Below are positions 1 through 64,000 of a DNA stretch of 64,000 nt, in pieces. Below the pieces are notes generated by a model. It saw nothing but the letters and a program-made list of their open reading frames with translations. It had not been told where the DNA came from and did no database searches. Each line of letters opens with the position of its first letter. The first letter of the stretch is position 1. The DNA is taken from positions 124,001 to 188,000 of the forward strand of contig JAOTOL010001099.1 in NCBI GenBank assembly GCA_034440575.1, in the 5' to 3' direction. The DNA is from Imbricaverruca yamaguchii (Eukaryota; Arthropoda; Thecostraca; Neoverrucidae). A program made the position numbers and the translations under genes.

Positions 1-198
1 CGTGAGTGAGTGTGCTATTACCGTATCCTTAGGTGTATGCATCTTGAATGAATATAAAGAGCATGCTGGGAGTGAAAAAATGAGTAATGCTATTGGGGGG
101 GGTAGGAGTTCCCATTTCCACCCAAATCTGGAAAAGTCTATACGCTGCTGTCCACACCGCCAGACCGCGGCCACTGGCCGTGACGAGACGGACGACAC

Positions 199-382
199 CT
201 GTGCCACAGGCGCACCGACAGCCGGCTTCCCGATGGGCCCGTCGCAGCAGCAGGCCTTCTTCCCGCCGTTCCAGTGACGCGCGCCGTCGCCGCCGTCTGT
301 GATGTGGCCGACGTGGCAGGTCTGACTCGCGGGCCGGCACGCCATTCGCATGCCGCCGGCTAATACGAAGCTCGCCGTCCAC
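199..382 (-). other. Weak candidate exon of an unrecognised gene
   Basis: A GC-rich block is bounded on the minus strand by an acceptor (CCAACAG then GTGGACGG, at 383-384) and a possible donor (CACAG then GTGTCG, at 198). One frame is open through it and gives a Cys-rich peptide including SFVLAGGMRM, TCHVGHITDGG and ACCCDGPIGKP. The adjoining 36 bp minisatellite carries a related CCAACGG/GTCCGG string, as seen at other exon edges here. No family is recognised and the frame runs on to the window edge, so this may not be coding. Confidence 0.22.
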
Positions 383-805
383 CTGTTGGACTTGCTGGGT
401 CTGGTGGATGCGCTGGTCCCGTTGGATCCGATGGGTCTGGTGGATGCGCTGAACCCTTTGGATACGGTGGTGTGGTAGATACGCCGGACCCGTTAGATAC
501 GGTGAGTCTGGTGGATACGGTGGATACGCCGGACCCGTTGGATACGGTGGGTCTGGTGGATATGGTAGATACGGTAGATACGCCGGACCCGTTGGATACG
601 GTGGGTCTGGTGGATACGGTGGGTCTGGTTGATACGCTGGATACGGATGTGTCTGGTGGATACGCCGGACCCGTTGGATACGGTGGGTCTGGTGGATACG
701 GTGGGTCTGGTTGATACGCTGGATACGGATGTGTCTGGTGGATACGCCGGACCCGTTGGATACGGTGGGTCTGGTGGATACGCCGGACCCGTTGGACGCG
801 GTGGG
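383..805. repeat. 36 bp minisatellite (degenerate)
   Basis: Tandem units of about 36 bp, built on GGATACG, CCGGACCCGTTG and GTGGGTCTGGT, with some variant shorter units. Several long open frames on both strands cross it only because the unit length is a multiple of 3. It abuts the candidate exon at 199-382. Confidence 0.85.
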
Positions 806-2254
806 CTGCTGCTTAGGTGCCGTGTGCGGAGCTACCGATCGGACCACGGATCGTTTGTGGTGTGGAGGCGGCGAGAGTGCAAACATTGGGAACACGGAAG
901 AGCGAGAGCCCGAAGGGTGAAGCGTTACCCTGATGGCGCTTTCATCGACCGAGTTACATGTGGTGTGGGCTTCAATTCCGGCGTTTCGTGGGCGCTTCGT
1001 TTCTAGCGTCGCCGCGAGAATGGTGGCTGTTGTGTGTGCGCACGCGCTGGCTGAATGTTCCTGTTGAGCGTTCTTTTACATGCAAATTTATGTACCGTTG
1101 TGCACATCGCGAGATATCACTTAAGATTAGTTTTAGTGAGAAAGCCCGGCGGATGGAGTTCGTGAGATATGCTCGGTTACTGCGATGGCGGAGGGGCGCT
1201 TTTGCGAGTAATTGCACGAGTATATCGTAGTACACAATAATTCGTTTGTAGACCAACTGATTTATTTAACGGTGTGGGGATCAGAGATCGTAGCATGCAA
1301 ACAACTATTTTGTACGTACTACACGACAGCAAGCAAATACAACAATCACGTCCAATACCTATTTGGAGAAGTAAAGTGGAGCTCTGACATCCGAATGAGC
1401 GCCAAATCACCCTGCAGTCGGCGTGCCCTTAAACTGAAATTATCAATCCCCTCCGATAACCTTGCACAATCCATTTGGTGATTAGGCGAATGACCAGCCG
1501 TCGGCGAGCGTGGGCCTGATGGTCATGCGGACACCTCGCACAGCAATAAATACATCAAAGTAAAAAAGCACAAAAAGTATATCAAACTAGGCCCGACAGA
1601 GGCGCGCGCCCTTCTTAACATGATTATAAGAGTGGCGGCGATGTGACGCAGTGACGGCACGCCCAACACGAGACATATCCGGCCACGCGCCACGGCCCGC
1701 CAATCGCAGCGGCGCGGCGCCATGGCGTTCCAAGAGTCGGCGGCTCGGTGGTGCGCCCGGCGCGGGCTGTACGCAGCTGCCGAGTGCGCAGCGTGCGGAG
1801 GCGTCCCGGCGGCGGCGGCGGCGCAACCGGTCCGCAACCGCAACCGGCGTCCCGGTCCCAGCGGCGGCGCCCCGTGGAATGTGGGAGAACTACGTACATA
1901 GTTCAGAAATGCCCATATTTCGTGGTCAATCATTGTAGATATATTCAAAACTAAGTTGACCCACAAGATCCAGGAACAACTCAATTTTAGAAGCCATTGT
2001 AAATATTTATCGTCACGTTTTGGCCAGACACCATGGTTTGACACTGGCCTATGGCCGAAACGTCACAATAAATATTTGCATTCTTCTAGCATTGAGTCGT
2101 CGTTGCTTTTGGGGCTTGGAGGCGCACCAACTGCGCCGGTCATGTAGCGCCCTCCAACACGTTCCTGGATCTTGAACATCAACTTAGTTTGCAATCTATC
2201 CACAATGAATGTGAGAGAAGGCAGGTTATGTCACACACAGAGAGCACGTGGAGC
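806..2254. other. No gene recognised; CpG-rich patch at 1640-1880
   Basis: AT-rich DNA except for a GC- and CpG-rich stretch near 1640-1880 that is open in several frames on both strands. None of these frames shows a recognisable domain, so the patch may be an unmethylated or promoter-like island rather than coding. Confidence 0.4.
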
Positions 2255-2314
2255 ACGAGCCTGGGCCATGTCGGCGGCTGCGGCTGGGCCCGGTCGGCGG
2301 CGCGCGTGGTGCTT

Positions 2315-2398
2315 CTAGTTCGCCAGCTGATGAGATGTCGGCGTGATTCCAGCGGAGGCTTCAGACTCGGCGAGCGCCGACTCCCATGACGCCAGACA
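2315..2398 (-). CDS. SNX7: SNX7/30 exon 9 (last coding exon)
   Basis: The acceptor CGTTACAG precedes TGTCTGGCG; the exon encodes [17 protein letters not shown] and ten more residues, then TAG at 2315-2317. CLASWES matches the CLATWES motif near the C-terminus of vertebrate SNX7. The entry phase is 0, matching exon 8. The tail after the motif is short and not conserved. Confidence 0.82.
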   Translation of the reverse strand, partial: CLASWESALAESEASAGITPTSHQLAN

Positions 2399-3811
2399 CT
2401 GTAACGGTAGGTCAGTGTCACAGAGCCATCATGTCTTTTTCTCGACGCGCACACAACAAGCTAACCAACCCAGTACGCATTTTCTGCGTGCTCTTGAGAC
2501 GAAGGGTTCTAGTATCTGAAATAGAAGATGAATTATACCTATTGCCATTTATTTTTTAAAACAGCTAAAACACCGCTGCACCGCCATGAAATCAGTGGCA
2601 ATTGGGCGCGAATGATCAACTCTGATTGAAACGCCCTAAAGTCCAAATAAATACCTAACTAAATCAGTGGCAGTTACGCGTTCGGCAAGGGCAGCGGTAG
2701 CTCAGTTCGTAGAGCGTCGGATCTTTGATCGCAAGATTGTGGGTTCGAATCGCACAACTCATGGCATTACCGAGTCCGCCCGCGACCAATCGGCGTGAGA
2801 CGTTTGTGACACTATGTGACCTAGCAGTCGAATGCGTCGTAAAAGAACGCAAGTCTACACTTCGGCGAGAACCTAGATGTCTGCATTCACTGAATGCCAG
2901 TGTATCCAGAAAATTAGCGAAGCTTATAAATGTGCCCAAGCATCAGTCGGCAAAGCTTATAAATGTGCTGAAGCATCAGTCGCTTATTCAAGTTTGCACG
3001 ATGCGAATTACAGTCGCAGTTACTTAAGCGTCACTTAGGCCTGGACCGAGTGACATCTGTTCTTGTAATATATCTATTATTTAACGTAATATATTGCAAA
3101 TTATAACTGAAACCACTGCAATGCCACCCCTTTGCCGTTTCGAACCCCACGCTCCGGGAATGCAGATATGAACCACATTGGCTGAGTACACATGTTCGTC
3201 TAGGACCGTTTAAAAGGAAATTGGCGCGAGTCCATTGACACGTGTTGCGTCCAAAATGAATCGAACTCGATCAGGAATCGTTGCAACAATGTAGTGGAAT
3301 CCAATACAATGATATGCGCATCTGCATATCATTCGATAACCTGTCGGATTAGTTAGAATCCCAATTACAAACTATGACAATCAGAGACAACGATGATCTC
3401 AATCGACACGATCTGCACCAAGGCGCCACTGCCACGTCTTCACCAAGCTACCTCTGCCACACGCCCTGCATGGATGGACAGCTCAAGAACCATCACGGTG
3501 CTGTAGGTCACCGCTCATAACTCACGTTGCCTCTGTGTTCCCTTCACCGCGATAGCTTTCGAGATGGGTCACGACGTCTAGTACCTTTTGCGTTGACACG
3601 AACATACACTTAATGTGGCTGACTAGCTTGTTCGACAGATACTAGCACAAGTCCTCCACCGTCAGTATGTGCAGTATGCATTTGAGGCCCTCTTGAACCA
3701 TAGTGCCCCAATGGCTGCGTGATCGAGGTCAAGATATTTGAGATGGGGAAGGCTGAGGTTTTGCGAAGAGGGGGGGGGAAAAAAAAAAAAAAAAAAAAAA
3801 AAAAGAAAAAA

Positions 3812-3890
<79 letters not shown>

Positions 3891-6800
3891 CTTGTATTCA
3901 CTTAATTATATCCATTCATTTACTTTTATTCAAGTTATCTACTTCCCATTTAAGGCCTATGTAGGTTTGCATGCAAGCAATACTAAATGGCTTTATATTT
4001 TATTTCATCAATCGCATTTTGGATTTTAGCCAGTATTAGCCGGCTTAAATCAGCTTAGTTGCAAGCGTGGTTCAAAGTAGTCTTAGTTGGCTGCTGGTAA
4101 CTTTGTGACGAGACCCGGCCACACCGACCTCTTGGAAGTAGTTAATCTGTGTTTCGCCCATAGTGCCCAGTATGTCGGCGATGTCCCGGTGCTTCAGCTT
4201 CTCCCAGCGCTCCATGTCAGCCAGCAGGTTGGAGTTGGCACATTCCAGTCGGTCGTTTAGCGACTGCAATATATGCACACAGAGTTCAAATGCTTAAGCG
4301 CCGACGACAAGCCGGCACGCCACACAAAAGTACATCTCAGTGGCACACACGGATCCCGCCTCCGTCAGTGACGTCAGTAAATTCCTCGGAGTCTTCTGTT
4401 GCCCAGGCGGGTTCTCTGCACAGGCTGAAACGAGGCTCGGAGAAAAGATGACAAGCTTCCCTCACTAACTACAATGCAATGCAATACAATACAATTATCT
4501 AGGAGACAAAGCAAAACATCCAGTGTTGAATGTCAAGTCACTACGTGCCCCCAAATGTGTTGTTGCGGACGGTTCACAGCGGCACCTGGTGTTCCCTACG
4601 GTTGCCACCGCGACGCCTGCCGTTGACAAACTGCAAACAAAGGTGGCACGACCGCAATGATGAGCGGGGAGGAAGAGTGTGACACATTTGATAAAACTAT
4701 GACGTCAGCAAGAACGCATTGGACGCACAAGATGTGCCAGGCATGTACACTAGGGTGTAGTGATTTTATGCGTTTTTGTAAAAAAGCTGGGGGATAAAGT
4801 CTTAAAACTTGCGTTTGGTTCTAAAAAGACGACCTGCAAAGTTTTAGAGCAATCTGAGGCCGGGAAGCCGCCGCGCCTCAGGGCTTTCTGAGACCGAAAT
4901 GACGTTTTCTAACGAACTTGCGGGATAAATCACCATTTCAAGAATTCGAATAATTAGATAGAAAATAAAGAATTGTTTCATTGCATTCTACAGTATTTTA
5001 TTGACCGCTATGCCAATTTTCACTTCTCTGACTTGAAAATTGTGCCCGTCATTACGCAGAGTCTCGTAAGGTGTACCGACCGCAGCGACATCACTGCCCT
5101 CTATCGGTGGAAGTGTAAACTGTGTGTATTGGTCGTTTTTCCAGTTTTAGTTCCTCTCTGTGACAACTGAAGGCAGGGAGGGGGCGGATCTAAGACAGGG
5201 TATATTCGGATGGTTGTTATGCCTACAAATAGGCACACGAACAGAACGAACTAAGCGCAGTTAGTCCTAAGACCTACTCATCTAAATAAGATCCTGGACC
5301 ACCATACGACTACGAATTGCACACGGCTATCTCTCTGTCTCTGTCTCTGCCTGACTGTCTATATCTCTCTCTCACTCTCTCACATTTACCGCTACACGAA
5401 GTCACTTTTCTTGGCGGATTTCGGTCTCGAGGCACAACTGGCCTGGCGCGATACGATAATGCCGTGTCGCCTGTCCTCGCCGAATACACGCGTGGACGCC
5501 GTAACGCATCGCTCGATACTTTGTGCGTGGCATGGGAATGCCGGTAGCGAGAGAGGTTGGTCGACGGCTGGCATAATCTCGCCGTTCGACATGTGAGCGG
5601 TAACTGGCAGTTCGGTCACCTCGACATGGTCCCATTGAATCATGTCGGTGTATGTGGCCGCCTCCCAGTTCAATGGGGGTACCATGAACTGTCGGCACCG
5701 GGATCCCGAGTTACTCCGCGCACTCATGCTCAGTTTGACCCCCCCTCTCCTGGATCGACCTCTCAGCGTCGACAACCATGGCCGCGATTAGGTTCTTCGG
5801 GTGGGCGAACCACGCGTTTCGTTGCACTGAACGTTTCGCCACTGTCTGCACTTCAGGTGTCTGTGTCTGAATAAGTCCCATCGTTCTGAAGAGATGCACG
5901 ACTCCTTGTGTGAAGAGTGGGCGCGCCTTGATGTCGAACCACATAGGGGCATACACCTGCTGGACAAAATCTGTCATCTTTGTCAGAGCCAGGGTTGGCG
6001 ACGCAGTTATCGTGTACAGTACGAGCACTCTGATGCCGAGAGTTAGCCACCGCGCGTGGTTAAGCGGACCCGGCCTGGTGCGTGCCAGCTCAGCACTGAC
6101 AACGCCGGTGGCGACGGCTCGGCAGTATCGGAGAAGGATGCGCTGGTCAGCAGACAGGTCCGCGACAATCTGCTCCGCGATGTCAGGTGCGTTGAATGGT
6201 ATGGGACGGAAGTCCACCCCCGGCTGGCGGTGAATGTCACCAGCTATAGTTTGTCCCAGCGGGCCCTTGAAGGAATTGGACCCACTGGTACCGTGGCCTT
6301 CATCCAGCTCCACGAGCACATGCCTGCGAAAAAGCCCAGGACAGAATGGGATTGGGACAAGGAAGGAATTGGATTAACATTTATCAGGGTCTAAATGGGC
6401 AAATGGCATGGCAAGTGTTTGGATTGTACTACGGACTGACAAATTGCCATGGTTCTAGATAGGTATGCAGATGACGCAGTATATTATTGTATGTCATGTA
6501 ATTTGTAAGTATCAGGTGGATAGTGGCGATGTATTTCAGTCAATTCTTGTTTTATTATTAAAAAAACAAGCGGCACATACCCCATCGGGAGCACGTTGCC
6601 ATGAAGAAGACAGATGAGCCACTGGACGCTACGGCCCAGCTGGCGCTCCATCCTCGTGAGTGCACCGTTTTCGCGGCCTGTGTTGACGGCAGTGCCATCG
6701 ACCAATACTGCCTGCAGGGATTCTTCTGAGTCGCACTCCCGAACGACTTCTAAAGCCTTGCCAGCAATTGATGCACTATTTTCTGATGTCAGTGTTCTGT

Positions 6801-9800
6801 GAGCGATGTAGGTTCTACCTGGCTCGCTCACAAATACCAGATGCTTCTCTTTTCCCGTAAGCCGTACGTCTTGCTCATTTGTTTTCTCTCGTATCTTTGT
6901 GATATCCTGTCTCCCATCGAATCCCATGCACTGCACCTTACCGCCTATGCCCTCCTTTAGCTTTCGTTTTTCTTTCTCCTGTGCCCTTTTTCTGGCTCTT
7001 ATCACTTTATCTCGTGTGATGACGTGCCTCGTGTCGTTCTCAGTGACGAGGCCAAGGTCCTTCAAGAGAGCGATGCCAAGGGCCGCTGCAATCCTATCAG
7101 TGACCTCAATGTACCGGTCACACTCCTTAGCGAAATTCTCCAGAGGCATCATATTGTACGGAGCCCTAGTCTGTGTTGGTTCGTGGACACTCCCTGTGTC
7201 ATATGCATCGTCACCATTGCTTCCCTCGTCCATGCTTTCGGGCTCGTGTCCCGTGCTGTGCTCGGTCAGACCCGAGGGACCAGGATCCGAGTCGTTGGCG
7301 TCCGTCTGAAGGAAAGCCGGGTCAGGCCGCAGACGGTTCTGATCTCTTCGCCTCCTCCCCAATGCATTGGAGGCCTTCATGTCAATGCCGCCGATGCTTC
7401 GCTTCCTCTCACCTCGCTGGTCTTGTAAGAAATTCAACTCGCGGTATGGAACCTTGTTCTCGCTGGGGCAGCTGCAGGCATTTCTCGAATGACAACTGCA
7501 CGCGCAGATGTCAATCAGCTCATGGAGGGGAATCGTTTTGCTTGCGCCAGCGCGTTTCTTTATTGGGGTCTTTGTTAGATCCTTTCCTTTCTTCATTATC
7601 ACCAGGACACCCCGGACGATCGACTGAAACGATTTAACAGGGACGCTTGCTTTCCCCCAAAGGTATACAACGCCCTTGGCAACGCTCGTGGCGATTTGCC
7701 TTTCGCCCGCTGCATGGTTGTCGACAGCCCGAAGTCTGTTAGACTGTAGTCTGTAGAAGTTGTATACATGAATCTGAAGTGGCAGTTGGTTCTTCGCAGT
7801 TCGCAGGGATGGCCCAACGCAAAGCGAGCCGTCTTCGATCGGAATGAACTTCCCTTAACCTTTTTTACTTTCATACTCGAAATCTGATAGGTTCACTAGT
7901 CTGGAAAAGAGGCAAAAACTGGTTAGGCAACTGGTAAGTTTCAAAATTCATCCCTCGCCATAGGATAAAAATGTATCACAAAGTTTTTTTTTGTGCTATA
8001 CCAGGAAGTTCAGGGTGCATAACTGCATTGGAAATTCCGCGTGCGACACACGCCCTCGTAGATCCTTATTTTCGGTTTCAACCATGGTCATGGTTGGAGA
8101 ATATGCCTCGGCCACCCCGGCGTGGCCGCGCAATATATTGGCCGCCAGTGGGGTAACTTACAAAGCAACTCTTTACCCATGATCATGGTGGTGATGGTGA
8201 GCAAATGTAACAGTTGGTGGGCAATCGATGGTCGGAGTACACAATCATCGCCAGTACTGCTAAATTTGAATGCTTATGCGTTAGTCGTGCAACCGAGTAC
8301 CCACCCAGTAAGGTGTGGGATTGTCAGTGTTTCTGCCAAAGTAAATTAATTAAGTTCAAATATCTGCAGCAACAATTCACATGCAGCCAAGAAAACATGC
8401 TATCAGGGTATCTCAGGTAAACATTGTGAGCTTGGAGGCTGAAAGGCAGGCCACAATATGCCAAAGCCGGCTGTGGCTACGCTCCAATCGTGTGTAGCTG
8501 TCGATAGAAGTCGCTGGAATCGTAATAAAATAGCGCTGTGCGCATTTTAGTCAGCACACTGTGCACTGTCTCAAATCCGCCACCTACCTGCCCCCCAATT
8601 GACCAAGAAAGATACTTATATTGCGGAATGAACGGTGAATGGTCGCAGTTCATACTTCTGCCGATAGAGGGGAGTGGTGGCGCTGCGGGCGGCACACCTT
8701 CCGGAACTCTGCGTAGTGGCAGGCACAATTTTCAAGTTACGGAAGTGAAAATTAGCACAACGGTGGATGAAAAACTGTACAATGCAATGAAATAAATATT
8801 TATTTGCTATCTAATTATTTAAATTCCTGAAATCGGGCTCGATCCCGCAAGTTGGTAGAAAAACGTCATTTCGGCCTCAGAAAGCCCTGAGGCGCGGCGG
8901 CTTCCCGGCCTCAGATTGCTCTAAAACTTTGCAGATCGTCTTTTTAGAACCAAACGCAAGTTTTAAGACTTTAACACCAAAAATTTTGGAAATCACTCCA
9001 CCCTAATGTACACACCATCTAAACAATCGCTGCAATATACATTGGGTCGCGAAAGGAAAGATGCAACGGCCGGAATGTTTTCAGAACGATGTCCCAGCGA
9101 CGATGAGATCGTCTCCCGGACCATCCCAGTTCACTGCTGCTGTGTTAACAACCGTTGCAGCTGGAGAGGACGTGCCTCGTCCAGTCACAGGTCACCACGA
9201 CACAGACAGGCGCTGCCGCAGCGGCGCGCCCGGCCCTCACACCCACCTCCAGCTCCACTTTGAGCTCGTGCAGCTGCCTGCCCAGCCTCTCTTCTTCAGC
9301 CCGCAATGACTCGGGTGTGACACGACTGAACATCCAGGTCAGGCCGGTCGGCGCGTGGCCAGCGTTCACCTGTCGGTTACAATGGTTACACGGCACGACT
9401 GAACATCCAGCTCACGCTGGACGGCGCGTGACCAGCGTTCACCTGTCGGTTACAATGGTTACACGGCACGACTGAACATCCAGGTCAGGCCGGTCGGCGC
9501 GTGGCCAGCGTTCACCTGTCGGTTACAATGGTTACACGGCACGACTGAACATCCAGCTCACGCTGGACGGCGCGTGACCAGCGTTCACACGTCCGGCTAC
9601 CATGGTTACACACAGCATCCAGGCTAATTCCGTCGCGCAATGATTACTTAGCCTAATGTAGCGCCATTTCATAGATAGCCCGGCACAGAAAGGCAGCACA
9701 CAGGACAGATGGTGTGGCTCTCGTGCCAACTTAATACAATTTTGACAATGCGACGAAAGCGTACTCCGTATTCGAAGAACGGGATTCGCAAATGGACTTG

Positions 9801-12800
9801 GTAACATCGCTGACCACGGGATTTGACCCCACGATCCTACGGTCAGCAGTAAAATATCCTGACTGAGCTACTGCGCCTTCTGACCCCATATCTGACGCCA
9901 GTTTAGTGTGCAGAATTGGGTGTGCTTAGCACAATGCTAACCCATTTCGATAAGCTTCGGTGTCCCAAAACAGATGGTGCCCCAGGGATCCAGATTGGAT
10001 GTATTTCTAAAACGATAAAGTGAGAGGTGAAGCTCGAGTAATATGTTTTTAAAAAAATGCGAGCCTCATAAATTTCCTAGTCGTCTAAATGCAGTCCCAC
10101 CAATTCATATACCTGAAGACGAAGTGAAATGCTTACGTTGTGGATTAGGATGAAAAATATGGATATACTTATCCACGAAGCCTGTTATAAAACAGAATAA
10201 AGGGGTGAGGAAAATACTAATGAAAGGAGGTCAAGAATCGAGAATGGTTCTTCTTGTCGCAATCCCGCATACAAATCAGGAAAATCCAGGACATTGATCA
10301 GCCTGAGCCAACCTCATCTTATCTGCGCCCACTGCGTCTAACCCAAGTCACCCGAGCGCACCCCGTGCCATCTGAGCGCACCCCGTGTCACCTGAGCGCA
10401 CCCCATGTCACCTGAACGCACCCATCCCACCTGAGCGCACCACGTGTCACCTGAGCGAGCCTCGAGCCACCTGAGCGCACCCCGTGCCACCTGAGCGCAC
10501 CCATCACATCTGAGCGCACCCCGTGTCGCCTGAGCGCATCCCGTGTCACCTGAGCGAGTCCCGCGCCACCTGAGCGATCCCGTGTTACCTGAGCGCACCC
10601 CGTGCCACCTGAGCGCACCCCGTGTCACCTGAGCGCACCCCATGCCACCTGAGCGAGTTCCGTGCCACCTGAGCGCACATAATGTCACCCGAGCGCACCC
10701 CGTGCCACCTGAGCGAATTCCGTGTCACCTGAGCACATCCCGTGTCACCTGAGCACACCTCGTGTCACCTGAGCGCACATAATGTCACCTGAGCGCACCC
10801 CGTGTCACCTGAGCGCACCCCGTGTCACCTGAGCGAGCCCCCTCGCACCTGCGCTCTCTCGGCCTCCTTGCGCTGAATCTCGGCGGCCGTGGCCTCGAAC
10901 TGCATCTGGATGACATCGCGGCGGCCCAGCGCCTCTCGTATGGCCTCGGCGTACAGCACGTACTCGCGCAGCGGCTGCGCCAGCTGCGCCGGCTGGCTGT
11001 CAATGACGGCCTGCTGCGCGGCGGCGCAGCGCTCCACGGCGCCCGCGGCGGCACGCAGCAGCGGGCCCAGGTCCGGCTCGGACGTCGACCACAGCGTCAG
11101 CGTAGGCCCCAGCCGACCCAGCTCGGCAGTCATCTCTGCCGAGAGAGGAGAGTAAGATCCCGTCACCTCTCTTGGGAAAGGGGCGAGATCTGGTCACCTC
11201 TCTTGTGGAAGGGAAATGAGATCTCGTCATCTCTCTTGTGGAATGGATGAGATCCGTGATCTCTGGGGAAGGGGAGTGAGATCCCGTCATCTCTCTCGGA
11301 TAATGGGAGGAGATGGTAAGATTCCGCCATCTCTCTGGAAGACAGGGAAGGGTAAAATTATGTAGTTTATATGGAGAATGGGGGCGTGGAGACTGGGGAT
11401 TGATGGTGTGTGGAGTAAGAGCACAATAAAAGAAAAACAAGATAAAATAAGTCGAACGCTTTCAATACCGCTTAAAGCTACTACGTTACCGGTGTTATTC
11501 AGAGTTAATTTTGGGTGGACACACTAGCAACTAAAAAGCGAAACGGCGACCATGTTCGACCTGCTAGCTCGATGGTGGGAACACTACAGTTCAGATCAAT
11601 TAGACGGCAAATACAGGTTAGTGGGATGTTGATAGTTGTGGTACTATGGTTGTTTTATAACGCATCCGACTGCTGGGTCACATAATAAATCGCCAATCTC
11701 TCACGCCGACCCCGCAGATCGGTGGGATGACGAGTGCACATCAATGGGATGACAAGTGCAGATCAGTGTGACGCCAAGGGACGAGGTGATGACCGACGTA
11801 GGTCAGTGGGACGGCAAGGGCAGGTCATTGTCAAGTGCCGATCATGGTCGTGACAAGTGCAGATCGGCATCGTGACACGTGCGGATCAGCGGGACGAACA
11901 GAGCAGATCAGTGTCGTGACAAGTGCGGATCGGTGTCGTGACAAATACAGAGCAGTGTCGTTTAGTTTAGTTATTTGGGCTTTAGGGCGCATCAACCAGG
12001 GTTGATCATTCGCGCCCAAGAGAGCAGTGTCGTGACAAGTGCGGATCAGTGTTGTGACAAATGCAGATCAGGGTCATGACAAGTGCAGATAATTGGGACG
12101 AGCGGTGCAGATCAGTTGGATGAGCAGTGCAGATCAATGGGACACAGCTGGCGAGCGCCGACTACCAGTTTTATCCTTGTGGATACGCGCGCTGGCACGT
12201 TCCAGGGCAGTCAGCTTGTCGCCCAGCTTCTCGGCGTAGTCGAGCACGTGCTGGAGCTCCGGCGAGCGAGTCTGCACACTTGCCACGGTCAGACCGTGCA
12301 GCGAGTCGGAGACGCGACCCAGCACGCTGCGGCCGCGGCTCTTGTGCACCGCGAACTCCTAGTGAACGTGCAATGGTCAGGACGAGCTCCCCAACGGAGC
12401 ATCAGAGCCGAGAGCAGGACAACGGACGAGTAGTGGCCCAGGCAACACATGGACGGACCACCAGAGAACCTACAGCAGATCAACAGACCACAGCGACTCC
12501 GACAACAAGTGAACAGACAACACCAGCCCCGACACAATGCCACGCCATGGCAGCAGATCAGACAGTACAGGGATGGCGAATACGTAAGGTGACATCAGAT
12601 AATTACGCATTTCTATCAGACGACAATGAATAGTGGGTAGCAGCTTGGAAAAAATTATCTGAACAGAGACGGCAGCTGACATGAAGCCATTTCTAGACGC
12701 GAAGATCGCACGGTGGAGGTGTCAGGTACACAGCGTCTGCCGCCTACGACTCGCTACCCAGCCAACAGCGTCCGTCCAACGTCACGCCAGCTGAGCCGGA

Positions 12801-15800
12801 TCCAGACGCCAGCCAGCCAGCGCCAATACTGCCGCAAACAGACATACGTGCAAAGTGCATATTGAGCCGCATACGGGCATTATGGTCGCAGAATTCAATC
12901 CCGACACCTATCCTGCACCCCGGGTTCAGACACGCAACACTTCCCAAAATCCAGCAAGAGAATGTTAGGATTGGAATCTAATGGAAACCATACATGTTGG
13001 CACGAGGCCCCGCCAGAAGTAATACTCCGTTTTTTTTCCCACCGAAAGCTGCGGAATCGAAACCAAGGCGACTAATTCATTGACAGGGGCTCTGTGAGAA
13101 TCATTATCCCAGCTGGCATTCAACCCCACTGTAAACCACTTGTAAACTCTTACTGTCCTCACGTGCAGATGAAGAAAAAGGTTACGTTACAACACGCAGT
13201 GATTCGATAGAAGATATACCTTTGTACTACACTTGTTACATATTCGATGCATATATATATAGATGTTAGCTTGTTACAAGAACCAAGAAACAGGGCGCAT
13301 GTACGCTGATGGATTCCTAGGTATTCAGATAAAGGATATACTACAGTTCTTAGATATCCGACATGTATACTTATTTCCAAGGAATTTAAGGAACTAGGAG
13401 AGAAACCGAATATATGCGGATGAATTCCTCGGTATATAAGGAAAGGGCCTCCTAAATTTGGTAGATATTTCATACACACGTGTTTACTTGTGTCGAATAA
13501 CTTTCCAGAAACTGGTGTATATCTAATGAAATTATCTATATCAAGGTAAAGGGTGTAGTTTGTCGACACATATGTCCAGGTTCAACTATTTCATGTTTCA
13601 TTGTGAAATTCTGAACCATACAATGCCTGGCCTATTTCACGACAAACTGTGGAGGACGAGGCGACCAGTATGTTATACTTGGTGGAAAATATGCAGGAGA
13701 TTATCTAGTAAGCATATTGTTTTGTGCAATTATAATTACTCTCAGAATAATACACTACGTTCAATAGTCTCTAACACTGTTCTAGGGGTGACCTAACAAT
13801 GGAATCTTTGGATGCATGTAAGTCAATGGGCTTATTTGAAATCCGAATTGCAGCAGCAGAGATGTCCGTGAACCCGTCATGATTCATCACGTCTGCTTCA
13901 CTTCGTGCTTTTTCAAATCGCACTTACGTCGTCTGAGACTACGACTTGTTTCGAGCTTCTGGATGGCGTCATGACTCCCTTCATAAGGTAGTCATGACGC
14001 GTACATAAACAGTACATTGGTGAGATACAGCATTCCAACTTGCGAAAGGTGCGGTTGGTCGAGAAAGTGGATTATATGACGACCATTACAGTAGTGAACT
14101 GCGCCTCACATTTCCGGCATGCACCCGGCATGCACCCGGCATGAAGACCTCCGCCGGTATGAACAGGTGCCTCACACAGCTCAGCACCACACATCAGTCG
14201 ACATCGACGGCACCAGGCCGGGGGCACACAGAACACTACTGACCCAGCTCAGCACCACACATCACCGGGCATCGGCGTCATCAGGCTGAGGGACCACACA
14301 GAACACTACTGACACATCACAGCACCACACATAAGCGGGCATCGGCGTCATCAGGCTGAGGGACCACACAGAACACTACTGACACATCACAGCACCACAC
14401 ATAAGCGGGCATCGGCGTCATCAGGCTGAGGGACCACACAGACCACTACTGTCACATCACAGCACCACACATAAGCGGACATCGGCGGCACTAGGCCGGG
14501 GACCAAACAGAACACCACCGTCACTGAACACCACCACACATAAGCAGGCATCGACGGCACTAGTCTGAGGCGGCCTCACGGAACACCACTCACAGCCGGC
14601 TTCGAGGTAATGAAGAGTTTGAAGCTGGTGTTGCAGCTGAGTACCGGGTGGTCGGCGATGCGGTTCATGAAGCGATGCAGCAGTGCAGTGCGCGAGCGGA
14701 TGAAGTCGCGCTGGTATCGGTCCAGCTGTCCCAGCAGGCTGTGTTTCTCCGGCAGCGGCTGCCAGACGCACGCACAGCGGCCGCGTGCTACCACCATGGC
14801 CAGACCGACCGACGCTTGCACAGTATACCGACCAACAAGTACCGGGCACACTGACCAACACACATGCGACAAGCTCGCTTGGGCTCGGACTTAACAAAGC
14901 AAGTTGTTGTGCCCTGAGTTCCGCCTCGTCAGTCCATGAGCCTCTCCCTTTGGTTCTGAAACCTCCAAAGGCTCAGGCTTTGAGTTCAATATCGGGCGAG
15001 GGCTGACTGGCTTCGAAGCTGCCAAACAGAAATAATTAAAACCAGTCGATGCATACATATAGAAATAGTAGTAAAAAGGAGTTCCAAAGACAGGAACATC
15101 AGTTGTACTCGATTTACCCCTGTTCAGCACTCCTTCAAACAGCCATCTTTTTTTGTTCTTCGATATTTGGCTATTCTAGGTGAGCAAATTCAGGAGGAGA
15201 TTAACGTTCTTTCAGACGGATTTATACAGTGAATCCCCCATATAGACCAGGCAGTCTAAGATATCCAATATGAAATCTGCACACCTTCCCTCTTATGATA
15301 CTTTGGTCTTTTGAGTGCATTGTCAAAACCATTACTACATCCTCCTCAAAATCTGGGACTCTCAGCCATGATTTTTTTAGAATGTAGTACATTGACTGAC
15401 ACCGTGGCTTCAACTTCCGCAGTCCGTCGCCACCCACCGGTATCACGGTACAGTCGGCAGTCCGTCGCCACCCACCGGTACCACGGTGCAGTCGGCAGTC
15501 CGTCGCCACCCACCGGTACCACGGTACAGTCGGTAGTCCGTCGCCACCCACCGGTACTACGGCACAGTCGGTAGTCTGTCGCCACCCACCGGTACCATGG
15601 CACAGTCGGCAGTCCGTCGCCACCCACCGGTACTACGGCACAGTCGGTAGTCCGTCGCCACCCACCGGTACTACGGCACAGTCGGTAGTCCGTCGCCACC
15701 CACCGGTACCACGGCACAGTCGGTAGTCCGTCGCCACCCACCGGTACCACGGTACAGTCGGCAGTCCGTCGCCACCCACCGGTACCACGGCACAGTCGGT

Positions 15801-18580
15801 AGTCCGTCGCCACCCACCGGTACCACGGTACAGTCGGCAGTCCGTCGCCACCCACCGGTACCACGGCACAGTCGGCAGTCCGTCGCCACCCACCGGTACC
15901 ACGGTACAGTCGGCAGTCCGTCGCCACCCACCGGTACCACGGTACAGTCCGCAGTCCGTCGCCACCCACCGGTACTACGGCACAGTCGGTAGTCCGTCGC
16001 CACCCACCGGTACCACGGTACAGTCGGCAGTCCGTCGCCACCCACCGGTACCACGGTACAGTCGGCAGTCCGTCGCCACCCACCGGTACCACGGCACAGT
16101 CGGTAGTCCGTCGCCACCCACCGGTACCACGGCACAGTCGGTAGTCCGTCGCCACCCACGGGTACTACGGTACAGTCGGCAGTCCGTCGCCACCCACCGG
16201 TACTACGGCACAGTCGGTAGTCCGTCGCCACCCACCGGTACCACGGTACAGTCGGCAGTCCGTCGCCACCCACCGGTACTACGGCACAGTCGGTAGTCCG
16301 TCGCCACCCACCGGTACCACGGTACAGTCGGCAGTCCGTCGCCACCCACCGGTACGATGTGTGTCGGGTAGGCTTCAGTGAGCCTCACCCGCAGCCACAT
16401 GAACTCATTGTAGCGTCGCCGCACGCAGTACTCGCTGTCGTCGAACTCGGCGCGCGCCGTCTGGCGGCCAGCACAGACCGCAGTTGGCGGAAGGGAATCG
16501 TCCGCGCCGACACGGCACGGTAGCGCAGTAAGTGGACCAATAGCAAGGTCAATAGTACGTGTTTGTGTATGGGGTGGGGACGGGAAAGTGAAACTCTAAA
16601 CAACGTGTTACACTTGCAGGTACACAATGAATACATCTGAGGTAGGCGAATAAGAGCCAGATGACCGAAGTTATACTACGGTAGGAGAACAAGCGAAGTT
16701 TACAATCAATGAACGGCATATGCTTAACGACCGAAGTAACATGTATTTCTGGCCAGTTCGAACCCAAAACCGCATTATCTAGCATGGTTCCCAAATCTAA
16801 ATGATTCCAACAGCTGGTTGGGAGCAAACCAGCAAGCCACGGAAGAATAACTGTCACCATATGCACCACAGCAGCCTCTAGACCCAATATTGAGCGGCAA
16901 TGACCTGTCAAAAGCGTTCACATTCTAGAGGGTGTGTACGTTTCAGGCACGCACGCAGGCACGCGCACACATACGCACACACAGGTGAACGACTATTATT
17001 ACACTGCTATACTGCCTTTGAAAACACCATTTTCGCACAGCCTGACACAGGACGCATTCTGGAAGCAAACAACTCAGCTCAGACTGCACTGCATGTCCCA
17101 TATAGTGTGGGCAGAACGTTACAGCGGTCTAGCGACTCACAAGAATGCGCCACAACTCATACGACAGCACCGCTGCCCGCGAGTACCTTGGTGGAAATGC
17201 GAAACGTGATGTAAGTCTCCATGCTCGTGACGTGTTTCTGCGGGTCATCGACCTTAATCTGCAGGTCACGCGTGTCGGTCGGATCCAGGTCATCCCAGGA
17301 CACACTCGCCACCGACGGAGTTGCGATCTGAAACGACGTCAGATCGCGGTTAGTGCCACGAACGTTCAGTTAATAACGGGACACGGAGCCAATATGGTGT
17401 CGAGTAGACAGATGAACAGACAATGGCCCCCAATTACAATGCCAATGCTCAATAATTCCAAACCGAGCTGAAATCCAAAATGCGCTAACGGATACGGGTA
17501 AGCCATCTAGCGTGACAACTGAGCAAAACAGCCGTGAGCGAGGGCGAGACAACAGCAAGCCTACTGCTGTGAATATCAGAGGGCATATCAGCGATCCCAC
17601 CCCCCACTACCGCCACGAGGGCGGACCCCGAGCAGGTCTACTGTCGTGTGTATTAGCGAGGATATCAGCGATCCAACCCCGCACTACCGTCACGAAGGCG
17701 GACCCTGAGCATGTCTACTGTCGTGCATATTAGCGAGGATATCAGCGACCCCACCCCATACCGTCAAGCTTTGTAATAGTTAAAAATCCTGTTTTGTGCC
17801 ATGGCGTAATTTTTGCTTTCTTCGATCTATTCCAAAAACTTTTCCTGTTCCGAGCTTGACACTGATATTTCTTCTGAACAACACACAATTTGATCTTAAA
17901 GAAGACATTCAGTAGCGGAACTTTCTGCGTTCAGTTGTACTTTTGCTAGGCAGAATCTAGCCGGTACATAAACCAAAACAAGTTGCTTCAAAGTATTGCA
18001 TGGTTGCCAAGATCTAGTGTTAATTGTTCAAAAAAATCCAGGAAACAGCAAATTCAATCTAACGGGCCACCGCAGGATTCCGGTAGAAAGTGCAGATAAT
18101 AGCAATGTAACTGACAATTCAGTAGCATTGCTTCAATTCACCACAATAATGTGTCAGTACAACATCGCTGTGAACCATGGTTATCAATGCTGCGCCATCA
18201 TAACTAGAGTCAACACTGATTTGCATGGTACTTGTAACACAAAACAAACATTTACATTTAAAGACTGCCTGTAGGTATTACATCGTGGCACATATCGTAA
18301 GCTCCCGCGCTCCTCCCACATAATTCCAATGTATGTAGGTATTTGCAATCACGCATTTATAGCAGAGCTTGGGGATCCAGAGGAATGGGCTTCAAAGTTC
18401 CACTCCTGTTGTATGCTGCATAAGAATGGTACATGAAACAGGTTATTGTCTCCAGCCAAATGTAACAGCATAACTTACATATGGTGCATTGTTGACATCT
18501 TCAATCATTGATGACTCATCTGCCAAGTTCAGGACTGATGGTTTCACAGCATCCTCTTGGGTGACATCCAAAGTTGCCAT
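2315..18580 (-). CDS. SNX7: Sorting nexin, SNX7/SNX30 type (PX-BAR), complete, 9 coding exons
   Basis: Nine exons (18479-18580, 17187-17327, 16350-16460, 14594-14758, 12166-12358, 10829-11135, 9247-9325, 4129-4263, 2315-2398) join with consistent phases into 1317 nt: 438 codons plus a stop. SNX7 and SNX30 are about the same length. The PX domain (about residues 55-172) has RRYNEF (96-101), PPLPEK (118-123, across an exon junction) and RIADHP; this fold binds endosomal phosphatidylinositol-3-phosphate. The BAR region (about 200-430) has [12 protein letters not shown] and ADMERWEK, and the C-terminal end starts CLASWES. Family members act on endosomes in sorting and autophagy, usually as SNX4 partners. 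Introns carry minisatellites, SINEs and a whole transposon. SNX7 versus SNX30 cannot be settled because invertebrates commonly have one pro-orthologue. The start in exon 1 is the least certain part. Confidence 0.9.
2690..2880 (+). mobile_element. tRNA-derived SINE, family A
   Basis: The head has a tRNA-like A box (GGTAGCTCAGTTCGTAGAGC) and B box (GGTTCGAATC) about 30 bp apart, with no foldable acceptor stem. The body contains CCGCGACCAATCGGCGTGAGA. Copies sharing this body lie at 35440-35612 and 60465-60626. Lies just upstream of the last SNX exon, in intron 8. Confidence 0.75.
2881..3767. other. Intronic DNA, nothing recognised
   Basis: Part of SNX intron 8. No coding signature, RNA gene or recognisable mobile element was seen apart from a short duplicated GCTTATAAATGTGC at 2920-2970. 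Confidence 0.5.
3768..3887 (+). repeat. 120 bp pure purine tract: poly-G, poly-A, (GA)n
   Basis: A run of G, then about 30 A with rare G, then about 37 GA repeats, with no pyrimidine on this strand. It lies in SNX intron 8. Confidence 0.95.
4129..4263 (-). CDS. SNX7: SNX7/30 exon 8
   Basis: The acceptor ATATTGCAG precedes TCGCTAAAC and the donor is CAAGAG then GTCGGT. It encodes 45 residues starting [14 protein letters not shown], with [10 protein letters not shown] and ending NYFQE. This aligns with KVECANNALKADWERWK and HYYEQ of human SNX7, the last long helix of the BAR domain. Phase 0 at both ends. Confidence 0.9.
4748..5205 (+). repeat. Left terminal inverted repeat of the transposon
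   Basis: Aligns by eye with the reverse complement of 8555-9008. Shared strings include AAAACTTGCGTTTGGTTCTA, GGCCGGGAAGCCGCCGCGCC and TTTTCACTTC. Similarity fades after GGGGCGGATCTAAGACAGGG. Confidence 0.9.
5711..7854 (-). CDS. Putative transposase, uncharacterised RNase H-like family, two exons
   Basis: Exon A (6581 to about 7854) and exon B (5711-6323) are separated by a 257 bp intron (donor ATGGG then GTATGT, acceptor TTTTCGCAG) and join in phase to give about 600 residues. Visible in order: [20 protein letters not shown]; a Cys-rich cluster ([14 protein letters not shown]); FLQDQRG; a charged linker; [36 protein letters not shown]; and, in exon [18 protein letters not shown] and [10 protein letters not shown] recall this order from uncharacterised proteins scattered through invertebrate genomes. 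The Asp-Gly, Cys/His and Arg-Trp motifs resemble an RNase H-like, hAT-type catalytic core; that is inference. No stop or frameshift is seen. The start is unresolved: the frame is open to 7854 without ATG before the Met near 7596, so a 5' exon is probable. Confidence 0.72.
8555..9008 (-). repeat. Right terminal inverted repeat of the transposon
   Basis: Inverted partner of 4748-5205, ending CACCCTAATG followed by TA. The few hundred bases between the gene and this repeat (7860-8554) show nothing recognisable. Confidence 0.9.
9247..9325 (-). CDS. SNX7: SNX7/30 exon 7
   Basis: The acceptor GGATGTTCAG precedes TCGTGTCAC and the donor is CTGGAG then GTGGGT. It encodes 26 residues beginning [17 protein letters not shown] and ending KVELE, a heptad-rich BAR helix comparable to TPEQREARIKVLEEQ of SNX4. 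The first base completes a Ser codon, which requires exon 6 to end after two codon bases. The acceptor is reproduced in the adjoining 73 bp repeat. Confidence 0.8.
9321..9620 (-). repeat. 73 bp minisatellite on the acceptor of SNX exon 7
   Basis: Four units with starts at 9321, 9394, 9467 and 9540 (period 73). In gene orientation each unit contains GGATGTTCAG followed by TCGTG, i.e. the acceptor plus the first five exon bases. Units alternate between two variants (CAGGTCAGGCCGG and CAGCTCACGCTGG). Confidence 0.92.
9815..9888 (-). mobile_element. Degenerate tRNA-like SINE head
   Basis: On the minus strand GCGCAGTAGCTCAGTCAGGA resembles an A box and GGGGTCAAATCCC a B box, spaced as in a tRNA. 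No intact cloverleaf is seen. The SINE body may continue down to about 9640. From 9889 to 10339 nothing is recognised. Confidence 0.55.
10340..10840 (-). repeat. 20 bp minisatellite carrying a splice donor
   Basis: About 25 units of roughly 20 bp. In gene orientation the unit reads GCTCAGGTGACACGGGGTGC, so each contains CAG followed by GTGACA. The first unit touches SNX exon 6. Confidence 0.95.
10829..11135 (-). CDS. SNX7: SNX7/30 exon 6 (BAR core)
   Basis: The acceptor CTCTCGGCAG precedes AGATGACTGCC. It encodes [31 protein letters not shown] and [10 protein letters not shown], matching the EYGPIHILWSASEEDL and HEYVLYSE regions of SNX7. Two donors are possible. CAG then GTGCGAG (exon end 10849) gives phase 0 and does not fit exon 7. 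CTCAG then GTGACA (exon end 10829), inside the first 20 bp repeat unit, gives phase 2 and does fit, so it is preferred. The exon is very GC-rich. Confidence 0.85.
11136..11340 (-). repeat. 31-33 bp minisatellite on the acceptor of SNX exon 6
   Basis: About six degenerate units. In gene orientation they contain AGAGATGACGGGATCTCA, compared with the exon edge GCAG then AGATGACTGCC, so the unit carries the exon's first seven bases next to a decayed AG. Confidence 0.75.
11341..11699. other. Intronic DNA, nothing recognised
   Basis: Part of SNX intron 5. No repeat unit, RNA gene or coding signal was recognised. Confidence 0.4.
11700..12150. repeat. ~22 bp minisatellite interrupted by a SINE tail
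   Basis: Degenerate units of GATCAGTG, TCGTGACAAGTGCG and variants, next to the donor end of SNX exon 5 but starting about 25 bp away. At 11955-12022 a piece containing GGGCTTTAGGGCGCATCAAC is inserted; related pieces occur near 31460, 41950, 43730 and 62985. Confidence 0.75.
12166..12358 (-). CDS. SNX7: SNX7/30 exon 5
   Basis: The acceptor TTCACTAG precedes GAGTTCGCG and the donor is AAAACTG then GTAGTC. It encodes [20 protein letters not shown], then [15 protein letters not shown] and ending ARIHKDKT, the linker and first BAR helix (compare GLLSRMGQTV and QKINLIDKISQRIYKE in SNX7). Phase 0 in, phase 1 out, agreeing with exon 6. Confidence 0.9.
12359..14160. other. Intronic DNA, nothing recognised
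   Basis: Part of SNX intron 4. Short open frames exist on both strands without domain signatures. Near 13970-14000 GTCATGAC occurs twice close together; no function is assigned. Confidence 0.5.
14183..14593 (-). repeat. 70 bp minisatellite on the donor of SNX exon 4
   Basis: About six units with starts at 14183, 14251, 14321, 14391, 14461 and about 14528. In gene orientation the intron begins GTGAGTGGTGTTCCGT and the repeat copies have GTGACGGTGGTGTTCTGT or close variants, so the array grows out of the donor sequence. Confidence 0.88.
14594..14758 (-). CDS. SNX7: SNX7/30 exon 4 (second half of the PX domain)
   Basis: The acceptor GTCTGGCAG precedes CCGCTGCCGGAG and the donor is CCGGCT then GTGAGT. 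It encodes [30 protein letters not shown] and [12 protein letters not shown]. Together with the last Pro of exon 3 this rebuilds the PPLPEK loop. The R-x-x-L-x-x-F and RI-x-x-HP pattern is diagnostic of PX domains. Phase 0 at both ends. Confidence 0.93.
15420..16353 (-). repeat. 38 bp minisatellite on the donor of SNX exon 3
   Basis: About 24 units of exactly 38 bp. In gene orientation each contains TACCGGTGGGTGGCGACGG; the real exon edge is ATCGTACCG then GTGGGTGGC. Because 38 is not a multiple of 3, all minus frames cycle through the same peptides, producing spurious frames of up to 269 codons. Confidence 0.97.
16350..16460 (-). CDS. SNX7: SNX7/30 exon 3 (PX lipid-binding motif)
   Basis: The acceptor TGGCCGCCAG precedes ACGGCGCGC and the donor is GTACCG then GTGGGT. 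It encodes 37 residues including [19 protein letters not shown] and [14 protein letters not shown] contains the Arg that contacts the 3-phosphate in PX domains. SNX7 has SEFDNHEYEVRRRYQDFLW at the same place. Phase 0 at both ends. Confidence 0.94.
16461..17186. other. Intronic DNA, nothing recognised
   Basis: Part of SNX intron 2. It includes a short CA-rich run at about 16945-16983. No coding or mobile-element signature was seen. Confidence 0.45.
17187..17327 (-). CDS. SNX7: SNX7/30 exon 2
   Basis: The acceptor TCGTTTCAG precedes ATCGCAACT and the donor is ACCAAG then GTACTC. It encodes 47 residues with [20 protein letters not shown] and TFRISTK. SNX7 has VDDPESHVTTIETFITYR at this position. 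Phase 0 at both ends. No minisatellite touches this exon. Confidence 0.93.
17588..17760. repeat. ~74 bp tandem repeat, about 2.3 units
   Basis: Units share ATATCAGCGATCC, ACTACCG and GTCTACTGTCGTG. Intronic (SNX intron 1) and not at a splice site. Confidence 0.8.
18479..18580 (-). CDS. SNX7: SNX7/30 exon 1 (first coding exon, probable start)
   Basis: ATG at 18580 opens [17 protein letters not shown], and the exon ends VNNAPY before the donor GTAAGT. It is in phase 0 with exon 2. The acidic, unstructured N-terminus is typical of SNX7/30, but its sequence is not conserved, so this exon rests on its strong donor and matching phase. The frame also continues upstream of the ATG for over 30 codons, so a 5' extension cannot be excluded. 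Confidence 0.62.
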
Positions 18581-19630
18581 ATTTGCGAAATAGAAGACTG
18601 GAATGCAAGGACATACAGTATGTGAGCAGCCTGTAGTGAACCTGATACATATGAACTTGCAATATTCCCTACCTTCACACAATTAGACATATACGAGTTG
18701 GAAGTTAACAAGAAAACTTAAATTAGACAATAAAATCGAATTGCCAGTTTCACTCAACGAATACTGTACAAAACTACACAAGGAATAGCAAAGGCCAGAT
18801 GGGACAAATTAATTAGCTAAATAGTGGCCCTTAATTTTCCTCAGGCTAAATGCCTTCAACAACTTTGACCATCACAGGTTTGCACACACTTCATTGGCAG
18901 CAGTCATAGGTTCAGGATGAAAAACACACCTTCCATCAAAGTACAGCCATTGTTTACATCATTGCAGTGATACAAATATATCGGAGCACATTTGTTTTGT
19001 AGGGCATCTCGTGTTGTTGCAAAAATGCTATTGGTGACAATATGCTCACATAGTAATTATCTTTGCACATTTATGGAATGCAGTGAACATTGTTTGGCAC
19101 CACTGGTCCAGTCACCCTTTTTAACACTCCATCAGAAGAAGGGTGGTGAATAAGGCAAAGGTTGTACTTAAAAATATGTGCATTGATAAGTGATCACTAT
19201 TGTGGCAGTCTGGCACCATGCTCCATGAAAACCATATATGAAAGCTATGAGCACAAGGAGAGATCAAAATAGATAATCAACTTGCAAATTAATCTAGTCT
19301 TGTAAGATACTCATACATTGAGAACATGCAAATTAAAATGTTGCACAAAGGTTTTAAAAAAACGCATTCATATTTCCCTGGCATGATATGATAGTGCATT
19401 TCACATTTGATGTTCACCACTTTTATTTGTGCACAAACCAAAGGGTGTGAAAACTAAATGACCAATTATTCTGCTTGGTTGATGTGGATGTACAATAGCT
19501 ACTAAAATTATGCAGATAGTCCAAAACTGTAATTCCCTGGTCATTCACATTCACTACACCAGCTGCAGCCTGCAGCAACTCCAAAGGTAAATAAATGGCT
19601 ACTTTCAATACTTGATGTCACATAAATACA
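18581..19630. other. Upstream region of the SNX gene; nothing recognised
   Basis: AT-rich DNA upstream of the probable start codon. It would hold the 5' UTR or promoter, but no TATA box, island or upstream exon can be picked out with confidence. Confidence 0.35.
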
Positions 19631-19632
19631 CC

Positions 19633-20455
19633 TTAACCCGCGCCGTCTTTCTGGTCAGTTCCTCACACCCTGTCTTGGGGAGTGGATAGTAACCCCCCAC
19701 TAAAATCCAAACTAAGCATCGCACGAAAACGAAAGAGATATCATCGGAAAGCGCTCGACGAGTAGGGTCCGGATCTACTCCAAAACATTTCCCCCCAAAA
19801 AGTGACGTCACTAGGGGGTGGGTGGACTAGATTTTCACTACTCTTCACAACTTTCATTATGATTTTGGCTCTGGGGAGTTCATTTTGAGGGATATTTGAG
19901 AAAAAAATCGAATCAGAAAAGGACGGCGAAATCGACCAGGGACATAAAATTATTTGGCCCTCCAAAATACAAATATTAATTTTGTGAAATTTCAAAATTT
20001 TGAGTTTTCAAGTTTTCTTTAATTTTCCTTTTATAATGGGTAGAGCAGACCGATAAACGTTGTTGGAAGTCAACTTGCCATAATACAAAAATGCTTACTT
20101 TAGCCAGAATCTTCGAATTGAACTGCAATAGGCAAATATGGAAAATTTATCTGTAGTCAAAAACGCAAAAATGAAAAATTCCACTCATACGTTTTATTGC
20201 ATCCCTAAAGATAAGGAAACGCTGAAAGTTCCATTAAAATTTATGCATCCGTTAAAGCGTGACAACTGGTTAAACTTTTTTTTAGGTGACCTCACTTGAC
20301 CTTGACTAACTCGTTGACCCTAGATGACCTGACTTCCAAGTTTTGAAAGAACATGCCAAATTGATTGATGTGGGAAAAGGTATGCCAAATTTTGGCGCGC
20401 TGCCGATGGATTAACATGCTGATGACCTGTCTTGTAAAAATCACAATTTGTGCTT
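19633..20455 (+). repeat. Dispersed ~0.8 kb repeat, copy 1
   Basis: Begins TTAACCCGCGCCGTCTTTC and includes GCGCTCGACGAGTAGGGTCC, AGTGACGTCAC, GGGTAGAGCAGACCGA and TGACCTTGACTAACTCGTTG. Aligns with 52785-53535 and with the reverse complement of 63185-64000. No coding capacity and no obvious inverted ends; the class is unknown. Confidence 0.85.
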
Positions 20456-21014
20456 GTCTAATTTCCTCATTCTTTCCATAGATTGGCTTACATGCTGAAT
20501 ATGATGTGAATATGCATCAACCTCAACCAACAGCTCCCTCTCACCTCTACAAGTCCATGTTCTTCTCTTGTGCTTGTTTTGAATCCATACCATAACAATT
20601 CATCATAATATGTTGCCATAACATCATCAACAGGGGCATATTCATTCGATTCCCAGCATGCTCCTTACTGTCGAGTTCTTTCTCCAACACACTTAGCAAG
20701 TAAGTAGCACACCCAGGTGCCTAATATACCTACCTAGCAGCCAATTGGTCCTGGAAGGCTAACAATGGTGAGTGTGAACTTTGCTATCTCTGGACACAAA
20801 TAATTGGTAGATATTTGATCAGATGCACAAACGTGTGGAAGGCCTTGAGAACAAGAAATTAATGGCCAAGCAAGAAGTCAAGGAAGGAACAGGACATTGC
20901 CTGGGGCACAATTGAGACCCAAAGTTGCAAGCTTTGGGTCAAGGAAGGCTGGACTGGAATGGACACCTGCACCACTTGTAACCTGGTTGGTAAATCCTAA
21001 TTGCCTGAGTAAAC

Positions 21015-21446
21015 ATGTCCAGAGGACAGAGGGGACGTGGACGAGGAGGTGGTGCCCGTGGTGCAGCTCGGTCATCCCAGAGTAGTAGTACTAACCCTAC
21101 TACTAATGATGGGAAAACCTATGCAAATGTGGTGACAGGTGGTAATGATTCAGCTAGCACAAAGTGCTCTACCTGCGATGTCACAGTTGCTCTGGATACC
21201 ATAGGATGTAACAGGTACAGCTGCTGGTTCCACCCTTCAACAATGTGCCTTGGTTTAGCTGAGGCAGTGGTCCAGGCAATTGGTGAACATGGAGGTGATG
21301 GCATTGTATTTATATGCACTGACTGCCAAGCTTCCAGTTCCTCAGGAGGGAATGGTGTAAGTCCTGGAGCATTTGGGCAGCTGCACCAGACTGTCAAAAC
21401 GTTGTGTAAGGCTATTGAGGCACTTACTGCTCATGTACGCCATTGA
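21015..21446 (+). pseudogene. LINE ORF1 with PHD-like zinc finger
   Basis: A 143-codon open frame. An Arg/Gly-rich start (RGQRGRGRGGGARG) is followed by SYANVV-like KTYANVVTGG and a Cys/His cluster: CSTC, GCNRYSCWFHPSTMC and CTDC. The spacing fits a PHD-type zinc finger as found in ORF1 proteins of some CR1/Jockey-type LINEs, where it probably serves RNP assembly. The frame ends soon after and resumes in another frame, so ORF1 is broken. Confidence 0.65.
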
Positions 21447-22225
21447 TATCTGGGCGTCTGGGGAGGAAACTCCGAATATCTCTAAACCCAGCCCTGAGAA
21501 GCTCAGAGTGGAAATTCGAGAGTAGTTGAGAGAGATTGAGGAGCATAAGAAAAGAAGGAATTCTATAATTATCCGTGGTTGTAGAACTAGATCCCTGTCC
21601 AAAGTTCAACAAAAAGTAATGGTAGCAGCACAGGAAATCATGGGTGCTGAGTTTGTCCTCACAGACATTGTGTGCATTATTCAGAAGGATATTTATAGGG
21701 CTAAGATAGCTGATGGTGATATATGATAACTGTTTCTTGAAAAGGCCAGAGAAATGGCAAAACATGAGGACTTAAAGTCCCTTTACATTCATAGGGACCT
21801 AACACACTCAACAACAAGAGTTCTACAGATGCAGGCATGCTAGGATGGGGGAGCAAAAACATATAAACCAACAAATAAGGCTCACTTGAATACTTTTTGG
21901 AAAGTCTTGTTCTTCTCCACTTAAAATATCCCTAGTGAATCTTAATTGTATACAAAACAAAATTATGTACACATCTACCTTTCTCCCAGATATAAAAATT
22001 GGCATACTGGCAGTTAACAAAACTTGGTTGTTGCCATCAGTTCCTAGCTTGTTTGTATGAGATAGTGAGAACTGATACAACTGGTCCTACTCCCAAGCAT
22101 GGTGTTTATCTTTATGTGAAACATGGCATTAAGTTTAAATCAATCAAGGTCTTCACTTCCAATGTTCATGTTATTTTTCTGAAGGATTTCCACCTGTACA
22201 TAGTGTGTGTTTACCACCCTCCCTC

Positions 22226-22405
22226 TGGGCGGGGATGGCCGAGTGGTTAAGGTGTCGGGATATGGGTACCAAAGGTCCCGGGTTCGACTCTAGCGCAACT
22301 CAGGACAATTCCCAATCCCGCGGCCCACCGGCGAAACAGTGTGGGCGGCGCCATTAGCCGTGAATGTGCATACAGTGTGTCGTGAACCAACCAATAAACA
22401 AACAA
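22226..22405 (+). mobile_element. tRNA-derived SINE, family B, with 13 bp target duplication
   Basis: The head has GATGGCCGAGTGGTTAAGG (a type-II, Ser/Leu-like A box) and GGTTCGACTC (B box); the tail ends CAATAAACAAACAAA. It is flanked by the direct repeat ACCACCCTCCCTC at 22213-22225 and 22406-22418. It interrupts the endonuclease of the LINE at 21015-23520 and is therefore younger. Confidence 0.92.
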
Positions 22406-23775
22406 ACCACCCTCCCTCAAACTCTGAGGGCTAGAACCAGGCACTTTTTTCGTAAGTTTTTTGTGATGGTAAAGAAATAATTACTTTAGGAGATTCTAAT
22501 TCATAATCAGTGCATTTGTCCAATGATGTTACTGACACAGTGAGTATTGCTCCCACAGAGAGATCATTTGCTGGCTGTTTTCAAATGCTTGGTCTAACTC
22601 AATGGATTCACCAGCATACCTTTGCAAATCCTGAACACTTTAATTTTAACATCCAAAGTAGATAGGGTTGGGGTGGTAGAAATCTTGCCCCCTTTCCCCA
22701 ATGCCAAAACAGTCCTGTTTTAATTGACTATTATTTCCAGACAAGAAAACCAACTATATCTAGCAATGAAAAGGTCTTGGCACAGAGGAAACTGCATAGC
22801 CATCAAGGAGCATCTGGCTGAATATGACTGGATCCTTGAGTTTCAGTATTTAGACACTAGCAGAATGCACAAAAGGTTCCTAGATATATTATCAGCTCTT
22901 GTCAATTTATACATACCCAGTGTTGTGCCAAAGGGGCATCCTCCACGACCAACCAGACCTCCTCAGTCTACTAAGCAGGAGAAAGAATGCATGGACAAAG
23001 TACAAATGGGACAGAAACCAATTTGAGAGGCAGACTACACAGAAATATTGTTCACTGAGCTCATTCCAAAATATAAATAAACAGTATAAAATTTGTAGTA
23101 TTCACTCCCAGATTAAGTATGAATTGTCACTAATTCACAAACTGTCTTCCAAGGAATTTCACTGTTACATACAACACCAAAAAATTGGCAAAACATCACT
23201 GGGGCCATTGATGGGAAAGTATGGACTCACAAGCAACTGCCAGGAAATGGCTGAAATATTTGCAGGGACATTTTCCTCAGTATACTGCACAAGTAGACTA
23301 GCAAACCCAGACTCAATATTTCTGAAGCTCAAGTGCTCAAAAGTTTGAGTGAGGTGGATGGGTCCTCCAGCATGGGCTCTTATGAGGTCCACCCTCAATT
23401 AATTGTATCTTGCTGTGAGAATCTTTTTAAACCATTTTCAGAATGTTTAACTCATCCATTTCTACTGGAAGCCTTCTTGACAGTTGGAAAACTTCACACC
23501 TAATTCCAATCCTTAAAAAGGGTTTGAGGTGGTATTTTTGTCACAAAGGTGTTTTGGGAAATTTGTTATTTTTTTCGGAAAACCATGATTATGAACATGA
23601 TTCTAAAGACACAACCACTCATTTTCTCTGGAAATACTTATTTCTTAGTTAATCATAGCAATAACTTTAACTTCTCGGACATCACTAAAGGAAAATTCAA
23701 CACTCCACAAACTTGATTCAACACTAACTTACCTAAAAAATGCTTAATTTCCCCACTTTCCACATAGGTTCTGTT

Positions 23776-24098
23776 CCTGACCCTACTCCAAGTTGCTCCA
23801 AGCAACTTGGAGTAGCTGCTCCGTGTTCCTGTGTATTTTACGAGCAGAACTGAGTAGCTCCAATCTACTCCAACTTACTCCGGCTGAGAGCGGGGCAGCT
23901 CGCAGCAGCTTTAAGTTCCACAAATGTGGCACTGATGATACATTTGTGAAGCTCTTTGGGTATCTGCGCCAACAAGTTTGGGACATCTGCATGACATATG
24001 TAACCATAATGCAAGCACAAACAGCTGAATTTTTGCTCCAAGTTACTCCAGACATTTCAGTGCTCACTTTTACAGAGCCTGCTCCAAACTGCTCAAAG
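23776..24098. repeat. Repeat rich in CCAAGTTGCTCC motifs, split by a hAT-like element
   Basis: Contains CTCCAAGTTGCTCCAAGCAA and related strings; it resumes at 27332-27375 (CTCCAAGTTGCTTCAAG). The hAT-like element at 24099-27331 is inserted in it. Overlapping frames on both strands here are not coding. Confidence 0.6.
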
Positions 24099-27000
24099 CA
24101 GTGTTGGAAAAACTGACGTTTGTTGGTGTCATGCATACCAATACATTGTGTACTCCAGGATTGTGACTAGAGTAAATGAAATACTTTGTACTCCAGAAGG
24201 GAAAACGAAGAACAACATTGTTTGGTCGAGTGCTACCACTCAAAGTCCATACCTGAAAACAGCTAGCAGTTTCAGCGATCCCAGCGCGCCAAACCAGTCA
24301 ACGTCACTGCACATCCTTGAGAGGCAGTACAAAGCGTACCGAACATTCTCGTTGGTGTTGTGCTAAAACCCGTAAAGGGCCTTGCTAAAACCTATGCACA
24401 ACTTGCGGCACTTCACATGTGAAAAAACGCTATATTTGTGTCAATAAAGTCGATAATTAATTCAATATTTATTAAACATTGATTCAACATCTATCAATAT
24501 TTAATCTTACATATAAGATAAGTTTAGATAAATGAATATCTATTTAATATGAATTTTTAGATACTTGCACTGGTGTACTCGCCAAGAAGTACCAAAAATC
24601 CCTAGTTGGCAAATCTGGGGGTACTTGGTATCACCGGAGTAAATAATTGAAGCCTGGTTTGGCCAATAAGTGCTTTGAATGCGCAATTGAAGGTCGTTTT
24701 GTTAAAGGGACAACTTTTTTAGACACAATGAGCCCATTCAATGCAAGAAAATCACTTGAAATTTCCTAAAATCCGCCCCGGAGCAAGCAAGTTCTCCGAG
24801 GGGATTACACCGAGAAACCAATGCCTTTTGTGCAGTTAGGAGTGACTGTCAAACTTTTTTTTGGTAAATGTGCGAAGATAAACATGCACCTTGAAATATA
24901 ACTGCATTTTGGGTTCAACAGTGTCAGTGAAGGGTCCGCAATATTTGTTCCGAAATTTACTCCGACCCATCCCCTGTTCGCCCGCCCCATAATCAGTTGT
25001 ACTTCTAGTGCTGGGGTAGCAAATCCGACCAACTCTATTTAAGAGAAAAAATATAACCGCCTGTGAGCAGTTTTACAGGGGAAATTGGCACTCCCGTCTA
25101 GCAGCTCTGGGTCCTTCCAAGTCGATCCTTGCTTCAACTAAACATTCCAGACATGAACTAAACAATTACATAAAGAAGCTCTTAATATTCATAAGAATCG
25201 TTTTCAGTATTCTTTTTCAGCTTTCCCATGTGAAATAATGTTTCTTGGTGGTGAGAACAAAACTATATTAGACGGATTGTTTTAGTATAATTTTCATTAA
25301 ACCATCATATATTCCAAAACAATAGTCCATCCATATCCAATAGTCACGTGGGGTTTGCTGTGCCAGGTGTGCGTTAAGCCGGTTCCTGGTGTCAGGTGCG
25401 CATTTGTGAACTTCGTTGACATCGATTAAGTATACTTTTGTTACCATTTTCTCTGCCACTGCTCATGAAGTTGGCTTATAACCTCATCCTTCACTAATAA
25501 TTTAACCACAGCCAATTTTGGGGTCTGAGGCAGAGCAGTGTATTATGCGTCGGTGGCGAATGGTAAGCACAAATTCGGAATGGCAAAAAGGTTGACCGGG
25601 CTATTAAATGTATTTTGAGGGTGCTTGAGATTTTGCACAACAACGGAAGTTAGCAATAATTCAAATGAATCGCGGGTGAACTCGGCTCATTAGTTGTGGG
25701 ACTAGTCCTTCGGAGAAGTGTTTGTCGAAGGTTGATCCCGGTTGTGTGGTCCGCCCAAGATGAGTGAGTGCGATTCATCCTGAGGTCTGCCAGGAGAAAT
25801 GTTGTTGGTGTATTCATATCACATCATGCCTATTTATAATAAATATTTGTTCATGAACTTTGGGAATACATCACCCACCTACACTCAGGCAATATCTATC
25901 CTCTTTGCAGATATCACGGGTATATTTTTCAGTGTAGGATTTTCATATTTTGTTATCGGTAGTGGAGTACAATTTTTTTAGGCTGGAGTACAAAAAAAAC
26001 AGGTATGCATGAACTGACAACTGACCTTGTTTTAGTGGGGCTGAAAACCAATGTCACCATTTTTGTATGCATGAACATCTTGCCAAACTAAGCCATGCCA
26101 AAAATTTTGCTGCACTAAAAAAAATGAGTTGTCCATAACCAGGTAGCATTGCTTTAATGGAATTAAAAATAAATGTCAGCATTTCATGCTGTATGTACCA
26201 TACAAGCATTATATATGTACATATAGCTAACTGCTAAGTCAGCAATATGTCAGCCAGCTGAGTCGTGAATATGTCCAATTGTGTCGAGGAATGCATCTAG
26301 TGGGAAATGCCCTCTGTAGCCAAAGTACTCCCCAAAATATACCCATGATATCTGGATATGGGATAGATGTTGCCTGAGTGTAGGTGCGTGAAGCAATTCC
26401 AGAGTTCACAAACAAATATTTATGATGAATGGGCTTGATGTGATTTGAATGCACAAATAACATCTCTGTTGGCAGAGCTCAGGATGACTCGCACTCACTC
26501 ATATTGGGCGGACCACACAACCGGGATCATCCTTCAACAAACACTTCTCCGAGGGACTGGTCCCACGACTAATGGGCCGAGTTCACCCGCGATTCATTGG
26601 AATTATTGCTAACTTCAGTTGTCTTTAGACGGATTGGTGGCCAAGATCTCGAACGCTCCCCAAATGCGTTTCATGGCCCCAGTGGGTCCCGTCGCGATGA
26701 GCCGGTTTTACAGCGGAAGTTTCGTCATAGGTCACGTGAAAACTGCTAGTTTTCAGGTATGGACTTTGAGTGGTAGCACTCAACAAACAATGTTATTCTT
26801 TGTTTTTCCCTTCTAGAGTACAAAATATTTAATTTAGTCTAGTCACAATCCTGGAGTACAAAATGTATTGATATGCATGACACCAACAAACTCCAGTTTT
26901 TCCAACACTGATATTTTTTGGAGTACTTTGGCTACAGAGGGCATTTCCGACTAGATTGCATTCCTTGGCACAATTGCACCTATTCATGACTTAGCTTACT

Positions 27001-27331
27001 GACATATTGCTGACTTAGTTAGCTATATGTACATATGTGCTTGTATGGTACATACAGCATGAAATGCTAACATTTATTTTTAATTCCATTACAGGAACAC
27101 TACCTGGTTATGGACAACTCATTTTTTTAGTGCAGCAAAGTTTTTGACATGGCTTGGTTTGCCAAGATATTTATGCATACAAAAATGCTAACATTGGTTT
27201 TCAGTCCCACTAAAACAAGGTTAATTGTCAGCAAGTGCATAGCTATTTTTTGGAATCCAGCTAAAAAATTCGTACTCCAGCTAAAAAATTTGTACTCCGC
27301 TACCAAGAAAAAATATCAAAATCCTACACTG
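24099..27331 (+). mobile_element. hAT-like non-autonomous element (outer copy, interrupted)
   Basis: The ends are CAGTGTTGGAAAAA and the complement of CAGTGTAGGATTTT. It is flanked by 8 bp GCTCAAAG (24091-24098) and GCTCCAAG (27332-27339), one mismatch. An 8 bp duplication and a CAGNG start are typical of hAT transposons. No transposase is encoded. A second copy is nested inside at 25930-26910. Confidence 0.82.
25930..26910 (-). mobile_element. hAT-like element nested in its own relative
   Basis: Starts CAGTGTAGGATTTTCATA and ends CCAACACTG, the same ends as the outer element but reversed. It is flanked by a perfect 8 bp duplication ATATTTTT (25922-25929 and 26911-26918). The uninterrupted target sequence can be read inside the inserted copy itself (CCAAAGTACTCC at 26318-26329 with GATATCTGG), confirming that it inserted into a sibling. 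Confidence 0.9.
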
Positions 27332-27499
27332 GCTCCAAGTTGCTTCAAGTTGCTCTACTCTTTTTTAGCAGGGTTCAAGAAGTTAGTTATAAAGACATAA
27401 AAGACATAAAGACATAAAAGATCAGTGCAACTCTGAGCCACAAGGGCCCTTCTTGGTTGCACTCTGTACACTGAACCAGTTGCCCACCAAATCTGCCAA

Positions 27500-30400
27500 T
27501 CAGCCCTCCCTGTAATACTGAAAAGCAAGCCCTCTATTCTTATAATGATTGTCTATGCTGTTTTTAAAGATGTTCAATGTTCTGCTACTGACGATGTTTT
27601 CTGGCAGCTGGTTCCAGTGTTCCACTACCCTGTTGGTGAAGAAAGTTTGCCTTAACCTTGTTCTGCTGTGGTTAATTTTAATTTTGAATTTATGACCTCT
27701 AATTGCATCATTTCTGTTAAATTCAAACATTTCCCCAAGGTATCCCCTCTCCAGACCATTGACAAATTTAAAGACCTCGATGAGATCTCCTCTCAGCCTT
27801 CTATATCTAAGTGAAAACATATTCAATTTCTTCAATCTTTCCTCATATGCCAGGTTGCTTATGCCATTAACCATTTTTGTAGCCCTCTTTTGTACTCTCT
27901 CTAAAAGCCAACAATCTTTTTCATAGCTAGGAGACCAAGCTTGGATGCAGTATTCCAAATGTGGCCTGACGTATGCACAGTAAAGCTTCCTGATCACTTC
28001 CTCACTTCTGTATGATACATTCCTATTTATTGCCCCGAGCATTCTCAGTGCCTTCTTCCTGGCTTCCCTGGTCTGTTCTGATGCCCCCAATTTTGTGTTT
28101 AGAATAACACCTAAATCCTTCTCCTGTTGAGTCACTGATAGCACTTGGCCACCCATCAAGTATGGAGCCTTCATATGCTGCTTACCTACATGCATGATTT
28201 TGCACTTATCAAAGTTAAATTTCATTTGCCATTCTTCGGACCACTTCACAAGTTCGTCTAAGTCTTTTTGCAGCGAGATATGCTCATCCTGACCTGTTAT
28301 TGCCCTAAAGACCTTCAAATCATCTGCAAATTTCAAAACTTTACTGCTTAGGCCACTTTCAATGTTATTTACAAATATAATGAACAGTAATGGCCCTAGT
28401 ACTGACCCCTGGGGGACTCCACTAAGAACATTTTGCCATGATGACTTTGTACCATTTAGCATCACTCTTTGCTGTCTATCTGAAAGCCACAACTCTATCC
28501 ATTTTAAGATGCTACCTGCAATACCATGGGACTGAAGCTGTATCATTAACCGTTTATGGGGTACCTTGTCAAAGGCCTTACTAAAGTCAAGATATGCTAC
28601 ATCAACCTGATTTCCCTGATCAAATTGTTCTGTGGCGAAGTTCAAAAAGTCCAAGAGGTTTGTGAGACACGATCGTCCTTTTCTAAATCCATGTTGAGTA
28701 TCTTGAATCAATCTGCTACCTTCCAGATAACTAACTATTCTATCCTTGATAATTGATTCGAGTACCTTGCAGACTAGGGATGTGAGACTTATTGGCCTAT
28801 AGTTTTCAACTTTCCCTCTTTCTCCTTTCTTGAAAATAGGAACTACATTTGCCCTTTTCCAATCGGTTGGAATTTCATTATGTGAAACTGATCTACAAAA
28901 TATTATACTAAGTGGAAATGCCAGTTCCTTTTCAGTTTCCCGCAACACCCTAGCATAAATGTCATCAGGTCCTGCTGCCTTATTTGGCTTTATTTTCCTG
29001 ATATGATTGTAAACAACATCACTACCAATGAAATCAACATCATTTGTCAGATCCCATGTATCTGAACTATGGTGTACGGTCGGCAGATTGGTCATATCTT
29101 CCAATGTAAACACTGATTTGAACTGCTTGCTCAGCTCCTCAACCATCTCACTATCCTCACCCAATGTAGTCCCGTTTACTTCCAGTGGACCAATTGTGTT
29201 AGAAACTTTACTCAGCTTGTAGAAACTAAAGAACTTTTTACTGTCCCCATTACAGTTTCTAGCTAAATCCAGTTCCTTTGCTCGCTTTGCTGCTCTGGTT
29301 TTTTGCTTCACAGTGTCTCTAGCTTTTCGATACGCCTTTAGATTAATGACATTTGAGGCTTCTTCAAAAACTCTAAATGCAGTTTTCTTAGCCCTAATTG
29401 CTTTTATCACGTCTGGTGTAAGCCATGCTGGCTTTCCTACCCTTCTTTTGCGTCTTTGCTTTTGGGGGACATGTCTAATCTGAGTTTCCTTTAAGTAAGA
29501 TTTGAACTTTTCCCACATTTCACAGGCATTTAAATTGGAGAATTCTTCTTCCCATCTGATGGCACTTAAAGCCGCTCTCATGCCGTTAAAGTCTGCTTTG
29601 TTGAAATTTGGAACCTTTACCAAATTATCCTTGATAGTTTCCCCTACATGTGCCTTGAATCTAACTATGTTATGGTCACTTTTTCCCAGAGTTTCGCCCA
29701 CAGTCAAGTCTTGAACCAAGTCACTTAAATCCGAGAATACAAGGTCCAAGAATGAACCATGCCTGGTAGGTTCCGATACAAACTGGTGTAAGAACAGGTC
29801 CTCTTCAAGGCATTTCCTGAACATTTTGCATGATGGGGAGCCAACACCAGCATTTTCATAACCTTTTAGATTAAAGTCACCGAGAATAAGGCACTTCCTC
29901 TTAAAGTTTCTACTGATTTCCTCATAAATCACCTTGTCAAGCTCCAGTTGCTGAGAATGTGGCAGGGTTCCTGATCGGTAGAAAGCTCCTATCCTAAGAG
30001 TATTTCTGTTGCCTTTTCCCACAGTAACATCAAGCCAAATGGACTCCACAGACACATTTTTATCCCCACCTGCTACTTTTTGAGAACTGAATAAGCTATT
30101 CACATAGAGCATTACACCACCCGCTTTCATTGCTGGACCCCTATTGCACGAAAACATATTGTATCCCTGGATCTCATAGTCCTGTAAGTTATCTCCAAAA
30201 TATCCTTCACTGACCCATGCCTCCGTAATGCAAACAAAATCCGGTTTCTCCTCAGCAACATAACACTTGAACTCATCAAATTTGGAACGGATACTCTGAG
30301 CATTAAACATCATACACTTAACAAATGCTCCATAACCACCTTTGGCTTTTTCATATTGAGGAGTTCTTTTATCACTAGATGAACTATAACTCTGTCCCCT

Positions 30401-30502
30401 TGAGTTGCTGCTGTCCCTATTTGCAGACTTTGAGGTTCTATTGCCTTGGCTGACACTATTGGAATATTTCTGAGTTGGCAATGCAATTTCATCCCTCCCC
30501 AC
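27500..30502 (-). CDS. CR1 ORF2: AP endonuclease plus reverse transcriptase
   Basis: A 1000-codon frame without stops. Endonuclease: FNAQSIR (Asn67), CITEAW (Glu94), GDFN (Asp209) and SDHN (Asp276, His277), all catalytic residues present. Reverse transcriptase: FKKGERGKVENYRPISL (558-574), YLDFSKAFD (Asp639), GVPQGSVLGPLL (695-706) and FADD (725-728). The C-terminus has LEYCIQAWSPSY and FFTNRVVEHWN. It makes and inserts cDNA by target-primed reverse transcription. The frame opens with GTG, and its first ATG is at codons 64-65, just before the endonuclease, so it may start there or by reinitiation or frameshift after ORF1, whose stop is only 8 bp away. It looks capable of activity. Confidence 0.95.
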   Translation of the reverse strand: MGRDEIALPTQKYSNSVSQGNRTSKSANRDSSNSRGQSYSSSSDKRTPQYEKAKGGYGAFVKCMMFNAQSIRSKFDEFKCYVAEEKPDFVCITEAWVSEGYFGDNLQDYEIQGYNMFSCNRGPAMKAGGVMLYVNSLFSSQKVAGGDKNVSVESIWLDVTVGKGNRNTLRIGAFYRSGTLPHSQQLELDKVIYEEISRNFKRKCLILGDFNLKGYENAGVGSPSCKMFRKCLEEDLFLHQFVSEPTRHGSFLDLVFSDLSDLVQDLTVGETLGKSDHNIVRFKAHVGETIKDNLVKVPNFNKADFNGMRAALSAIRWEEEFSNLNACEMWEKFKSYLKETQIRHVPQKQRRKRRVGKPAWLTPDVIKAIRAKKTAFRVFEEASNVINLKAYRKARDTVKQKTRAAKRAKELDLARNCNGDSKKFFSFYKLSKVSNTIGPLEVNGTTLGEDSEMVEELSKQFKSVFTLEDMTNLPTVHHSSDTWDLTNDVDFIGSDVVYNHIRKIKPNKAAGPDDIYARVLRETEKELAFPLSIIFCRSVSHNEIPTDWKRANVVPIFKKGERGKVENYRPISLTSLVCKVLESIIKDRIVSYLEGSRLIQDTQHGFRKGRSCLTNLLDFLNFATEQFDQGNQVDVAYLDFSKAFDKVPHKRLMIQLQSHGIAGSILKWIELWLSDRQQRVMLNGTKSSWQNVLSGVPQGSVLGPLLFIIFVNNIESGLSSKVLKFADDLKVFRAITGQDEHISLQKDLDELVKWSEEWQMKFNFDKCKIMHVGKQHMKAPYLMGGQVLSVTQQEKDLGVILNTKLGASEQTREARKKALRMLGAINRNVSYRSEEVIRKLYCAYVRPHLEYCIQAWSPSYEKDCWLLERVQKRATKMVNGISNLAYEERLKKLNMFSLRYRRLRGDLIEVFKFVNGLERGYLGEMFEFNRNDAIRGHKFKIKINHSRTRLRQTFFTNRVVEHWNQLPENIVSSRTLNIFKNSIDNHYKNRGLAFQYYREG

Positions 30503-30510
30503 CCCATTTC

Positions 30511-31452
30511 CTAGTTTCCCTGAAGGACATGCTCATATACTTTGCCTAACACATGGACCCCCTTCTCAGAAAAATGCAGGCCATCCTTCTGATAGAGGTC
30601 CCACGATGCATAAAACCTGCTCCACTCGTCTACAAATGTAAAACCTAGCTCCTGGCAGAGCTTTCCTACCCTGGTGTTAGCTGCCAGTGCCCTAGAGCTC
30701 CACTCAGGGGAGGCTCTAGCCCTAGGCAAAATTCCTGTTACAAGCACTCTATTGGTACCCTTCAGGGTGGCCAGAAGGGCCCTGTACTCCCGCAGAAGCT
30801 CCTCGCTCCTAGTATGACCTATGTTATTTACCCCTACATGCACTATGACTGTGTTAAACTGGTGATCACTGGTGACCTGTGCCACCGCAGTTACCAGGTC
30901 CTTCACCTTGGCACCAGGCCTGGTGATGCACCTCCTGTCCCTCCTACCTTTACAAAATACCCGCTCTAAATGACGCACACGAGAGTCTCCTATGACCAGC
31001 ACTGACTCCTTACTACTGCTATCCTGGGGGCAGTCCTCTAATGCCTGGAACATATTTGCTGTTACTATGCCTGCCCGCTGGGCCGGTCGGCTACACTTCC
31101 TCCCGCTCCTACCACCTGCCACCTGCCACTCACTGACCCTTTCCTTAGGTTCGCGTCTCCAAATCCTCCACCCCCTGACCTCATGCCACTTCCCCTCCTG
31201 TGACCTACCAGAACTACCTCTCCTCTGTTCACTATTAACACTATTAACACTCCCCTCTTGAGAGATCCCAGCCACCTCCACAGTAGGGGAAACCTCAGCT
31301 ACCTGGTGGCCTGCAACCACCTGGGCATATGATGTCCCTGCTACGGATTGACCCCTTGTTGCCTTATCTTGCCTACCCTGTGCAACAAGGGCAGCCTTGA
31401 GGTTGGAAACCTCTGCCTTAAGGGTCCTAATTTCTTCCTCTAGTGCCTGCAA
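30511..31452 (-). CDS. CR1 ORF1 with SGNH esterase-like domain, 5' truncated
   Basis: 313 open codons without an ATG at the beginning, where the element is cut. A coiled-coil start (LEEEIRTLKAEVSNLKAAL) is followed by a polar linker and, from about residue 150, an SGNH-hydrolase-like domain: VIGDSR (Asp156, Ser157), VHVGVNNIGH (Asn209/210) and DGLHFSEKG (Asp290, His293). Esterase-type ORF1 proteins are known in CR1 elements, where they bind nucleic acid or lipid; the role of the esterase is unclear. The stop TAG is immediately before ORF2. Confidence 0.88.
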   Translation of the reverse strand: MQALEEEIRTLKAEVSNLKAALVAQGRQDKATRGQSVAGTSYAQVVAGHQVAEVSPTVEVAGISQEGSVNSVNSEQRRGSSGRSQEGKWHEVRGWRIWRREPKERVSEWQVAGGRSGRKCSRPAQRAGIVTANMFQALEDCPQDSSSKESVLVIGDSRVRHLERVFCKGRRDRRCITRPGAKVKDLVTAVAQVTSDHQFNTVIVHVGVNNIGHTRSEELLREYRALLATLKGTNRVLVTGILPRARASPEWSSRALAANTRVGKLCQELGFTFVDEWSRFYASWDLYQKDGLHFSEKGVHVLGKVYEHVLQGN

Positions 31453-31530
31453 AAGAAATTTATTTGGGTTTTAGGGCACATCAACTGCAGTGGTTATACA
31501 GCACCCATAAGCAGGGTCAAGAACCGACCC
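31453..31530 (-). repeat. SINE-tail fragment at the CR1 5' end
   Basis: Contains GGTTTTAGGGCACATCAACTG and ACAGCACCCATAAG in plus orientation, a short dispersed module also seen near 11970, 41955, 43745 and 62985. Confidence 0.6.
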
Positions 31531-31670
31531 ATAGATGGGACACTACCATCATTCCACAAGACCGCCGAAAGAAATTGAGCATGCTGCACGGTTCGGGACC
31601 ATGACGTACAGGTGGCATCACAATAAACATTGCAGTTGTGCTTTTAAATTAAAAGATACAGGTTTATACT

Positions 31671-32918
31671 CAGTGTTGGAAAAAATTGCCATTTGTTGGT
31701 GTCATGCATACCAATACATTTTGCACTCCAGGATTGTGATAAGACTAAATGAAATATTTTGTACTCCAGAAGGGGAAAGGAAGAACATCATTGTTTGGTC
31801 AAGTGCCACCACTGAAAGTCCATACCTGAAAACAAACAGCAGTTGCAGCAGTACCAAATCGCTGACCCATCAATTACCACAATAGAACTAGATGACATTC
31901 GGATCTGTTGGTATGGGTGTTGTTTGTCGGTTTTTAGGGCCATTTATGCCCTAAAAACGTCTCTGCACCGCACAAATGGCATCAGGTGACGTCATGTAAG
32001 AAGACACTATTTGTGGCAACATAGTCAATCATTAATTCAATATTTATTCAATATTTATTCAATGTTGATTCAATATGCATCAATATTTATTCTTATATAT
32101 TATATATTTATATTCATCACTATTTATTCAATAAATATCATTAGATATTTGTGCTAGAGTTCTTGCCAAGAGGTACCAGAAATCCCACGTTGGCAAATCT
32201 GAGGATACTTGGTATAGCCAGAGTAAATCCTTGAAGCCTTGTTTGGCTATTAAGGTGCTTTCAATGTGCAATTGAAGGCCATTTTCCTAGAGATAGCCTT
32301 CTTTTAGACACAATGAGCCCATTCAATGCAAGTCACTTTAAATTTCCTAAAAGTGGCCCCTGAGCAAGCAAGTTCACTGAGGCAACAGCACCAATACCAA
32401 TGCCATTTGTGAACTTATGAATGACAGTCATACTTTTTTTGGAAATGTGTGCGAAGATAAATCATGCTCCTTGAAGTATAACTGCATTTGGTGTTCATCA
32501 GTGTCAGTGAAAGATCTGTAATAGCTGTTCCAATCTTACCCCAACCCATCTCCTGCTTGCTGGCCTGGTAATCCCCATGGATCGTCACTGTGGTAAGGGA
32601 ATCAGACCCAGGTCTATTTTCTAGCAATAGCGACAAGTTTGCCTGGTGCAAGGCAGCATAACCCGGTGCAGAGTATGATGTTGGGTGTAAAATGTGTAAG
32701 TGGTGTTGTGCCTTTGCTCAGTGGTTTTCAGGGTTACGAGGTTTCGATTCCTTGCGGTGCCCGCCATCTCTGCCAGGGCAAGAAGCGGGCAAAAACATTC
32801 GTTTTCAGCCCCACCAAAAGCAAGGTTAATTGTCGACAATTGCATAACTTTTTTATTGTACTCCACCTGAAAATTTTGTACTCCACTACCAAGAAGAAAA
32901 TGTGGATATCCTACACTG
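31671..32918 (+). mobile_element. hAT-like non-autonomous element, solo copy
   Basis: Same ends as the 24.1 kb copy (CAGTGTTGGAAAAA and GGATATCCTACACTG), flanked by 8 bp TTTATACT (31663-31670) and TTTATATT (32919-32926). Internal blocks match 24.1-25.0 kb and 27.2-27.3 kb. No transposase. Confidence 0.88.
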
Positions 32919-32950
32919 TTTATATTAGTTCAGATGAGAGTAGATTATAT

Positions 32951-32987
32951 TATGTTAGGTTAGGTTAGGTCAGGTCAGGTCAGGGCT
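32951..32987 (+). repeat. Short TTAGG-like run
   Basis: Three TTAGG units followed by three TCAGG units. TTAGG is the arthropod telomere repeat; such a short interior run is not a telomere. Confidence 0.7.
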
Positions 32988-33548
32988 TCTTTTTTGTAAA
33001 CACCTTTTAAGACAAAATACCATAATTAGTACCAAAAATACCACCGCTCCCAGCAAAACAGACTCACCCACACACCCGTCAAAGATACCAACACCTTTGC
33101 TCCTGTCCAAGGCATATCGAGTCTCCCGCCCTCGTCGTTACGTCGAGCTCCCGCCCGTATATATCACCTTGCTCCCACCTACCTCCCGCCAACCTGCGCC
33201 TCCCGCCCGCGCCACCAGCTACTAAGCTCTTGTATTTACGATGAAATTCACACTTATCGGTGTGTTGAAAGGCCCCTGTCAATGTTCATTGGCAGCCGGG
33301 GACGTCATCTGGGCGCTGATTTGGGCTCAGCACATTATCACGACAGCAAGAAATGGTACTTTTTCGCGTACGTTCCTGGCTAACAAGTATACGTGAGTGG
33401 TGCAAATTATACGTCATCTGAAAGCTTCTTTCATGGTATTTCGATAATCATGGGAGACTTTCACACGAATATGTTAGTTATTGTATAAAATGGTGTTACT
33501 TAGACCCATGTCATATCCATCGACACTATTTAACTTAAGCGGGCCGAG
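32988..33548. other. Nothing recognised
   Basis: Mixed DNA between the TTAGG run and a SINE. The only open frames are short and without motifs. Confidence 0.4.
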
Positions 33549-33720
33549 CGACCCGGTGTTGGTAGCGCAGTTGGTAGCGCGTCGGTTTGCCGACTCGGAG
33601 GTAGCCGGTTCGAGCCTGGAGGCCGGCAGCTTTTTGTGCGCGTCGTGGGAACTCCCTCTAATAAGCGACAGTGAATTAAGACACTGTTCACATGGGACGA
33701 TCTTTTTCATAAAGAGAAGG
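33549..33720 (+). mobile_element. tRNA-derived SINE, family C
   Basis: A box TTGGTAGCGCAGTTGGTAGCGC and B box GGTTCGAGCC. The anticodon arm (GTCGGTTTGCCGACTC) folds, but the 3' side runs into a SINE body rather than an acceptor stem. Not a functional tRNA gene on present evidence. Confidence 0.65.
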
Positions 33721-34778
33721 GAAATATTCTGCAATATTCAATATTCAGATATTCTGCAAGGCTGGGGTTCTGCCACCTTAAATTTATGGTTGGGCACTTC
33801 TTCTAATCAGCCAGGCATAGGAAATACGGAACACGTCACCGCTTATGACAGTGTCCAGGCCCACAGTCCCTTCCTGACACGGGCGGCGGAACATCGGGGG
33901 TGGAACAGGAGACAGGATCCCCTGAATTTAATCATTTGTGGCACTACGGCAGTGCATTGCAAATATTGAGCTAAAAACTAACGGTTGCCCTTTCCCCTCC
34001 CACCAGTACACGCCGACCAACACTAGTCCCTGCTCCTCGAGGTGTGCATATAATAACAGTACATGATTATCAAAGTGACAAAACCAACAATTGTGCATGC
34101 TGCCGAACAGTCAAATGACTGGACCCGAGCTGGAGTCAGAGCGATGCCAGTTCTAAGCTCGGCTCCACGCCTTTTACTATACACGGCGAACACACGCCAC
34201 CAGGACTGCGACAAGCATTGTTTTGACAGGAGCAGACGTTTGCTAAAATATTTCGGTGACAATCCTGAACTTTCTGGAGTGCCGGCGCAAAATAAAAAAA
34301 TCACGCATTTCGTACCATGAAAGCTCGATTTAGATTCGGCAACAACTTTGTGGAACCCGTAAGCGCTAAGACGGATTTTAGATGCCCGCATGAGGATTTC
34401 GGTTCGATTATCATGCATTGTCAAAGGCTTAACCAGGAACTTGGCAAGATTGGGGAAGCATCCCCGTTCATTCCCCACCGTGGCTTTGCCCATGTTCGCA
34501 CACCGTTATTCGGCATTTTCAGTCGAAATGAATTGGCTGCGTCGCTAACGCCATGTGAACCAACTTCTGTCATGCATGCAATATTGCAGGGGTAACAGCA
34601 ATTTCTATGCCAGACCAGCTCGGAAGCAACTTTAATAACAGCTTAATTTGCGGTTGGAATGGAAAATTACCATGCAATACCATACATCTTTCTAATTAAA
34701 TGTGTTCTATTTTTAACTAAAGAAAATATTTTCCTTTCAAAATATGATTTCTTTATTCGCGTCGTGCGACCTGAAATG
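33721..34778. other. Nothing recognised; one 156-codon minus frame without motifs
   Basis: The minus frame at 34023-34493 has no domain I can name, and overlapping plus frames exist, so it is not called a gene. Confidence 0.4.
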
Positions 34779-34990
34779 CCACCCCGGTAGCTCAGTTGGT
34801 TAGAGCGCTGGCCTGTGCTGGTCTCCCCTGTCCTGGCAACACAGGGTTCGAGTCGCTTCGCGCGCTCGCGTTTAGCCCCCGGCAGGGAGTGTGAGTTGGC
34901 AACTGGCCCGATAAGGCCGGGGACGAGCTACCGGGCGGCCGTGTCGGTGTTATTGACGGCACGTTAAACTTTCGATCAAAATTCTGCCGT
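34779..34990 (+). mobile_element. tRNA-derived SINE, family D
   Basis: A box CCGGTAGCTCAGTTGGTTAGAGC and B box GGGTTCGAGTC with an enlarged middle. The body ends in GACGGCACGTTAAACTTTCG. The region following (to 35439) shows nothing recognisable. Confidence 0.7.
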
Positions 34991-35439
34991 TGAAAAGGAA
35001 TTCGTGGATCGGGTGGTGGGGCGAGGGTTCACGCAACAAGCTCTGCTTAGCGATAGAACCCTGGTTCCTAAAGCTACCCCAGCAACAACTGGGACTAAAT
35101 TTTAAATAATAAAAATCACGTATTTTGCAGTACAGCACGACATAAATACGGCAACAAAAAAGTTGTTTATCAATCAGACTTTAATACGAGGAGCATGCAT
35201 CTGGAGAAGACGAGACTGTCAAGATTGAGGAAGGCCCTCACTCCCACTGCCGATTGTTTCTCGGTTGTGTACTCTGTGGTGGAAGTGAATGTGCATTTGG
35301 GCGCATTGACTGCGTTCGTCATTTTGCGCACATGAATATATATATTCCGGCGCCCAACAGAGTGCGTATTAAAACGATATATTGAGGAAGCACAACGCAA
35401 GACATATATTGGGAGAAGTAAACACATGAAGCAGAAAAA

Positions 35440-35612
35440 GAACCTTGGGTTCCTTTGCGACGCAATTAACTGCCAAGCCATATAGCGTCGCCAACTTCTC
35501 AAACCGATTGGTCGCGGGTGGACTCGGTAATTCCGCTGGTTGCGGGACTCGAACCCATAATATTGCGGTCAAGAGCCCAACACCCTACGGACTAAGCTAC
35601 CGCGGCTCCACC
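35440..35612 (-). mobile_element. tRNA-derived SINE, family A, second copy
   Basis: On the minus strand GCGGTAGCTTAGTCCGTAGG and GGTTCGAGTCC form the head. The body with CCGCGACCAATCGGTTTGAGA matches 2690-2880. Confidence 0.75.
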
Positions 35613-36089
35613 AAACGCGTGACATAAGAAGTTATCGGTAGCAGGTGCAGATAAGCCACGGTACTTAATGAGATTGCATTGCGACAATACATTACAATAC
35701 CTAACATTACAGTACGTACATATCAGGCACCTTATAAAATCGGACGAACTGGCAAGAAAAGATGGAACATCCTCATCGTGACATCTGTGGCTGAGAACAG
35801 CCCGACATGCATACATACACAGACTACTCACGAGCACCGTAGTGGGACGATGAGTACGTATAAACCTACAGGCTACTCTCTACCGACTTCACAAACACAG
35901 GCACATATCAGTTGTTGAGCTTGACATACGCTCGGTGCGACTGCAACACGCACGTTTAGTCTCGTGTAATATTTGTGTAGAAAGTCCTGATATGCTGCTA
36001 TATGATCAACGGCAAGTTATGCACCTACGTCCAAACAATGAAAGATTCAAACACTGATCTGAATGTGAAGTATCGCCCAAGTGCGGCCC
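35613..36089. other. Nothing recognised
   Basis: No coding signature or repeat recognised. Confidence 0.4.
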
Positions 36090-36534
36090 ATACTTCGCAG
36101 TCACTGAACAAACTGCTCGGCTTTCCGCTGCTGCCGCTTTGCGAGCTTGGCGACGTTCACCTTGTTCACCAGCCCGAGATGAATAAATGTCCGGATCCTC
36201 GCAAAGCACTTAATTATATTCTATCTATGGAATTGAATCTGGATTCCAACACCTGGCGGAAACTTTCAATGACCTTTGGATGTCTGCTGAGATTGTTGGG
36301 TTCTTGGGCATGGTGAACACAAAACGCTGCATTCATCTGTCTGAATGTGTGGAAAAATTCCTCTGTGGGAACCGTCAGGCCGCTAATGCTTAGGAGGCGA
36401 GTCCAGAACGCTTCTCGTGGTTCATCTTCGGGATGCGCAAATGGGTGCCCAGCGATCGGTCCGCTGGTTTCTTTCTGGCCATGGACCAAGCAACATATCA
36501 TTCCCCCCCCACCGCCACGCTTAGCATTTAACAT
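36090..36534 (-). pseudogene. Possible C-terminal remnant of a P-element/THAP-type transposase
   Basis: A minus frame (36214-36534) has GLTVPTEEFFHTFRQMNAAF and VIESFRQVLESRF. After a shift it continues IIKCFARIRTFIHL then RQQRKAEQFVQ and a stop. The basic tail FARIRTFIHLxxVNK resembles C-termini of P-element-like (THAP9-type) transposases from memory; the match is weak. The two parts do not share a frame, so it is broken or spliced. Confidence 0.3.
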
Positions 36535-39131
36535 TCCTTCAATTCACATCATTATCTGATGTGATTTGAAGTAAGCTGATATTCATTTCTATGGGAAATG
36601 AAATCTCAGCAAATCGGCAGTTCAAGTTCATGTGCTGATATCTAGACAAAAAGTAATTTCACTAAAAAATCATATTAATATCATTCAACAAAGATTTTTC
36701 AAACACTAGGAAAAACACTAATGTTGACAATGACAGTACATGCTATCCCCCACGCCATAAGACATAAGAGATTATGTAAAGTGTGGGGAGAATATGGAAT
36801 AATATGTAAAATATGGAAAGTGTGGGGAAATGGGGTTTTTGTTGACTAACAAAGAACACTGATGTCAAATTACAAAAATATCCTAGGTGAATCTAACCTA
36901 AACAACTGATGTTGGACCTTCTAAAACATACTCATGTTCGGTCATCTAAAACCTACTGATATTGTATGCTGGATGTTGAACGTGATTCACGAAGGAAATG
37001 GTAGATCCATTGTACCTTAATTACACACTCGCATCAATTGTGCACCGTATATTAATTAACGTCCTGACATGGAAACTCAGTTAATGGAAGCATACATTTT
37101 GTATCCTAGGCTGAATGTGTTATCATTACTCCATGTAGAAAGGGCTGGCCATTATTCTGCTGGAATATCATGATAAAAATGTTAGAAATAGCCACATGCA
37201 AATATATGTATTCATTTTGTTCGTATAATTAAACCTGGTTTTGGCTTACCGTGCATGATTGCGTATCCTGTCTTCTTCCGATCTTTCCCTACTCCCAAGT
37301 AGCCTTGTTCTTCATTCAACACAGTTTATGGAAAATTATTTTCAGGATACTGGGAAGAAGTTGCTAGTAGAAGTTGCTAGTTGCTAGTTGCTAGTTGCTA
37401 GCTTCAAGAAGTTCAGTCCATACATCTGTCTAAAAAAAATTGTATTCATTGGGGCTTCTTATATATAAATACCAAGGTTTTGGGAATTTCGAGGATAGAA
37501 TAGAAACAACAGTGTTTTTCCTGAAGAAGAGGTAGGTTAGGTTTGGACTGGGGAAGGATTGTGGTGATAACTCAGCCAGCATTGTTGCATATGTGATATC
37601 AAAGATATTCAATGGATGACATTGGTTTGGATACACTGTTTATACATTTAACATTATCCTTCATTACCAATTACCCCACTCAAAGCAACACATTTCGCAT
37701 TACTTCACTTACGAACTGAAAAGCGTGCATTTGCGCTGGAATACAATGGTCATATCACCTTAATGACTTTCAGAAACATGCATTTACAATTTTTTTCTTG
37801 AAATGCCACCTCAACTAAAATGCAAATCTTCTTCTGCAGGTGCAATTGTAAAAACCTCACACAGCTCCAGCCTTGCCTCTTTTCAGAAGAGAACATAAAT
37901 TAGCTTCCAATAAAAAAAATCACATTCATGAACAACTCGATCTGAAAATTGAGGAAGCTAAAGAAATGCCCAACTTATCGCAACCTCATTTTAGCTTTGC
38001 CTCTGTAAAAATGTGCAAAACGTCACTTGTAAACACTCAAAACTGCAATAATGAACCCTTAAATCACATCTCACACAGTACAGGTGAGAGTGGTCCCATT
38101 TTATTCACATCAATCAACTTTGCATTGGAAAGGCATATCAAGAATACAAATATTAACTAATAAGTACATATTTCCCTGTAAATTTATTTTAAGGTCTGAT
38201 ATTTTTTTTGGCAATTACACCGGCATTTTTAGTGGCTACTAATAATTGGTACCACAACAGCTACAGTGATGTAATCCTGCACAACCACTTTCATGTTCAG
38301 AATATGGCACAACACTACAAAACAATTATATGTTTTAAAGTAGCTCTATGTGAGTGGTTAGATGACTTTGATAGAGAGAACCATCTGAATATGGATACCA
38401 TCTTCATTTTTTTAAATTCAGTAAACAGTATAATTACTGGTTTGGCCACACAAAAGCAGCAGTAGAGCAATTTGTTCCATGTATTAAGTGTTTGGAAACT
38501 CCCTCTTACCCTACTACCACTACTGCCCAGCCATGATACAATGGGCAAGCCATTACCAAATTGTCCACAAGTTGGTGAATGGTACAGCATGGCATGATTA
38601 CATATAGCACACAGAAACAATTTGATAACTGACAGGGGGCCAACGCACATGCTAACATTAACCACCAGATTGCATCAATGACATGCTGACCAAGTTGACA
38701 TTGTGGGTATAAGGCCTTAATTGGCATAAAATTGTCTGAGGTGCGTTCTCAATATCAACCGCGCCATGGATAAATTAATTATGGGTATGGTGCCTTTCGT
38801 TTCCAAGCCACCAAGACGCTAGCAGAATAAGAAAAAATATTCAAGCTTCAATGAATGACTAATATGCTTTACAACCAACGGGGGAACTAATCGTGAGAAA
38901 AGCGCCATAATTGTGCTAAAATGAAAGCACCATATTTAGTAGATTTATTGGTATAGTCCAAAACTAGAGTATAATTCAGCAGTATTCCGGAATAAAAAAG
39001 CACTTCTGGTATATGACGTCACTTGGCGTAGGTTTTGTCTAGTTTCAACTAACTATACTAGAACAGCCAACTTTGAAGTACCTGTTGTCTCTAGTTATCT
39101 TGGCTGGGACTGTCTTTTTAAAAACTTTCCA
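36535..39131. other. AT-rich DNA; a repeat block at 38208-38500
   Basis: 38208-38500 is similar to 40840-41120 (shared GTGGCTACTAATAA, TGGTACCACAACA-like and AAGCAGCAGTAGAGC). GTTGCTA is tandemly repeated near 37370-37400. No gene recognised. Confidence 0.5.
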
Positions 39132-39166
39132 CCCCCCCCCCTCGGGTACCGCGCCCGGGGGGGGGG
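39132..39166. repeat. C10 / G10 inverted homopolymer pair
   Basis: Ten C, then TCGGGTACCGCGCCC, then ten G. It can form a hairpin with a GC-only stem, and is also the kind of place where assemblies fail. Confidence 0.85.
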
Positions 39167-39194
39167 CGCTCGACTTGCGATGTTTGGCGGTCAT

Positions 39195-41702
39195 TTACCC
39201 CGTTTACATGAGTCTTACGATTAGGTTTGACAGTAAACGGAATTCCGTTCCAGCTAAAATCCCAACAGCTGGGAAGCGTTTACATGAGCAAACGTGAGTT
39301 TTCCGTTAATTTTGCGGAATTCTCATGCTGCCAAACTAACGGAAGTTTAAACGGAATTTACATTGATGGCGCAGCGCGGCAAATTCTTCTAGCCTAATGC
39401 GCCAGAGCTGATGGCCATACTGCCCTAGCTTGTGTTGCGTCGATTTCAGCCTTTTTTACCAAGCAGTCAGATCTTGAGTAAAAACGGTCCTATGGTATAT
39501 CAGCTACGGTTTCTTTTTATCAGGCTAAGGGTGCGATTTCATCAGGTACTCTGGTTGGTAACACAATTCGTTCCACATTAATGGATCAGACTCAGGGTGA
39601 ATTTGTGCTGTCGTCTGCCCTGCTGGCTGTAATATTTGCATATATACAGGTAAAAGTAGGGGAGAAGCATTGTTTAAAAAATGGTGAGATTTTGAGGCGT
39701 TCTTGAGGCGAGGCGAGATTTGGAGGATTACAAAACTGTTTGACAATTTGATGTTCAACCATGATTTTCTTCATACATCAAAGATTAGGCTAGGTTAACT
39801 TAGGTTATGTTATCCATTGCCATCATGAACGAACACATCATGAACATGACACGAACCCATCATGTTATCTACATGTATTGACATTGTATCAGAAAAGGAA
39901 ATTCCAAGAATTCAACTTTAATGTGTAAATTTACCCTAATTTGTGCTACTTATTTCATACCCAACTTGTTGCACTGTTTGAGTAATACTTCATTTTTAAA
40001 CATTGGACAACACAAAAATGCCTCTATGCTAGTATCAGACACATTATAATCTACAACCAACAGACATGTCAAAAATTGCAGAGCTCTGACCAACATTTCT
40101 TGACACATTTATATTTCATAAATTATTCTGAGCAATCTAAAGATGGTATCTCATCCATGGACAACTCATCAAATTGAAGACAAGAAGCAGAGCTTTAATG
40201 TAAACACTTCTACAGCTGCTTGTGGTCTTCTACAGCTGACTGCTCTCAGAAGCCGAAAATGGTGCCTGCAGACTTTGCTAGCTCCATGCACAAATTATCT
40301 GTAGAACTATGATCAGACCTTCACATTTTTGTAGAGAAAAGTCCATTGTTTACAAATAATGCCATTTTTTGTTAGTTACATGCTGAAAGTGATGAAAATG
40401 TCCAAATGTAGGTGTTCCGTAAACAGAATGTGTTTGGATACCCTGCTTCTCCTACCTACTTTAGGTTGGTCCAATATCCAAACAGGCCATGTATCCAAAT
40501 GCTAATTTTTCATGATTCCCTAACATTCACATGCACTGGAAGTTTTCAGGTAGGTTGGTAGTATTTACCTTGGTAGGTAGGTCTGTAGGACCTAGGTAGG
40601 TAGCAGGAGTATCCAAACATATTTCATTTCCTTAATTAAAACTTTCGAATGCCACTTTCACCACATACATAACAAAAAGACTGGTATTCATAAATGATGG
40701 ACCTTTCTGTGCCAAAATATGAGGATCCAATTGCAAAGTCTGACAATTCTTTGTGTATGGAGCTCTGCGTTTGCACCATTTTATCCATTTCTGCCATTTT
40801 TAGGGTTCCAAGAGCAGCCTGCTTGAGAAAACCACCAGGAGGCTACCTCCAATATGTTTTGTCATTACATCATAATTTTCTGGTGGCTACTAATAACTTG
40901 TACCACAACACCTACAGTGAAGTAATCCTGCATAACCACATTTTTGTGTTCTGAATACAGCACACCACTAAAAAAGAATTGTTTTAAGTTTCCTCATTAC
41001 AAGTGATTGGAGGCTTTTCATTTTCATGTTCAGTAAGCACTCTACGATCACTGGTCCAGCCATACAGAAGCAGCAGTAGAGCTATTTGTTGCATGATGTC
41101 TGTGTTCAGAACCCCCTCTCTTCCCTTATCAATATGTAGGTAAATACGTCCCCGAGCGTTTCGTTGCCTTTTCCGGCAATGGCAGCGTACATCTGCAGAT
41201 CCAGCAGCACTCCCAGCATAACTGCAATTTCGGTATCATCCCACTGTTTGGGCATGGCTCGTACTTAGGCCAAATGCAGCCAATACCTGGATTAAACTGT
41301 CCTAACACGCGTTCCCCTCCTGATACTGACTGGCATTAGCCGACTTGACAGCGGCGCCAGAACCGATAGTGCAGCTCAGAAGTATGGAAGTTGGATATGT
41401 GATATATTTTGAGTTATATTTATTATATAATATCCTAAAACATGTCTAAGTGTAAGTACGTAATATATTTACTGGCGTTGTAGTCATTAATTAGCTTTTA
41501 GTTGTAAACAACCTCATGTTAGTAATGAAAATGACCCCGAAGATTGCGTTACTTTGAAACTTCCAACTTCCTAAAAGTGATTTTACGATAAAACTTCCGT
41601 TAGTTTGGCAGCACGAAGTGCCTGGCTACATGAGCCAACTATTGCGTGAAAATGAAAATGACGGAACCGTTCCGTTATTTTATGCTCATGTAAACGGGGT
41701 AA
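39195..41702 (-). mobile_element. Harbinger/ISL2EU-like TIR element
   Basis: The ends are perfect inverted copies of TTACCCCGTTTACATGAG, with further inverted similarity inside (CTAACGGAAGTTT near 39345 and its complement near 41600). A minus-strand exon with a Myb/SANT-like beginning lies near the right end. No DDE transposase is recognisable and no clear target duplication is visible, so the class is inferred from the Myb-like protein. Confidence 0.7.
41148..41255 (-). CDS. Myb/SANT-like first exon of the Harbinger-like element
   Basis: ATG at 41255 opens MPKQWDDTEIAVMLGVLLDL, followed by YAAIAGKGNETLGD and a possible donor GTATTT. The W-D-D-x-E start with a helix and KG resembles Myb/SANT-like proteins that PIF/Harbinger elements use to bind their ends. 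A frame near 40720-40810 (LGTLKMAEMDKMVQTQSS) may be a later exon. The rest of the gene is not resolved. Confidence 0.45.
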
Positions 41703-44700
41703 TTGTGGACCCGTTCCAATATCCTGCCGCCGCGATGCCGCGATCCATGTAGCCACTTTCCCAATGCGAAATCGATTTATCGCATGGTACATTCGGCCGT
41801 CCTCGTGTTTTTCTTCGCCGCAGCTGAAAAGCACGAAACCATCAGATGTGCATCAACCCCTTTACTACTTCGCACAAGTTAGGCACACTAAGGTTGGTTG
41901 AATGGCTATTTAAACTCTCAGCTACATCAGCCAAATCCATCATCCGGTTATTGCGGTTTAGGGGCGCATGAACTGCATAGGCTATACAGCGCCCATTAAG
42001 TTAGTCGAGCCAGGTATAAACGTATCGGTGTCAAGTAAGGGGCAATAGTTCGCCTAACAGCATGCTATGGCATTTCATGACGTCGTATTTTGCACAGCTA
42101 GGTCATTGATATCCATGTGCTACACTTGTGGGCGGAAGTACACCAAATCAAAACCAACAGCCGACAGACACTGTGAGCTTTGCGACGCAGCGTGAATCAA
42201 TCCACCATATCACTTGCACATGAAAACCGTAGTGCCCTTCGTTTACGGAAGGCATGCAGAAAGTGATATAGAACTGCTTAATTATCCGACCATGTATGGT
42301 GATGCTGCCCATGGATAGAGATAACAGAGGATGGAGAAGTGATATATGCATAAGTCACATAACACGAACGATGCCTGTGGTTGGTGAAAGTCAGGCACAA
42401 CATGGAAACTGGCAGTTTGCAGGCCGTAGGGTTCCAGTATGTCACGGATTAAGGGGGGCATTTAAGTATACCTTTGGGGATTATGGACTTTGATATACGA
42501 ATAGGTCGTCGGTATGCCAAGTGTAAGACCAACGGCTACCTGGGCACAGCATGCGCTCCCAAGCCACAATGCCTGGGCACATTCACCATGGTACGAGCTG
42601 CTTACACAGTCACCTTCCAAGATATTGAACATTTTCAGAGCCAAAGCACCGATATGAAAAGAAAAGAAAAGCATAATTACGATGGGTTTATTAAGTGGTT
42701 GACTACTAGGAAGTACTTACAGTAGCAAAGGACTGAAAGAGGAGGCATGTGAACGTAAACGACCACAATATGACACATACCTTAATCACCGAATATAAGC
42801 GTCGTGCATCAGTATGTTGGAACTAAAGCAGCCTTCATAGCTTCAGTGGATCACTACCAACAGTTGAACAGTAACCCCATTAGGTAAGAGGGCTTCAGAA
42901 GCTCCTTAAAGTATTGTGTTCGCCGCTTCTTAACGCGGCACGCTAATGTTCTGAAACTTCGTGACGTTTCCCAAGCCTCTTTTCGGCGTATGATGCTACC
43001 TTTTGCTATTGATAAGAGGCTATACAGTGCGCTTGGAGGCCATGACTGTTTCTTTAAACAATATGATGAGCTTTCAAAGTCAGACAGATATCTTATAAAG
43101 ACAGACATTTTATGTATATCAGGACTAGTTTCGTGACAACACCGTTGGTGAAGAAGGCATACATATTGATTGCACATTTAACGTCACTAAATATGTGCAT
43201 AAATGGCAGCTGCGGTCGGATGCATTGCACTGATTGTGCACTGATTATGTTCCGATGTAGACGAGTTACCCGGAACTTCTCTCCAAGCGCAAACTTACCG
43301 GTCAGTGAGAACAGGTCAGATGCGGCACTGTCCATGAGAGCCGAACAACAGCCGCACTACTGCTGTCACGGTGTCACCACCCAGGGTGGCCAAGTAGCGC
43401 GCCTGGAAACATGAGCAACTCATGTTTATCTGATTGAAGGAAAAATATTCGGGTGCTACACGACCAATGACATCGATGCGCCCTATCGCCACAATTCTAA
43501 CTAACTTAGATTGCAAGTGAAGGGTGCTCGCTAAGACTCATGCCGTAAACTGTTTGAAAAATCAGTCCCAGTCTCATGCTGTTAAGATGACAACTTAATC
43601 CAAAATATGCCCAAAACAACAGTATTTTAACAGCAACAGTAACAGTATCAGCTAGTGACAGCCAAAGAACGGCAGATGAAGTCCAAAGGGAGATATATAC
43701 TGTTCGTTTGTGTTGATTGGTTGGTTGGTTATTGTAATTTATGGGCGCATATATTGCGTCGGTCATTCAGTGCCCATAACATCGTGAGTCGAACAGTAAA
43801 ATGCAAGCAGCATCGTCAATGAAACAGTGGAGCTTAGCGAAAGTGGGCGAAAGTCGGTCCGAATGACATGCCCTGGGGTGAAATACATGTATGATACCAT
43901 GCTGTGCTTCGATGCTCATTTCGTCAGATGTAAAAGCCAGTTAATAAAGAGTATGAATCACAGAAAACTTGATTTCAGATAGGAAGAAGAAAAGCTGTCC
44001 TGATTGAACAATGGAAGACTTGTCGCCTAATGCTTAAGGGAGCTGTCGCCCAAGGGAGAGAGAAGCACGTCAAAAGTGGGATCTTCGCTCATGGATAAGT
44101 CTGCAGCAGGCTGTTCATGTGGGGATCTTTTGGATTACAACACGATTATGACCACATGAGACTATGGCGAGTTTTCCTAAGAGACATATTGTTGGGCAAA
44201 TTAGATGCTCCAAGAATATTTAGTGCAGTGCTCGGTAGCTAAAACAGTTAAGTATGTCAAGGGTTATCTGCTACGCACGAACAAACACGACAACGATGTC
44301 ACGCAGTCAACAAAGGAGCCATCACACAAAATACAACTTCAGAGCTAGAATAGTCCTGCCTCCATTGAAGAAACTGTATGATAAACATACATAAATCAAG
44401 CCATACTAATGGACTGTGCTGTTCAAGAGACTCCAAGTGCTCCGTCACAGCTGCAATGTCTTCTTGGCTACTAGCAGGGATCGGAAGCCCTCTGGTTTCA
44501 GCGACGTCACTGTCTTACCTTGAAAGGCATCAAGGAGTACAAAAAGGACATCCTGCTTTTTCATGACTACATCCAGCTCAACAAGCACGGATGACAGTCG
44601 TCTCTTGGTGGCCTCTGCAGGACATTTGCAGATAACATTTACTGTGAGGTAGTAGAAGAGACACCAAACAGTCCCACGCACCTTGCTTCAATATGTCGTC

Positions 44701-45285
44701 AGCCAACACGGTTAACAGAATCTTCACAGCTGTCAATATATCCTACAATTAATGTCATCTTATAATGAATGTCATAGTAATGATCAGTATAATGCTGTTC
44801 TTCGGTGGCAACATGCATTCCCGAACTGAACCAAAACAACAGGCGCTGTCCAACGACAGCAGGCGTTCTCTCCCCCGCCCCAGTCCACTACAAACCGATT
44901 GGCTTGATCCGCATGAAAATTATTTTTTACCGAACAAATCCGAACAATTTGTTCTTCAATAATTGAAATATAAAACCTAAGCTAACCCAATCTACCCCAA
45001 GCTAGCCTGAACGGTTTTTTGAAGAAAACAAAATAAATTAATCAAAATTCCACTAAAAATTGTTCTAATTTGCAACAAAAGATTAACCAGGCCTGACTTA
45101 CCCAAACCTAATCCCGTAGTATGCTTCATGGGGATAAAATGTGCGTAAAACGTGTCTCGTGGTTGCCTTAAATTCAATAACAACAAAGCTAATCTTTCTT
45201 CATGGAAAATTTCCAGAAACCTTTTGGAGAAAAACTTCTTTTTTTATTGGAACACAAAATATTGAAAACTTGTTTCATTTACCAG
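41703..45285. other. AT-rich DNA with SINE-tail pieces; no gene recognised
   Basis: Short modules with GGGCGCATGAACTGC (near 41958) and GGGCGCATATATTGC (near 43744). Several short frames on both strands have no motifs. Confidence 0.45.
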
Positions 45286-47748
45286 AAAGACATAAAGACA
45301 TAAAGACATAAAAGATTAGTGCAACTATGAGCCACAAGGGCCCTTCTTGGTTGTACTCTGTAGACTGAACCAGTTGCCCACCAAATCTGTCAATCAGCCC
45401 TCCCTGTAATACTGAAAAGCAAGCCCTCTATTCTTATAATGGTTGTCCATGCTGTTTTTAAAGATGTTCAATGTGCTGCTACTGACAATGTTTTCTGGCA
45501 GCTGGTTCAAGTGTTCCACTACCCTGTTGGTTAAGAAAGTCTGCCTTAACCTTGTTCTGCTGTGGTTAACTTTAATTTTGAATTTATGACTTCTAATTTC
45601 GCCATTTCTGTTCAATTCGAACATTTCCCCAAGATATCCCCTCTCCAGACCATGGACAAATTTGAAGACCTCCATGAGAGCTCCTCTCAGCCTTCTATAT
45701 CTAAGTGAAAACATATTAAATTTCTTCAATCTTTCCTCATATGCCAGGTTGCTTATGCAATTGACCATTTTTGTAGCCCTCTTTTGTGCTCTCTCTAAAA
45801 GCCAACAATCTTTTTCATAGCTAGGAGACCAAGCTTGGATGCAATATTCCCAATGTGGCCTGACATTTGCACAGTAAAACTTCCTGATGACTTCCTCACT
45901 TTTGTATGATACATTCCTATTCATTGCCCCAAGCATTCTCAGTGCCTTCTTCCTGGCTTCCTTGGTCTATTCTGATGCCCCAATTCTGTGTTTAGAATAG
46001 CACATAAATCCTTCTCCTGTTGAGTCACTGATAGCACTTGGCCACCCATCAAGTATGGAGCCTTCATATGCTGCTTACCTACATGCATGATTTTGCACTT
46101 ATCAAAATTTAATATAATTTGCCATTCTTCGGACCACTTCACAAGTTCGTCTAAGTCTTTTTGCAGCGATATATGCTCATCTTGACCTGTTATTACCCTA
46201 AAGACCTTCAAATCATTCGTAAATTTCAAAACTTTACTGCTTAGGCTACTTTCAATGTTATATACAAATATAATGAACAGTAGTGGCCGCATTACTGACC
46301 CCTGGGGGACTCCACTAAGAACATTTTGCCATGATGACTTTGTACCATTTAGCATCACTCTTTGCTGTCTATCTGAAAGCCACAACACTAACCATTTTAA
46401 GATGCTACCTGCAATACCATGGGATTGAAGCTGTATCATTAACCGTTTATGGGGTACCTTGTCAAAGGCCTTACTAAAGTCAAGGTATGCTACATCAACC
46501 TGATTTCCCTGATCAAATTGTTATGTGGCGAAGTTAAAAAAGTCCGCGAGATTTGTGAGACACGATCGTCCTTTTCTAAACCCATGCTTTGTATCTTGAA
46601 TCAATCTGTTACCTTTCAGATAACTAACCATTCTATCCTTGATAATTGATTTGCGGACTAGGGATGTGAGACTTACTGGCCTATAGTTTTCAACTTTCCC
46701 CTCTTTCTCCTTTCTTGAAAATAGGAACTACATTTGCCATTTTCCAATCGGTTGGAATTTTATTTTGTGAAACTAATCTACAAAATAGAATACTAAGTGG
46801 AAATGCCAGTTCCTTTTCAGTTTCCCGCAACCCCTAGCATAAATTGTATCAGGTCCTGCTGCCTTGTTTGGCTTTATTTTCCTGATATGATTGTAAACAA
46901 CATCACTATCAATGAAATCAACATCATTTATCAGATCACATGTCACTGAACTATGGTGTACGGTCGGCAGATTGGTCATATCTTCCAATGTAAACACTGA
47001 TTTGAACTGCTTGCTCAGCTCCTCAACCATCTCACTATCCTCTCCCAATGTAGTCCCGTTTACTTCCAGTGGACCAATTGTACTAGAAACCTTACTCAGC
47101 TTGTAGAAACTAAAGAACTTTGTATTGTCCCCATTACAGTTTCAAGCTAAATCCAATTATTTTGCTCGCTTTGCTGCTCTGGTTTTTTGTTTCACAGTGT
47201 CTCTAGCTTTTCCATACGCCTTTAGATTAACGACATTTGAAGCTTCTTTAAAGACTCCTGCAGTCCTTAAAAAGAGTTTCTCCTACAGTCAAGTCTTGAA
47301 CCAAGTCACTTAAATCCGAGAATACAAGGTCCAAGAATGAGCCCTGCCTGGTAGGTTCCGATACAAACTGGTGTAAGAACAGGTCCTCTTCAAAGCATTT
47401 CTTAAACATTTTGCATGATGGGAGCCAACACCAGCATTTTCATAACCTTTTAGATTAAAGTCACCAAGCATAAGGCACTTCCTCTTAAAGGTTCTACTGA
47501 CTTCTTCACAAATCACCTTGTTAAGCTCCAGTTGCTGAGAATGTGGCAGGGTTCCTGATCGGTAGAAAGCTCCTATCCTCAGAATATTGCTGTTGCCTTT
47601 TCCCACAGCGGCATGAAGCCAAATGAACTCCACAGACACATTTTTATCCCCACCTGTTACTTTTTAACAACTGAATAAGCCATTCATATAGAGCATTACA
47701 CCACCCCCTTTCATTGCTGGACCCCTATTGCACTAAAACATATTGTAT
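45286..47748 (-). pseudogene. CR1 element, 5'-truncated and broken copy
   Basis: Closely similar to 27390-30150. ORF2 is split among 45394-45936, 45939-46439, 46773-47048 and 47310-47639 by frameshifts and in-frame stops. Part of the region between endonuclease and RT is deleted near 47265. FADD has become FTND (catalytic Asp changed). The 3' octamer tail is at 45287-45320. The 5' break is at about 47748, within the endonuclease. Confidence 0.93.
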
Positions 47749-49540
47749 CTACACGTACATATTGTATTGCACGAAACCAGAAAATCCTAACATAACTTAG
47801 CTTTACCAAACGCAACCTCGTAGGATTCATGAATGTAAAATATATGTAAAACTTGTCTCATAAATGCCTTCAACTGTAGTAATGCAGCCTTTTTATGTAC
47901 AGGGTTTTTTAATTAACTGTGAGCAGTGTTTAAATTCTTCTTATCATATCTGAGAAATGCTATGGAATCTGAGAAATGAATATGAATATGAAAAGAAATG
48001 AATATGGCACAAAATAATGGTGGTATTTGTACTTTGTAAGCAGTTCTTGATGTAGCTATCAATCATTTTGCATGCTCAGGTATGGATAATTAGTTGTTCT
48101 TCAACACCAGTTACATGATAACATCAGTTTGCACTTCCCACTGAATCTTAATCGCATATCAGTTAATTATGCGCAGTTCCATTAAATTTCGAGGTAAAAA
48201 GGACCGAGACTTTCCTGGAGAGTAATGCTCTGCATCCCAGAAATGCAGGGAGCCTACTTTTCGAACCTTGGTCTTGTGATAATCAAAGCCCGATACACCA
48301 ACATTGGTGGATTGGTTGAAGGAATAAGCCTTGAATATTGAAATCCAACTCCTCAGATGTTTAATCAACGCTAAATCTCACGAACCTCGAATTGGTGGTA
48401 GAGTAGCTGCGCCGAGAAAGAACCCGGCATCCCACGTTTTGAAAATAGCGTCTTTTGCTAGTTCATGGCGACAGCGTGGTAATATTTGGGGAACTGGGTC
48501 CTGACTGGACCCCGACCGGGCCCAGACTGGGCAGACGATCGGTATCGCCGCGAAAGCGACGCTGATATGAATCGCGCGATGGACTGGGCCCATGTTGGGC
48601 CCCGGCCGGGCTGCACACTCAGTTAACGTTCCCAGGTTTTGCGGTTGAGCCATGCTGGGCCTCTGTCGGTTCGCCCAGTCGCACACTGTGCCCAGTCGGG
48701 GCCCGGGTAAAATGCTGGCTGGGATACAGCGCACGGGAACACCGTCCCGACTTTTGGGAGCCCGATCCCTCAGGCATCCAGGATGCTTCACATTTTTAAG
48801 GCAACCGTCCCTAACTTTCCCAAAGAGTGCCTTAAGATATTCCACGTATGGTATAGCGACCTGCACCAAGACCAACCAGTGATTAATTAAGAGTCTAATC
48901 ATTCATGCAGACACTCAACGTCGGGCAAATACACGGTTCTGAAACAGTCAGGGCAGTGGCTCGAACGGCATTGGCGATCTTCACAGTAGAGGACCAATCA
49001 TCAGCTGACGCTATTTCAATTATCACTGGATTTTTGGCAGTTTGGCCTGTTTGAATCTTCTGTGTCGGGTTTGCACAAGCTGATCTTCGATCTTACGAAC
49101 ATTGCAATATAATAGTCAGTGATATTGGATTAGCAGACACGGTAAAAAGTATAGTGTGGTGACAAAGATGATGGTTGTGCACTTGAGGGCAAGGCAAGAA
49201 ATCAGTAGTGTTGCAGTTACTTGCTTCGGTGGTTGATGTCCAAATGGAATGACACCGGAACTGATGATCTGGTGTGATCATGATTGTTCTGGGTAGATAG
49301 GTACCTACGCAAGTAAATTTGTAGCTTAACGTAATTTGTATTTCTTGGAATTTATTTTTCTTATGCAATGTGCATGAATGTACTTAACATAATAGTAATA
49401 TAATCATTCACTTTCTCTTCAAATGAAGACTTTTCAGTTGGAAGGAAAATACCGCCCACGCAGGTGCTTGGAGTTTGGTAATATAGCCTGAAAATTAATG
49501 TTCAAAATAAGGAAAAATACAACATAACCTAACCCAACCT
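47749..49540. other. No gene recognised; GC-rich low-complexity patch at 48470-48735
   Basis: The patch is full of CTGGGC/GCCCAG variants and yields a 174-codon minus frame (48378-48902) that looks like read-through of decayed repeats. Confidence 0.45.
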
Positions 49541-49544
49541 CCGA

Positions 49545-50377
49545 CACTTGCATTTCCGAGGAAATTTCCCGGGTGCATCAGTATTCTCACCCAATAAATT
49601 GGGGTGAGAACATGCACTAAAATCCAGATCTGAGCGAATGCGGTCATGCTTCATCTTAAATGAATCCCCTCGTCAAGCTAAACTCAAAACTACCCTTCCT
49701 GAAATTATACGTTGCCAACTTTATCCGTTGCATACTTATGGATTCGGTTTTTGACGTAATGCATTATTCGCCATAGGGTTTAGCATGGAGGCCAATGGGT
49801 GAGAAGTGACCGGCCCCTGCGATTTCTCTGATTTTGGTATGCCAACCCCACCTCCGACACTTGCATTTCCGGGAAATTTCCCGGGTGCATCAGTATTTCA
49901 CCCAATAAATTGGGGTGAGAACATGCACTAAAATCCAGATCTCAGCGAATGCGGCCATGCTTCATCTTAAATGAATCCCTCGTCAAGCTAAACTCAAAAC
50001 TACCCTTCCTGAAATTATGCCTTGCCAACTTTATCCGCTGCATACTTTTGGATTCGGTTTTTGACGTAATGCATTATTCGCCATAGGGTTTAGCATGGGA
50101 GGCCAATGGGTGGGATATGACCGGCCCCTGCGATTTCTCTGATTTTGGTATGCCAGCAACCCCACCTGCGACACTTGCATTTCCGAGGAAATTTCCCGGG
50201 TGCATCAGTATTCTCACCCAATAAATGGGGGTGAGAACATGCACTGAAATGCAGATCTGAGCGAATGCGGTCATGCTTCATCTTAAATGAATCCCTCGTC
50301 AAGCTAAACTCAAAAATACCCCTGCTGAAATTATGCCTTGCCAACTTTATCCGTTGCATACTTATGGATTCGGTTTT
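49545..50377 (-). repeat. ~316 bp satellite, inverted part of the array
   Basis: About 2.6 units in opposite orientation to the following block. TATGCC marks recur at 49838 and 50149. Confidence 0.93.
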
Positions 50378-51945
50378 GCATACTTATGGATTCAGCAGGG
50401 GTATTTTTGAGTTTAGCTTGACGAGGGGATTCATTTAAGATGAAGCATGGCCGCATTCGCTCAGATCTGGATTTTAGTGCATGTTCTCACCCCAATTTAT
50501 TGGGTGAGAATACTGATGCACCCGGGAAATTTCCTCGGAAATGCAAGTGTCGGAGGTGGGGTTGCTGGCATACCAAAAATCAGAGAAATCGCCGGGGCCG
50601 GTCATATCCCACCCATTGGCCTCCATGCTAAACCCTATGGCGAATAATGCATTACGTCAAAAACCGAATCCATAAGTATGCAACGGATAAAGTTGGCAAG
50701 GCATAATTTCAGCAGGGTATTTTTTGAGTTTAGCTTGACGAGGGATTCATTTAAGATGAAGGATGACCGCATTCGCTCAGATCTGGATTTTAGTGCATGT
50801 TCTCACCCCAATTTATTGGGTGAGAATACTGATGCACCCGGGAAATTTCCTCGGAAATGCAAGTGTCGGAGGTGGGGTTGCTGGCATACCAAAAAATCAA
50901 AGAAATCGCAGGGGCCGGTCATATCCCACCCATTGGCCTCCATGCTAAACCCTATGGCGAATAATGCATTACGTCAAAACCGAATCCATAAGTATGCAAC
51001 GGATAAAGTTGGCAAGGCATAATTTCAGCAGGGGTATTTTTGAGTTTAGCTTGACGAGGGGATTCATTTAAGATGAAGGATGACCGCATTCGCTCAGATC
51101 TGCATTTTAGTGGATGTTCTCACCCCATTTATTGGGTGAGAATACTGATGCACCCGGGAAATTTCCTCGGAAATGCAAGTGTCGGAGGTGGGGTTGCTGG
51201 CATACCAAAATCAGAGAAATCGCAGGGGCCGGTCATATCCCACCCATTGGCCTCCATGCTAAACCCTATGGCGAATAATGCATTACGTCAAAAACCGAAT
51301 CCATAAGTATGCAACGGATAAAGTTGGCAAGGCATAATTTCAGCAGGGGTATTTTTGAGTTTAGCTTGACGAGGGGATTCATTTAAGATGAAGGATGACC
51401 GCATTCGCTCAGATCTGCATTTTAGTGCATGTTCTCACCCCAATTTATTGGGTGAGAATACTGATGCACCCGGGAAATTTCCTCGGAAATGCAAGTGTCG
51501 GAGGTGGGGTTGCTGGCATACCAAAAATCAGAGAAATCGCAGGGGCCGGTCATATCTCACCCATTGGCCTCCATGCTAAACCCTATGGCGAATAATGCAT
51601 TACGTCAAAAACCGAATCCATAAGTATGCAACGGATAAAGTTGGCAAGGCATAATTTCAGCAGGGGTATTTTTGAGTTTAGCTTGACGAGGGGATTCATT
51701 TAAGATGAAGCATGACCGCATTCGCTCAGATCTTCATTTTAGTGCATGTTCTCACCCTCATTTATTGGGTGAGAATACTGATGCACCCGGAAAATTTCCT
51801 CGGAAATGCAAGTGTCGGAGGTGGGGTTGCTGGCATACCAAAAATCAGAGAAATCGCAGGTGCCGGTCATATCTCACTCATTGGCCTCCATGCTAAACCC
51901 TATGGGAAGTAAAACATTACGTCAAAAACCGAATCATAGGTAGGG
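50378..51945 (+). repeat. ~316 bp satellite, direct part of the array
   Basis: Nearly five units; GGCATACC recurs at 50568, 50883, 51199, 51515 and 51832 (spacing 315-317). Open frames of 60-114 codons recurring in each unit are a by-product. The orientation switch lies at about 50377. Confidence 0.95.
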
Positions 51946-52384
51946 AGCTAAAAAGTACGGTGTAAAGCAATTATAAATGTGCAGCGTTGAACTCTGCGTA
52001 CTATGGCGAGTTGTTTTCATGTACTGTTTGGTTTGTTTGGTGGAAGGTTGGGATTTTGTGTTGGTAATTCAAATTTTATATTATAATTTGCTTCGGAAGC
52101 TATACTATTGCATGCACCAAGCTTTGGAGACTACCATTGTGTTCAGCTCGTCAAGATGCATGCTATGCTATATTTTGAGCGTTTTTGAAGGGGCCGCTAT
52201 TATGGGCTGAGCGTGGGCCGAGCGTGGGCTGACCGTGGGCTGTCTTGACACACGTCTCTATTTCGCCTTCCTTTTCTACTTCCAAATCAGATATGCTTGT
52301 AAAATTATCTCCAGAATGAACTCTCCAGAACCAATGAACTGACATAATGGTTTAAAGACAAAGCATGATGTCAGTCGTTACCAC
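51946..52384. other. Nothing recognised
   Basis: Unremarkable DNA after the satellite. GAGCGTGGGC occurs twice near 52210-52230. Confidence 0.4.
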
Positions 52385-52585
52385 ATAAATCCCCCTAGTG
52401 ACGTCAATTTTCAACAGGATAAAGGTGTGAGGGTAATTTCTAGCCCTACTCGTCGGGCGCTTTCCAATGATATTTCGTTCGTTACCGTGTGATGCTGAGT
52501 TTTGATATTAGAGGGGGTATATATCGCCCCTCGAGACGGGTGTGCAGATCTGACCGGAATGGCAGGGGAGGGCTAACAAGCTGAT
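52385..52585 (-). repeat. Dispersed ~0.8 kb repeat, end fragment
   Basis: Matches the start of the family in reverse: TAGTGACGTCA, CTACTCGTCGGGCGCTTTCC and CGCCCCTCGAGACGGG, as in 63850-63960. Confidence 0.7.
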
Positions 52586-52784
52586 GTGGTCAACACTTAT
52601 CACGGGCATGGACGGAGGAGTTTGAAAATTATTGGTGCGGCGAAGTGCATGAAGGTAAGGAAGGAGCGACGCAACTTTGGTTCGTTTTTGCATGCCGGTA
52701 CCTTTCCTGATATTTGAATGTGCTTGGTGAAGAACTAAGTGCTAAGGAATGAAATCAAATGATTTGTCCGGTTTACATTTCAAT

Positions 52785-53535
52785 CGATTTCCCTATCCGG
52801 TCAGGTCCTCACACTCCGTCTCGGCGGATCATTTTAAGCCTTGCAATGTCCAAACAAAGCGTTGCACGAAAACTAAAGTGGTGTCATGGGAAAGCGCTAG
52901 ACGAGTAGAGCTCGAAACCATCCGCAAAATGTTATCCCATCAAATAGTTACGCCACTAGTGGAGGGGGAATGAGGGGGTATGGAGGGTCACTAGGATCAT
53001 GACCGACATATGTTTTGGGCTCTGGGGTAAATTTAAAACACAGAAATTATTTCGACTCCGAAAAGGAAGGCGAATCAATCATGGCCTCGAAATATTAGCC
53101 CACACAAAATGAGCATTTTAATGGTTTTACATTTTTTTCAATTTTGAGTTCAATTTTCTAAATTTTCTCTCTTAGGTAGGATGTTCCGGTAAGCATTGCC
53201 TAAGCCAAATTACCCTCCTAAAGGGTGCTTACTTTAGCCAGAATCTTCGTTTTTAGCCCCAATGGGTAAATATGCAAAACAAATCAGTGAAAACAATTAA
53301 ACGAAAAAATCAAGAAACCAATCATTCTCTTGCGGGCTTTGGGGAATTTCTAAATATATGGAAATGTTGAAAGTTTCACCAAAATATCTTTATCTGCGAA
53401 AGCGCATTGGCTGGTTGATTTTTTTTTTGGGGGGGGAGGGGGTAGAGGGTTGATCTCACTTGACCTGGAATCACTCCATGGCCGAAGACGACCTGGTCTC
53501 AAAAGTTTCACGCAACATGCCAAATTGACGTGAGA
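52785..53535 (+). repeat. Dispersed ~0.8 kb repeat, diverged copy 2
   Basis: Shares GGTCAGGTCCTCACA, AAAGCGCTAGACGAGTAG, TTTTGGGCTCTGGGG and TACTTTAGCCAGAATCTTCG with copy 1 (19633-20455). Confidence 0.75.
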
Positions 53536-55500
53536 ATGTATATCAAAGTACAGCGTGCTGTGCCCGCTATTTCTTCCCAATCCGCGGAAAACAATTGTGA
53601 ACATGAGATGCCCCCTCCCCCACGAGCGCGAGACGGGTTAAATATCACTTTCCAATGCAACATGCGTGCGTGCAGCAAATCCATATGGATGCAGTCGCAG
53701 TCCGACCTGGGCATTTTGACGTCACGGTGACCGACTCACTTCGCCCTTGGTGGGCGGACAGCACGTCCGCCCCTCCCAGCTTAATTCTCACTCTCCCGAC
53801 GCGGGGGTCTTCCCACTCTGGCGCGAAACCCCCGGCGAGTCAACAGCCAATGAGAAGGCACATGTGGCCATGGGGATGTGCGGCTCCATGGCGGCGTCCG
53901 TCTATATGTACATGAAATACGTAAATGAATATGTGAATAATGTGCCACGTAGCCTTCGCAAACTTACTGAAATCGCGAAAGCGCTAGCTGCAAGTCCCCT
54001 TTCTGGATTCTGGCGCATGCTGCATTAGCATCACAATCGAGAAATCAAGTACTTCACTTGAACTACACACACAGGTAAAGTACACTTGTCACTTGCCCTC
54101 TGCTGACACTTCCTTACTAGCCATGCAAATGTCACCTCATTGCAGCTAGCCAGGCAAATATGAAGAAAACAGCTAGGGATTTAATTCCAACTAAATGTAT
54201 GTGCCTATAATATGCATGCATGTAATATGTCATAATTTTGTGGCGGACCTATCTGTGCGCCAACTATGCTAAGTCCGTGCTCAGGAGTCCAAGGTTACCG
54301 GAAGCAGTCTGACAACAACCACTTTGTGGTGGCAAGTGATGCATTTAGTCAACATCCATCCCGCATTTGGAGCTCATAAACTTAACGTTTCTTTCGATAC
54401 ACAACCTGATGAAAACATGAGAAAGCTGGCTAGGCAGCAGTCTAAGTACTCTAATGTATATAGCTAAATAACTAGACTGTTAGGAAGTCTTCCTGATACT
54501 CATTGAGATAATGGAGACACCACAGGGCTTTTGGAGGCCAGCGAGTTGAACTTTGGAGGCGAGTGAGTCGGGCCTTTGCGACGTGTCGCCGAAGGCGTCG
54601 AGTCTGCGCTAAGACGGAGCTGCCGTTCTGTGAATCATATCACAGGTCTGGCTTCAATCACCCTGGGTCAACATTACCTGTAATGACGGAGGGGCTGAGC
54701 CCTTCAATGTTGAGTGCAATGGTTTTTATGTGGATGTCACTGCCACCTGCAAGGATAAAATTGAGTGACACCTGGCAAGAGCTATTTGCTACATGGATAG
54801 CACATAGCCGACGTCAGCCATACATTCACATGCCACCCTCTCCCTCCCATTCCCTTTTCCTTCTCCCCAGATGCGCCTATTCCTACACACTGGCCTCCCT
54901 CCCGGCACATGCCTTTGGGAAGCGAACAAACCCTCCGTCCGCCATGTATCTAGGTCAGCGTCAGCGTCGTCTGTCGTCTTAACACGCGCATCGAACGGGC
55001 TGGGTCCGCCGACTCCCTCCTGCTTTTCGACGATATCTCATAAACGGGCAGGGAGGCTGCACTGTCATCTCGGAACTGTATTAGAAACTGAATTAGCGCA
55101 CCGCATGCAAATAAATCGAAATCTGCTGGCAAGGAGGAGCCGCGAGGATGAGAAGTCCACCGCCCGGCCCACGACCGTTCACGATCACGAATGAATCGTT
55201 GGAGTTGTGGCGCGGCGGCGCGATACGCCCAGCGATCTCGACCTCATTCGAACTTGAGCACATTGACCTAGGGTCGTGCAATTCCTACTGAAGCGAGATC
55301 ACTACAGCCGTCATCTATTTGCCAAATTGAGCGTTGCTAGCTTCAGCAGTATCCAAGATCATAGTGGGCGTATCCGCCTCCCCTCGAGCTCGAGTTATGT
55401 GAGAGGACCTTCTGGCCGAGTGCTAATGGACATCCCGGTTGAAAGCTGGCACGCATCGCGTCCACTGCGTGCCCAAATAGCACGCAATGGCGACTAGGCG
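53536..55500. other. No gene recognised; GC-rich patches
   Basis: A GC-rich patch at 53740-53905 holds AGCCAATGAG (CCAAT-like), and another lies at 54880-55270. Frames here show no domains. Either could be promoter-associated; there is no proof. Confidence 0.35.
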
Positions 55501-55504
55501 GTTA

Positions 55505-55626
55505 TCACGTGACATAAATGGGTACCGCCCACTTTTCCTGATACAGCACGGTGACCACGTGACTTGGAGTGGTGACGCCCATCGTGTCCGCTGCAGCACG
55601 ACGATTAGGTGGGTGGCCACGTGACA
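55505..55626. promoter_or_regulatory. Cluster of three CACGTGAC (E-box/CLEAR-like) sites
   Basis: CACGTG occurs at 55506-55511, 55556-55561 and 55618-55623, each followed by AC, within about 120 bp. CACGTG is bound by bHLH-zip factors such as USF, Max and TFEB/MITF types. The sites lie in a weak repeat, so the cluster may have arisen by duplication. Confidence 0.4.
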
Positions 55627-55904
55627 TTGCTCCTAAATGACAGCCACCATGAGGTCGCAGCTTCTGGGGATGTGGGGGTGGGGACAGACGGAGCGCCGTA
55701 GTAGGTTGTTGCTGGAGCTGTAGGTGGCTGACGACCCGGACGATGTGCGGTGGCGAAGTCAGTGGCGTAGCCAGGACTTGGCCCGGGGCGGGAGAACATC
55801 TGGATAGGGACACCCTACCTCTTCCGAATGCTCCCTTCCCATCTAGTTTTCCGAATATCCTTGGAATTCGTTCATTTTATCTTCGAAGGACCTAGATAAT
55901 TAGG

Positions 55905-55906
<2 letters not shown>

Positions 55907-55953
<47 letters not shown>
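55907..55953. repeat. (TA)n microsatellite
   Basis: About 23 uninterrupted TA units. From here to 56330 nothing else is recognised. Confidence 0.95.
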
Positions 55954-55960
<7 letters not shown>

Positions 55961-56329
55961 GTATATTCATATAGGCCTCATAGATATACGCCATATCCAT
56001 CTGCACATCTACTGGGCAAAGGTGCCTGCATAAGTGGGAGCGGTAAGTAGGTACATCAGCACTGTCTACTGCTGATCGCAATGGCAAGCAACACCAACAA
56101 ATTCACATCAGTGTTTATGCACGTTCGGTGACACAACAGTACAAGTACAACGCGAATATATCACACAGCTCGATGATAATTCCACAATCACAACATTAGC
56201 CAGATATTTCAGGCGACAACTGGCCGGCCACATCAGCACGAGTCTGCGATTACCCTTTCCAAATGTACACCACCTCTGATGCACGCGAGGGACATCTCGT
56301 AGGATTCCTGCCAACGTCAAACTAGCCTC

Positions 56330-56575
56330 TGACACATGTGAGGGTCATATTCCGCCAGGGCACCCGGTACACGTCAGGGTCATATTCAACCAGGACACCT
56401 ACCGACATGAATGCCAGCTTCTGACATAGATGACGATCATGTTCCAGCAAGGCACCTGATGATATAAAAGCCAACCTCTGACACACGTTAGGGTCATATT
56501 CCGCCCGGACACCTGCTGCATGTCAGGGTCATATTCCGCCCGGGCACCTGTCACATTCCGGCGAGGCACCTGCTA
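56330..56575. repeat. Degenerate ~50-60 bp tandem repeat
   Basis: Four to five units sharing GGGTCATATTCCGCC and GGCACCTG. Confidence 0.75.
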
Positions 56576-56814
56576 ACAAGAAAGTCTGGTCAGCCTAGTC
56601 TAAGCCCAGTCTAGACTAGTCAGTCTAGTCTCTAAGTCTAAGCCAGAAAGTCTTGTCTAGAAAGTCCCTGCCATATTGTTTCCGGTAGTGACTGAATCGC
56701 CAACACAGGGCGAATTTGTTGCCCTCGCTACACTGCAACTGCGCGGCCAGTCGCACGTTTACGCGGCCTCCTACAATGCCCGCGGGGTGTTCGTTCGGGT
56801 ACCGGCACCGGACA

Positions 56815-56925
56815 CCACAGCCGCCACTTCACCAGCAGACGCCACAGCCGCCACTTCACCAGCAGACGCCACAGCCGCCACTTCACCAGCAGACACCACA
56901 GCAGCCACTTCACCAGCAGACCTTA
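56815..56925. repeat. 27 bp tandem repeat, about 4 units
   Basis: Units of CACAGCCGCCACTTCACC plus AGCAGACGC. The overlapping plus frame at 56676-56969 has no recognised domain. Confidence 0.9.
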
Positions 56926-57099
56926 GCTCCGCCTGCAGCACCACACCACTTGTCTGGGTAATGTATTAGCCGCCTGTAAAAGTTTGTGTCCTGTCAATGT
57001 ACTTAAGCGCCCGCTGTAGAAACCAGTTTTGTCCTGGTGGCAGATTTAGCCGCTGCTGTCACACAACCAGTCTTTTTTAATGTACTTAAGCCGCCTGCT

Positions 57100-58370
57100 G
57101 TAACAACCCAGTTTGTGCCTGGTGAATGTTTAAGCCGCCTGCCTGTAGACCAACAGTCTTGTGTCCTGGGTGGCAGATGACTTCACAGCCGCCTGCCTCG
57201 TCAGCACACACCCAGTCCTTGTGCTCTGTAATATTAGAGCCGCCTGCCTGTCAGCACCACACCCAGTCCTTGTGCTCCTGGTCGGCAGATGACTTCACGA
57301 GCGCCCCGCCTCGTCAGCACCACACCCAGTCTTTGTCCTGGTCGGCACTTCACAGCCGCCCGCTTAGCACCACACCAGTCCTTGTGTCTTGAATGTACTT
57401 AAGCCGCCGCCTGTAGACCACACCCAGTCTTGTGTCCTGGGTGGCAGATGTACTTCAGAGCCCCTCGCCTCGTCAGACAAGTTGTGTCGGTCGGCAGATG
57501 TACTTCACGAGCCGCCTCGCCTCGTCAGCACCACACCCAGTCCTTGTGCTCCCTGGGTCGGCAGATGTACTTCACGAGCCGCCCCGCCTCGTCAGACCAC
57601 ACCCAGTCCTTGTGCTCCCTGGGTCGGCAGATGTACTTCACGAGCCGCCTCGCCTCGTCAGCACCACACCCAGTCCTTGTGCTCCCTGGGTCGGCAGATG
57701 TACTTCACGAGCCGCCTCGCCTCGTCAGCACCACACCCAGTCCTTGTGCTCCCTGGGTCGGCAGATGTACTTCACGAGCCGCCTCGCCTCGTCAGCACCA
57801 CACCCAGTCCTTGTGCTCCCTGGGTCGGCAGATGTACTTCACGAGCCGCCTCGCCTCGTCAGCACCACACCCAGTCCTTGTGCTCCCTGGGTCGGCAGAT
57901 GTACTTCACGAGCCGCCTCGCCTCGTCAGCACCACACCCAGTCCTTGTGCTCCCTGGGTCGGCAGATGTACTTCACGAGCCGCCTCGCCTCGTCAGCACC
58001 ACACCCAGTCCTTGTGCTCCCTGGGTCGGCAGATGTACTTCACGAGCCGCCTCGCCTCGTCAGCACCACACCCAGTCCTTGTGCTCCTGGGTCGGCAGAT
58101 GTACTTCACGAGCCGCCCCGCCTCGTCAGCACCACACCCAGTCCTTGTGCTCCCTGGGTCGGCAGATGTGCTTCCGAGCCGCCTCGCCTCGTCAGCACCA
58201 CACCCAGTCCTTGTGCTCCCTGGGTCGGCAGATGTACTTCACGAGCCGCCCCGCCTCGTCAGCACCACACCCAGTCCTTGTGCTCCCTGGGTCGGCAGAT
58301 GTACTTCACGAGCCGCCTCGCCTCGTCAGCACCACACCCAGTCCTTGTGCTCCCTGGGTCGGCAGATGTA
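57100..58370 (-). repeat. 67 bp minisatellite copying the last codons and stop of the 58.3 kb gene
   Basis: From 57489 to 58358 there are 14 units with a 66-67 bp period. In gene orientation each contains TACATCTGCCGACCC, GGGAGCACAAGGACTGGG and TGTGGTGCTGA, i.e. codons for YICRPREHKDWVWC plus stop, then GGCGGCTCGTGAAG. Units from 57100 to 57480, and weaker ones from about 56960, are increasingly broken by small deletions. Confidence 0.95.
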
Positions 58371-58568
58371 CGAGCAGTGGGTGTTGACGCTGAAGTTGCT
58401 GTCGATCAGACTCGGCGAGCCGACGAAGTCGTAGACGCTCTTGCGGCGCGTCGGGAACGGCCTCGACATGGGGTAGCGCCAGCAGAGGTAGCTGTCGTGG
58501 GCGATCAGGTCGCGGTGCTTCACGATCACGGGCCACAGCACGACTGTGAGGACTCGCTGGTCCAGGCC
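58326..58568 (-). CDS. Unknown-function gene, last exon
   Basis: The acceptor CTCCGCCGGCAG precedes GGCCTGGACC. It encodes 80 residues starting GLDQRVLTVVLWPV and ending KDWVWC before TGA (58326-58328). Phase 0 entry. The acceptor is copied in the 87 bp array and the 3' end in the 67 bp array. Confidence 0.85.
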   Translation of the reverse strand, partial: GLDQRVLTVVLWPVIVKHRDLIAHDSYLCWRYPMSRPFPTRRKSVYDFVGSPSLIDSNFSVNTHCSYICRPREHKDWVWC

Positions 58569-61366
58569 CTGCCGGCGGAGCGGCGCAGCGGTGGTCAGCG
58601 CTGTACCGGAGACGGGTACGGGGGACGGAGGGAGGGCAGAGAGATAGAGCAGGCCCTGTCGGCGGAGCGGTGCAGCGGTGGTCAGCGCTGTACCGGCGAT
58701 GGGTACGGGGAGACGGAGGGAGGGCAGAGAAATAGAGCAGGCCCTGTCGGCGGGCGGTGCAGCGGTGGTCAGCGCTGTACCGGCGATGGGTACGGGGAGA
58801 CGGAGGGAGGGCAGAGAAATAGAGCAGGCCCTGTCGGCGGAGCGGTGCAGCGGTGGTCAGCGCTGTACCGGCGGTACGGGGAGACGGAGAGAGGGCAGAG
58901 AAATAGAGGGGGAAGGGTTGAGAGAATATCAAACCGGGAGATAGACACAGTGGGCAAAAATAAAGAACACAAGATACCACGGTGGGCACGCACAGGTCCC
59001 AGGCGCTGCTTTCGGCAAGGTTGTCTGGGTGAGGATGCATATATGTGTAGTGTTTCCATGCATCACCACTCGTCGATATTGCAACTAAGGATAGCGTCGA
59101 TGCGCCCTAAGCGTTTTTTGCGTGGAAAAGCCGATGTTGTTTTGTATTGCTATAAGTAACAGGATAAAGTTATTTGATAATAACACGAACTATACATTAT
59201 AAGAGAGATTGTTTCAATGTTGTTCAAATTTAACCATTGGAAACTACTTACCTCTTTTATTATTAATTTATTATACTATCTTTTCTTAATCTTTTATTAA
59301 ATAATAATTTTACTAATAATTTAACCTCTGGAAAATAGAATATGGCAATAATCATAGCCGACCAATTTTGATGGTGTTCATTCACAAACCCACTACCAGA
59401 GCGGCGCCACCGGTATAATGTCCAATCATGACGCCGATCATGACGCAGACTGAACTAGGATTGTCATGAGGTTGAGTGCGGCATCTAATGGATGTAGAGG
59501 GTCTCCTGAGCGCCAATAAAATTCCAATGTCGACTGGCGATTACTGTGAGGAATCCGAGGGCCAGCCTCAGAGCATGGATCGAGCTTGAAACCAAAGAAG
59601 TTATGGATAACTGGGAAGATTCGCTAGCAGTTTGAAAGGGCCTCCGAGGGCTAACAGAGTTCACTGAGGGTTAAGGAGCGTCTTTGTAGCTAACGAGGAT
59701 TGTGAGGACTACTGAGGGCCGGAAAGAGAGCTAAAAGGCTCTTGAAGCCAGAAAGACTGTCAAGGACTTGGAAGGGCCTCTGAGCGCTGGAGTGGACTGG
59801 TCTGGTAACAGGGCACAGGAGTGGACTGGTCTGGTAACAGGACTGGTCTGGTAACAGGGCCCACAGCCGCTCGTCATGGCCCATTCCAGTAGGATAGCCG
59901 GAGTTTGGTCCAGGGGCGAACATCGGAAGAGGCCCCGCACACCTACATAGGAAGCTCCTTTGTTGTTTGGCACATCGGTTCCAAATACAAAAGCAACACC
60001 CACTCTAACATACATGAATACACCTTGCGGATGTCAGTATATCCTAACATTGTGCAGAAGCAAAAACAAACGTGATGCTCGATAGCTTTATCTTTCATTT
60101 GTTAAAACCTCGTATCCAGTTAAAAGGCATAAAGACATAAAAGATCAGTGCAACTATGGGCCACAAGGGCCCTTCTTGGTTGCACTCTGTACACTGAACC
60201 AGTTGCCCACCAAATCTGTCAATCGGCCCTCCCTGTAATACTGAATAGCAAGCCCTCTATTCTTATAATGATTGTCTATGCTGTTTTTAAAGATGTTCAA
60301 TGTGCTGCTACTGACAATGTTTTCTGGCAGCTGGTTCCAGTGTTCTACTACCCTGTTGGTGAAGAAAGTCCATTTGTAGATAGATAGGAATAGGTTTCCT
60401 CACCCGTGGGACCTAAAATGCCACCACACAGAAAACAGATCAAGAGAAATGAGAACGAACGGAAACCGGTGGTTATTGGCTTTACGACACATCGACCGTT
60501 GAGTCATATAGCGTCGCCAATCTCTCACGCCGATTGGTCGCGGGCGAAGAGTAGCGAAGGTGAGACTCGAACCCACAACCTTTCGATTGTGGGACGGGCA
60601 GCTTACCCCTAGACTACTCGTCCCCTAACGAACGGAATCCGACCCAAGAAACAAATGAACCGAAGCCAGCGAGACCGAGGGAAACATTTGGCGAAGCATG
60701 CGCAACTGCCACACATGCCATTCGGCAGCCAACACCTGTGTCACTGACCTTGAACTTCCACTGCGTCGAGTTGATGATGCGCTGTCGCACCTGCTTGTAG
60801 AGGCCGTTGTGGCGGTTCCAGCCGCCCCACATGCCGCCCAGCATCTCGGTGGCGTGGGCGGGGGCGTCCCCTCATGACGTGGAACGTCTTGTTGGAGGCG
60901 ATCCACTCCTGCACGGCCGCCTGCTCACGCTGGAAAGCCGCTTCAGGTTAGGTCGTGCCAGGTCAGAATATGCTAGGAATGTTGTAGAAGACGAAAACTG
61001 GGACACATTCTGCACTCCAAAATAAGTCAAAGTAGTCAATTTACAAAAGTAGCCAAAGTCAAAGCAATTTAATGGACAGTATCCCAGAAAGCTGGAAGCA
61101 TGGGCACCGCTTTCCCACTGAGACCGCTCGCATCTTTCCCTCCGCCTCCACGCTCATACCGGCTACATTGACCTCATCGTCCCGATTAATGAGACACCTG
61201 CTACATTGACCTCACCGTTCCGATTAATGAGTCCAGATCTCGCACGATGAAGCGGTCCACGGTTTCGTCGGCCAAAGGCATGAAGCGCCAGATCATGCCG
61301 AACTTCTTGCTCAAATCTCCCAGGCCGGGCAAGTTCCTGACGTCGCAGAAGTCCACGTTGTCGTAT
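58326..61366 (-). CDS. 3' part of an arthropod gene of unknown function (WRF/RDLDS family)
   Basis: Three exons (61216-61366, 60749-60929, 58326-58568) join in phase once an extra base in exon 2 is ignored. Motifs in order: YDNVDFCDV, MIWRFMPLADETVDRFIV, RDLDS, REQAAVQEW, NKTFHVMR, MLGGMWGGWNR, LDQRVLTVVLWPV, AHDSYLC, RPFPTRRK, FVG and CRPREHKDWVWC then stop. I recall this motif order from uncharacterised proteins common in arthropods. The DxD-like RDLDS, HVMRD and paired C-terminal Cys suggest a secretory-pathway glycosyltransferase-like enzyme, but that is inference. The 5' exons are outside the window. All three exons are bordered by minisatellites or duplications. Confidence 0.8.
58561..58910 (-). 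repeat. 87-88 bp minisatellite on the acceptor of the last exon
   Basis: AGGCCCTG recurs at 58564, 58651, 58739 and 58826. In gene orientation the units have CTCCGCCGACAGGGCCTG, against the real edge CTCCGCCGGCAG then GGCCTGGACC, so each copy holds the acceptor and six exon bases. Confidence 0.93.
58911..60123. other. Intronic DNA, nothing recognised
   Basis: Inside the last intron of the 58.3 kb gene. At 59795-59860 GGACTGGTCTGGTAACAGG is repeated three times. Confidence 0.5.
60124..60370 (-). mobile_element. CR1 3'-end fragment
   Basis: Matches the last ~250 bp of the CR1 element at 27390-31452, including the octamer tail and the codons for the ORF2 C-terminus, but is truncated shortly upstream. 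Lies in the last intron of the 58.3 kb gene. Confidence 0.92.
60465..60626 (-). mobile_element. tRNA-derived SINE with family A body and a different tRNA head
   Basis: The minus-strand head GGGGACGAGTAGTCTAGGGG and GGTTCGAGTC differs from 2690 and 35440, but the body GCGACCAATCGGCGTGAGAG is the same. It is flanked by an 11 bp direct repeat AACGAACGGAA (60454-60464 and 60627-60637). Confidence 0.9.
60749..60929 (-). CDS. Unknown-function gene, middle exon with +1 frameshift
   Basis: The acceptor GGCTTTCCAG precedes CGTGAGCAG and the donor is TTCAAG then GTCAGT. The first half reads REQAAVQEWIASNKTFHVMR and the second half, one base later, reads DAPAHATEMLGGMWGGWNR and on to STQWKFK. The exon is 181 nt, one more than the 180 needed for phase 0. 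The extra base lies in the C4 run at 60868-60871. It could be a sequencing error or a real lesion. Confidence 0.85.
61162..61237 (-). repeat. 38 bp duplication across a splice donor
   Basis: GCTACATTGACCTCA occurs at 61162 and 61200. The copy next to the exon has the donor (GGAACG then GTGAGG); the other has GGGACGATGAGG, with the GT changed to AT. Confidence 0.85.
61216..61366 (-). CDS. Unknown-function gene, upstream exon
   Basis: The acceptor CTCTGCTCGCAG precedes ATACGACAACG and the donor is GGAACG then GTGAGG. It encodes YDNVDFCDVRNLPGLGDL, MIWRFMPLADETVDRFI and RDLDSLIGT. One base at the start completes a split codon. Exits in phase 0, matching the next exon. Confidence 0.87.
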
Positions 61367-62960
61367 CTGCGAGCAGAGCCAGGGGTCGGGTGGTGTGTGT
61401 GGGGAGCTGTGGTGAGACGGGTGGAGGATCTGCGAGCAGAGCCAGGTCGGGTGGTGTGTGCAGACCGTAGAGCAGCTGGGGGAGCTGTGGTGAGACGGGT
61501 GGAGGATCTGCGAGCAGAGCCAGGTCGGGTGGTGTGTGCAGCTGGTGTGTGCAGACCGTAGAGCAGCTGGGGAGCTGTGGTGAGACGGGTGGAGGATCTG
61601 CGAGCAGAGCCAGGTCGGGTGGTGTGTGCAGACCGTGAGAGCAGCTGGGGGAGCTGTGGTGAGGCGGGTGGAGGATCTGCGAGCAGAGCCAGGTCGGGTG
61701 GTGTGTGCAGACTGTAGAGCAGCTGGGGGAGCTGTGGTGAGACGGGTGGAGGATCTGCGAGCAGAGCCAGGTCGGGTGGTGTGTGCAGACTGTAGAGCAG
61801 CTGGGGGAGCTGTGGTGAGACGGGTGGAGGATCTGCGAGCAGAGCCGGGTGGGTGGGGACGGGTGGAGGATCTGCGAGCAGAGCCAGGTCGGGTGGTGTG
61901 TGCAGACCGTAGAGCAGCTGGGGGAGCTGTGGTGAGACGGGTGGAGGATCTGCGAGCAGAGCCAGGTCGGGTGGTGTGTGCAGACTGTAGAGCAGCTGGG
62001 GGAGCTGTGGTGAGACGGGTGGAGGATCTGCGAGCAGAGCCAGGTGGGTGGTGTGTGCACTGGGGTGTGCAGACCGTAGAGCAGCTGGGGGAGCTGTGAG
62101 GATCTGCGAGCAGAGGCAGGTCGGGTGGTGTGTGAACATAGTGAAAAAAGGGGGAGGGTGAGACGGGTGGAGGATCTGCGAGCAGAGCCAGGTCGGGTGG
62201 TGTGTGCAGACCGTAGAGCAGCTGGGGGAGCTGTGGTGAGACGGGTGGAGGATCTGCGAGCAGAGCCAGGTCGGGTGGTGTGTGCAGACCGTAGAGCAGC
62301 TGGGGGAGCTGTGGTGAGACGGGTGGAGGATCTGCGAGCAGAGCCAGGTCGGGTGGTGTGTGCAGACCGTAGAGCAGCTGGGGGAGCTGTGGTGAGACGG
62401 GTGGAGGATCTGCGAGCAGAGCCAGGTCGGGTGGTGTGTGCAGACTGTAGAGCAGCTGGGGAAGCTGTGGTGAGACGGGTGGAGGATCTGCGAGCAGAGC
62501 CAGGTCGGGTGGTGTGTGCAGACCGTGGAGCAGCTGGGGGAGCTGTGGTGAGACGGGTGGAGGATCTGCGAGCAGAGCCAGGTCGGGTGGTGTGTGCAGA
62601 CCGTAGAGCAGCTGGGGGAGCTGTGGTGAGACGGGTGGAGGATCTGCGAGCAGAGCCAGGTCGGGTGGTGTGTGCAGACCGTAGAGCAGCTGGGGGAGCT
62701 GTGGTGAGACGGGTGGAGGATCTGCGAGCAGAGCCAGGTCGGGTGGTGTGTGCAGACCGTAGAGCAGCTGGGGGAGGTGTGGTGAGACGGGTGGAGGATC
62801 TGCGAGCAGAGCCAGGTCGGGTGGTGTGTGCAGACCGTTGGAGCAGCTGGGGGAGCTGTGGTGAGACGGGTGGAGGATCTGCGAGCAGAGCCAGGTCGGG
62901 TGGTGTGTGCAGCTGGGGTGTGCAGACTGTAGAGCAGCTGGGGGAGGAGTGGTAAGACGG
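61367..62960 (-). repeat. 78 bp minisatellite on the acceptor of the upstream exon
   Basis: About 20 units, mostly 78 bp (checked at 62176 and 62254), with a few shortened. In gene orientation each contains GACCTGGCTCTGCTCGCAGA, identical to the exon's acceptor plus its first base, then TCCTCCACCCG. Because 78 is a multiple of 3, Pro/Leu- and Arg-rich frames over 600 codons arise on both strands; they are not genes. Confidence 0.97.
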
Positions 62961-62984
62961 GTGGAGGGTCTGTGTGCAGTTTGA

Positions 62985-63035
62985 ATCTTTGGGCACATCA
63001 GCTGTTTCGGCTATTTTATGCCGGGATGGAAGATC
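62985..63035. repeat. SINE-tail fragment
   Basis: TTTGGGCACATCAGCTG with GGCTATTTTATGCC resembles the module near 11970 and 41955. From 63036 to 63184 nothing is recognised. Confidence 0.4.
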
Positions 63036-63184
63036 TAATTGGACTAAAGTCTCGTCGTATTTCGGGAGGCAGGAAACGGAAAAGGGTAAACCCTCTCGGC
63101 TGTGCCGATGTCTCATCGTTAGGCGTCAGACACAATGTTAACCGGTCCAGTCTCGGGGGGTTTTCAACCGCCCCCTGAGGTATT

Positions 63185-64000
63185 TTTGCGGACAGCGGAC
63201 GAACGGCGCGTGGTAGCGCGCCCAAATTTTGCATACCTTTTTCCACATCAATTTAGCATGCTGATTCAAATTTTTTAGGTCAGGTCCTCTAGAGCCAACG
63301 AGTTAGTCAAGGCCAAGTGAGGTCACCTCCAAAATAAGTGAAGCCAGTCGTCATGCTTTAACGGATACAGATATTTTAAAGAAACTGTCTGCGTTTGCTT
63401 ATCTTTACGGATACAACAACACGTACAAGTTGAATTTTTCATTTTTTTTCTTTTCTGACTACCTATAAATTTTGCGTATTTGCCAAATTGCAGTTAAAAT
63501 ACAGGATTCTGGATAAAGTAAACAATCTTTTTAGGGTAAGTTGACTTCCAACAACGTTTCTCGGTCTGCTCTACCCATTGGAAAAGGAAAATTAAAGAAA
63601 CTTAAAAAACTCAAAATTTTGACATTTTGAAAACATTAAATTTGTATTTTTGGGGGCCAAAAAAATTATAGCCATGGTGGATTTCGCTGTCCGTTTCGCA
63701 TTCCAAATGACTTGCTTTTCATATATCTCCAAAAATGAACGACCCAGAGTCAAAAACATAATGTAAGTCGTGAAAAGTCGTGAAAATCTAGCTTCCTGGT
63801 GACGTCACTTTTGGGGGAAAGTGTTTTGGAGGGTGGACTCGGACCCTACTCGTCGAGCGCTGTCCGATGGCACCTCTTTCGTTTTCGGCCGATGCTTAGT
63901 TTGGATTTTAGAGGGGGTCTTCAACCGCCCCTACCCTCCCCCCACCCCCGAGACGGGGTGGGAGGATTTGACCGGAAAGACGGCGCGGGTTAATGCGGAC
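63185..64000 (-). repeat. Dispersed ~0.8 kb repeat, copy 3
   Basis: Reverse complement of the 19633-20455 family over its whole length, ending in GACGGCGCGGGTTAA near 63992, close to the window edge. Confidence 0.9.

Follow-up and report, generated by a model that had tools for sequence, protein, structure and literature searches.

Tandem arrays copying splice edges and a stop codon in two barnacle genes, with a likeness to amphioxus mirages

Minisatellites lie directly against the exons of two genes at this locus, and the question is whether these arrays grew from the exon edges themselves and, if they did, what the affected edges share. The window, meaning the whole stretch of 64,000 nucleotides that was analyzed, had received a first-pass annotation in which at least seven exon edges were said to adjoin an array whose unit reproduces the edge, by recurrent tandem duplication starting at intron ends. 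All seven arrays were recovered by TRF at about the periods given there (73, 20, 31-33, 70, 38, 87, and 78 bp). The observation itself proved largely right and its interpretation is partly supported, as set out below.

Exon edges of the two genes

Protein searches placed the window in the barnacle lineage by the matches of both genes. The exons of gene 1 were 83% and 75% identical to SNX7-like proteins of Amphibalanus amphitrite and Pollicipes pollicipes, respectively, and gene 2 matched uncharacterized proteins of Pollicipes (86%) and Amphibalanus (72-74%, the two best). Judged by these identities, the species of the window appears to be distinct from both relatives. Exon edges were re-derived from the proteins of relatives (P0001 and P0002 for gene 1, P0111-P0114 for gene 2), which gave the following models.

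2315..18580, minus strand: gene 1, an SNX7-like sorting nexin, complete coding model, from tblastn of the Amphibalanus and Pollicipes SNX7-like proteins
18580-18479, 17327-17187, 16460-16350 (E2), 14758-14594 (E3), 12358-12166, minus strand: gene 1 exons
11135-10849 (E5), 9369-9247 (E6), 4263-4129, 2398-2315, minus strand: gene 1 exons, continued
58326..61366, minus strand: gene 2, encoding an uncharacterized barnacle protein, the three final coding exons, from tblastn of P0111-P0114
61366-61216 (A), 60929-60749 (B, with a one-base frameshift), 58568-58326 (C, ending in TGA), minus strand: gene 2 exons

The nine exons of gene 1 join into a 446-aa frame closed by a stop, with GT-AG introns as read from the sequence. 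Its product carries a PX domain and aligns gap-free to sorting nexin-7 (PDB 3iq2) across the E1/E2, E2/E3, and E3/E4 junctions. For gene 2, no Pfam family rose above the cut-off (DUF1489 reached 13.1 bits versus a cut-off of 25), and Rfam at gathering thresholds gave no match. The frameshift in exon B lies at 60861-60870 in a run of G and is probably a sequence error. Together, the two models provide 21 splice edges, of which gene 1 contributes 16 and gene 2 contributes 5.

Five of the edges named in the first-pass annotation (16350, 14594, 11135, 58568, and 61366) agreed with the proteins of relatives, and two had to be moved. The acceptor that had been put at 9325 lies 44 nt further out, at 9369, and the array there covers 49 nt of true exon. 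In both barnacle relatives the peptide VNAGHAP precedes the 9325 position, the window encodes the matching peptide from 9372, and three further partial peptide copies upstream in the array encode VNAGHAP..WMFSRA. The donor that had been put at 10829 belongs to the second copy of the 20-bp repeat; the true donor is at 10849, and CAG|GT recurs from there. A model that ends E5 at 10829 and starts E6 at 9325 was dropped, since the Amphibalanus and Pollicipes proteins have VNAGHAP in between.

Edge copies within the arrays

Copying of edges was scored by aligning 90 nt around each edge to the next 700 nt of flank, with 200 dinucleotide shuffles for comparison. A copy was called clear when the match crossed the edge and its score exceeded that of the best shuffle by more than 4. 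In the two genes surveyed, both preselected by the first-pass annotation, clear copies were found at 7 of the 21 splice edges: donors 16350, 10849, and 61216 and acceptors 11135, 9369, 61366, and 58568. Donors (E2, E5, and A) and acceptors (E5, E6, A, and C) were thus both affected, with periods of 20 to 87 bp and matches reaching 2 to 49 nt into the exon. One further donor, 14594, was borderline (score of 27 versus a shuffle maximum of 25), and this test gave no edge copy at the other 13. Clear copies occur in 6 of 11 introns: the E5-E6 intron has them at both ends with different units, four introns have them at one end only, and the sixth, which precedes exon A, is known from its acceptor end alone. 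As for stop codons, the one in gene 2 (58326) cleared the same threshold with a perfect copy (76/76), and for gene 1 the edge-copy test gave no copy of the stop codon (27 versus 40). The arrays concerned are as follows.

15419..16355, minus strand: 38-bp array at the E2 donor (16350), from TRF; 25 copies including the edge copy, the last one degenerate
14174..14594, minus strand: 70-bp array beginning at the E3 donor (14594), from TRF; edge weakly reproduced
11136..11296 (TRF 11146-11296), minus strand: degenerate 31-33-bp array at the E5 acceptor (11135)
10347..10854 (TRF 10347-10835), minus strand: 20-bp array in register with the E5 donor (10849)
9321..9611, minus strand: 73-bp array spanning the E6 acceptor (9369); unit of 49 nt of exon and 24 nt of intron
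61367..62912 (TRF 61401-62912), minus strand: 78-bp array upstream of the exon A acceptor (61366)
61158..61231, minus strand: two 38-bp copies across the exon A donor (61216), with up to 16 nt of exon
58563..58908, minus strand: 87-bp array spanning the exon C acceptor (58568); 4 copies including the edge copy
57489..58371, minus strand: 67-bp stop-codon array; 13 copies including the edge copy

The arrays were mutually unlike in unit and period, as had been noted before. That each unit reproduces the adjoining edge held for six of the seven arrays originally named, two of them after repositioning, and was borderline for 14594. The pair at donor 61216 and the stop-codon array were additions to the original list. 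Growth from local DNA that includes the splice edge was likewise borne out at seven edges by the edge-copy test.

At the E2 donor, the 38-bp unit comprises the last 6 nt of the exon, the GTGGGT donor, and 26 nt of intron. Beyond the edge copy lie 24 intronic units, 7 of which are identical to it over 38/38 positions, and the donor CCGGTGGGT recurs in 23 exact intronic copies identical to the real one. The E5 donor reached an edge-copy score of 43 (shuffle maximum, 26) and is followed by 20 intronic CAG|GT, with 16 of 20 spacings, including the first seven, at exactly 20 bp. On a donor score table, the real donor is matched by a single GT in the E5 donor array and by none of 74 GT in the E3 array. 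The E5 acceptor scored 34 (shuffle maximum, 26), its match taking in 7 exon nt; no close copy of its 14-mer is left there (0 of 16 AG within 3 mismatches).

The E6 array is built of two alternating unit types. Its edge copy matched over 79/79 positions, two exact decoy acceptors are intact, and the edge copy equals the third copy over 73/73 bp (one of three units), which suggests that sequence was recently exchanged or duplicated between the coding copy and the intronic ones. In gene 2, the unit at the exon A acceptor carries CTCTGCTCGCAG|AT (score of 52; shuffle maximum, 25), and the array holds 20 exact copies of the acceptor 14-mer. Exon A also has the two-copy donor case, the second copy of which is without GT; it looks like an early stage of an array. 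The 87-bp unit at exon C joins 6 nt of exon to a long pyrimidine-rich intron end and leaves three near copies of the acceptor. The expectation of introns with many candidate splice sites was thus confirmed by the 23 E2 donors, the 20 exon A acceptors, and the 20 CAG|GT after E5.

The 67-bp unit beside the gene 2 stop codon copies the last 46 coding nt together with the stop codon itself, and 7 of 12 units match the edge copy over 67/67 bp. An assignment of 57489-58371 as a donor array was rejected, because the relatives show that the exon ends there in the stop codon. The array runs on in low-quality sequence to about 56957. Compared with the 67-bp unit, 56957-57488 gave 520 matches, 12 substitutions, 0 inserted bases, and 197 deleted bases, and the proximal stop array gave 879, 4, 0, and 3, respectively; three shuffled controls gave substitutions, insertions, and deletions alike. 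The distal segment looks like unpolished long-read sequence.

This deletion-rich segment and the frameshift in exon B show that sequence errors are present, as an origin of the arrays in faulty assembly would have it. Such errors do not account for the arrays, however, because the units carry interleaved variants, which at E2 follow no fixed order. To our knowledge, no assembly failure makes unrelated arrays at several exon edges, and we regard an artifact as highly improbable.

Placement and origin of the arrays

Exon edges might also meet arrays by chance. Arrays were put randomly in the non-coding sequence of the two gene spans 20,000 times, using 31 of 57 TRF rows (periods below 15, the 316/317-bp satellite, and overlapping rows were dropped by hand) and allowing random arrays to overlap each other and up to 60 nt of exon. 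Seven of the 21 edges lay within 15 bp of an array, and 0 of 20,000 random placements reached seven, the null mean being 0.97 with 11 arrays (score of at least 100) or 1.26 with 15 arrays (score of at least 50). As the 15-bp tolerance was picked after the arrays had been seen, strict overlap is reported alongside: 5 of 21 edges versus 0.79 or 0.98 expected (P = 0.00075 or 0.00255). The seven edges of the placement test include 14594 and exclude 61366, the reverse of the clear-copy set; 61366 falls outside because its TRF array ends 35 bp short. These counts leave out the stop-codon array, which is located beyond the spans used for the test.

One explanation is that genes of this kind are simply rich in minisatellites, which arise anywhere in GC-rich introns and touch some exons by chance. 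It fits the distribution of the merged arrays with a score of at least 100, 11 of 15 of which fall in the two gene spans; 4 of these 11 (at 2920, 11832, 17585, and the borderline 14174) are without a clear edge copy. A 22-bp array also lies 23 bp away from the E4 donor, where the edge-copy test found no copying of the edge. Yet seven edges were observed near arrays against a null mean of about one, and at seven edges the edge sequence is itself the unit, so that this explanation is unlikely. In GC content, the arrays (0.637) were like the exons (0.619) and unlike the rest of the non-coding DNA in the gene spans (0.474). An excess of units with short exonic parts was suggestive (KS P = 0.10 for seven edges and 0.05 for eight).

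Contrary to the earlier statement that no system of this kind was known by name in animals, minisatellite-like tandem duplications over intron/exon boundaries, called mirages, are described for amphioxus globins and Adh3 in the accessible part of PMC3087553, and for amphioxus TnC and PGBD5 in that of PMC3902484. As described in these excerpts, mirages and the barnacle arrays have in common that a donor or an acceptor boundary is spanned and that units differ between sites; amphioxus units measure 10-72 bp in Adh3 and 150-160 bp in the globins (BflGb6 and BflGb9). Many amphioxus units contain AG/GT signals, and splicing is reported there to be regular despite them. Likewise, many but not all barnacle units keep their splice signals (kept: 23 at the E2 donor, 20 at the A acceptor, 20 at the E5 donor, 3 at the C acceptor, and 2 at the E6 acceptor; not kept: the E3 donor, the E5 acceptor, and the second exon A donor copy). 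Unlike the amphioxus cases, the barnacle locus belongs to an arthropod, involves several edges of one gene, reaches up to 25 copies, and includes a copied stop codon. Length instability and regular splicing belong to the amphioxus reports, so far as the excerpts go, whereas the barnacle locus is known from one DNA sequence.

We consider it probable that the arrays are barnacle mirages, seeded at the edge by tandem duplication, growing on the non-coding side, and leaving the exon-most site in use. A minisatellite would be seeded when a GC-rich segment straddling the edge of an exon, be it a donor, an acceptor, or a stop codon, is duplicated in tandem. Copies would pile up on the non-coding side only, as insertions on the coding side would break the protein, and the exon-most copy would remain the working edge. 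The arrays would then grow and homogenize by slippage or unequal exchange, with the last exon bases included, while splicing would take place at the exon-most site and the outer copies would be silent decoys. The copied edges, their register and copy number, and an array GC content near that of the exons are directly observed, and the exon-most site is the one that yields the conserved protein; what we infer is how the duplications came about, what part selection played, and that the decoys are silent. If turnover includes the edge, edge copies should be identical to inner ones, as is seen at E2, E6, and the stop codon. Along the E2 array, the stop array, and eight walked units of the A array, identity to the edge copy does not drop with distance, and outward growth from the edge is therefore not demonstrated. 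At the E5 donor, the E3 donor, and the E5 acceptor the unit walk returned the edge copy alone, the units being too degenerate.

Could the duplicated sites instead be kept by selection, to regulate or buffer splicing as alternative exon ends or backup sites? The intact 23 exact E2 donors and 20 exact exon A acceptors would agree with this, as would the E2 unit, in which the donor part appears by eye less variable than the 3' part. Elsewhere, however, sites have been lost or weakened: no GT as strong as the real donor is found at E3 and one at the E5 donor, no close acceptor copy is left at E5, and the second exon A donor copy has lost its GT. Moreover, use of 7 of the 8 modeled decoys would break the protein. 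Among E2 decoys 1 to 6 (of 23), five would truncate it to 161-198 aa and the remaining one gives a frame of 484 aa; with either modeled E6 decoy, it would stop at 351 aa. The stop codon, which was copied in the same way, also speaks against selection for splicing, and we judge this explanation quite unlikely.

If introns are created by tandem duplication, a young intron should, as we understand the model, carry related repeats at its two ends. Among the introns surveyed, the one with arrays at both ends, E5-E6, has different units of 20 and 73 bp there. P0035, a predicted protein from a relative (84% identical across 13% of the query), exits E2 at the same point, after THIVP, without the 38-bp repeat. 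If its continuation is taken as intron sequence, this suggests that the E2-E3 intron is older than the E2 array. Relics of intron creation from AGGT-bearing exon DNA are thus improbable as an account of the arrays, even though AG|GT is contained in both the E5 donor and E6 acceptor units and mirages have been proposed as a path to new introns (PMC3087553, in the part available). This route, for which a model was drawn for amphioxus globins, is the one in which an internal tandem duplication gives rise to an intron (Rogers 1989; Gao and Lynch 2009, as cited in PMC3087553). As excerpted there, it shares with the barnacle arrays the tandem duplication of AG|GT-bearing DNA and differs from them in that the barnacle E2-E3 intron appears older than its array and the two ends of the E5-E6 intron are dissimilar.

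Coding edges, wider scope, and other features of the window

The arrays had been tied to intron ends as such, a view that is not supported, given the array copying a coding end with its stop codon. Because the gene 2 stop codon is copied likewise, splice sites are not the only targets of the process, and with this array a "splice site" can be told apart from an "edge of constrained coding DNA." This one case is the strongest hint that what the copied positions share is the edge of coding DNA rather than the splice site.

A broader and more tentative possibility, which we hold to be somewhat doubtful, is a genome-wide process in barnacles. Coding edges of any kind might seed minisatellites, exon ends might evolve in concert with their non-coding copies, and transcripts might regularly carry dozens of identical splice sites of which the exon-most alone is used. 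If general, the phenomenon would be no amphioxus curiosity but would have at least two origins among animals, in distant lineages. It would then also provide a natural experiment on duplicated splice sites, with a single intron holding 23 exact copies of the real donor next to it, make the exchange of sequence between coding ends and non-coding copies watchable, and give a clue to why coding edges are prone to tandem duplication.

As far as our searches go, the arthropod lineage, the density of the arrays, and the stop codon are new relative to amphioxus. No barnacle or arthropod mirage case was found in the accessible text of the open-licence literature, including the Capitulum mitella genome (PMC8416341). 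In Daphnia pulex, like the barnacle a crustacean with intronic tandem repeats, repeat classes of 1-5 and 7-8 bp reach their highest density in introns, and units longer than 8 bp are much rarer there than elsewhere, according to the available part of PMC3152781; the word "splice" is absent (0 occurrences) from its main text in that form.

More tandem repeats, with units of about 18-82 bp, lie away from definable edges at 396-805, 17585-17757, 11714-12143, and 56811-56921. The last of these (27 bp) lies within an open frame of the plus strand; its units span 9 codons, and Pfam gave no match above the cut-off. Intron 7 of gene 1 contains a 456-aa open frame (6484-7854, minus strand) with no Pfam match, possibly a mobile-element gene. 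Between the two genes, a LINE-type open reading frame of 1010 aa (27500-31470, minus strand) encodes endonuclease and reverse transcriptase domains; it is preceded by a frame with a GDSL-esterase domain, and by eye an apparent broken second copy lies at 45394-47663. Two adjoining 316/317-bp satellite arrays occupy 49531-51942, and by eye their consensus units look like reverse complements of each other.
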